DNA from: Gillisia mitskevichiae
GTDB taxonomy: Bacteria > Bacteroidota > Bacteroidia > Flavobacteriales > Flavobacteriaceae
Assembly (NCBI RefSeq): GCF_003634585.1
Contig: NZ_RBLG01000008.1
Location: 1-33,908, forward strand
Length of the DNA: 33,908 nt
Direction of reading: 5' to 3'
Made by a program: the position numbers and the translations under genes. How positions within the stretch are numbered: position 1 is the stretch's first letter; every line of letters starts with the position of its first letter. Of this stretch, positions 1 to 33,908 are shown piece after piece. The notes beneath the pieces were generated by a model. It was not told the origin of the DNA. It searched no databases and saw only the letters and a list, made by a program, of their open reading frames with translations.

Positions 1-57
1 AGAGAGGATTGATATAGCTAATAAATTTTGTAATCTTTTTGTTCTTCTCAATTTCAT
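1..57 (-). CDS. N-terminus of an unidentified protein (runs off the window)
   Basis: An ATG at 57 reads leftward out of the window as MKLRRTKRLQNLLAISILS, a basic start followed by a hydrophobic stretch, so a signal peptide or membrane anchor is likely. It begins 20 bp from the attC at 78, the usual start-side spacing in this array. Only 19 codons are visible and no family can be named. Confidence 0.5.
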   Translation of the reverse strand, partial: MKLRRTKRLQNLLAISILS

Positions 58-77
58 AATTTTTTTTAGCTTGTTGC

Positions 78-205
78 CAACGGTCTTGGTTAAGGCAAGT
101 AGCGTGGAGTAGGGACGCGTTCTTGTCGGATTTGTTGTTTGTTACTTGGTGTCTAAATTAGCACTTTTCACCTAATTGCCCGCTATTTGCGCTTAACCGA
201 TGTTG
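78..205 (-). repeat. attC-like site 1
   Basis: 128 bp. Left half CAAC-GGTCTT-GGTTAAGGC, right half GCGCTTAACC-GAT-GTTG. The right flank (GTTGTACCAC) pairs with the left flank of the site at 1016 (GTGGTACAAC), defining the cassette between them. Confidence 0.85.
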
Positions 206-219
206 TACCACGTTTTTTA

Positions 220-780
220 TCAGCTTAAGACTAGTCCAAATAGAATTAGAATCATAGTTGAAATTAATAAAGGTTGTTTTACTATATATATTCTAGATAT
301 ATTATTCCAGTTATTCATAAACATATAAATAGGTAAAAAATATAGAAATATTCCATATTCCTCTTCTAGGTTTAAGCTAAATCCATCAAAATTAAATTGA
401 AAGTAAATTTGATAAAATCGGAGCAATACTAAGAAGATTATTCCAAAAGTGAAAATTGCGTTTATTTGCGCATATTGAGTTTTTAATTTTTCCTTTCTAT
501 TTTTCACTTTAATATTACTCATCCAAATATAGGTTGTAAAACAAAATCCAATCGATGCTGCTATTAGTCCGATTAAAAAGGAATTGTAAAAAGTGAGTTC
601 TGAATTTAAAAATTTTGTCCAATTTCCATCAACAATAGCATACGTTATATCTTTGGTTTTAGTTAAAAGTCGCAGAAGAATATTAATTATAAAACCATAA
701 CCAAATCCAATTAAAATTCCTGAGTAGAATCGAAATTTTCCAATTTCTATAATTTGGAATTTAGATTTTATTTTTCTCAA
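220..780 (-). CDS. Multi-pass membrane protein of unknown function
   Basis: A 186-aa protein with about five hydrophobic segments (roughly residues 19-38, 64-84, 106-126, 142-155 and 168-186). A basic loop at about 88-101 (KVKNRKEKLK) is probably cytoplasmic. I do not recognise a family. It is the downstream gene of a two-gene cassette: the 52-codon gene at 822-980 precedes it by about 40 bp, and its stop lies 14 bp from the attC at 78-205. No promoter is evident between the genes, so co-transcription is likely. ATG start at 780. Confidence 0.7.
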   Translation of the reverse strand: MRKIKSKFQIIEIGKFRFYSGILIGFGYGFIINILLRLLTKTKDITYAIVDGNWTKFLNSELTFYNSFLIGLIAASIGFCFTTYIWMSNIKVKNRKEKLKTQYAQINAIFTFGIIFLVLLRFYQIYFQFNFDGFSLNLEEEYGIFLYFLPIYMFMNNWNNISRIYIVKQPLLISTMILILFGLVLS

Positions 781-821
781 TGGGTTGAAATTTGATAATC
801 TTAATTAATTCAATTAATGGT

Positions 822-980
822 TTAGAAAAAATCAGAGTATTCTAGTTTTCCATTTTTCATCATTTGTTCTACAGCTCTATCAAATTCAGAATGCTCATAA
901 GTAAAGTTACTTGGGATTTCCCTATTTGACCAAAGTTGGTAAAGTTCATTTTCAGCTTCTTCTTTTGTCATTTTACTCAT
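822..980 (-). CDS. Small acidic hypothetical protein
   Basis: I place the start at the ATG at 980 (MSKMTKEEAENELYQLW), giving 52 aa. An in-frame extension to 1007 adds only a basic, unlikely leader. The protein is charged and soluble, with a predicted N-terminal helix and the ending GKLEYSDFF. No family is recognised. It is the first gene of its cassette, about 35 bp from the attC at 1016, followed by the membrane protein at 220-780. A regulatory or partner role for that protein is possible but is only inference. Confidence 0.6.
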   Translation of the reverse strand: MSKMTKEEAENELYQLWSNREIPSNFTYEHSEFDRAVEQMMKNGKLEYSDFF

Positions 981-1015
981 AAATCTCTTTTTTAGTACTA
1001 AACTCAAATGTGGTA

Positions 1016-1142
1016 CAACGGTCTTGGTTAAGGCATGGTGCGTGGAGTAGGGACACTTTCTTGTCAGCTTAGTTGTTTGTTACTTGGTGTCTAAAATAGC
1101 TCTTTTTCGACTAAGCCCGCTATTTGCGCTTAACCGATGTTG
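1016..1142 (-). repeat. attC-like site 2
   Basis: 127 bp, GGTTAAGGC/GCGCTTAACC type, with the interior variant TTTTTCGACTAAGCCCGC shared with sites 3, 7 and 31. Its right arm GTTGTAAACTGTAGC pairs with GCTATTGTTTACAAC at 2228. Confidence 0.85.
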
Positions 1143-1193
1143 TAAACTGTAGCGAAACATAAAAATTCATTATATTTCTAAAAATAAATTTAA

Positions 1194-2207
1194 ATGAATT
1201 ACTCCAAATTTATTGCACTCATCGTTATAATTCTTTCAGTTTCATGCGAACAAAATCAAACTAAATCTTTTTCTCTTACTGGTACAACTTCCAACATTCC
1301 AGATTCCACCTTAGTTTTCTTTCACAACTTATTTAATGGTAAATCTATTGATTCTGCAATTGTATTAGATAATAAATTTCAATTTGAAACTAAATTTGAA
1401 AAATATCCTAATTGGGTAATGATGCATACTTTAGGTGAACAAGACTTTACTGAAGTATGGGTTGAAAATAGTCCGATGATTTTCGATGCATCAGATTCAA
1501 ATTTTAGTGATGGTAAAATTTTCGGATCTAATTCGCAAAAAGTAGCGAATGAATATGACAATATTGACTGGTTTTCCAAGCAGTCCGATGAGTCGAATCT
1601 CTTAAAATTAACGTTTGTAAAGGAGCATTCAAATTCAATCATTGCAGCAAAAGTCATTGCCTTTAACGCTGATCGGTGGGGTAGAGAGAAATCTAAATTA
1701 CTTTATGATGGTTTGTCGCCAGAAATGAAGAACAGCATATTTAAAGAACGAATCGGCAAAGTAATTAATTCTAAACAACCTACTCTTGGAACTAAATATG
1801 TAGATTTCATTTTAAAAGATACCTCAAGAGTTAATCAACAATTTTCTAAATTAACTGGCGAACTAACTTTATTGCAATTTTGGGCAAGTGGGTGTGGATA
1901 CAGCAGGATGGATAATCTTTACCTTAAAGAGGCACATCGATTATTTTCTAAGAAAGGATTTGAAATAGTTGGGGTTTCAATTGATAAGGATAAGTCACAG
2001 TGGAAAAATGCCATAATAAATGATTCTCTTTCCTGGATAAATCTAAGTAGTTTAAAAGGTGAGAATGGAGAAGTTAAACAAGCATATGGAATTTTTTCTA
2101 CTCCAAATAATTTTTTATTCGATTCCAATGGAGTTTTGATTGCCAGAAGTATCGAGGGTGAAAATCTAGTTGAAGAAATTGAAGATTATTTCAGCAATAA
2201 AAATTGA
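1194..2207 (+). CDS. TlpA/thioredoxin-like lipoprotein with a CxxS active site
   Basis: A 337-aa protein that starts with a lipoprotein signal peptide; the lipobox LSVSC puts the lipid cysteine at residue 18. Residues about 25-125 resemble the DUF4369 domain that precedes thioredoxin folds in many Bacteroidota proteins. The C-terminal ~130 residues are thioredoxin-like: FWASGCGYSR at the active site, GFEIVGVSIDKD, then TPNNFLFD in the cis-Pro region. The family normally has CxxC (WCGPC or WCPPC). Here it is C234-G-Y-S237, so the resolving cysteine is lost and the preceding Trp is Gly. It may be a monothiol enzyme, an isomerase-like protein or a redox-inactive one. It is coded on the plus strand, against the array direction, alone in its cassette. 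Confidence 0.85.
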   Translation: MNYSKFIALIVIILSVSCEQNQTKSFSLTGTTSNIPDSTLVFFHNLFNGKSIDSAIVLDNKFQFETKFEKYPNWVMMHTLGEQDFTEVWVENSPMIFDASDSNFSDGKIFGSNSQKVANEYDNIDWFSKQSDESNLLKLTFVKEHSNSIIAAKVIAFNADRWGREKSKLLYDGLSPEMKNSIFKERIGKVINSKQPTLGTKYVDFILKDTSRVNQQFSKLTGELTLLQFWASGCGYSRMDNLYLKEAHRLFSKKGFEIVGVSIDKDKSQWKNAIINDSLSWINLSSLKGENGEVKQAYGIFSTPNNFLFDSNGVLIARSIEGENLVEEIEDYFSNKN

Positions 2208-2238
2208 TAAACTCAGGAGTTTCTTGAGCTATTGTTTA

Positions 2239-2364
2239 CAACGGTCTTGGTTAAGGCAAGTAGCGTGGAGTAGGGACACGTTCTTGTCGGCTTTGTTGTT
2301 TTTTTCTAAGGATCTAAAATACACTTTTTCGACTAAGCCCGCTATTTGCGCTTAACCGATGTTG
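2239..2364 (-). repeat. attC-like site 3
   Basis: 126 bp, GGTTAAGGC/GCGCTTAACC type, interior variant with TTTTTCGACTAAGCCCGC. The right arm GTTGCATAGTGTTAC pairs with GTAATACTTTGCAAC at 2791, with differences at positions 7 and 11. Confidence 0.85.
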
Positions 2365-2451
2365 CATAGTGTTACGATCTTCAAAATATGTTGTTTTGTT
2401 GTCATCGTTTTTATGTCATTTTAATCTTTTCTAAATCTCAAATAAATTTTT

Positions 2452-2611
2452 CACGTCTGAGTAAGAGTCAGTTTGAATTCTTTTTTGGTTCTTATTATTT
2501 TGTCATTTTTCACGTCTGATTGAAAGTCAGAGTTTTCATGCTTGAGTAAAAGTCAGAATAAAAAGTGGAATGCATCTGTTTTTACATTTTTCAGGTTCGA
2601 GTAAGAATCCG
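2452..2611 (+). repeat. Four degenerate 20-bp direct repeat units
   Basis: Units at 2452-2471 (CACGTCTGAGTAAGAGTCAG), 2511-2530 (CACGTCTGATTGAAAGTCAG), 2537-2556 (CATGCTTGAGTAAAAGTCAG) and 2592-2611 (CAGGTTCGAGTAAGAATCCG). Each follows a run of T. A partial fifth unit (CATTCTGAGTAATAC) sits at 2783-2797 against the next attC. The first two units contain CTGA...TCAG inverted ends that could form tiny hairpins. Confidence 0.75.
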
Positions 2612-2722
2612 CGCACTGATTTTAGTATTATTCAATTTTTCTAATTTTAACCTTTGTAAACTTTTCACATAAACCTCAGATTTGTGTAGTTTATATTTTT
2701 CACTAAATTCTTGAAAAAGTCA

Positions 2723-2737
2723 ACGCAACAGTTGCGT
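2723..2737. repeat. Perfect short hairpin ACGCAAC-A-GTTGCGT
   Basis: Seven complementary bases on each side of one A. It contains CAAC...GTTG, the same outer core as the attC sites, but without spacers or L boxes. This may be chance. Confidence 0.5.
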
Positions 2738-2801
2738 GAGATTGGTTTTTTAATTTAGGAATTGTTTTTTTTTTGAGTTTTTCATTCTGAGTAATACTTT
2801 G

Positions 2802-2929
2802 CAACGGTCTTGGTTAAGGCAAGTAGCGTGGAGTAGGTACGCGTTCTTGTCGGCTTAGTTGTTTTTTACTTGGTGTCTAAAATAATACTTTTCACCAGAA
2901 TGCCCGCTATTTGCGCTTAACCGATGTTG
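2802..2929 (-). repeat. attC-like site 4
   Basis: 128 bp, GGTTAAGGC/GCGCTTAACC type; GGGAC is changed to GGTAC inside. The right arm GTTGCCCACAGTTTA pairs with TAAATTGTGGGCAAC at 3776. Confidence 0.85.
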
Positions 2930-2937
2930 CCCACAGT

Positions 2938-3771
2938 TTATTGTTCTTCAGAAGTCTCCCAGCCATCATAATCACCATTTAACATTCTTGCTTTTTCAAA
3001 TAATTTTAGTGTGTGTTCATCAATTTCATTGTATCCAATTTTATCAATTCTTGAAATTGAAATCACATATTTATAATTTATAGATGGTTCCGCTTTTTTC
3101 TTAAGGTTAATTTTATAATTATTTGATATAGCGAATTTTTCAAACTTTTCTAAATCTTCTTTATTATTAAAATATACCCAATGAACGACTTCTCTTTCTT
3201 TGGTTAAATTATCGCCTTTTTTTTCTAGTTGTTCAACAACTCTTCTGTTTTGAATAATTTGCAATTGTGAGGGATTCGGGTAAAGGAAGTTAAAATATCC
3301 ATTCCAAGTTTTATCTTCATCTATTCCAAAAGCAAATTTATATTCGGGATAATTTCTCATTACATCAACAACAGCTTTTTCAAAATTACCATTATCGGAA
3401 TAGAAATATAAATCTCTTAATCCATTTGAAGTTAATCTTCCGACATATGTGTAATTAAGTTTTTCAGCCTTTAAATTATCAATGATATCATCTTCTATTT
3501 TCCACAATTTCTCGGCTTCCTCATTATCAGAAAGTCCATTTTCCTTAGGATTGAGCATTTTTATTGAAACGTAAATGACATTTTCTTGATTTTCAATTGG
3601 AGCAATAGAATTTAAATTTAAGTCTGTTGAAATAGAACTTAAATTATTGTCAACATTAGAAAAATAAAATGTCCAATCTGGTTGATATTTATTTACTGAT
3701 TTCTTTTGTCCAAATATGTTGCTGAATATTCCCATTGTTAAAGTCAGAAGTAATATTGTTTTTCGGATCAT
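2938..3771 (-). CDS. Exported DUF695-RraB two-domain protein
   Basis: 277 aa. A signal peptide (to about residue 21, IFG/Q) precedes a DUF695-type domain at about 30-170, with conserved-looking pieces WTFYFSNVD, YVGRLTSNGLRDLYFY and W156-NGYFNFLYP. It is followed by an RraB-like domain at about 180-275, with the family's REVVHWVYF and the C-terminal GDYDGWE (266-272). RraB of gammaproteobacteria binds and inhibits RNase E. This copy carries a signal peptide, so it probably acts outside the cytoplasm and is unlikely to regulate an RNase E. It is alone in its cassette: the start is 15 bp from the attC at 3787 and the stop 8 bp from the attC ending at 2929. Domain calls are confident, the role unknown. 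Confidence 0.82.
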   Translation of the reverse strand: MIRKTILLLTLTMGIFSNIFGQKKSVNKYQPDWTFYFSNVDNNLSSISTDLNLNSIAPIENQENVIYVSIKMLNPKENGLSDNEEAEKLWKIEDDIIDNLKAEKLNYTYVGRLTSNGLRDLYFYSDNGNFEKAVVDVMRNYPEYKFAFGIDEDKTWNGYFNFLYPNPSQLQIIQNRRVVEQLEKKGDNLTKEREVVHWVYFNNKEDLEKFEKFAISNNYKINLKKKAEPSINYKYVISISRIDKIGYNEIDEHTLKLFEKARMLNGDYDGWETSEEQ

Positions 3772-3786
3772 AGTTTAAATTGTGGG

Positions 3787-3914
3787 CAACGGTCTTGGTT
3801 AAGGCAAGTAGCGTGGAGTAGGGACGGCTTCTTGTCAGCTTTGTTGGTTTTTACTTGGTCTCTAAAATATCACATTTTAACGGAATGCCCGCTATTTGCG
3901 CTTAACCGATGTTG
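3787..3914 (-). repeat. attC-like site 5
   Basis: 128 bp, GGTTAAGGC/GCGCTTAACC type. The right arm GTTGTAATTTGTT pairs with AATAAATTACAAC at 4464. Confidence 0.85.
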
Positions 3915-3957
3915 TAATTTGTTGAGTTGTTTAGTTGAAATGTATATTTCATACTTT

Positions 3958-4410
3958 TTATAGCTTATCTATATTATTAGTACTTAAAACCATTATTCGG
4001 TTAACCGGTATTATTTTAAAATTATTAGAAGTGCTATCTAAGATTATCAAATTAAATTCAAAGACTTTTTGTCTATTCAATAAGTCCAATTCATTTTTTT
4101 CTCGGTTGACCATCTCATTCTCAAATTTTATAAGTAACTCATTTTTTGGAATAATTTTAAAATCATCAATTTCACTTAAATTCAGAGTTTCTGATTCCTT
4201 ATTTAAATCCTTTTTTAAATAAATAAATTTCGATTGATCGCAAATATAATATGAGCCTTTATTCGTATTTATTTCAAATGGGACAGATTTAGAATTATTA
4301 TCATTTTTGTCATATATGATATAAAGTCTTTCAGGTTTTCTAGGTATCAAAATTAAAATCATCAAGATTACTATTATTATAGAACCTATTAAATATTTAT
4401 ACTTTTCCAC
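3958..4410 (-). CDS. Single-pass membrane-anchored hypothetical protein
   Basis: 150 aa. Residues 6-23 (YLIGSIIIVILMILILIP) form an N-terminal anchor, followed by a soluble, charged domain of about 125 residues with alternating beta-like segments (GSYYICDQSKFIYLKK, KVFEFNLIILDS). No family is recognised. It is the only gene in its cassette. The 62 bp upstream of the ATG at 4410 contain no clear promoter. Confidence 0.7.
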   Translation of the reverse strand: MEKYKYLIGSIIIVILMILILIPRKPERLYIIYDKNDNNSKSVPFEINTNKGSYYICDQSKFIYLKKDLNKESETLNLSEIDDFKIIPKNELLIKFENEMVNREKNELDLLNRQKVFEFNLIILDSTSNNFKIIPVNRIMVLSTNNIDKL

Positions 4411-4472
4411 TCGTTCCTTTATTTGAAATTTGAACAGATAATTTCGCTTATATGTTCTACTGTAATAAATTA

Positions 4473-4600
4473 CAACGGTCTTGGTTAAGGCAAGTAGCGT
4501 GGAGTAGGGACACGTTCTTGTCGGCTTAGTTGTTTTTTACTTGGTCTCTAAAATATTACTTTTCATTGGAATACCCGCTATTTGCGCTTAACCGATGTTA
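4473..4600 (-). repeat. attC-like site 6
   Basis: 128 bp, GGTTAAGGC/GCGCTTAACC type, ending GTTA instead of GTTG. The right arm GTTAGCTACCGTAT pairs with ATATGGTAGCTAAC at 5277. The stop codon of the minus-strand gene (4598-4600) lies inside this arm. Confidence 0.85.
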
Positions 4601-5263
4601 GCTACCGTATTTGTTTTTTAGTTCTGATTTATCAATTTCATTTTTAAGTTCAATTGTACCTTCAAGTAAATATTCAAATTCAGGGTTTTTATCAAATGGG
4701 ATTCCTTGCCAATATTTTTTAATTGCAATTTTGTTTCCTGTTTTTTCATATTCAGTAATCCATTTTGAGTCAGCTTTATGGAATAATAAATTACAAGTTA
4801 TTTTTACAGGAGCAATTTTGAAATTATTTTTCTTGTTGAACATATTCTTAAGCATTGTTCTTCCTTCGTAACTATCTTCCGCTAAATATATAGCAATTAA
4901 TCTACTTGGAGAATTCGGGGAAATTTCACGTCTTATTTTTTCAAATTCGATTTCGATATTTGCGATTAACTCACTTTTTATTATTTGTGCTTCAGAAATA
5001 GGTTTAGGATTCTTTATGCCGTATTGAAGTCTAAATCCATTTTTTGACATTGATGTTATGGCAATATTTGACATTCTTGGAGAAGAAAAACCGCTATAAG
5101 AATGAGGGTTTTTCATTAATTCATCAATATCTAAATTATATATAGGATGTAAACTTTTGTAAGTGAACAAATTAGCTATAGAAGGAGAAGAAATCATACC
5201 TGTTTTTCCAAAATTTAAAGTGACTAGAAAATCATCAAGGTTAATAAAATAAATGAATTTCAT
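4598..5263 (-). CDS. Hypothetical protein, possibly ADP-ribosyltransferase-like
   Basis: 221 aa, soluble, no signal peptide. I do not recognise it with certainty. The order of motifs (SPSRLIAIYLAEDSYEGRT at about 115-133, then KKYWQGIPF and EYLLEGTIEL near the C-terminus) is reminiscent of small ADP-ribosyltransferase-fold families such as RES or DUF2441, with an Arg in the first strand and a late Glu. This is only a pattern impression. The TAA stop (4598-4600) overlaps the AAC triplet of the attC R box (CTAAC on the minus strand), the tightest gene-to-site junction in the window. ATG at 5263, 23 bp from the next site. Confidence 0.7.
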   Translation of the reverse strand: MKFIYFINLDDFLVTLNFGKTGMISSPSIANLFTYKSLHPIYNLDIDELMKNPHSYSGFSSPRMSNIAITSMSKNGFRLQYGIKNPKPISEAQIIKSELIANIEIEFEKIRREISPNSPSRLIAIYLAEDSYEGRTMLKNMFNKKNNFKIAPVKITCNLLFHKADSKWITEYEKTGNKIAIKKYWQGIPFDKNPEFEYLLEGTIELKNEIDKSELKNKYGS

Positions 5264-5286
5264 AAATGTTGGATTTATATGGTAGC

Positions 5287-5412
5287 TAACGGTCTTGGTT
5301 AAGGCAAGTAGCGTGGAGTAGGGACGCGTTCTTGTCGGCTTTGTTGTTTTTTACTAGGTATCTAAAATACACTTTTTCGACTAAGCCCGCTATTTGCGCT
5401 TAACCGATGTTA
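5287..5412 (-). repeat. attC-like site 7
   Basis: 126 bp, starts TAAC and ends GTTA, GGTTAAGGC/GCGCTTAACC type with the TTTTTCGACTAAGCCCGC interior. The right arm GTTACCCATTGTTTTT pairs with AAAAATAATGGGTAAC at 6170. Confidence 0.85.
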
Positions 5413-5423
5413 CCCATTGTTTT

Positions 5424-5792
5424 TTACTTAGTGATATTGTAATTATTCACTAGAACTGAAGCTGAGATATGTAAAATCCTTTCGAGTTCTCTTATCATAT
5501 CTACAGTCAATCTTTTCTTTTTGTTTAATATTTCTGAGACTCTACTTTTTCCACCAATTACACCAACTAGATCTTTCTGTTTTAAGTTCATTTCCTCCAT
5601 TCTAATCTTTATAGCTTCTATAGGATCAGGAGCATCAATAGGATAATGTTCATTTTCAAAGTTGTCAATTAACATTGAAAGAATCTCTGCTTCATCACCC
5701 TCTTTTGTGTTGGCAGGTGCATCAAATATCATTTCAAGTCTCTCAAGAGCTTTATCGTAGTCTTTTTCTGTTTTGATTGGCTTAATATTCAT
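5424..5792 (-). CDS. higA: HigA-type antitoxin (XRE helix-turn-helix)
   Basis: 122 aa. The N-terminal ~60 residues carry the acidic HigA-type segment (ALERLEMIFDAP...EGDEAEILSMLIDNFE). A helix-turn-helix spans about 70-105 (LKQKDLVGVIGGKSRVSEIL), as in COG5499 antitoxins. It should bind and neutralise the HigB toxin encoded just upstream and repress their shared promoter. The toxin-first order and the 11-bp gap are typical of higBA. Toxin-antitoxin cassettes are common in large integrons, where they are thought to stabilise the array. Confidence 0.9.
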   Translation of the reverse strand: MNIKPIKTEKDYDKALERLEMIFDAPANTKEGDEAEILSMLIDNFENEHYPIDAPDPIEAIKIRMEEMNLKQKDLVGVIGGKSRVSEILNKKKRLTVDMIRELERILHISASVLVNNYNITK

Positions 5793-5803
5793 AATCCTAA
5801 TTT

Positions 5804-6100
5804 TTAAATTGTGTCAGCATCTATTTTATCATATTCTGCGTGTGTTCCCACAAATCGAATAAATGCCCATTGTCTCAAATAATTAAACTTTACAATTAGT
5901 CGATATGAGTTTCCTTTAATATTAAAAACAACTCGACTGTCTTTTAAAACACTTGCATTTATATATGTCATCTTAACATCATTTGGAGAATTCCAATTCG
6001 AGGATTTAGCTGTCTCATACCAAGTTTTTAAATACTGTTCTGAATCTGCATGTTTTTCCCAGAATTCCCTCAATGTTCTTTTCGCAATTATTCTTTTCAT
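5804..6100 (-). CDS. higB: HigB-type toxin (ribosome-dependent mRNA interferase family)
   Basis: 98 aa, the usual HigB length. Family-like segments are LREFWEKHADSEQYLKTWYE at about 10-29, then VVFNIKGNSYRLIVKF and WAFIRFVGTHAEYDKID at the C-terminus. HigB proteins cleave mRNA on translating ribosomes. It is the first gene of the cassette, with higA 11 bp downstream. Unlike most genes here, it is preceded by a recognisable Bacteroidota-type promoter element at 6117-6124, so this cassette probably drives its own expression. ATG at 6100. Confidence 0.92.
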   Translation of the reverse strand: MKRIIAKRTLREFWEKHADSEQYLKTWYETAKSSNWNSPNDVKMTYINASVLKDSRVVFNIKGNSYRLIVKFNYLRQWAFIRFVGTHAEYDKIDADTI

Positions 6101-6116
6101 CTAATAAATTCTAATG

Positions 6117-6124
6117 CAAAGATA
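6117..6124 (-). promoter_or_regulatory. Candidate Bacteroidota -7 element upstream of higB
   Basis: On the minus strand this reads TATCTTTG, matching the Bacteroidota consensus TAnnTTTG. It lies 16 bp upstream of the higB ATG, implying a very short leader. No well-spaced -33 TTTG box is obvious, so this is tentative. Confidence 0.45.
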
Positions 6125-6181
6125 TATAAAGTTCTCAAAAAACGAACTTATTTAATGAAATTTTTTCTGAAAAATAATGGG

Positions 6182-6308
6182 TAACGGTCTTGGTTAAGGC
6201 AAGTAGTGGGAGTAGGGTTGCTAACTTGTCGGCTTAGTTGTTTTTTACTTGATGTCTAAAATATCACTTTTCACCGGAATACCCGCTATTTGCGCTTAAC
6301 CGATGTTG
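6182..6308 (-). repeat. attC-like site 8
   Basis: 127 bp, starts TAAC. GGTTAAGGC/GCGCTTAACC type with a degenerate left interior (AAGTAGTGGGAG, GGTTGCTAAC). The right arm GTTGGCTAATGGTTTTAT pairs with ATAAAACTATTTGCCAAC at 6767, with differences at positions 7 and 11. Confidence 0.82.
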
Positions 6309-6333
6309 GCTAATGGTTTTATTACTAAAAATA

Positions 6334-6711
6334 TTAATTTAGACTTTTCAATTTCTCATTAAGACAAGCCAGAGATTCCTGGTCAATTAATGCTGTATCT
6401 ATTCTGAGTTCTTTTTCATCAGATTTAAGAATATATTCACCAGCAAATTTCTTTATAATTTTTATTTCTTTTAATTCCATTTTCTTAGAAAAGGGAGAAT
6501 TAAGATATATCATTTCATTTTCAATTGTCAGATATTGATTTAAGTATTGATATGCGTAAGTGGTAATAAATAACAGAGGTAATATTATTCCAATGCTCTG
6601 AGACCATGTATTGAATTCATTAAAGAAGAGATTAGCAATTAATAATACAAACCAGAGAACAATCATAATTAACAAGGATCTTGTGCGTTTTTTTTTATAT
6701 CTGATAATCAT
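6334..6711 (-). CDS. Two-TM membrane protein, PH-like C-terminal region
   Basis: 125 aa: a basic N-terminus, two hydrophobic segments (about 13-29 and 38-55) joined by a short loop, then a ~65-residue soluble region of beta strands (YLTIENEMIYLNSPF, LKEIKIIKKFAGEYIL). That arrangement is common in small bacterial proteins with a bPH-type domain. The assignment rests on topology and pattern only. It is the sole gene of its cassette; ATG at 6711, 70 bp from the next site. Confidence 0.65.
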   Translation of the reverse strand: MIIRYKKKRTRSLLIMIVLWFVLLIANLFFNEFNTWSQSIGIILPLLFITTYAYQYLNQYLTIENEMIYLNSPFSKKMELKEIKIIKKFAGEYILKSDEKELRIDTALIDQESLACLNEKLKSLN

Positions 6712-6780
6712 AAAATGTGCTCAATTAAATATTTATAATTGTTCCAAAGTTAATCAACGGTTTTCTATAAAACTATTTGC

Positions 6781-6908
6781 CAACGGTCTTGTTTAACGTA
6801 AGTGGCGTGGAGTAGGGACACGTTTTTGTCGGCTTTGTTGTTTGTTAATTGGTCTCTAAAATTAAACTTTTCACCACAATGCCCGCTATTTGCTGTTAAA
6901 CGATGTTG
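6781..6908 (-). repeat. attC-like site 9
   Basis: 128 bp, the GTTTAA type: left CAAC-GGTCTT-GTTTAACG, right CTGTTAAAC-GAT-GTTG, a compensated change of the L boxes. The right arm GTTGGCAACTGGC pairs with GCTTGTTGCCAAC at 7536, with differences at positions 10 and 11. Confidence 0.85.
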
Positions 6909-6921
6909 GCAACTGGCTCTT

Positions 6922-7239
6922 TTATTCCGAACGATTAATCTTTATTGGATTTTGATGTGTATCAAAAATATCAACTATTTCAATTTGATTTGCATTTTCA
7001 TTCATCCAATAGATTATCTTGTAAGATTGATGAACTAAATATCGAAACCCTTGATTTCTATCAACTAATAAATCTTCTATTCGACCAATTTCTGGTTGCT
7101 TTCTAAGTCGGTTGGTTTCTTGTACAATTTTACGGGTTTCATTCTTTGCAACCCTCAAACTGGCGTTTTCTTTTAAGTAATTGAAATTTTTTTGTAATTC
7201 TTTTTTGGCGAAGTCTGTCCAGAATATTTCTATTTCCAT
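6922..7239 (-). CDS. RelE/ParE superfamily toxin
   Basis: 105 aa. The fold is recognisable from the N-terminal strand MEIEIFWTDFAKKELQKNFNYL, the central RKQPEIGRIEDLL, and the C-terminal strands GFRYLVHQSYKIIYWMNE and IEIVDIFDTHQNP. Family members either poison gyrase (ParE) or cleave ribosome-bound mRNA (RelE); the sequence alone does not decide. The start codon overlaps the end of the antitoxin gene by 10 bp, so the two are probably translationally coupled. Confidence 0.9.
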   Translation of the reverse strand: MEIEIFWTDFAKKELQKNFNYLKENASLRVAKNETRKIVQETNRLRKQPEIGRIEDLLVDRNQGFRYLVHQSYKIIYWMNENANQIEIVDIFDTHQNPIKINRSE

Positions 7240-7466
7240 TTTTCAATTTCAGATAGTAAATCCGTTGCTTTTGTCAATTTTCCTTCACGAGAATCTTTCA
7301 AAGATTTGTCGATTCTCTTGTTGAATTGACCTAAAGTCATTGGTTCTAATATTCTTGTCATTTTCTTTTCCTTTTTTAAAACTTTTTCAAGTCGAGAAAT
7401 AGCTTCCTCACTTTGTAGCTTTAAAAATTCTTGTATAAATTCAATTTTTCTAGCTTCTAATTCCAT
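7230..7466 (-). CDS. Antitoxin of the RelE/ParE module
   Basis: I choose the ATG at 7466 (MELEARKIEFIQEFLKLQ), giving 78 aa. The frame is open to a TTG at 7547 inside the attC, but that would place the start within the recombination site, and homologous-looking sequence begins at about this ATG; an internal Met at 7481 is another option. The protein is helical and highly charged, with a coiled-coil-like centre (EEAISRLEKVLKKEKK) and a C-terminal toxin-wrapping segment (FNKRIDKSLKDSREG), as in small antitoxins paired with ParE-like toxins in Bacteroidota. Confidence 0.8.
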   Translation of the reverse strand: MELEARKIEFIQEFLKLQSEEAISRLEKVLKKEKKMTRILEPMTLGQFNKRIDKSLKDSREGKLTKATDLLSEIEKWK

Positions 7467-7544
7467 TTTTCGGCTTTTCATCAAATTTACGAATTCTATT
7501 TTAATCCTTAAATATTCTTTTTTGAGTTCAGATATGCTTGTTGC

Positions 7545-7672
7545 CAACGGTTTTGGTTAAGGCAAGTAGCGTGAAGTAGGGACACGTTCTTGTCGGCTTA
7601 GTTGTTCTTTACTTGGTATCTAAAATAGCACTTTTCACTAAAATGCTCGCTATTTGCGCTTAACCGATGTTG
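7545..7672 (-). repeat. attC-like site 10
   Basis: 128 bp, GGTTAAGGC/GCGCTTAACC type with spacer GGTTTT. The right arm GTTGTTGCTAGTTTTTT pairs with AAAAAAATTAGCTACAAC at 8403, with differences at positions 6 and 11. Confidence 0.85.
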
Positions 7673-7675
7673 TTG

Positions 7676-8398
7676 CTAGTTTTTTATTATCAAATATTCC
7701 TTAATATCGGATAATTTATATTCAATATTTATAAACGGCATTGCTGCCCTTAAAGCGTGAATCATATAACAATTTTCAATTATTTCAATACGATCATTGA
7801 AGAGTGCAAATTCATCAATTTGAAAAGAGCTATCGCATTCGTTATATCTTTCTAAGATGAAATTATAAGTTCTTAAATCTAGACCTTCATCAACTTCAAG
7901 CTGTTGTTTTAATTCTTTTCTATTTTTTTCATATTGTTCTGATTTTCGGGAGTATATATCCTCTTTCAGATATTCAAGTTCAAGGATATCTGAAAGCTTT
8001 AAAGCTTTACCATTTATAGTAGAGTAATTGTAGTAATTACTCCAGGTTTCGCAATATGCTCCGCAACCTTCTCCGTTAATTTCCAATGATAGAATTCCAT
8101 TCTTATTATAATTTACATCAAAGTCAAATGAAACTACACCATATGAAGCCCATTCATTTAATGTGGAATCAATACTGGCGGTAGGCATTTCATTAAGCGT
8201 CACTTTATTTTTCAAATCATAATTAATTAATGAATCAATCTTTTTATCGCCTGTTCTAATTAAAGGATAATTCATTTGAGTGGAATTTAGATCGTTAATT
8301 CTCTCACTCAAAATAATTTTCAAAGTGTCTATTTGAACATTTTGCCCAAAAATATTTATACTGAAAAACAGAAAGGATAAAATGATAAGTATTTTCAT
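7676..8398 (-). CDS. Exported DUF3298/DUF4163-like protein
   Basis: 240 aa with a signal peptide cleaved at about residue 18 (INIFGQ). The central part (GVVSFDFDVNYNKNGILSLEI, then GAYCETWSNYYNYSTINGKALKLSDIL at about 112-138) has the pattern of the DUF4163/DUF3298 unit found in RsiV-like and secreted bacterial proteins. The pattern is suppression of an AY...YYN motif followed by G-K-x-L-x-L-x-D-I. The C-terminus contains paired cysteines (ECDSSF and ENCYMIH) that could form a disulfide. Its biochemical role is unknown. The stop is 4 bp from the attC and the ATG at 8398 is 18 bp from the next. Confidence 0.7.
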   Translation of the reverse strand: MKILIILSFLFFSINIFGQNVQIDTLKIILSERINDLNSTQMNYPLIRTGDKKIDSLINYDLKNKVTLNEMPTASIDSTLNEWASYGVVSFDFDVNYNKNGILSLEINGEGCGAYCETWSNYYNYSTINGKALKLSDILELEYLKEDIYSRKSEQYEKNRKELKQQLEVDEGLDLRTYNFILERYNECDSSFQIDEFALFNDRIEIIENCYMIHALRAAMPFINIEYKLSDIKEYLIIKN

Positions 8399-8416
8399 TC
8401 TTAAAAAAATTAGCTA

Positions 8417-8544
8417 CAACGGTCTTGTTTAACGCAAGTGGCGTGGAGTAGGGACGCGAACTTGTCGGCTTTGTTGTTTGTTATTTGGTGTCTAAAATAT
8501 TACTTTTTCCTGAAACACCCGCTATTTGCTGTTAAACGATGTTG
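8417..8544 (-). repeat. attC-like site 11
   Basis: 128 bp, GTTTAACGC/GCTGTTAAAC type. The right arm GTTGGCTGTAGTCC pairs with GGATTACAGCCAAC at 9250, differing only at position 11. Confidence 0.86.
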
Positions 8545-8647
8545 GCTGTAGTCCTTTCATCCAAGTTTATCTTCATTCTTCAGTATCATCATTTGTACGT
8601 TAATTGTGTTTAAACTTCCTGATTTAATTTTAAGTAGATCAATTAGA

Positions 8648-9190
8648 TTAGGGCTTATTGAGTGTGGTTAGATTTATATTAAATCTTCCGTCTGTAATAT
8701 GAACTTTATTACTAGGATTCTCAGGATCTGTGAGAGTTATCTTCTGAAATTCTCCGATTAACAAACTATCCTGCACATCAGTTATTTTTATATATTCATT
8801 ATTCTCTTCTTCTTTCGTAACGTAGAATATGGAATTCCAATCTCCAATGATTACAGATGTAGGTCTTTCTCTAGGGATTTGGTTCGGATATTCTAGATCT
8901 ACATTTTGTATTAAATAATTTCCTGGTTGCTCAACGCTTTCTATTAAAATGTAAATATTTTTATCGGATCGATTGTCGACATTAATAATCCAAGCACCAT
9001 CTCTTTTATATGCATTTAAACCGTATTGAGTACCAGAAGGAAAATGAGTGAAATTTTTTGGAATATATTTTTTCCCATTCAAACGGGCAAAAAAAGAATT
9101 TTCACCACTTGTAGGTAGTTCGTCTTCTGCACTACAAGAATGCAAAAGGATACCTGTCAAAACAATAAATAAAATTTTTATGAATTTCAT
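8648..9190 (-). CDS. DUF6252-like lipoprotein
   Basis: 180 aa with a lipoprotein signal peptide (LLHSC, lipid Cys at residue 19). The mature part begins with an acidic linker, then FFARLNGKKYIPK, the 'variable Asn-Gly then substrate-exposed' opening seen in DUF6252-type lipoproteins. A beta-rich domain follows that ends DGRFNINLTT. It is probably a surface or periplasmic beta-sandwich protein of unknown function. About 100 bp between its stop and the attC at 8417-8544 carry no gene. Confidence 0.72.
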   Translation of the reverse strand: MKFIKILFIVLTGILLHSCSAEDELPTSGENSFFARLNGKKYIPKNFTHFPSGTQYGLNAYKRDGAWIINVDNRSDKNIYILIESVEQPGNYLIQNVDLEYPNQIPRERPTSVIIGDWNSIFYVTKEEENNEYIKITDVQDSLLIGEFQKITLTDPENPSNKVHITDGRFNINLTTLNKP

Positions 9191-9259
9191 AAGATGATGT
9201 TTTTAGAGTTAAATTGATTATTTGTTCTTTTCTAATAATCTTTTTTTTTGGATTACAGC

Positions 9260-9387
9260 CAACGGCTGCGGTTATCGCAAGTTGCGGGAGTAGGGACGCG
9301 GACTTGTCGGTTTAACCATTTTCTTTCCTGGTTTCTAAAATTACAATTTTTCCTCGATCACCCGTAATTTGAGATGAACCGCTGTTG
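9260..9387 (-). repeat. attC-like site 12 (divergent)
   Basis: 128 bp with a distinct sequence: left CAAC-GGCTGC-GGTTATCGC, right GATGAACC-GCT-GTTG. It keeps the 6/3 spacer asymmetry and AGTAGGGACGCGGACTTGTCGG in part. The right arm GTTGTGTGCTGTTGTTT pairs with AAACAATAGCATCACAAC at 10082 with one indel. Confidence 0.82.
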
Positions 9388-9402
9388 TGTGCTGTTGTTT
9401 TG

Positions 9403-10059
9403 TTACCTCACACGAATCGCCTCAAATGAATTAGCAATGATGTACGGTTGTTTTAAATAAAAAGTATGAGGACTTACAATTTCATTTCCAAAAATTAGCA
9501 ATCCCAGATCTTTCTTATTAATTGCTCTTTCTTGCATCGCAATTTCTTTCTTAATCTCAAATCTCAGATCGTAATCTTCACATACTTTTTTTATTACATT
9601 TAATAAGGGCTCTGGAATTTCTTTGTATTTCTTCTTTTCATTTTTGAAATAATCCTCAAAATTCCAAAAAAGATCAGTTAGTTTAATCCAATTGCCGGAA
9701 GCCTTTTCAAGTTCTATCAATAGATTCCCATAAAATTCTCTAATATCAGCAGGAATACCAGTTATATAACATTCAATTTTTTTTTCTGTAAAATTCCAAA
9801 GTGATGGATGGTTATTTAAAATTGCCATTTTTACATATGGCATAAAAAATCTATTATCAAGGTTTTCGCTTTTTACATATCCGTCACAAGTTATTTTCCA
9901 TTCTTCATATTCGATAGGAATATCATAACTGTTTTGATTAATTGAATAAACAACTTCTAATCTATTTTCGGAGGTTATTAGCTTTTTTGATTCAAGATAA
10001 AAATTACAGTCATTGTAAAATTCATTGGTATTTGTTCTTTCAATTAGGCTATTTATCAT
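9403..10059 (-). CDS. Hypothetical cytoplasmic protein
   Basis: 218 aa, no signal peptide or membrane segment, mixed alpha/beta, rich in aromatic and acidic residues (FWNFEDYFKNEKKKYKE at about 130-146). No family is recognised. Some immunity-type and SMI1-like small proteins look similar in composition, but no diagnostic motif is visible. It belongs to the cassette whose attC is the divergent site at 9260-9387, so it may come from a different cassette lineage than its neighbours. ATG at 10059. Confidence 0.65.
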   Translation of the reverse strand: MINSLIERTNTNEFYNDCNFYLESKKLITSENRLEVVYSINQNSYDIPIEYEEWKITCDGYVKSENLDNRFFMPYVKMAILNNHPSLWNFTEKKIECYITGIPADIREFYGNLLIELEKASGNWIKLTDLFWNFEDYFKNEKKKYKEIPEPLLNVIKKVCEDYDLRFEIKKEIAMQERAINKKDLGLLIFGNEIVSPHTFYLKQPYIIANSFEAIRVR

Positions 10060-10095
10060 AAAATGAAATTAGAATTTTTGTAAACAATAGCATCA

Positions 10096-10223
10096 CAACG
10101 GTCTTGGTTAACGCAAGTAGCGTGGAGTAGGGACGCTTTCTTGTCGGCTTTGTTGATTTTTGCTTGGTGTCTAAAATAGCACTTTTCACCAAATTGCCCG
10201 CTATTTGCTGGTAACCGATGTTG
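10096..10223 (-). repeat. attC-like site 13
   Basis: 128 bp, left GGTTAACGC, right GCTGGTAACC. The right arm GTTGTAACCAGTATTTT pairs with AAAATATTGGTTACAAC at 11198, differing only at position 11. Confidence 0.86.
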
Positions 10224-10235
10224 TAACCAGTATTT

Positions 10236-10655
10236 TTATTCCTTTTTAAGATTGTTAATTCGGGCTTTCATTTTTTCTTTTATTAAGTTTCTTTTTTTCA
10301 TATCTAAATCTGTTAATTCAAAATCCATAAATGCATTTTCTGGATTATTAGGATCAAAATAAACAACATGTTTTAGACCAATACATTTTCGTGTTCTTTC
10401 ACAGTCAGTATATACAAAACCATTATTCACAAATTTTGAGTATTCAATTCCGTTCACATTATATTTATAATAGATATAATAAGACTCTGATATACCAAAA
10501 ATTTCATGGTTAGTTATTTCTCCGATTACATAATTATTTTCTAATCTCAATTGATGTTCATCTTTGTCATTCTTAATAGTTTGATAAATTGAATAAATTA
10601 AGACAAGTGCTATAAGTGGAATTAGAAATAGGTTTTCTTTTTTGTTATTAAGCAT
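10236..10655 (-). CDS. Membrane-anchored protein with CX5CIG motif (paralogue A)
   Basis: 139 aa. An N-terminal anchor at about 9-25 (LFLIPLIALVLIYSIYQ) is followed by a soluble domain: GEITNHEIFG, YYIYYKYNVNGIEYSKFV, then TDCERTRKCIG at about 95-105 and YFDPNNPENAFMDFE. A charged tail ends the protein. The layout resembles DUF3592-like extracytoplasmic proteins in which a strand-rich domain ends in Y-x-P-x-N-P. It shares this motif series with the gene at 10760-11149 in the same cassette, transcribed in the opposite direction. Confidence 0.75.
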   Translation of the reverse strand: MLNNKKENLFLIPLIALVLIYSIYQTIKNDKDEHQLRLENNYVIGEITNHEIFGISESYYIYYKYNVNGIEYSKFVNNGFVYTDCERTRKCIGLKHVVYFDPNNPENAFMDFELTDLDMKKRNLIKEKMKARINNLKKE

Positions 10656-10759
10656 TTAAATCTAATTAGAAAATTTGATAATGGAAAATCAAAATTTTAC
10701 CCAGTAATCATCTAGGAGATTATTGATATATTTATTAAAATTAATTTTATTAATATAAT

Positions 10760-11149
10760 TTGGAATTTCTCAATAATAAAAAATATAAACTTTTTGGATT
10801 AGTATTATTTGTTATTCTAGCTTATTTCATAAGTTCAAAAACTGAAAAGGTTAAGAATAATGAATTTAGTCAAAATTCGGAGGAAACCGAGGCTACCATT
10901 ATAGATTATCAAATTAAAGGTGCTGGAGCCGGTCTAGATCATATAATTACATTTGAATATCAGATTGATAATCAATTTTATCAAAAGACAGTGAATACTT
11001 CTATTTGGTTTACTAACTGCTATGAATCAAGGGAATGTATTGGGAAAATATTTATTTTATATTATAAATCTGATAATCCTAATGATGTAAGAATTGATTT
11101 TAATCGTCCAATTCGTAATTTTTCAAAAATTAAGAAAATAGACTCTTAA
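10760..11149 (+). CDS. Membrane-anchored protein with CX5CIG motif (paralogue B)
   Basis: About 129 aa from a TTG start (EFLNNKKYKLFG). No in-frame ATG is available before the anchor, and a stop lies just upstream. The anchor is at about 12-25. The soluble part has ATIIDYQIKG, HIITFEYQIDNQFYQKTV, TNCYESRECIGK and YYKSDNPNDVRIDF, matching paralogue A motif by motif. The two genes are divergent, separated by 104 bp that must hold both promoters. Cys-X5-Cys conservation suggests a disulfide outside the cytoplasm. The TTG start may mean weak translation or a lost ATG. Confidence 0.72.
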   Translation: MEFLNNKKYKLFGLVLFVILAYFISSKTEKVKNNEFSQNSEETEATIIDYQIKGAGAGLDHIITFEYQIDNQFYQKTVNTSIWFTNCYESRECIGKIFILYYKSDNPNDVRIDFNRPIRNFSKIKKIDS

Positions 11150-11210
11150 TTTTTTTTCAAAAAATGAACTATAATTTTATAGTTCGGAAATTTCGTTAAA
11201 ATATTGGTTA

Positions 11211-11338
11211 CAACGGTCTTGGTTAACGCAAGTGGCGTGGAGTAGGGACGGCTTCTTGTCGGCTTTGTTGGTTTTTACTTGGTGTCTAAAATAGCGCTTT
11301 TCACCGGACCGCCTGCTATTTGCCCGTAACCGATGTTG
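11211..11338 (-). repeat. attC-like site 14
   Basis: 128 bp, left GGTTAACGC, right GCCCGTAACC. The right arm GTTGTGCTTTCGTTATTT pairs with AAATAATGAAGCACAAC at 12153 with one indel. Confidence 0.85.
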
Positions 11339-11362
11339 TGCTTTCGTTATTTTTGAACTATT

Positions 11363-12100
11363 TTATTCATCTTCTAACTTTTCATCTATTAAATCGATGA
11401 TTTCTAGACTGTTGGTTTTATATGATTTTAAATCTGGGATATACCCTTTGTAATACATTTCATAAAGTACTTTAGTTGTGTTTCTATAGCCAAAATCGGT
11501 TAAGGCATATTCTATGAAAGCATCAGTATAATTGGGAGAACCCCTAAAGTTAACATCAGCAAACCAAGGTTGTGTATATTTTAAATTTTCTAAAAAGGAA
11601 TTTGTATTTGTGGCTAATTCCTGTAAATCAACAGAAATTTCATTCGTTAAATCTAAATACAAACTATTTAATTTGATTGATAAAGAATCACTAGAGGTGT
11701 TGTTTTGTTGGTTGTAGTTTTGTAGTAGTTCACTACCGTTTTTTCTTAATTTAATTTCAGGGAATCCGAAATTTACATATATGCAATTTTTACAATTTTT
11801 AAAATCTTCTTTTTTTCTTGTTTTGTTAATAATTGCCAAATACTCTTTTTCCATAGGTTGCGAAGAATTAACAATTTTATCAATGTTTTTTATGTCTTGC
11901 TGTAAATCTGCTTTTATGGTTGCATAAATATTTTTTAACACTTTTTTTTGTTGCTGTTCTTGGTTCCAATTGTTTATTGAGAGAGCAATTAAAATTCCAA
12001 TAACGACAAGAATTATCTCTCCAATTGCGTAAATCAGATACTTGCTGAATTTATTTTCAGAGAGTAAATTTCGCCTAATTTTTCTAAAGAATTTAATCAT
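11363..12100 (-). CDS. DUF6090 family membrane protein
   Basis: 245 aa. The first ~50 residues are the family hallmark: a basic start (MIKFFRKIRRNLLSENKFS), YLIYAIGEIILVVIGILIAL as the single membrane helix (about 22-41), then SINNWNQEQQQKK leading into a long helical region. The C-terminal ~190 residues are an extracytoplasmic helical domain with a CKNCIY pair at about residue 103. DUF6090 proteins are abundant in Flavobacteriia and their function is unknown. The length fits the family. Single gene in its cassette. Confidence 0.9.
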   Translation of the reverse strand: MIKFFRKIRRNLLSENKFSKYLIYAIGEIILVVIGILIALSINNWNQEQQQKKVLKNIYATIKADLQQDIKNIDKIVNSSQPMEKEYLAIINKTRKKEDFKNCKNCIYVNFGFPEIKLRKNGSELLQNYNQQNNTSSDSLSIKLNSLYLDLTNEISVDLQELATNTNSFLENLKYTQPWFADVNFRGSPNYTDAFIEYALTDFGYRNTTKVLYEMYYKGYIPDLKSYKTNSLEIIDLIDEKLEDE

Positions 12101-12165
12101 GAGAAGAGTTTGGTTTCTCTAAAGATATGACTTTTATGTAATTAGGCTGTTTAAATAATGAAGCA

Positions 12166-12293
12166 CAACGGTCTTGGTTAAGGCAAGTAGCGTGGAGTAG
12201 GGACGCGTTATTTTCGGCTTAGTTGTTTGTTACTTGGTGTCTAAAATAGCACTTTTCATCAGAATGCCCGCTATTTGCGCTTAACCGATGTTG
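12166..12293 (-). repeat. attC-like site 15
   Basis: 128 bp, GGTTAAGGC/GCGCTTAACC type. The right arm GTTGTAGCCAGTT pairs with AATTGGCTACAAC at 12829. It belongs to the first copy of the duplicated cassette. Confidence 0.86.
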
Positions 12294-12837
12294 TAGCCAG
12301 TTTTCAGTTCTTAGTTTTCGTGTTGGTCAACTTTAATTACTTTTCCATTATCGAAATAAATATCGAGAACATCTGGATCAATATTCACAAGACCTGGAAG
12401 ATGCCCAAGATCATATGAAATGTGGTTATTATCATATGAATAGAAATCATCACCTAATAATTCTACAATTTCAACTTTTGATTTTCCTAACAAAAGCTTA
12501 CTCTCTATAATATCTTCTGACATTTTAAATCTTTCATCTTTTTCCGTAATCCATTGTTGTTTGTCAAAATCTTGACTGGGATAATATGAAATTGAATACA
12601 TCCATATCATGATTGATAAAACATACATTATTGGGCTTATAAAGAGAGTTATTACAAATGTGATTAACCATCTATTTTTCTCAGTTCCAAGTTTTAATTT
12701 TTTTAAAAATTCACGAATTAAAAAATAAACTGGAAGAGAAATTAATAATATTATAATCGGAACTTCGATACCCATAAATTAATGTTGTTTATTAAAAATC
12801 AGATTTTGTTCTTTATTCGATTTTCGCTAATTGGCTA
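12294..12837 (-). repeat. Duplicated cassette, copy 1
   Basis: A 544-bp cassette body nearly identical to 15714-16257, with the same length and no net indels. Identity stops at the outer arms: the flanking repeats differ (sites 15/16 against 18/19). Confidence 0.92.
12311..12775 (-). CDS. Two-TM protein with BamE/SmpA-like domain, copy 1
   Basis: 154 aa. Two membrane helices (about 5-22 and 36-62) are followed by a ~75-residue domain: DERFKMSEDIIESKLLLGKSKVEIVELLG, then ISYDLGHLPGLVNIDPDVLDIYFDNGKVIKV. The pattern 'M-x-x-D...L-x-G-x-S-x-x-E-V-x-x-L-L-G...Y-x-L-G...L-x-I-x-F' is that of small BamE-like (SmpA/OmlA) folds found in many membrane-tethered proteins. It differs from the second copy (15731-16195) at 8 of 154 residues, spread along the protein, and both frames are intact, so both may be functional. 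Role unknown. Confidence 0.8.
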   Translation of the reverse strand: MGIEVPIIILLISLPVYFLIREFLKKLKLGTEKNRWLITFVITLFISPIMYVLSIMIWMYSISYYPSQDFDKQQWITEKDERFKMSEDIIESKLLLGKSKVEIVELLGDDFYSYDNNHISYDLGHLPGLVNIDPDVLDIYFDNGKVIKVDQHEN

Positions 12838-12965
12838 CAACGGTCTTGGTTAAGGCAAGTAGCGCGGAGTAGGGACGCAATCTTGTCGGCTTAGTTGTTT
12901 TTTACTTGGTCTCTAAAATAATACTTTTCACAAGAATGCCCGCTATTTGCGCTTAACCGATATTG
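12838..12965 (-). repeat. attC-like site 16 (mutated core)
   Basis: 128 bp, GGTTAAGGC/GCGCTTAACC type, but the terminal GTTG reads ATTG (12962-12965), so the AAC triplet of the R box is AAT on the minus strand. GCGTGG is GCGCGG. The right arm still pairs weakly with TTGTTTACAAC at 14751. Confidence 0.85.
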
Positions 12966-13158
12966 TAAATTGGGGCGACTAGCAAATCGTGAACTTTTAT
13001 ATGTTGGTCTGAATGATGGTGTTTTTTGACTCTTAGATTATGATTAAAAATCTAAATCTATGGATATTTAATTCTGATATTTTTCACAGGAATACTCGCT
13101 TTTGGTAGAATTAAGGTTATTAGGTATTTGGTACAAAATAATATTATGATATATAGAT
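12966..13158. other. Gene-free stretch of the degenerate cassette
   Basis: Between site 16 and the stop of the Ycf48-like gene no reading frame is convincing. Most of it is unexplained AT-rich sequence. It contains a piece that looks like the right half of an attC (13081-13110). Confidence 0.5.
13081..13110 (-). repeat. Possible decayed attC right half
   Basis: TTTTCACAGGAATACTCGCT here resembles TTTTCACCAGAATGCCCGCT of the intact sites. The L box and GTTG that should follow are not recognisable. It may mark an old cassette border now fused into a larger cassette. Confidence 0.4.
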
Positions 13159-14424
13159 TTATTTCATATGTCCAACCGCTATTCCATTAGTATCGTTAGT
13201 AAAATAAATTGACTGAATATAATAATTAGTCCCAGATTCTTGTTCCGTCCAATTTTCACCACTATCAGTTGTTTTAAAAATGTCTCCATCAGAGCCAGCT
13301 ACGAAACCCGTTGTTTCATTCGTAAAGAAAATAGTTGTCAATTCATAATTTAAATTTCTAGTATTCACCTGCCAATCAGATTCTGCATTTGCGGCTTTAT
13401 ATATGAACCCCCCGTAGCCCACGGCATACATTGAACCATCTGAATTAGTACATAATTCATTTAATCGAAATGCACTTACTAGTTGTTGGTTCCAAGTGGA
13501 ACCTCCATCATTTGTATTATAGATCCCCCGAAATCCAGCAGAAAATCCGGTATTTGTATCGGTAAATTTGATAGAGTTTGATGACTTTCTATAAGGGTCA
13601 TTATCTAATTCCCATTCTTCACCTCCGTTAAGAGTTTTGAGGATTATTCCATTTTGTCCTGAAATAAAACCAATGTTTTTGTCCAAGAAATAAACAGAAT
13701 TAAGTTCTTCGTTAATTCCTGATTCTTGAAGTATCCAGTTATTTCCTCCATCATCTGTTTTTAAGATGGTACTATGATTTCCTACCGCATATCCTGTGTT
13801 TTCATCAGCGAAAAACACATCAAATAAAATATATAAACCTGTATTCTGTATTGACCAATTATCTCCTCCATCGATCGTTTTGATAATTTTACCTAGACCA
13901 CCTACTGCATATCCTATTGACTCATTTACAAAATACGTAGAGTGTAAGTTACTTATGTCGTTAACCCGTATACTATTCCAATTTTCTCCACCATCAGTTG
14001 TTTTTAATATAATCCCATAACTTGAATTGGTTTCTTCTAAAGTTTTGATGACTATTTCAGTTCCATAACTGATCCCAATATTATTTTTTGCATAGGGACG
14101 AACAAAATATGTAGTATTCGAATCTAGATTTTCTAAATTACTTGTAAAACTCTCCATTCCATTCCCTTCTTCTGTTTTGTAATTTGTTACATTAGGATTA
14201 GAATTTGTACTCCAGCATACTCCTTTTTGTATTATTGGGGTATTTCCATTATTTAAAATTTTACTACTAATAATTGCGGAATTAAAAGTAATATCCTTAA
14301 CTAGAGACTTTTCAAATGTTGCTAATTCAAAGTTTTCATGTACTTGTGCCTTTTCATCTTTGCTACAACTAAATGTTAATATGGAAAGTATTATTGCCAA
14401 AAAATATATTCTATTAAAAATCAT
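13159..14424 (-). CDS. Lipoprotein with Fn3-like domain and Ycf48/BNR-type propeller repeats
   Basis: 421 aa. A lipoprotein signal peptide (LTFSC, Cys20) is followed by a fibronectin-III-like segment (about 40-130) with the Bacteroidota hallmarks KGVCWSTNSNPN and YFVRPYAKNNIGISYG. Then come about seven repeats of the Ycf48/photosystem-assembly-factor type: I-x-K-T-x-D-G-G-x-N-W followed by F-x-x-x-x-x-G-Y-A-V-G. These form a beta-propeller in related proteins and are common in secreted surface proteins of this phylum. The protein stops abruptly after GIAVGHMK, in the middle of a repeat, before the expected ILKTTDGG, so the C-terminus (last blade, and perhaps a sorting domain) is probably missing. 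Confidence 0.82.
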   Translation of the reverse strand: MIFNRIYFLAIILSILTFSCSKDEKAQVHENFELATFEKSLVKDITFNSAIISSKILNNGNTPIIQKGVCWSTNSNPNVTNYKTEEGNGMESFTSNLENLDSNTTYFVRPYAKNNIGISYGTEIVIKTLEETNSSYGIILKTTDGGENWNSIRVNDISNLHSTYFVNESIGYAVGGLGKIIKTIDGGDNWSIQNTGLYILFDVFFADENTGYAVGNHSTILKTDDGGNNWILQESGINEELNSVYFLDKNIGFISGQNGIILKTLNGGEEWELDNDPYRKSSNSIKFTDTNTGFSAGFRGIYNTNDGGSTWNQQLVSAFRLNELCTNSDGSMYAVGYGGFIYKAANAESDWQVNTRNLNYELTTIFFTNETTGFVAGSDGDIFKTTDSGENWTEQESGTNYYIQSIYFTNDTNGIAVGHMK

Positions 14425-14757
14425 TATATATAAGTATTGAGGTTATTATTTTTTTTGTGAATAGTATTTCTGAAAGCTGAAAGGGCACATTAATCAGGAC
14501 GAAATTATCATTTTTAATTTGATAGAGTGAAATTTTATATAAAAAAATCTTAATTAAATAACATAATACTTAATGATTATTATAATAATAATTTTAAAAA
14601 ATTCAATCTAATATATTATGCTTTTCAATTTATGTTGAATAATGCCAGATTTTAGAAAGCTTTTAAATTTCAAAGTCATGAAAATTTTGCTGAAAATTAA
14701 TTTTCTCATGCTAAATTTAATCATGTTCTTTTTGGAATCTTTTGGAGCCCTTGTTTA
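14425..14757. other. Gene-free upstream region
   Basis: 333 bp between the ATG of the propeller lipoprotein and site 17, very AT-rich. I see no ORF, RNA gene or clear promoter. It is unusually long for a cassette 5' region here, consistent with a cassette that is being eroded. Confidence 0.5.
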
Positions 14758-14885
14758 CAACGGTCTTGGTTAAGGCAAGTAGCGTGGAGTAGGGACGGCT
14801 TCTTGTCGGCTTAGTTGTTTTTTACTTGGTGTCTAAAATAGCACTTTTCACCAGAATGCCCGCTATTTGCGCTTAACCGATGTTG
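14758..14885 (-). repeat. attC-like site 17
   Basis: 128 bp, GGTTAAGGC/GCGCTTAACC type. The right arm GTTGTAAAACGTTTTT pairs with AAAAATGTTTTTACAAC at 15573 with one indel. Confidence 0.86.
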
Positions 14886-14914
14886 TAAAACGTTTTTTAC
14901 TACTTTATTTTTTT

Positions 14915-15571
14915 TTAAGTGCTCATTTCAATGTCTTTACTTTTTAACTTTCCTGTAATGATTTTTTTATACAAATTGAAATATAAATCAACAATTAGGC
15001 TTTTGTCTGTATTCAATGTTAATTCATAAGAATCATCAATTATATAAGTTTCATCATCATTTCCTTTAACTAAGTTTAGTGTGATTTCATTTTCTAAACC
15101 TGAGTTTAATTGAACTTGATTATCAGATGAATTTATCTGAACACCATTAATTAAATTTTCATCTTCACTTTCTGGATAGCTATGAATTCTAAATTTAAAT
15201 TCTATTTGCTCATTTTTTGAGGTTTTTACTGAAGTTTGAATATTAACGCTATCAAGAAATTTCACGTTCTGATCAAATTCAATACTTAAATTATTGTTTT
15301 TCAAATTGTATTTACCAAAACCACTTTCTAAGATTTCATATAGCCTAGTTCCGCAAAATTGGTTTTTTGGATAAAATGTGGAATTTTCCGAAAAAGGAGA
15401 TATATCGTTATATCGCGAATAAGAAACTTCATTTTTCGGTAGAATATTTATAACAGTTAATTTATCCTCTGATAAATATGTTCCTAGCTCAATTTTGTTT
15501 TGTGAAAATATCTGTAGTGAGAATACAAAATTAATTAATACAAGAATTATCAATCTGACTGATTTCATCAT
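14915..15571 (-). CDS. Exported hypothetical protein
   Basis: 218 aa with a signal peptide ending near residue 23 (LQIFSQ). The mature protein is beta-rich with an acidic middle (SYPESEDENLINGVQI) and one cysteine in NQFCGTRLYEI. It starts NKIELGTYLSEDKLTVINILP, an opening often seen in lipocalin-like secreted proteins of Bacteroidota, but no family can be assigned. The ATG pair at 15571 is 14 bp from site 18. Confidence 0.68.
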   Translation of the reverse strand: MMKSVRLIILVLINFVFSLQIFSQNKIELGTYLSEDKLTVINILPKNEVSYSRYNDISPFSENSTFYPKNQFCGTRLYEILESGFGKYNLKNNNLSIEFDQNVKFLDSVNIQTSVKTSKNEQIEFKFRIHSYPESEDENLINGVQINSSDNQVQLNSGLENEITLNLVKGNDDETYIIDDSYELTLNTDKSLIVDLYFNLYKKIITGKLKSKDIEMST

Positions 15572-15585
15572 TAAAAATGTTTTTA

Positions 15586-15713
15586 CAACGGTCTTGGTTA
15601 AGGCAAGTAGCGTGGAGTAGGGGCGCGTTCTTGTCGGTTTAGTTGTTTGTTACTTGGTGTCTAAAACATCATTTTTAACTTAAAAGCCTGCTATTTGCTG
15701 GTAACCGATGTTG
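15586..15713 (-). repeat. attC-like site 18 (hybrid L boxes)
   Basis: 128 bp. The left half GGTTAAGGC is of the common type, but the right half GCTGGTAACC is of the type normally found with GGTTAACGC, so the L boxes pair imperfectly. The interior is also diverged (CTAAAACATCATTTTTAACT). The right arm GTTGTAGCCAGTT pairs with AATTGGCTACAAC at 16249. Confidence 0.85.
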
Positions 15714-16257
15714 TAGCCAGTTTTTAGTTCTTAGGTTTCGTGTTGGTCAACTTTAATTACTTTCCCATTTTCGAAATAAATGTCGAGAACATCTGGATCA
15801 ATATTCACAAGACCGGGTGGATGCCCAAGATCATATGAAATGTGGTTATTATCATATGAATAGAAATCATCACCTAATAATTCTACAATTTCAACTTTTG
15901 ATTTTCCTATCAAAAGCTTACTCTCAATAATATCTTCTGACATTTTAAATCTTTCATCTTTTTCCGTAATCCATTGTTGGTTATCAAAATCTTGTCTGGG
16001 ATAATATGAAATTGAATACATCCATATCATGATTGATAAAACATACATTATTGGGCTTACAAAGAGAGTTATTACAAATGTGATTAACCATCTGTTTTTT
16101 TCAGTCCCAAGTTTTAATTTTTTTAAAATTTCACGAATTAAAAAATAAACTGGAAGAGAAATTAATAATATTATAATCGGAACTTCAATACCCATAAATT
16201 AATGTTGTTTTTTTAAAATCAGATTTTGTTCTTTATTCGATTTTCGTAAATTGGCTA
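15714..16257 (-). repeat. Duplicated cassette, copy 2
   Basis: 544 bp, nearly identical to 12294-12837, separated from it by two unrelated cassettes. This is the expected result of cassette excision from a sister copy and reinsertion. Confidence 0.92.
15731..16195 (-). CDS. Two-TM protein with BamE/SmpA-like domain, copy 2
   Basis: 154 aa, the second copy of the protein at 12311-12775: two N-terminal membrane helices and the same BamE-like C-terminal domain. Differences from copy 1 include F to I and I to V in the helices. In the soluble part they are S to R, K to N, L to I, L to P (GHPPG) and D to E, with N to T at the last residue. All are single substitutions with no frameshift, so the copies diverged after an exact duplication. 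The attC that follows each copy is not the same, see site 18. Confidence 0.8.
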   Translation of the reverse strand: MGIEVPIIILLISLPVYFLIREILKKLKLGTEKNRWLITFVITLFVSPIMYVLSIMIWMYSISYYPRQDFDNQQWITEKDERFKMSEDIIESKLLIGKSKVEIVELLGDDFYSYDNNHISYDLGHPPGLVNIDPDVLDIYFENGKVIKVDQHET

Positions 16258-16386
16258 CAACGGTCTTGTGTATGGTTAGTTGCGTGTTTAAGCAACTAAT
16301 TTAGTAAACAAAAACGAACGCGAGAAAATTCCGAAGGAATTTTCCAAATAAGCAACGACCAAAGCAATTAATTATACACGGTGTTG
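16258..16386 (-). repeat. attC-like site 19 (divergent, with inner hairpin)
   Basis: 129 bp. It keeps CAAC-GGTCTT and 3-nt-spacer-GTTG, but the L boxes are GTGTAT and ATACAC and the interior is unrelated to the other sites. A perfect hairpin GAAAATTCC-GAA-GGAATTTTC lies at 16324-16344. The right arm GTTGTGCTTTCGTG pairs with CATGAAGCACAAC at 18444 with one indel. Confidence 0.82.
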
Positions 16387-16406
16387 TGCTTTCGTGCTTT
16401 TTTTAA

Positions 16407-18242
16407 CTAACCTATAGGACCATAAACAATAGCCTCATCACCAATGTCAATGAGTTCACAACTTTTTGAGAAGCTAGTCTTATCCGTTTTAATTTGAAAT
16501 CTTAAGTTTTTGGTCTCCTTATTAGAATCTATCGATAGCCAGCGATAAGGTAAATCTAGCGTTGATTCTTTCGGGTTTATAAGTTCCAAAATAGCATGCT
16601 CACCGTTTAGATTTTCAAAATTGGCTGGTTTGGCAAAGGATAATTCAAGCGTTTTATCATCTATTTTTTTACGTTCAATGAGTTGAACCACCCTATCATC
16701 AACATACTTTTCATCATCACATTCTGACCAAATTTTATCCTTTTTCATTTGCAAGGCAGCCAAGAAACCTCCTTGGATTGCGCCTTCAAAACCGCCACCT
16801 GGGAAAGCCCACGCTGATGCAAAGTATAAGTTAGGTATCAAGAAATTGTTTCTAAATCGCTTATTTGCTATTTGGTCTTTAGTTTGGGCGTAACCATAAA
16901 CCGAACCACTTGGGTTCGAGGTATAACGCTCAATGGTCTTGGAGGTAGCTACCTCGTAGTATTCAATACTATTTCGAATTCCCGGATACTGCTTTTCTAA
17001 TCTCTGCAATAAAACTTGTGCTACTTCTTCTTTTTTTACATCGTAGTCTTCCTTATTTAAATTTTCCCAATCTTCGATATAATCTACAGCACAAATTACA
17101 CCTTCAGATTTATTAGGTGGTGCGAGTCCAGCATCTACCTTGTTATAGTCCACAAAAATGAATCTGCGATTAGACCAATCACCGTGGTGGTTAGTTTTGA
17201 TATCCTTTAATGCAGTTACATTATGTCCTTCGAAAACATTTGAGTAGTATTTTACACCAAACTTTTCGATATCTGTATTAAAACCGAGATACATACATAA
17301 TAGTGAACATGAATTAGTTTTTGAACTGATTTTTTGTTGAAGTTCAGAACTATAAGGCTCATCCAACATAGACGGTACCACAGGAATGGCACAATTGGCT
17401 ATGACATTGTCACATAAAATAGTCATAGGTTTTGAATGTTCATTAAAACTATCACGGAATGTAACTCCAGTTGCTTTTTCATTATTCAGAATGATTTTTT
17501 CAGCTCTTTTACCTAATAACACACTTCCGCCTTTCTTTTTTATGTAGGAAGAAAGATAATTAGAAAGCTGTTGTGACCCACCTTTTATAAAGTGGCCGCC
17601 ATTCTCAATAAAGCCAGAAAATGGTATAGCAAAGTAGAACATTGATAGTGTATAAGGATCATCTCCCCAATAAACAAGGTGTGCTATGAGATCTAATTTT
17701 GCATTTTCATTTGTAATGTATTTATCTAACCAAGAACCAACGGTGTGTTTAGTTGCCTCTACTAAATTGGGATAAAGTAACGGCATCAATGGATAAATTA
17801 ATTTTCGTTTTAAAGGTGAACGCGGTTGGTTGGTTGCTTCTTTTCTTGTTCCTGCAATCAACTTAAAAAAACGTTTGATACCTTTTTCATCTTCTGGATA
17901 TTTATCTATTAGTGCTTTTGTAGCAGATTCATATCCATGTGGGAGCACAAAATCTTCAGTGTCAGAAAGGACTCCGTAAAATTCAGGCACTTTTTTAAAT
18001 TGAACGTGTTGATCTACATCTAGCATTTTAAAAATTTGCGTAACTGAACCATTTTCAGTTAGTCCACTCATTTCATGTAAACCAACTTCTACAATGAAAT
18101 CTCCTCTCTTGAAGGTGGTTGCACAGCCGCCAGGCTTGTGGTGCTGCTCTAATAAAAGAACTTTCTTACCAAACTTTGAGAGTGTCGCTCCCGCGGTTAA
18201 TCCTGCCAGTCCACCTCCTATTATAATAGTATTGTATTTCAT
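16407..18242 (-). CDS. FAD-dependent phytoene desaturase-like oxidoreductase fused to a cut-off FNR-like barrel
   Basis: 611 aa. The first ~510 residues are a COG1233-type flavoprotein (phytoene desaturase, carotenoid isomerase or retinol saturase relatives). They contain an N-terminal dinucleotide fold with G9-G-G-L-A-G14 and E32, then HHKPGGCATTF, and the C-terminal FAD piece NLYFASAWAFPGGGFEGAIQ. After a linker, residues about 518-611 look like the FAD-binding beta-barrel of ferredoxin reductases (YRWLSIDS in place of RxYS, IGDEAIVYGPIG). The protein ends exactly at the GPxG that normally leads into the NAD-binding domain, so that domain is missing. It is less AT-rich than its neighbours, the longest gene in the window, and followed by the odd site 19. 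The substrate is unknown. Confidence 0.85.
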   Translation of the reverse strand: MKYNTIIIGGGLAGLTAGATLSKFGKKVLLLEQHHKPGGCATTFKRGDFIVEVGLHEMSGLTENGSVTQIFKMLDVDQHVQFKKVPEFYGVLSDTEDFVLPHGYESATKALIDKYPEDEKGIKRFFKLIAGTRKEATNQPRSPLKRKLIYPLMPLLYPNLVEATKHTVGSWLDKYITNENAKLDLIAHLVYWGDDPYTLSMFYFAIPFSGFIENGGHFIKGGSQQLSNYLSSYIKKKGGSVLLGKRAEKIILNNEKATGVTFRDSFNEHSKPMTILCDNVIANCAIPVVPSMLDEPYSSELQQKISSKTNSCSLLCMYLGFNTDIEKFGVKYYSNVFEGHNVTALKDIKTNHHGDWSNRRFIFVDYNKVDAGLAPPNKSEGVICAVDYIEDWENLNKEDYDVKKEEVAQVLLQRLEKQYPGIRNSIEYYEVATSKTIERYTSNPSGSVYGYAQTKDQIANKRFRNNFLIPNLYFASAWAFPGGGFEGAIQGGFLAALQMKKDKIWSECDDEKYVDDRVVQLIERKKIDDKTLELSFAKPANFENLNGEHAILELINPKESTLDLPYRWLSIDSNKETKNLRFQIKTDKTSFSKSCELIDIGDEAIVYGPIG

Positions 18243-18262
18243 GACTAAAAAGGAATCTAATT

Positions 18263-18337
18263 AACTGATAATGTATTAGTTAATACGAATTTAAAACTAT
18301 CAATTTAAATCCTTTTTATCAATGATAATTATCAGTT
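18263..18337. promoter_or_regulatory. Inverted repeat upstream of the oxidoreductase
   Basis: AACTGATAAT at 18263-18272 and its exact inverse ATTATCAGTT at 18328-18337; the second arm overlaps the palindrome TGATAATTATCA (18323-18334). It lies 21-95 bp upstream of the ATG at 18242 in a 209-bp 5' region, unusually long for this array. A regulator binding site is possible. Confidence 0.4.
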
Positions 18338-18451
18338 TTCTCCCTTTTTAAAAAAATTAGAAACTTGGATTTTGAGTTTTATTGAAAAGATAATTACAAT
18401 GATAGAAGTGGAAGTTATTCCTTGTACCGTTACTTTTCTTGGCATGAAGCA

Positions 18452-18579
18452 CAACGGTCTTGTTTAACGCAAGTGGCGTGGATTAGGGACGCAAACTTGT
18501 CGGCTTAGTTGTTTTTTACTTGGTCTCTAAAATAACACTTTTCATCACAATGCCCGACATTTGCTGTTAAACGATGTTG
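18452..18579 (-). repeat. attC-like site 20
   Basis: 128 bp, GTTTAACGC/GCTGTTAAAC type; CCCGCTATT is CCCGACATT. The right arm GTTGGGCTTAGTGCTT pairs with AAGCATTATGCCCAAC at 19923, with differences at positions 8 and 11. Confidence 0.85.
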
Positions 18580-18591
18580 GGCTTAGTGCTT

Positions 18592-19371
18592 TTATCCGAC
18601 CTTTCTCAAAATTTTTCTAGAAATATCATCCTCAGCATCAAGAGAAGCAATCATTTCTCCTCCAGCATTCGATAATCTTGCTAAATCTTGTTTTGGTATA
18701 GTAGATTGATCAGAGAATATCAAAATGCTATCAAAATCTGCTTTTACTCTAAGTAACCTTTCTAGAGTTATTGTCGTTAATCTAGCTTTGTCTCTGTTTG
18801 GGATGCCAAAAAGAAATAATGGCGCATGTTTTCCTTCTATAAAATAATCTATCGGATAATCTTGTGAATTATTGATAAGTGGAAAATTATAATCTTTTAC
18901 AATTTTATCCGATCCAATAATTCTATAAAGTTGTTCTGTCAAATCTTCATAAAATGTTGATTCTGCTCTTGCACGATTTAAAAATGTTAAATCACTAATT
19001 TTAGTTAATGCTTGACCTAATCGAAAAATATTTTTGCTCAAATTATTTAACTCATCATCTATAAAGAATTCTCCATTATTTTCCTTTAACTCAAATTCAG
19101 AAATTATTTGATCAAATAATTTTCCTCGTGTTCCATCTCGAAATTTATCAATGTCATTTTCATAGCTTAAATGCATTAATGTATGTCCCATATCGGTAAG
19201 TCTGATTATACCGGCAGGCATTTCTTTGATATAAATTTGATATGGATCACCATCGGAAAAATAGAAAGGAGTATCAATCATAAGCAAGCTTTCGCTCTTT
19301 TCAATGATATTCACATCAGCGCACATTAAGGAGCACAATCTTTCTTTTAATATTTTCTTATCTAGATTCAT
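18592..19371 (-). CDS. DUF1828/DUF1829 domain protein
   Basis: 259 aa, cytoplasmic. The N-terminal half matches DUF1828: an initial helix with a Cys, LLMIDTPFYFSDGDPYQIYI at about 28-47, then IRLTDMGHTLMHLSY. The C-terminal half (about 150-245) matches DUF1829: YPIDYFIEGKHAPLFLFGIP, LTTITLERLL, and an ending with sequential helices. Such proteins occur on phages and mobile elements and their activity is not established. Its ATG overlaps the stop of the upstream gene by one base (TAATG at about 19369-19373), so the two are translationally coupled. They probably work as a pair, and a defence role is conceivable given the AIPR cassette next door. Confidence 0.82.
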   Translation of the reverse strand: MNLDKKILKERLCSLMCADVNIIEKSESLLMIDTPFYFSDGDPYQIYIKEMPAGIIRLTDMGHTLMHLSYENDIDKFRDGTRGKLFDQIISEFELKENNGEFFIDDELNNLSKNIFRLGQALTKISDLTFLNRARAESTFYEDLTEQLYRIIGSDKIVKDYNFPLINNSQDYPIDYFIEGKHAPLFLFGIPNRDKARLTTITLERLLRVKADFDSILIFSDQSTIPKQDLARLSNAGGEMIASLDAEDDISRKILRKVG

Positions 19372-19868
19372 TAATTAAATAATTTCGTCTGATTGGTTAT
19401 ATCTGATTTAGTTTCCAATCCAATAATATTACAGTCCATCATTAAACAGTGCAATGCACCATCTAATGTACTATATCTCTCTGTTTCTTCAGCATAACCT
19501 TCAGGTTTTCTATTAGCTAAAATATACTTTTCTGTAGCTATGTGAATATGACAAGCAAAGTTTAAACGAGTTTTTTCCAAATGATTTGGATGTGAGTGAC
19601 TTGAACCATTATATCTCTTTAGTGTTAAAGTTTCACCATTGGAAGCTACCCAAGAAAGACCACATGAAAAATCATCTTCCATACCAGGTCTTAAGTTTTG
19701 TCTTTTATAAATTTCAAATTTATGATCCAAACCATCTGTGGATACTACAGTGAAATTTACTTGTTCCCTACCTTGCAAGTTTCTATTTCTTGCCTGAGGA
19801 TTTGTTACTCGTTTTGAGCATTCTAAGAGCTCAGCAATCCTCTCATCAGTTATGCTTTCGAATGCCAT
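19371..19868 (-). CDS. Hypothetical partner protein of the DUF1828 gene
   Basis: 165 aa, cytoplasmic. Visible features are a helical N-terminus (DERIAELLECSKRVTNPQAR), a beta region NFTVVSTDGLDHKFEIYKRQ, and the His-rich stretch SSHSHPNHLEK followed by NFACHIHIATEKYI. These could suggest metal binding, but no family is recognised with certainty. First gene of a two-gene cassette, overlapping the DUF1828 gene by one base. ATG at 19868, 66 bp from site 21. Confidence 0.7.
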   Translation of the reverse strand: MAFESITDERIAELLECSKRVTNPQARNRNLQGREQVNFTVVSTDGLDHKFEIYKRQNLRPGMEDDFSCGLSWVASNGETLTLKRYNGSSHSHPNHLEKTRLNFACHIHIATEKYILANRKPEGYAEETERYSTLDGALHCLMMDCNIIGLETKSDITNQTKLFN

Positions 19869-19934
19869 AATTAGAATTGATTTTTTAAAAAGTTAAATGT
19901 TCATATTAAATCGGATCACGATAAGCATTATGCC

Positions 19935-20062
19935 CAACGGTCTTGGTTAAGGCAAGTAGCGTGGAGTAGGGACGAGTTCTTGTCGGCTTTGTTGTTTGTT
20001 TATTGATGACTAAAATATCACTTTTTGTTCAAAAGCCAGCTATTTGCGCTTAACCGATGTTG
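19935..20062 (-). repeat. attC-like site 21
   Basis: 128 bp, GGTTAAGGC/GCGCTTAACC type with interior changes (GTTTATTGATGAC, AAAAGCCAGC). The right arm GTTGTGTACAGTTTTT pairs with AAAAATTGTACACAAC at 21806. Confidence 0.86.
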
Positions 20063-20072
20063 TGTACAGTTT

Positions 20073-21796
20073 TTAAACGGGATCTTGAAATAAATTAAGT
20101 GTTTGTCCAATTTGTGGGAATCCTTCTATATTAATTATTCCTTCTTTCATTTGTCTACAGTATTTAAAGTTTTTGAAAATAGATAAGGGAATTTATTATT
20201 TGGACTTATTTCATCATATGCATTCACAAGACGTTTAGTATATCGGTTGAAATCTTCACTAAATTCATTATTTATATAACCAATACTATCAAATTGTGGA
20301 TTATATATTTTTGATTTGGAAATATTTAGGAACAATAGATGAGCAAGTAAATAAATTCCATGCGAATTTATAAGGCGTTCTTTTGAATCTAATTTTTTTA
20401 CATTTTTCTCAATTTCCCTAAAAATATTGATAACGTTAACTAATACCGAGACATTTAAACGATCATTGAACAATTGATTGTAGGCCTTATCATCTCATAA
20501 TTTACCTATTTCTCTTTTTGCATATGTTGAAAAGTCAATATCATCTTGAAAGCAAGCTAATGAAATTGTGGCTTCTTCGAAATAGAAGTTTTCATCATTT
20601 TTGATTAATTCTTTATCATCACGTTTAGTGTGATATTTCAAGCCGTTTAAATAAAAATCATGGATTAACCTTTTCTGTTGTTTATCTAAACTTACAAAAT
20701 CCCTTTTTTCTATTTTATTTTGAGTATTACTGGCAATAGTTATTTGCTTATCAAAATGTTCAGGTGTATCTTCTAATGAAATAATTTTAATGAAAACTTG
20801 TGCGAGATTTACCTTTTCTGGTTGTTTATTAAAAGCATAATTTATTGCTCCTACTGTTTGAGCTCCATTTACTACAGTTAAATCAGTTAAGTGAAATTTC
20901 CCGCTTTCTCTTTTACCACTATTGTATTTTGATTTTTTTATTTCTTTACACAATAGAACAATTCCATTATTTAAATAGAAAAAATTCTCAGGATTTTTGA
21001 CCAATGTGTTTATAATCTCATTATTTATAGTAGATAAACCAACAAAGGATCTGATGTTTTTGGAATAAATTCGACTACTGGCGGAATCTAGTAATTCTGC
21101 AATATGACCACAATTCACGGTACCATAGTAGGCTTTGAAAGGTTCACTACTATAACCCCAATGTAATAAATCTAATTCTGCATTAATTGGTTCTCCATCA
21201 ACAGCATCTTTTAGGTCTGAATATGCATTTTTAAGGTTATATTCTTCAAAAAATATATCTTCATCTGTGTCATTAAACTCATCGACCTTATCAGTAATTA
21301 ATGATTTGTTTTCGTCTGATATTTTATTTCCTGAATAAGCTAGTATTATTCTAATTTTTATGTTTGGCCCATAAATAGCTTCTTCGATTAGTTCTGAGTG
21401 TTGTTTTAATTTATCGTTAAAGTCAGCATAGTTTAAATGCAAAAGATCAGTAATCCCATTTACAAATTTTAAAATTTCGCCTTTATCAACTCCTCCATTT
21501 CCGTTTTTTATCCACTTAGATTGGCAAATAAATAACTGATTTTTACTATGTGAATAATAAACTGCATCTAGGCCATTATCTTGAAATCCATCTGTAATCG
21601 ACTTTTTTAAATTACTGTATGGTTCCCCAGTTAAATTTTTAAGGGCATAAAGCAAATAAGATCGAGATAATATTATGTTCTGAAGTTCTTCTTCTTGAAT
21701 ATTCTTTTTTTCAGAACGAATCTCTTCAGGGTCAATATGTTCAACTACCTGTTTTTCTAATATTCTTTCAATTCTTTTTAATTGTATTATACTCAT
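20073..21796 (-). pseudogene. Broken AIPR (abortive infection phage resistance) gene
   Basis: The AIPR family is recognisable from YYSHSKNQLFICQSKW, NNEIINTLVKNPENFFYLNNGI, LTVVNGAQTVGAIN and IASNTQNKIEKRDF. The first open part runs from the ATG at 21796 to a TGA at 20495-20497. The same frame continues without further stops from there to 20147 (KREIGKL-stop-DDKAYNQLF), so one TGG-to-TGA change would explain the break. A second break is likely near 20150. There the frame ends (NTVDK-stop) while the adjacent frame continues MKEGIINIEGFPQIGQ... to a TAA at 20073-20075, the normal distance from the attC. Repaired, the protein would be about 570 aa. AIPR proteins are linked to abortive infection against phage. 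The TTG upstream at 21820 is inside the attC arm and unlikely as the start. Confidence 0.8.
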
Positions 21797-21817
21797 ATTA
21801 TAATGAAAAATTGTACA

Positions 21818-21945
21818 CAACGGTCTTGGTTAAGGCAAGTAGCGTGGAGTAGGGACGCGTCCTTGTCGGCTTAGTTGTTTTTTAATAGGTATCTAAAATA
21901 GCACTTTTCACCAGAATGCCCGCTATTTGCGCTTAACCGATGTTG
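21818..21945 (-). repeat. attC-like site 22
   Basis: 128 bp, GGTTAAGGC/GCGCTTAACC type. The right arm GTTGTGTGCAGTT pairs with AATTGCACACAAC at 22397. Confidence 0.86.
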
Positions 21946-21956
21946 TGTGCAGTTTT

Positions 21957-22382
21957 TTATTCATAATTCAGGTCTTTTCTATATTCCGTTTTGGTTTTCA
22001 GCTTGATGTTTTCGTCCGTTTTAATTTTATCAAATTCCACTGGTTGAATTTCCGAAACATTTGACAATTCCATTATTGAGTCGTCTTTGTAGCCCAACTC
22101 TTTTGATTCCGCTTTTTTGTCAATCCGCCAATACTTTATTTCGTCTCCACTTTTTGAAGTCGCAAGAATATAGTTTTTATTAAATCCAACACTTTCAATG
22201 TCCTTTATTATGTAAATACTGGACTTATAAGGTTCGTCTGAATTTACAGGAATGACTATGCTGTTAAAAGCTGGTTCTACCATATAGTAAAAGTCAGAGC
22301 CTAAATCTATATCTCCATGCCAATTCAATTGACAAGAATTAAGAAATACTAAGGTCAAAATAATCATTAATCTATTTCTCAA
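21957..22382 (-). CDS. Small lipoprotein, possibly DUF3997-like
   Basis: 141 aa. The lipoprotein signal peptide ends FLNSC (Cys17). The mature part has LGSDFYYMVEPAFNSIVIPV, then VGFNKNYILATSK at about 67-79, and a Lys-rich C-terminus. The order 'Y-x-hydrophobic ... V-x-x-hydrophobic-N-x-x-Y-I-hydrophobic-x-x-S' recalls DUF3997-type lipoproteins, but this is a weak match. Its A/T usage is a little lower than in adjacent cassettes. Stop 11 bp from site 22, ATG 24 bp from site 23. Confidence 0.68.
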   Translation of the reverse strand: MRNRLMIILTLVFLNSCQLNWHGDIDLGSDFYYMVEPAFNSIVIPVNSDEPYKSSIYIIKDIESVGFNKNYILATSKSGDEIKYWRIDKKAESKELGYKDDSIMELSNVSEIQPVEFDKIKTDENIKLKTKTEYRKDLNYE

Positions 22383-22405
22383 TTTTGTTGTTTTTTAATT
22401 GCACA

Positions 22406-22531
22406 CAACGGTCTTGTTTAACGCAAGTGGCGTGGAGTAGGGTCAGGTTCTTGTCAGCTTAGTTGTTTTTTACTTGGTCTAAAATAACACTTTTCACCAA
22501 AATGCCCGCTATTTGCTGTTAAACGATGTTA
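22406..22531 (-). repeat. attC-like site 23
   Basis: 126 bp, GTTTAACGC/GCTGTTAAAC type, ends GTTA; GGTGTCTAAAAT is shortened to GGTCTAAAAT. The right arm GTTATAACCAGTATT pairs with AATATTGGTTATAAC at 23884. Confidence 0.85.
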
Positions 22532-22540
22532 TAACCAGTA

Positions 22541-23875
22541 TTAATTACTCAATGATTCTTTCTCATCTAAATTAATATTATACCAATCAATTTTTCTTGA
22601 ATAATACATCACAATACATAGTATAATGAACATACCCGAGCTACCAATAAGTAAAGCATAGTCCTCAAGTTGAATTATAGTAAAAATGAATGAATACATT
22701 ATAAATAATATCCCGAAAATTAAAAATCCTATCTGCTTGGATTTTAGAATTGCCATAGTATATAAGGATACTAGAGAGAGAGTTAAAATAGAAGCAATTA
22801 TATACGCAAAATTGAAAGTGATATGTTCACTAAATGATAAAAGCAACACATAAAATACTATAATTGCCATACCGACTAATAAATATTGAATGGGATGAAT
22901 AAAAACTTTTCTCATAATTTCTACAAAGAAAAAGGTCAAAAAAGTTAACGCTAAAAATAGTATAGCATATCTCGCAACTCGATAGGATTTCTTATAATTG
23001 TCAACAGGTAATAACAAATCTGTTCCAAAAGTGCTTATATCAATATTATATTTACTGCCCACCCATTCTTGTGGGTAATTTCTATTCAAATGAAGAATAT
23101 TCCATTTTGAATCAAAACCATCATCTGTGACAGTTCTATCATCGGGTAAATATGTACCTGTAAAACTCGGAGTTGTCCAGTTTGATTTAATTCTAACATC
23201 TGTAGTTTTTCCTACTGGTGTAAAATAGAGATATTGACTTCCTTTTAAGTCTATTTCAGTTGAGAATAAATAAGTTTGCATACTATCATTTGCTATTGGT
23301 ACAACAGCATTAATTCCACTTGAAATAATTTCCTTCGTTGATGTTCCTGAATTAAACGAAATATTTTGATTATTCCATTTTATGGATACCTGTTTCTCAA
23401 TTCCTTTTAAATCATTTATACCAATATTAAGAGTTGCTTTGTCAAAATGAACATCCTTTTTGTCAATATCAAGATTTTTAAAATCAATATTATCAAAATT
23501 TCCTTCTATTTTAAGTTTAGATTCATAAACAACAACCTCATAAATACCTCTATTTCGTTTCTCTGGCTGGATAATACCCGAGATATTCAATTTTTCAGGT
23601 AAGAAATGAGCCCATTGTTTTATTTTAATTATTTCATTAACTGAATCTTTCTTGTTATACTTATTCACATATTTATCAAAAGGGATCGAAATAAATGGTC
23701 CTGAAATTGTTTGTCCTTTTCCCCATTTGGAGCTTACTTCATCAATTGCACTTGATTGAACCTGTTCTCTTTCATGAATTAAATTCTCCACCATTGATGT
23801 TGGAATCATCAATACTAAAATTAAAAAAATAATAATTCCAATTTTGAAGTAAATGTTTGACTTTAATTTTTTCAT
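22541..23875 (-). CDS. creD: CreD family inner membrane protein
   Basis: 444 aa, the normal length for CreD. The N-terminal membrane helix (KIGIIIFLILVLMIPTSMV) runs directly into the family hallmark LIHEREQVQSSAIDEVSSKWGKGQTISGPFISIPF. A large extracytoplasmic beta-rich domain (about 35-300) follows, then about six C-terminal membrane helices (300-435) separated by short loops. CreD is a cell-envelope protein of the CreBC regulon in enterobacteria, linked to envelope integrity and colicin or beta-lactam responses; in Bacteroidota its role is less clear. An intact full-length gene of this size is unusual cargo for an integron cassette. ATG at 23875. Confidence 0.92.
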   Translation of the reverse strand: MKKLKSNIYFKIGIIIFLILVLMIPTSMVENLIHEREQVQSSAIDEVSSKWGKGQTISGPFISIPFDKYVNKYNKKDSVNEIIKIKQWAHFLPEKLNISGIIQPEKRNRGIYEVVVYESKLKIEGNFDNIDFKNLDIDKKDVHFDKATLNIGINDLKGIEKQVSIKWNNQNISFNSGTSTKEIISSGINAVVPIANDSMQTYLFSTEIDLKGSQYLYFTPVGKTTDVRIKSNWTTPSFTGTYLPDDRTVTDDGFDSKWNILHLNRNYPQEWVGSKYNIDISTFGTDLLLPVDNYKKSYRVARYAILFLALTFLTFFFVEIMRKVFIHPIQYLLVGMAIIVFYVLLLSFSEHITFNFAYIIASILTLSLVSLYTMAILKSKQIGFLIFGILFIMYSFIFTIIQLEDYALLIGSSGMFIILCIVMYYSRKIDWYNINLDEKESLSN

Positions 23876-23894
23876 TTTCAGTAAATATTGGTTA

Positions 23895-24022
23895 TAACGG
23901 TCTTGTTTAACGCAAGTGGCGTGGAGTAGAGACGCGTTCTTGTCGGCTTTGTTGTTTATTAATTAGTCTCTAAAATTACACTTTTTACCAGAATGCCCGC
24001 TATTTGCTGTTAAACGATGTTG
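23895..24022 (-). repeat. attC-like site 24
   Basis: 128 bp, starts TAAC, GTTTAACGC/GCTGTTAAAC type. The right arm GTTGTGGTGCGTATT pairs with AATATGCACCACAAC at 24540. Confidence 0.86.
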
Positions 24023-24170
24023 TGGTGCGTATTTTGTTCCAAAAGTTCTTAGCTTGAATATTGATCAATAATTCGGCTATTATTATTCTGATTAAAAGCA
24101 CTTTTTGTCAGATCTTGTTTTAGTCTAGTGGAAAATGGTATTGTTAAATAGATTTCATTAATTCTATTTG

Positions 24171-24184
24171 ATTTTGATCAAAAT
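24171..24184. repeat. 14-bp perfect palindrome in a gene-free part of a cassette
   Basis: ATTTTGATCAAAAT lies in the 232-bp stretch 24023-24254, downstream of the small membrane gene. The rest of that stretch shows no ORF. The palindrome could be a weak transcription terminator stem or a protein-binding site. Confidence 0.35.
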
Positions 24185-24254
24185 AATTATTTTTTAGAGC
24201 CAACAGTCAGAATTCTAAACTTTTTAATCACACTGAATAGAGTTAATTTTTTCA

Positions 24255-24449
24255 TTAGTTTAATTTTGGAGAAAGTTTTCCAAGTAAAAATGGAAATATA
24301 AATCCTATCAAAACACTAACAAGAAATCCAGCTATTGCCCATATGGATATATTTGAAAAAGTGTAATCACCAGATAATATTGTGAAGATTATTACGAACA
24401 TAAGTCCACCTATCATAGCTCCTAATGTTCGTTGTTTCAGGTTTTTCAT
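24255..24449 (-). CDS. Small two-TM membrane protein
   Basis: I take the ATG at 24449 (MKNLKQRTLGAMIGGLMF), giving 64 aa. The frame is open to a GTG at 24551, but that lies at the attC border and would add a polar leader. Two membrane helices (about 9-25 and 35-56) have a short acidic-aromatic loop GDYTFSNIS between them, and the tail is KLSPKLN. No family is recognised. Unlike the other cassettes, the stop is 232 bp from the attC. Confidence 0.65.
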   Translation of the reverse strand: MKNLKQRTLGAMIGGLMFVIIFTILSGDYTFSNISIWAIAGFLVSVLIGFIFPFLLGKLSPKLN

Positions 24450-24550
24450 TTGTATAATTTTTATTTTATAGCAATTATTTTGATAAATATAACTTTTATT
24501 AAAATCAGTACTTATCGTTATCCTATTTGGATTTTGTATAATATGCACCA

Positions 24551-24678
24551 CAACGGTCTTGGTTAAGGCAAGTAGCGTGGAGTAGGGACGCGTTCTTGTC
24601 GGCTTAGTTGTTTTTTACTTGGTGTCTAAAATAGCACTTTTTACCAAATTGCCCGCTATTTGCGCTTAACCGATGTTG
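24551..24678 (-). repeat. attC-like site 25
   Basis: 128 bp, GGTTAAGGC/GCGCTTAACC type. The right arm GTTGTTAACTGTATTT pairs with AAATATAGTTTACAAC at 25600, with differences at positions 6 and 11. Confidence 0.86.
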
Positions 24679-24688
24679 TTAACTGTAT

Positions 24689-25597
24689 TTATTCCTCTAA
24701 CATCCATTGAACTAATTCTTCTTTGTCAACTATAGACCAACTGTGAGGGTGACGGTCTCCATTTGATTTAAAGCCTTTATTCTGAGTCGGAATATATTCT
24801 ACATTAAAATTATTCTTAGTCAAAAATTCTGATAACCTTTTGATATGAAACGCATTTAATTGTTCGTAATCTGCATCCATATATTCTTTCCACCAAGCTT
24901 TATCCGGCTCTGTATAAAATCGAAGCTTTGTGTTTTCTAAATCCTTTAAATTATTGAAGTTTTTAGTGTCAAATGTAAAAACTGAATACTGTTCATAGGG
25001 TTCAATATTTTCATTGGGATTTCCGAATTTCTCATTAAAAGTTTCAATAATCCATAAGCCTTCCTGAATGGCTGATTCTGAAAAATTCCTTTTAACATTT
25101 GACTCAGCAGTTCGATATAATCCAGAAAGATCTATAGGAGAATCCACAATAAAAACTCCATGTGGTTCAATTTTATATTCCGTGTTTTTGGCAAGAAAGT
25201 CTCCAATTAAAAGAGCCATATTTCCTCCGCTAGACATTCCTCCAATGTAGATTTTATCAGTCGGTAAATTGTTTAAGGAAAACAGTTCTTGAAGGGAAGC
25301 AGCCAATTTAGATTTTTCCTTGTCTTCTAGCCATAATTTTCGATTATAGTTTAAATATACAACTGCAATGTTTTTCTCATTCGCTAGATGAGTAATAGGA
25401 AACTCATTTTCAATACCTAGAGCATCTTCTGGAAATCCACCGAAAAGTAGTAAAACTGCATCTGTGTTGTTAGGTTTGTACAAATTATAGGATTCTGTTT
25501 CAATAAGATTTTTATGCTTTCCATTTTCTTGAGCAAAAAATGAAGTCGTTGAAAAAAGAATGGTCAGAATGCAAAGAATTTTAAGCAGTTTTTTCAT
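24689..25597 (-). CDS. Exported alpha/beta hydrolase
   Basis: 302 aa with a signal peptide cleaved near residue 22 (TSFFAQ). The alpha/beta hydrolase fold is shown by VLLLFGGFPEDALG (oxyanion region, about 48-61), the nucleophile elbow G120-M-S122-S-G124 (GxSxG, Ser122 as nucleophile), FIVDSPIDL at about 150 and a His in GDRHPHSW near the C-terminus as the base. It is probably a periplasmic or secreted esterase or peptidase-like enzyme; the substrate cannot be told. Full-length, with stop 10 bp from site 25 and ATG 14 bp from site 26. Confidence 0.85.
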   Translation of the reverse strand: MKKLLKILCILTILFSTTSFFAQENGKHKNLIETESYNLYKPNNTDAVLLLFGGFPEDALGIENEFPITHLANEKNIAVVYLNYNRKLWLEDKEKSKLAASLQELFSLNNLPTDKIYIGGMSSGGNMALLIGDFLAKNTEYKIEPHGVFIVDSPIDLSGLYRTAESNVKRNFSESAIQEGLWIIETFNEKFGNPNENIEPYEQYSVFTFDTKNFNNLKDLENTKLRFYTEPDKAWWKEYMDADYEQLNAFHIKRLSEFLTKNNFNVEYIPTQNKGFKSNGDRHPHSWSIVDKEELVQWMLEE

Positions 25598-25611
25598 ATA
25601 AATATAGTTTA

Positions 25612-25739
25612 CAACGGTCTTGGTTAACGCAAGTAGCGTGGAGTAGGGACGCGAACTTGTCGGCTTTCTTGTTTGTTAGTTGATGTCTAAAATAACACTT
25701 TTCACCAGAATACCCGCTATTTGCTGATAACCGATGTTA
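25612..25739 (-). repeat. attC-like site 26
   Basis: 128 bp, left GGTTAACGC, right GCTGATAACC, ends GTTA. The right arm GTTACAAACTGTTGC pairs with GCAATTGTTTGTAAC at 26373, with differences at positions 10 and 11. Confidence 0.85.
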
Positions 25740-25818
25740 CAAACTGTTGCGACACATAAGAGTGAGTAAAAAAGATTTGTTACTTTGTAATCAAATAAAC
25801 TTAAATAATTTAGAATTA

Positions 25819-26229
25819 ATGAAGGTCAATTTATTTAGTCTGGTAATTGTTATTTTCATTTTTTCATGTTCATCTGAAAATGATAACAATTTTGAATTAG
25901 TTGAGGGCGATTGGCAGGTTGATGAATTCTATCATAAAAATCAGGATTTAAGTTCAAACGATCATTATTTAATGGGTTTTGAAAAGTCAGATCAATTTTG
26001 GATTAGGAAAATTGATTATACTAATGACTTCAATCAAGCTTCTTTTAAATTATTTGAAGAGTCAGATTCTTTGAAGATTACAATTAATAATTCTGAAGAT
26101 AAAAGATTAATTGGAGACTATAATTTATATATAGATACTATTAGGGAAAGTAAAACTCATTATTATATAAATATAACTCTTGATGGTCAACATACATATA
26201 TAAGTGGTAGAAAAGGAAGAAGTAAGTAA
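25819..26229 (+). CDS. Small lipoprotein on the plus strand
   Basis: I choose the ATG at 25819 (MKVNLFSLVIVIFIFSCSS), which gives a proper lipoprotein signal peptide with Cys17 and a 136-aa protein. The frame extends to a TTG in the attC border at 25747, which would bury the signal peptide. The mature part (EGDWQVDEFYHKNQDL..., ISGRKGRS) is beta-rich and lipocalin-like in pattern (the opening 'G-x-W-x-V'), but no family is certain. It is transcribed against the array, with a leader shared with the other plus-strand cassette at 1143. The 154 bp after its stop hold nothing recognisable. Confidence 0.68.
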   Translation: MKVNLFSLVIVIFIFSCSSENDNNFELVEGDWQVDEFYHKNQDLSSNDHYLMGFEKSDQFWIRKIDYTNDFNQASFKLFEESDSLKITINNSEDKRLIGDYNLYIDTIRESKTHYYINITLDGQHTYISGRKGRSK

Positions 26230-26383
26230 ATATTCTTTTCTACTTAGTTAATATCATTAGGTATCAATCCTTATTTAAGCTTTTAAAAATTCACTTTTCA
26301 TAATCAAATTTCTCAATTCTAAAGTTTTCATTTGGCGATGTCAATTTTGATTTTCATGTTTTTTGTTCGGGAGCAATTGTTTG

Positions 26384-26508
26384 TAACGGTCTCGGTTAAC
26401 ACAAGTTGCGGGAGTAGGGACGCGGACTTGTCGGCTTAGTTGTTTTCTTGTTAGGATACTAAATTACAATTTTTCGATAAAACCCGTTATTTGTGATAAC
26501 CGTTGTTG
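26384..26508 (-). repeat. attC-like site 27 (divergent)
   Basis: 125 bp: left TAAC-GGTCTC-GGTTAACAC, right GTGATAACC-GTT-GTTG, with GTTGCGGGAG as in site 12. The right arm GTTGTGGTTAGTATTT pairs with AAATATTAACCACAAC at 27204. Confidence 0.84.
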
Positions 26509-26519
26509 TGGTTAGTATT

Positions 26520-27188
26520 TTACTCAAGTCTTGTCCAAACTTGTTCTTTATTGTTTTTATTTAAAGTTATAATCTCATTTTTTCTTATTTGAAGAATTTG
26601 TAAAGTGTCAATTTGGTTTAGAATTGGGGTTGGAGCAGATCCTCTTTTCCATTTTCGTAAATGAACGATATATTCGTAATTGTATTTTTGATTGAATGGT
26701 ATTTTTACTTCATCATAACCTACAAATGAAATAGTTAATTCTGCATTACGGTTTTCTTTATTCAAAACTAATTTTCCATTACCAGATTTATTTGAAGTAA
26801 CTCTATTATTATCTGCAAGAATGTAAATGTTAGCGAATGGAATAGGATTACCTTCTAAATCAAATACATCTACTTTTAATTCCACTTTTTCTTTATCATT
26901 AATCCAAAATTCGGATTCAAAATAACTCTTCTTTAATGGTTTTGTCAGATTGTAATTAAAAATTATTTTTTTCCTATCCAGGCTGTAGGTTCCAATTCCG
27001 TATTCCTCAGTTCCTAAATGTCCTGAGTGTTCATATTCAAAAATTCCAGTTTTTGAAAAATTAATCGAAGTAGAAAAATCTCCAGTCGGACTTGGAAGTG
27101 AATATAAACCTTCTATTGTTTTCTGTGCTGAAATCTGATACGGAAGAATTAAAAGGAAGATTAAAGTCAGTTTGAAAAAGTTATTCAT
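26520..27188 (-). CDS. Exported protein with carboxypeptidase-regulatory-like domain
   Basis: I start at the ATG at 27188 (MNNFFKLTLIFLLILPY), which gives a clear signal peptide ending near residue 22 (ISAQ) and a 222-aa protein. A further 10 residues upstream (to 27218) are polar and unlikely. After a beta-rich N-terminal part, residues about 105-175 (VDVFDLEGNPIPFANIYIL ... ELTISFVGYDEVKIPF) match the CarboxypepD_reg-like/carbohydrate-binding-type beta sandwich. This is the same module that opens TonB-dependent receptors in Bacteroidota, here without a receptor. Function unknown. Confidence 0.75.
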   Translation of the reverse strand: MNNFFKLTLIFLLILPYQISAQKTIEGLYSLPSPTGDFSTSINFSKTGIFEYEHSGHLGTEEYGIGTYSLDRKKIIFNYNLTKPLKKSYFESEFWINDKEKVELKVDVFDLEGNPIPFANIYILADNNRVTSNKSGNGKLVLNKENRNAELTISFVGYDEVKIPFNQKYNYEYIVHLRKWKRGSAPTPILNQIDTLQILQIRKNEIITLNKNNKEQVWTRLE

Positions 27189-27215
27189 TGTTATATTTTT
27201 CTGAAATATTAACCA

Positions 27216-27343
27216 CAACGGTCTTGGTTAAGGCAAGTGGCGTGGAGTAGGGACGCGTTCTTGTCGGCTTTGTTGTTTTTTACTTGGTGTCTAAAATAAT
27301 ACTTTTCATCAGAATGCCCGCTATTTGCGCTTAACCGATGTTG
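27216..27343 (-). repeat. attC-like site 28
   Basis: 128 bp, GGTTAAGGC/GCGCTTAACC type. The right arm GTTGTATGCAGTTTA pairs with TAAATTGCATACAAC at 28343. Confidence 0.86.
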
Positions 27344-27372
27344 TATGCAGTTTACAAACTCAATTAATAATT

Positions 27373-28224
27373 TTAAGATACTCTGTTCGTTAAACTTTTC
27401 ATGTTCTTAAGTAATGACAAAATTGAATTTTCATTATTCTCAAGCAATTGTTTACACTCTGTTATGATAATTTTATTCGGTTCCATTGATTCAAATACAA
27501 TTATTCCATCAGGATTTTCAGCAGTATTTTTATCATCCAAGGTTTTTATAAAGAAAGATCTACTTCTCATTCTAATTTTACTTAATCGCTTGTCGGTTAT
27601 GCTGCATTTTTGCTTCATGAATTTTTTATATTCTGATCCGTTTTTTACCCATTTAGGCGAGCCAGTTAAGATTTGCTCTCCTTCATTCCAAGCTTTTCCT
27701 ATTAATCCCTCATTATCATTATATTCATAAGTTGTTCGCCTGTTGTAATTTCCATTTCCTGAATAACGTCCTAATAATGTAAAATGGTTACCGTGATGTT
27801 TATAAATGCTAATTCTTTCATTTCCAGTAGTAAAAAAATCTTTGAATAAAAATAAAATTGTCGTGCTACAAAGCTTATAATATTCTTGGTTGTATAATTG
27901 AATATTTTCCTGAAGCTTCTGATTTTTTTTAATTTCTTCATTCAAATTAAAGTTGTGCTTATTTCTTGACGCTCCAACATAAATAGCAACAAACATAATT
28001 ATTATGAAAATGATCAGCATTAGTCCCCATACATCTTTCCATTTATATTCTCCAACAAATATTTCTTCACTATTAGCCATTATTCCTACAAGTGATAGTC
28101 CAATAGCTCCAATAGTGGCTAAAAATTCAGATAAATACTGATTTATATATTTTCTTGATTTTTCTATAGTCGAAGCAATGAGAATAATGATTAATGCACA
28201 TCCTAAATAAATAATTCCTATCAT
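27373..28224 (-). CDS. Membrane-anchored GAF-like sensor protein
   Basis: 283 aa. Three membrane helices (about 2-18, 34-51 and 67-86) lead into a short coiled-coil (NEEIKKNQKLQENIQLYNQ) and a cytoplasmic domain of ~150 residues. This has GAF-like features: ERISIYKHHGNHFTLLGRYS, then EGLIGKAWNEGEQI, and a final strand DGIIVFES. There is no visible kinase, cyclase or HTH output domain, so it may sense a ligand and act on a partner protein. The pairing of TM helices with a lone GAF domain recurs in defence and stress proteins, which is only suggestive here. Confidence 0.68.
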   Translation of the reverse strand: MIGIIYLGCALIIILIASTIEKSRKYINQYLSEFLATIGAIGLSLVGIMANSEEIFVGEYKWKDVWGLMLIIFIIIMFVAIYVGASRNKHNFNLNEEIKKNQKLQENIQLYNQEYYKLCSTTILFLFKDFFTTGNERISIYKHHGNHFTLLGRYSGNGNYNRRTTYEYNDNEGLIGKAWNEGEQILTGSPKWVKNGSEYKKFMKQKCSITDKRLSKIRMRSRSFFIKTLDDKNTAENPDGIIVFESMEPNKIIITECKQLLENNENSILSLLKNMKSLTNRVS

Positions 28225-28353
28225 TAATTTTTTTTGATTTTTTCTAACGAATGCAAACTTACTTTGTTTTATTAGTTAAAAAAATTCTATGTCATGTAGA
28301 TTATTAACAAAAAAATAGAAAAATATTGGCTATTTTGTTAAGTAAATTGCATA

Positions 28354-28481
28354 CAACGGTCTTGGTTAAGGCAAGTAGCGTGGAGTAGGGACGCGAACTT
28401 GTCGGCTTAGTTGTTTTTTACTTGGTGTCTAAAATAGTACTTTTCACTAGAATGCCAGCTATTTGCGCTTAACCGATGTTG
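28354..28481 (-). repeat. attC-like site 29
   Basis: 128 bp, GGTTAAGGC/GCGCTTAACC type. The right arm GTTGTGTGTAGTTTT pairs with AAAATTACACACAAC at 29179. Confidence 0.86.
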
Positions 28482-28492
28482 TGTGTAGTTTT

Positions 28493-29158
28493 TTATTCAA
28501 TTGTCAGTTTTTTTAATTGATTTTCAATGAACCTTTCCGTTTCTCTGTAAGATTTAGTTTTTTTACCAACTAATAATTTTCTCCCAAGATCATTAATCGC
28601 CTCAATTCCGAGTATGGAAAACTCTTTCGCCATAGCCTTGTTACCTATTAAAAGATTTATCTCTTTTAAAAGATTCGCCAGCTCAATGTGATTTGTTATA
28701 AAATACTTTCCAAGGATTTTATAATTAGTATTATTCCTTAAATCTTGAGGTTTTATTTTGTCAAATGGATGAGGAAATTTAGAAAAATCTTCATAAAATT
28801 TAGTTCCTTGAAGCTTAAAAGAAGTCCATATAGAATTTATAGTTTCAATATTAATATCTTCCTTATTGCTCAAATTCCATCCACCAGAATTATTTGGCGT
28901 TATTCTTTCTCTAATTAAACAGCTGTCATATGTACTTTTGTCATATGAGAATCCAACTAAATCAGGAATAAAATCAAAATGAATTGCTGTTTCACAATAG
29001 ATGGAGTCTCCAAAACGACTTCCTTGAAGACCTAAGATATTTACTATGTGGTTTTGGTCAACTTTTCTATAATGAAAACCAGATCCTTTCCAACCTAATT
29101 CTCGAATTTTTGGTGAAAAATGCTTTGTTATTAATTTTCTAAATTCAGCAGTATTCAT
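28493..29158 (-). CDS. DUF4304 domain protein
   Basis: 221 aa, cytoplasmic. The first ~130 residues fit DUF4304: MNTAEFRKLITKHFSPKIREL, WKGSGFHYRKVDQNHIVNILGLQGS, then a strand-rich part (YCETAIHFDFIP) and the CLIRERI segment. The C-terminal ~80 residues are helical. DUF4304 proteins are small cytoplasmic proteins of unknown function, often found as single genes in accessory DNA. Stop 11 bp from site 29, ATG 31 bp from site 30. Confidence 0.82.
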   Translation of the reverse strand: MNTAEFRKLITKHFSPKIRELGWKGSGFHYRKVDQNHIVNILGLQGSRFGDSIYCETAIHFDFIPDLVGFSYDKSTYDSCLIRERITPNNSGGWNLSNKEDINIETINSIWTSFKLQGTKFYEDFSKFPHPFDKIKPQDLRNNTNYKILGKYFITNHIELANLLKEINLLIGNKAMAKEFSILGIEAINDLGRKLLVGKKTKSYRETERFIENQLKKLTIE

Positions 29159-29189
29159 TATTTTGATACAGTTCGGTTAAAATTACACA

Positions 29190-29317
29190 CAACGGTCTTG
29201 GTTAAGGCAAGTAGCGTGGAGTAGGGACGCAAACTTGTCGGCTTAGTTGTTTGTTTCTTGGTGTCTAAAATATAACTTTTCAATCGATTGCCCGCTATTT
29301 GCGCTTAACCGATGTTG
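29190..29317 (-). repeat. attC-like site 30
   Basis: 128 bp, GGTTAAGGC/GCGCTTAACC type. The right arm GTTGCCTGTAGTTTTT pairs with AAAAATTACTGGCAAC at 30270, with differences at positions 7 and 11. Confidence 0.86.
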
Positions 29318-29327
29318 CCTGTAGTTT

Positions 29328-30245
29328 TTAATTATCAGATTTTTCTTCAGGAAGTTCAAATCTATAAGATTCTGATATGTTTTTCGAATCCTCAATTGAA
29401 ATTATACTTTTTGAGAATGCCCTCTCCATAATTATATTAGTAAGGTTTTGAGCTAACTCAATGTCAATTAGTTTTTTTCTTGAAACTAAAATATAAATTG
29501 CTTTATTAAATATGTTTAGATGCCTTCTGTATCGGGGATTCTCAAGATTGTAAATATTTAAAGAATTCAAATAATTAATCAGGTCATCTTTAGAAAAGAT
29601 AATGTAAGATTTCTTCTTTCTTTTAGCAGAATATCCTTCCATATCTAAGAATCTACGAAATAAGTTATTTTGAACAGATTCTAAATTGAGTCTTTTTGTA
29701 GCATCCTCCATTCTTTGTTCATCTGTTTTTAATAATAGCCAATATAATATCGTCATTATTAATGCGAAACCCCACAAAATTGTGAAAGAAGAATTTTTTG
29801 GTGTGAAGTAAATTGAGAGTACTGGATGATCTTCTAAAGTCGACGGAAATAACCATAGAAATGAAATAATTATAGTTAGTGCCGTACTACTTATTTTTGG
29901 GAAAAGATGTGATCTCTTATAGTTCTTAATATACCCAGAAATTTTATTATCTAGTTTTTTAAACTCCTTCTTTTGTTCTTTTTTGGATATTTTTTTTTCT
30001 GTTTGAACAGCTAAATTATTTAATTCATTTACTGAAATAATTCTAAATTCAGAATCTAAGAATTCTAAAGCAGAGATCGATTTTTGATAGTTTAATTCAT
30101 CGAGTTTATTCTTAAAAGATCCATTGTTTTTATCAGGATGGATATCTTTTATAATATTCTTAATTTCTTTTTTTATTGCAGCAATGTCATCATTTTCAAT
30201 CCCAAAATCATTTTTTATGTCATTTAAGCTATAGTATTTACTCAT
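29328..30245 (-). CDS. Membrane-bound J-domain (DnaJ-like) protein
   Basis: 305 aa. Residues 1-65 are a J domain: helix I (YYSLNDIKNDFG), helix II (DIAAIKKEIKNIIKDI), the signature H36-P37-D38 followed by K-N-N, and helix III (NYQKSISALEFLDSE). After a Lys-rich linker come two membrane helices (about 118-134 and 153-172) and a C-terminal cytoplasmic helical region of ~130 residues without known motifs. J domains stimulate the ATPase of an Hsp70 (DnaK). This one would recruit it to the membrane. The usual DnaJ zinc-finger and C-terminal domains are absent. Alone in its cassette. Confidence 0.85.
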   Translation of the reverse strand: MSKYYSLNDIKNDFGIENDDIAAIKKEIKNIIKDIHPDKNNGSFKNKLDELNYQKSISALEFLDSEFRIISVNELNNLAVQTEKKISKKEQKKEFKKLDNKISGYIKNYKRSHLFPKISSTALTIIISFLWLFPSTLEDHPVLSIYFTPKNSSFTILWGFALIMTILYWLLLKTDEQRMEDATKRLNLESVQNNLFRRFLDMEGYSAKRKKKSYIIFSKDDLINYLNSLNIYNLENPRYRRHLNIFNKAIYILVSRKKLIDIELAQNLTNIIMERAFSKSIISIEDSKNISESYRFELPEEKSDN

Positions 30246-30281
30246 TTAATTGTATTTCAGGTTTTCTTTAAAAATTACTGG

Positions 30282-30408
30282 CAACGGTCTTGGTTAAGGC
30301 AAGTGGCGTGGAGTAGGGACGCGTTCTTGTCGGCTTAGTTGTTTTTTACTTGGTCTCTAAAATAGCACTTTTTCGACTAAGCCCGCTATTTGCGCTTAAC
30401 CGATGTTG
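30282..30408 (-). repeat. attC-like site 31
   Basis: 127 bp, GGTTAAGGC/GCGCTTAACC type with the TTTTTCGACTAAGCCCGC interior. The right arm GTTGTAACCAGTGA pairs with TCATTGGTTACAAC at 31111. Confidence 0.86.
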
Positions 30409-30422
30409 TAACCAGTGACTTC

Positions 30423-31097
30423 TTATCGGTTATTCTTTTTAACTATTTCATTCAAATTTTCAATTTGTTCAATTGAAGCTTTAATTAATCCTACAGTTTT
30501 ATGTCTTGTGAATTCTGGTGCGGAAATTTTTGATAGCTCCAGTGCGTCTTTGGCATATTGAGAAGCTTCTTCTTTTCTGTTCATGATATTGCATAAATTT
30601 GCCATCAGTTCAGCGTAATAAAACTTATCAGAATTCATATTTAATTCGCCACCAGTTTTTTCGAATTTATCGGTTGCAAGAAGATAAGCTTCTTGGAATT
30701 TATCTGACTTTTTAGATTTGAGTAAGGTTTCGCTCAGTTTTAAATCTGCCAATCCAGTAGTTCCACTTCTTGTTTCTGAATAGTAATATTCCGTAACTAT
30801 TCTAAAGTGTTTTTCAGCATTATCGAATGATTTCATTCTTAGGTAATAATCTCCTAACATTTCATTTCCTTGAATTACATTAAATTTTTCATTTGGATAA
30901 TCCTCAAAAAGTCTGTTCATTAGTTGAATTCCCTTTTCTTGAAATGATTTTATGTCAGAATTAAGCAAACAGTATGCTTGAGTTCTCAAATATTGAGCTT
31001 TGTGGAAATTGCTACGGGATTTTTTTAAACGGATTTCAAATTCCGTTTCGATTTGTTCATTCCAAATTGAATTTATATACCAATCGTTTTTACTCAT
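30423..31097 (-). CDS. TPR-type helical repeat protein
   Basis: 224 aa, cytoplasmic, all-helical. Repeats can be seen at about 32-70 (HKAQYLRTQAYCLLN, KGIQLMNRLFEDYP), 78-110 (GNEMLGDYYLRMKSFDNAEKHFRIV) and 155-190 (YAELMANLCNIMNRKEEASQYAKDAL), with the spacing of tetratricopeptide repeats. TPRs act as scaffolds for protein-protein contacts, and no catalytic domain is present. Whether it works with the J-domain protein of the adjacent cassette is speculation; they are in separate cassettes. Confidence 0.78.
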   Translation of the reverse strand: MSKNDWYINSIWNEQIETEFEIRLKKSRSNFHKAQYLRTQAYCLLNSDIKSFQEKGIQLMNRLFEDYPNEKFNVIQGNEMLGDYYLRMKSFDNAEKHFRIVTEYYYSETRSGTTGLADLKLSETLLKSKKSDKFQEAYLLATDKFEKTGGELNMNSDKFYYAELMANLCNIMNRKEEASQYAKDALELSKISAPEFTRHKTVGLIKASIEQIENLNEIVKKNNR

Positions 31098-31120
31098 TTT
31101 AGTTCTGCTCTCATTGGTTA

Positions 31121-31248
31121 CAACGGTCTTGGTTAAGGCAAGTAGCGTGGAGTAGGGACACGTTCTTGTCGGCTTAGTTGGTTTTTACTTGGGGTCTAAA
31201 ATATCACTTTTCACTGGAATGCCCGCTATTTGCGCTTAACCGATGTTG
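31121..31248 (-). repeat. attC-like site 32
   Basis: 128 bp, GGTTAAGGC/GCGCTTAACC type. The right arm GTTGGCTGCTTTGTTTA pairs with TAAACATTGCTGCCAAC at 32080 with differences at positions 7, 10 and 11; the position-11 base is T here rather than the usual G. Confidence 0.86.
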
Positions 31249-31258
31249 GCTGCTTTGT

Positions 31259-32065
31259 TTATTGCACTAAATATTCTTTAGGATCGACTAATTCAAAGTT
31301 TTCATCATTTTTTAGAAACACATCTAGATATGCAGAGTGTGCTCCGCCGAAAATTATAAGAACTCGATCTGTTTCTGTTTTAGGAATGTCATGAAAATTT
31401 GAATAAATAGCTAAATTCCTTTTATAAAATTCACTTACAATTTCTACTCCTTCAAATTTTCCTTCCGTGTGTATGGTAGATAAGTAATTGTAATGATTTA
31501 ATGTTTCAGATCTCCACTCATCCGAATTCAAAGCTTGAAATTTTCCTATCAAACTTAGCTCATTAAATTCTTTAAGACTTTCCGAATTATTATCCAAAAA
31601 CTTTATAGTTGAAGGAGACTTAGATTTTTTAGCCATTTCTAGCAGTTTCGAATAATCAAAACCAATGGTAAAATCAATTCCATATATATTCTCAACGTCA
31701 GATAGTCTTCCAACCTCAAATGCAATAGAATTTATTTCTTCAGACCAATTTGTTTTTTGTGATTGGTCAATTTTATATTCTTGATAGATTTCATTTGCTC
31801 CCTCTGAATACTTTTTTGGTATCTCAACACAGATTATAGTCGGCTTAAATTCAATTAATTTTTTGACAATTCTATTTATTTCACTTTTAACTTCAGGATT
31901 ATTGATATCAACAACTGAAGAATTCATATCAGTCGTATTAGTCAGATGAAAAGTGGAGAAATTTAAAACTTTTATTGCTTTAGAATCTTTATCAGAGTTT
32001 TGAGCATTTAGGATATTTGAATTATAAAAAATTATAAAAAGAAGTAGGTACGCTTTTATTTTCAT
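31259..32065 (-). CDS. Exported DUF5694 (TraB/EreA-like) protein
   Basis: 268 aa with a signal peptide ending near residue 21 (NILNAQ). The mature protein has KVLNFSTFHLTN, then KPTIICVEIPKKYSEG at about 94-109, IYGIDFTIGFDY, and the C-terminal VLIIFGGAHSAYLDVFLKNDENFELVDPKEYL. This 'early G/S-x-F-H, E in mid-domain, late G-x-x-H' plan is that of DUF5694, a relative of the TraB/TIKI/ChaN superfamily of putative metal-dependent hydrolases. His in FHL and GAHS and the Glu in VEIP are the likely catalytic or ligand residues. The substrate is unknown. Confidence 0.83.
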   Translation of the reverse strand: MKIKAYLLLFIIFYNSNILNAQNSDKDSKAIKVLNFSTFHLTNTTDMNSSVVDINNPEVKSEINRIVKKLIEFKPTIICVEIPKKYSEGANEIYQEYKIDQSQKTNWSEEINSIAFEVGRLSDVENIYGIDFTIGFDYSKLLEMAKKSKSPSTIKFLDNNSESLKEFNELSLIGKFQALNSDEWRSETLNHYNYLSTIHTEGKFEGVEIVSEFYKRNLAIYSNFHDIPKTETDRVLIIFGGAHSAYLDVFLKNDENFELVDPKEYLVQ

Positions 32066-32092
32066 TATTTATCTCTGTTTAAACATTGCTGC

Positions 32093-32224
32093 CAACGACT
32101 CGCGGTTATGTTTTGTTGCCGTGGGTGGAGAAATGAGGTTGCAAACCGACTTTTCGGGAACCCTAAGGCAATCAAACAATTTAAAAAGCCCTGCCGTTAG
32201 GCAATAAAAGCATAATCGCTGTTC
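32093..32224 (-). repeat. attC-like site 33 (divergent)
   Basis: 132 bp of a different sequence family: left CAAC-GACTCG-CGGTTATG, right CATAATCG-CT-GTTC. It keeps the long-left, short-right spacer asymmetry. The right arm GTTCACAGCTGTAACC pairs with GGTTATCGCTTTGAAC at 33051, with differences including the usual G/A at position 11. Confidence 0.75.
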
Positions 32225-32291
32225 ACAGCTGTAACCGAAAGTACTACATATGTACTTGACTGTTTAATATTATAACTAAATTTAAAAAATT

Positions 32292-32747
32292 ATGGCAATT
32301 ATTTACGATATGGAAAGAATTATAGAAAGACAAAAACTTTCTTCACAAGGATTATTTTATAGTGTTCAACGAATTGATTTGTTGATTGTATCAATTAGTG
32401 GTGCAGGAATTTATTTGTGTTTAGAAACATTAAAGTACTTAAAAGATAATAACCTTGAATTGGGTAATTTAATTAAGTGGTCTGGTGGTATATTATTATT
32501 AGCAATCATTATTAATTTTGTTTCTCAATTTTTAGGTAATAAATCAAACTACTATGATTACTTGTATTGTGGCAGTATCTTGGATGCAGAAAACAATCCT
32601 GACGATGCCCAACAAGCTGAAATAAATAAGTATGATTGTATATCTGATGTATATGATAAGTTTACAACAATATTCAATTATGCAAGTGCAATATTAATGC
32701 TGTCAGGATTAATCCTTTTAATTTCTTATTTCTTGTTTATTTTTTAG
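32292..32747 (+). CDS. Three-TM membrane protein of unknown function
   Basis: 151 aa. Membrane helices lie at about 26-43 (DLLIVSISGAGIYLCLE), 61-79 (IKWSGGILLLAIIINFVSQ) and 130-151 (FNYASAILMLSGLILLISYF). A short basic amphipathic N-terminus (ERIIERQKLSSQG) and an acidic loop (AENNPDDAQQAEIN) are visible. No family is recognised. It is on the plus strand and is followed by an inverted attC-like site at 32905-32954, so in this composite cassette gene and inner site have matching orientation. ATG at 32292. Its last codons overlap the small minus-strand ORF at 32737. Confidence 0.68.
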   Translation: MAIIYDMERIIERQKLSSQGLFYSVQRIDLLIVSISGAGIYLCLETLKYLKDNNLELGNLIKWSGGILLLAIIINFVSQFLGNKSNYYDYLYCGSILDAENNPDDAQQAEINKYDCISDVYDKFTTIFNYASAILMLSGLILLISYFLFIF

Positions 32748-32862
32748 GAGGTCTATTAGGCGCTCTTGCTGGTATTGGAGTTGGGTGTTGCCTTTTTAAA
32801 GGAATATGTTTAGGTAGTGGTTTAGGTTGTGGTTTTTGTTCAGGCTTGTTATTGTCAGACAT
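32737..32862 (-). CDS. Short proline-rich basic protein (candidate)
   Basis: A 41-codon ORF from ATG at 32862 to TAA at 32737, antisense to the region after the three-TM gene and overlapping its end by 11 bp. It reads MSDNNKPEQKPQPKPLPK and continues with many Pro, Lys and Arg residues to ...APNRPPKK. The composition (charged start, Pro-Lys rich, no Trp or Cys) resembles short proline-rich proteins seen beside membrane genes in Bacteroidota. The opposite strand is also open here (a Gly/Cys-rich reading), so only one of the two can be meaningful. No promoter is visible. Confidence 0.4.
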   Translation of the reverse strand: MSDNNKPEQKPQPKPLPKHIPLKRQHPTPIPARAPNRPPKK

Positions 32863-32904
32863 ACTTATCTTTTAAAGTTCTTTAAATCTTTTTAAGTTAC
32901 CTAA

Positions 32905-32954
32905 GTCAGCGTTAGCTGCAAGGGCTTTTTAAATTGAATAACCGCGAGTCGTTC
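32905..32954 (+). repeat. Nested inverted attC-like site (short)
   Basis: The right part AATAACCG-CGAGTC-GTTC is the reverse complement of the left end of site 33 (GAACGACTCGCGGTTAT type), with the 6-nt spacer now on the right. The inner AGGGCTTTTTAAATTG is shared with site 33 in inverse. The left part AGC-GTTAGCTGC resembles the inverse of site 33's right end, but its AAC is replaced by GTC. It reads as an attC in the opposite orientation with most of its interior deleted. Confidence 0.55.
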
Positions 32955-33062
32955 AAAGCGATTAAGTGTTGTAGTGACAACGTAATGCAATGGAGTTTCG
33001 CAACACGCACCGAACCAACAACATGACTTTTCCGTCATGTTTTGTGTTGAGGTTATCGCTTT
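32955..33062. repeat. 108-bp segment with 12-bp inverted ends and an inner hairpin
   Basis: Bounded by GTTCAAAGCGAT (32951-32962) and its exact inverse ATCGCTTTGAAC (33055-33066). It contains the perfect hairpin ACATGAC-TTTTCC-GTCATGT at 33021-33040 and no ORF. It could be a gene-less mini-cassette or the leftover of one. Confidence 0.5.
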
Positions 33063-33190
33063 GAACGGTCTTGGTTAAGGCAAGTGGCGTGGAGTAGGGA
33101 CGCAAACTTGTCGGCTTAGTTGTTTTTTACTTGGTGTCTAAAATAGCACTTTTTACCAAATTGCCCGCTATTTGCGCTTAACCGATGTTG
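33063..33190 (-). repeat. attC-like site 34
   Basis: 128 bp, starts GAAC, GGTTAAGGC/GCGCTTAACC type. The right arm GTTGGCTGCAGTT pairs with AATTGCTGCCAAC at 33632, with differences at positions 7 and 11. Confidence 0.86.
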
Positions 33191-33199
33191 GCTGCAGTT

Positions 33200-33616
33200 T
33201 TAATCAGTTGCCATTGATTGATTATATTCGATACTGTAATGATTTTGATAAAGCAAAACATCTCTTAAACCCAGTAAAATTATCCAAACGGGAACAAAGT
33301 GAAATCCGATTTTAAGAAGTTCATTAGTATTGGGATTAGTAAGAATTGAATAACTCATTAATAATCCAATAAGTATCGATGAAATACCTGTTGTCAATTT
33401 AACTGTAGAAGGAATCGTTTTTTTGTAAACTCTACGCAGGAGTATTAATATCATCAAAGAAATATAAATTGCCAAAATTGAAAATCCAAATATATTCCTA
33501 GGTTCAAAATCAGTGTCTAAAAAGAAAACTTTTATTACAGCTATAATTAATAAGAGTGTAAAAAAAATACGTGAAAAAATCCAGAACTTGTCAGTTTTTA
33601 GGTAAAATAATTTCAT
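33200..33616 (-). CDS. Four-TM membrane protein of unknown function
   Basis: I start at the ATG at 33616 (MKLFYLKTDKFWIFSR), giving 138 aa. The frame is open to a TTG at 33643 inside the attC border. Hydrophobic segments lie at about 12-28, 43-60, 74-92 and 104-120, with short basic loops (LLRRVYKKT) and a polar tail NHYSIEYNQSMATD. No family is recognised. Stop 9 bp from site 34. It resembles the other small multi-TM cassette proteins here in size and style, without detectable sequence similarity. Confidence 0.68.
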   Translation of the reverse strand: MKLFYLKTDKFWIFSRIFFTLLLIIAVIKVFFLDTDFEPRNIFGFSILAIYISLMILILLRRVYKKTIPSTVKLTTGISSILIGLLMSYSILTNPNTNELLKIGFHFVPVWIILLGLRDVLLYQNHYSIEYNQSMATD

Positions 33617-33640
33617 TTTTTGTTTTGTTTTAATTGCTGC

Positions 33641-33768
33641 CAACGGTCTTGGTTAAGGCAAGTGGCGTGGAGTAGGGACGCTTTCTTGTCGGCTTAGTTG
33701 TTTTTTAGTTGGTCTCTAAAATAGCACTTTTCACACGAATGCCCGCTATTTGCGCTTAACCGATGTTG
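33641..33768 (-). repeat. attC-like site 35
   Basis: 128 bp, GGTTAAGGC/GCGCTTAACC type. Its right arm GTTGTAAATAGTTTTT starts a cassette that runs off the window. Confidence 0.86.
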
Positions 33769-33785
33769 TAAATAGTTTTTACTTC

Positions 33786-33908
33786 CTAATTATCTATAGT
33801 AGCTTTAAACTTTCCATTTTTTAAAACTAGTTTATTGTCATAATTTTCAGGATCACCCTGCTCCAGTAGAAGTGATATTTCAAAATTTCCTTTTATAATA
33901 TTTTGTTC
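33786..33908 (-). CDS. C-terminal end of an unidentified protein (enters from outside)
   Basis: An open frame from the window edge to a TAG at 33786-33788 encodes 40 residues (EQNIIKGNFEISLLLEQGDP ... GKFKATIDN). The alternating hydrophobic pattern suggests a beta-rich domain. The stop is 17 bp from site 35, the usual geometry for the 3' end of a cassette gene here. Too short to assign. Confidence 0.55.
   Translation of the reverse strand, partial: EQNIIKGNFEISLLLEQGDPENYDNKLVLKNGKFKATIDN

Follow-up and report, generated by a model that had tools for sequence, protein, structure and literature searches.

Our analysis of a 33,908-nucleotide stretch of DNA from Gillisia mitskevichiae (the window) revealed a cassette array whose attC-like repeats carry, in both their outer (R) and inner (L) arms, a nearly invariant noncomplementary pair of letters at position 11 counted from GTT. 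We favor, with slightly better than even confidence, the reading that both arms are full-length integrase half-sites and that G·T wobbles formed solely on the bottom strand mark that strand.

The array (79-33767, minus orientation, with genes mostly on the minus strand) comprises 35 attC-like repeats and 34 complete cassettes. Each repeat is read on the plus strand, repeat 1 (79-204) running from AAC to GTT on what is the bottom strand of the array, and for every repeat we took as R-arm halves two stretches of 14 nt, one with its AAC as the last letters and one with its GTT as the first. Repeats 2 to 15 lie at 1017-1141, 2240-2363, 2803-2928, 3788-3913, 4474-4599, 5288-5411, 6183-6307, 6782-6907, 7546-7671, 8418-8543, 9261-9386, 10097-10222, 11212-11337, and 12167-12292, respectively. 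They are followed by repeat 16 (12839-12964), with the 3' end ATT instead of GTT; repeats 17 (14759-14884) and 18 (15587-15712); the divergent repeat 19 (16259-16385); and repeats 20 to 26 at 18453-18578, 19936-20061, 21819-21944, 22407-22530, 23896-24021, 24552-24677, and 25613-25738. Repeat 27 (26385-26507) is again divergent, and repeats 28 to 32 occupy 27217-27342, 28355-28480, 29191-29316, 30283-30407, and 31122-31247. The strongly divergent repeat 33 (32094-32223) was spotted in an apparent gap between 31122 and 33064 because the arms of the neighboring repeats did not match; repeats 34 (33064-33189) and 35 (33642-33767) complete the series. The repeats have the traits of attC sites, being imperfect palindromes with R and L arms that are foldable as a single strand. 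The DNA has a G+C content of 30.5%; no Rfam matches and no tRNAs were found in it, and the repeat had no match among plasmid and phage records.

We compared the right flank of each repeat with the reverse complement of the left flank of the next. As originally noted, the ends of the 34 cassettes pair from GTT to about position 10, the departures being cassette 16, which starts with ATT, and 17 mismatches. Position 11 is G against A in 33 of 34 cassettes (29 ungapped and four, cassettes 12, 14, 17, and 19, with one indel) and T against A in cassette 32, exactly as first counted, and pairing does resume beyond it, with two to seven matched letters from position 12 in the 30 cassettes without an indel. 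Cassette 22 provides an example: its left end reads GTTGTGTGCAGTTT (21942-21955, plus strand), with G at position 11, and the reverse complement of its right end (22396-22409, plus strand) matches to position 13 except for A at position 11. The further claim that other mismatches are nearly always T against A stood in the window (13 of the 17 found within positions 1-10 among the 30 indel-free cassettes) but was weaker in the wide set (141 of 269, with seven A against T).

The proposed alignment against a control, here of mixed cassette ends (n = 33; cassette 16 absent), showed that a cassette's own ends pair far above the control. Over the whole comparison, 16 neighboring pairs were skipped because they have no AAC or GTT end. 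The match was 0.73-1.00 at positions 5-10 for own ends versus 0.24-0.42 for ends of different cassettes, and 0.64-0.97 versus 0.38-0.43 at positions 13-15; positions 4 and 12 are almost fixed, with control matches of 0.73 and 0.78. Among 311 cassettes, the right flank has G at position 11 in 287, and the reverse complement of the left flank has A in 308. Position 11 is therefore a matter of two fixed letters, not of covariation, within arms whose other letters vary and covary. The 311 cassettes have 169 distinct seven-letter arm cores, indicating that each cassette carries its own letters. A translation start as the reason for the A at position 11 was considered and set aside because, judged by eye, the A lies at a variable distance from the start codon.

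The L arm carries the same letters. In repeat 22, its 5' half, GTTAAGGCAAGTAGC (21829-21843, plus strand), has G at position 11, with T opposite in the 3' half. L-arm G/A at position 11 was found in 33 of 34 repeats of the window, 85 of 86 in the rest of the genome, and 200 of 208 in relatives, a count from which 22 of 350 repeats without an AAC or GTT end were dropped and in which position 11 helped to choose the gap. In other genera, where position 11 had no part in the choice of gap, the count was 53 of 56, or 54 of 57 with one further repeat. These repeats came from 64 model hits, of which three in other loci were excluded and 56 of the remaining 61 were used; four of the five unused ones have no AAC or GTT end, and one, left out, is itself G/A.

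Related arrays, on which the original prediction had staked itself, retain the bias. With one indel allowed, R-arm G/A at position 11 was counted in 32 of 33 cassettes of the window (the wide-set count), 78 of 80 in the rest of the genome, 190 of 198 among relatives (six genomes of the same genus and one other), and 39 of 43 in other genera, where pairing ends at position 14 (arm match of 0.83 at position 14 and 0.11 at position 15). Zunongwangia and Algibacter are examples of marine relatives whose arms bear the mark. A scan blind to position 11, run downstream of integrase relatives and covering 52 of 80 named loci (28 left out), returned 67 pairs, 59 of them G/A on the predicted strand; an upstream control scan at the integrases gave 40 rows (20 pairs, both strands counted), 14 of them of the G/A type. 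When pairs were chosen by positions 1-10 alone (23 loci), only 45 of 60 were G/A, and the remainder were scattered.

The longest ATG open reading frame lies on the minus strand in 30 of 34 cassettes. Because the cassette genes are mostly on the minus strand, as is the array integrase on the separate contig C7, the plus strand is the bottom strand. The idea that this strand folds, as the bottom strand of a minus-oriented array, is supported by the open reading frames, the strand of the integrase, the mismatches, and the folds. Away from position 11, most mismatches are of the type least harmful to the plus strand (38 G·T versus six A·C on that strand), and folding of excised-circle sites on both strands, another check that had been suggested, favored the plus strand in 34 of 34. 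Placing A at R position 11 in silico reduced the mean strand gap from 3.4 to 2.6 kcal/mol, and removal of the R-arm wobble stabilized the circle sites by about 2 kcal/mol (from -26.2 to -28.2), energy differences of only a few kcal/mol in folds that ignore protein. With the R-arm mark removed, 33 of 34 folds still favored the bottom strand; the mark is thus not the sole source of asymmetry.

A tyrosine recombinase of 381 amino acids (C7, 4368-5513, minus strand) lies beside five repeats of the window type (C7, 171-3849), and contig C7 is presumably joined to the contig of the window, C8. Sixteen of 30 related loci have repeats 3' of the integrase (E < 0.01). A candidate attI, AAC-NN-GTT, is present at 16 of 30 loci, separated by 34-148 nt from where the integrase match ends, and one more locus, the 17th, has the variant AAC-NN-GCT; of the 13 loci without an attI-like site, seven have a flank of less than 300 nt. 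The first-cassette arm is G/A at position 11 in all 17 loci with such a site, and the L arm of attI has, by eye, no fixed letter there.

The distance from the K motif to HxLRH is 64-66 amino acids in 19 of 21 array-type integrases, the other two aligning without an insertion, and 107-108 in seven of nine classical IntI proteins, the rest of which were not parsed. In a phmmer comparison, the integrase matched IntI4 (2A3V) in two separate pieces, leaving residues 181-247 of the chain unmatched, and its TIGR02249 score of 201 bits is below the cut-off of 265. Judged from these alignments, the IntI-specific insertion (I2) is absent from the array integrase. In a tree, IntI proteins form one clade (100/100), and array-type integrases fall outside it but not as one clade (long branches, two outgroups). 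Relatives of the integrase, counted as integrases rather than as arrays, are present in 151 of the 295 genomes sampled from the class. On sequence grounds, we assign the array to an integron-like cassette system that lacks one defining integron feature, the IntI-specific insertion.

The N-terminus of L128, an array-linked integrase, is the only one among the proteins scanned to pass the cut-off for the HARP domain (Pfam PF07443; 28.6 bits, E = 1e-6). That of L117 scores below it (19 bits, E = 0.001), the N-terminus of the window genome's own integrase gave no HARP hit, and HARP is not among the 25 families listed for 20 members of A3. A profile of 21 N-termini placed PDB entry 4O66 as its second hit (E = 0.31). 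These matches are suggestive only of a HARP-like N-terminal domain that might act as a reader of folded DNA.

In the mechanism that we propose, an excised cassette would be a circle, the presumed substrate, in which both cassette ends flank its single attC-like repeat. The bottom strand would fold into a hairpin with outer (R) and inner (L) arms, both full-length tyrosine recombinase half-sites laid out as GTT, seven free letters, the wobble, and about three more pairs, and the seven free letters would be constrained solely to pair with each other. At position 11 of both arms, G stands on the outward-reading strand with T opposite, the T strand probably being the one cut in the R arm, by analogy with classical attC sites. 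With G and T at this position, the bottom hairpin would contain one G·T per arm and the top hairpin A·C. An attI-like site occupied by a first cassette presents T·A at position 11 of its double-stranded R arm. A recombinase that needs T on the cut strand at position 11, or a continuous helix there, would then accept attI and the bottom hairpin and refuse the top hairpin. The wobble would in this way supply the strand choice that classical integrons draw from extrahelical bases read by the I2 helix of IntI.

Fixed letters alone could reflect an ordinary base contact. It is conceivable, although we consider it unlikely, that position 11, about one helical turn from the cut, is just such a base-specific integrase contact, to the T/G of the hairpin half-site, and contributes nothing to strand choice. 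That choice would then be made, as it is in classical attC sites, by the bulge of the L arm and an unpaired spacer at the center. The letters at position 11 are indeed fixed and do not covary. A one-base L-arm bulge, which could be the equivalent of a classical extrahelical base, occurs in 31 of 34 repeats of the window (at position 7 in 28), and the spacers chosen for the alignment are unequal, 7 nt versus 4 nt, an arrangement that suited 45 of the 56 repeats from other genera. According to Bouvier 2009 (PMC2727003), polarity can still come from the spacer without extrahelical bases. However, a Watson-Crick pair would suffice for a contact, as with the A opposite T in the occupied attI arm, and the L-arm bulge is missing from 44 of the 56 repeats in other genera. 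Folding of a single strand better explains both why G·T is retained in the R and L arms of about 300 repeats and why the remaining mismatches are biased by strand.

That the wobble is instead a flexible point or stop, which limits the stem or bends the arm for opening and leaves strand bias as a by-product, seems to us improbable. Such opening might be by SSB, replication, or the integrase. The position of the wobble near the outer end of both arms and the stabilization of the circle sites upon its removal from the R arm would suit this role, yet any mismatch would do, G/A is almost the sole type at position 11, and T·T mismatches elsewhere in the arm vary among cassettes. More improbable still is that arm identity and G/A are traces of cassette making, such as the copying of one end from the other, and are not maintained by selection on a recombination site. 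The diversity of the seven-letter cores agrees with such an origin, but the mark is also found in the L arm, which is no cassette end, the mismatches are asymmetric between strands, and the arms end at position 14 in several genera, near the 13 bp of a tyrosine recombinase half-site. Chance or base composition, although the low G+C content and the near-fixed positions 4 and 12 raise matching there, can be dismissed, refuted by the mixed-end control at positions 5-10 and by the absence of the mark from a Vibrio control array.

The preferred reading of the wobble as a strand mark can be extended to a broader one, which we put forward tentatively and at less than even confidence: the Bacteroidota might have an integron-like lineage of their own, in which an integrase without I2 recombines folded single-stranded sites and polarity rests on G·T wobbles in both arms and a HARP-like N-terminal reader. 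For other genera, this broader reading also places a G·T wobble at L position 6. It would imply that cassette capture arose independently in this lineage or that the lineage represents a state predating I2.

PMC7790495 credits the I2 helix with single-strand recombination by integron integrases and describes it as absent from any other protein, and the standard integron search, as outlined in PMC9668308, demands the IntI-specific domain. Here, large arrays of foldable sites lie beside an integrase without that domain. If the wobble is a strand mark, it represents a second solution to strand choice, one legible in sequence, and cassette arrays of the class would be under-counted by current tools.

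Among known systems, XerA-type recombinases (NF040815; PDB entries 4A8E and 5HXY) are the best matches, by family and by structure, to the catalytic part of the integrase (220.5 bits against the NF040815 cut-off of 220; E = 9.4e-42 for 4A8E), aligned without an I2-like insertion. Xer enzymes act in chromosome dimer resolution at dif. Unlike them, the integrase adjoins a cassette array and is extended by about 85 residues at its N-terminus; the N-terminus of L128 resembles the HARP domain of SMARCAL1 (PDB entry 4O66). In Treponema-type integrons, the integrase points toward the array, as here, but is an IntI in the strict sense, unlike here; PMC9668308 describes typical Spirochaetota IntIs as generally in reverse orientation.

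For a classical comparison, a home-made attC finder was applied to 17 classical IntI genes from the phylum. On their divergent sides, three of these stretches being shorter than 3 kb, it found no array-like series; given this and its poor specificity (30 plus-strand and 19 minus-strand hits in the window), it was dropped, and one array, the sedentary chromosomal integron of Vibrio sp. HDW18 (NZ_CP049914.1), was used instead. Its annotated integron integrase (10953-11915) adjoins an array that, like that of the window, is long and mostly co-oriented, with palindromic AAC/GTT repeats of about 120 bp and own-end pairing in each cassette. Pairing there is 0.91-1.00 at positions 1-9, 0.64 at positions 10 and 11, and 0.39 at position 12, with background from position 13, and its 56 cassettes, some of them mutual copies, have no fixed mismatch at position 11. 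The complementarity of about 7 bp originally assumed for classical cassettes is thus too short, at least for this one Vibrio array, where it spans about 9-12 nt. The Vibrio integrase has the IntI insertion (108 residues versus 65 here), and its array is divergent from the integrase, whereas the array described here lies 3' of its integrase and runs in the same direction.

Position 11 of the R arm, the outer arm formed by the two ends of a cassette, consists of two fixed letters among neighbors most of which vary and covary. Counted from GTT, a G in the right flank stands against an A in the reverse complement of the next left flank (G/A) in 33 of 34 window cassettes, 29 of them ungapped and 4 with one indel, the last being T/A; these are the counts of the original prediction. 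When paired ends from one cassette were compared with ends of different cassettes (33 of the 34 window cassettes), the match at positions 5–10 was 0.73–1.00 versus 0.24–0.42, and at positions 13–15 it was 0.64–0.97 versus 0.38–0.43, confirming that the arms pair better than a control of mixed cassettes. At position 11, the match was 0.00 in both comparisons. The same profile was found in 80 cassettes elsewhere in the genome and in 198 from seven other genomes. If a single indel is permitted, G/A was present in 32/33 cassettes of the window, 78/80 of the rest of the genome, 190/198 of the seven genomes, and 39/43 of other genera, and thus the bias is retained in related arrays; 252 of 281 distinct arm pairs are G/A ungapped.

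The L arm, the inner arm within the repeat, carries the same mark. We aligned its two halves with a spacer of 7 nt after AAC on the 5′ side and of 4 nt after AAC in the reverse-complemented 3′ half, and found G/A at position 11 in 33/34 window repeats, 85/86 elsewhere in the genome, 200/208 in relatives, and, with a spacer that may differ by one, 54/57 in other genera. A one-base bulge interrupts the L arm of 31/34 window repeats; it is absent from 44 of 56 other-genera repeats, and 41 of these 56 have G/A at position 6. The bottom-strand hairpin therefore has a G·T wobble in both arms at equal distance, which points to a feature that the integrase would encounter in each half-site.

Within the window's genus, R-arm pairing declines beyond positions 15–16. 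In 36 cassettes from other genera, picked on positions 1–10 alone, the match is 0.83 at position 14 (control, 0.51) and 0.11 at position 15 (control, 0.12). If the cut falls between positions 1 and 2, as inferred, the arm is 13 nt long; tyrosine recombinases such as Cre have half-sites of 13 nt.

The longest ORF lies on the minus strand in 30 of 34 window cassettes, and on C7, the contig carrying the integrase gene, repeats of the same kind (171–3849) adjoin the tyrosine recombinase gene (4368–5513, minus strand), indicating that the plus strand is the bottom strand. Bottom-strand mismatches outside position 11, counted in arms with at least 9/13 matches, totaled 269, with T·T at 141 versus 7 A·A and G·T at 38 versus 6 A·C, although these counts are not independent because the cassettes are related. 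Using DNA parameters, circle sites (a repeat flanked by the two ends of its own cassette) had a mean folding energy of −26.2 kcal/mol on the bottom strand versus −22.8 kcal/mol on the top, the bottom being better in 34/34. Array sites, whose R-arm halves come from different cassettes, averaged −18.8 kcal/mol, with the bottom strand better in 31/34, and the circle site folded better than the array site in 33/34. Gene orientation, the minus-strand integrase, and the fold energies together support the proposal that the plus strand is the one that folds. With R-arm position 11 alone changed to A in silico, the bottom strand was still better in 33/34, and its mean advantage fell from 3.4 to 2.6 kcal/mol. 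As to its function, we lean slightly toward the position-11 mark being a strand mark, which is the best explanation.

The window, a complete contig (C8) of 30.5% G+C in a 3.585-Mb genome, holds 35 repeats of 123–130 bp, which on the plus strand run from AAC to GTT and bound the 34 complete cassettes; three, at 16259, 26385, and 32094, are divergent. A covariance model of the repeat, with up to 150 candidates scored, found at least 134 of the same kind in the genome, on contigs C6 to C12, several of which are short, suggesting an array that extends far beyond the window and was probably broken by assembly. The start of repeat 33, AACGACTCGCGGTTAT (32094–32109), recurs inverted at 32938–32953 on the far side of a plus-strand ORF (32292–32747), as if this cassette carried an additional inverted repeat half. 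Cassettes 15 and 18 begin within stretches (12165–12464 and 15585–15884) that are 92% identical over 300 nt, and they share their first ten arm letters, a likely duplication. Cassette genes on the minus strand include a possible phage-defense gene at 20495–21820 matching AbiU (PADLOC) and AIPR (Pfam PF10592), one at 18592–19371 matching PDC-M24B, a candidate defense family, and DUF1828, and a full-length CreD inner membrane protein at 22541–23875 (Pfam, 536 bits).

The integrase scores 220.5 bits against the XerA-type model NF040815 (cut-off 220) and 201 bits against the integron integrase model TIGR02249, below its cut-off of 265, and lacks the IntI-defining insertion. The K motif lies 64–66 residues from HxLRH in 19/21 array-type integrases versus 107–108 in 7/9 classical ones, the remaining two of each not being parsed by the motif search. 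Of 395 genomes sampled from the phylum, 105 have a classical IntI above the cut-off, just one matching genome being marked as the same class. The extra N terminus shows a recurring W-x(n)-W/F/Y pattern. That of one relative exceeded the Pfam HARP cut-off and another reached 19 bits (cut-off 25), and a PDB profile search with the N termini returned the SMARCAL1 HARP structure as second match (E = 0.31); we regard a HARP-like N terminus as a lead, not a result.

Integrase relatives occur in 56 of 99 related genomes; the nearest named ones belong mostly to Flavobacteriaceae and other Bacteroidota, suggesting that the window genome is also from Bacteroidota, and named records include Mesonia, Zunongwangia, Algibacter, Winogradskyella, Seonamhaeicola, Rufibacter, and Algoriphagus. 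The covariance model placed repeats 3′ of the integrase (E < 0.01), on the strand expected, in 16/30 loci. In 16/30 loci, the integrase match ends 34–148 nt from an attI-like AAC-NN-GTT that precedes an A/T-rich stretch, and a 17th has AAC-NN-GCT; the first-cassette arm is G/A at position 11 in all 17. In the region downstream of the integrase, scanned in 52 of 80 loci, pairs chosen blind to position 11 were G/A in 59/67, with at least one such pair in 24 of the 52; this blind scan gave none in Mesonia. In the Rufibacter locus, the one repeat examined between consecutive cassettes spans only ∼59 nt from AAC to GTT versus 126 in the window and bears the same mark. Integrase relatives with one G/A-marked arm pair also occur in records labeled Spirochaetota (a MAG), Firmicutes, and Peptococcaceae, reflecting either transfer or binning error.

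Among the open-licence literature matches listed, as titles and abstract beginnings, none gives an account of the position-11 mark or such a system; the searches covered Bacteroidota integrons, wobble in attC, XerA with integron, and attC-like arrays, partly as the best 25 of 198 and 20 of 59. In the excerpts available, phyla with integrons include Bacteroidota (PMC8618304), and the insertion is incompletely conserved in an integron-like subgroup (PMC8138268), so integrases without it may already have been seen. Excerpts likewise state that I2 is needed for cassette capture and absent from every other protein (PMC7790495) and that an extrahelical G determines strand choice in classical sites (Bouvier 2009, PMC2727003).

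In the Vibrio sp. HDW18 superintegron (56 cassettes), the match is 0.91–1.00 at positions 1–9, 0.64 at 10 and 11, and 0.39 at 12, then background, with neither a fixed mismatch at 11 nor resumed pairing. Pairing of a cassette's own ends is thus common to cassettes of both kinds, whereas the position-11 mark and the full-length arm are present in the window system and not seen in this Vibrio array. Judged from its sequence, the window system appears to work like an integron, although by the IntI-specific domain it falls outside integrons in the strict sense.
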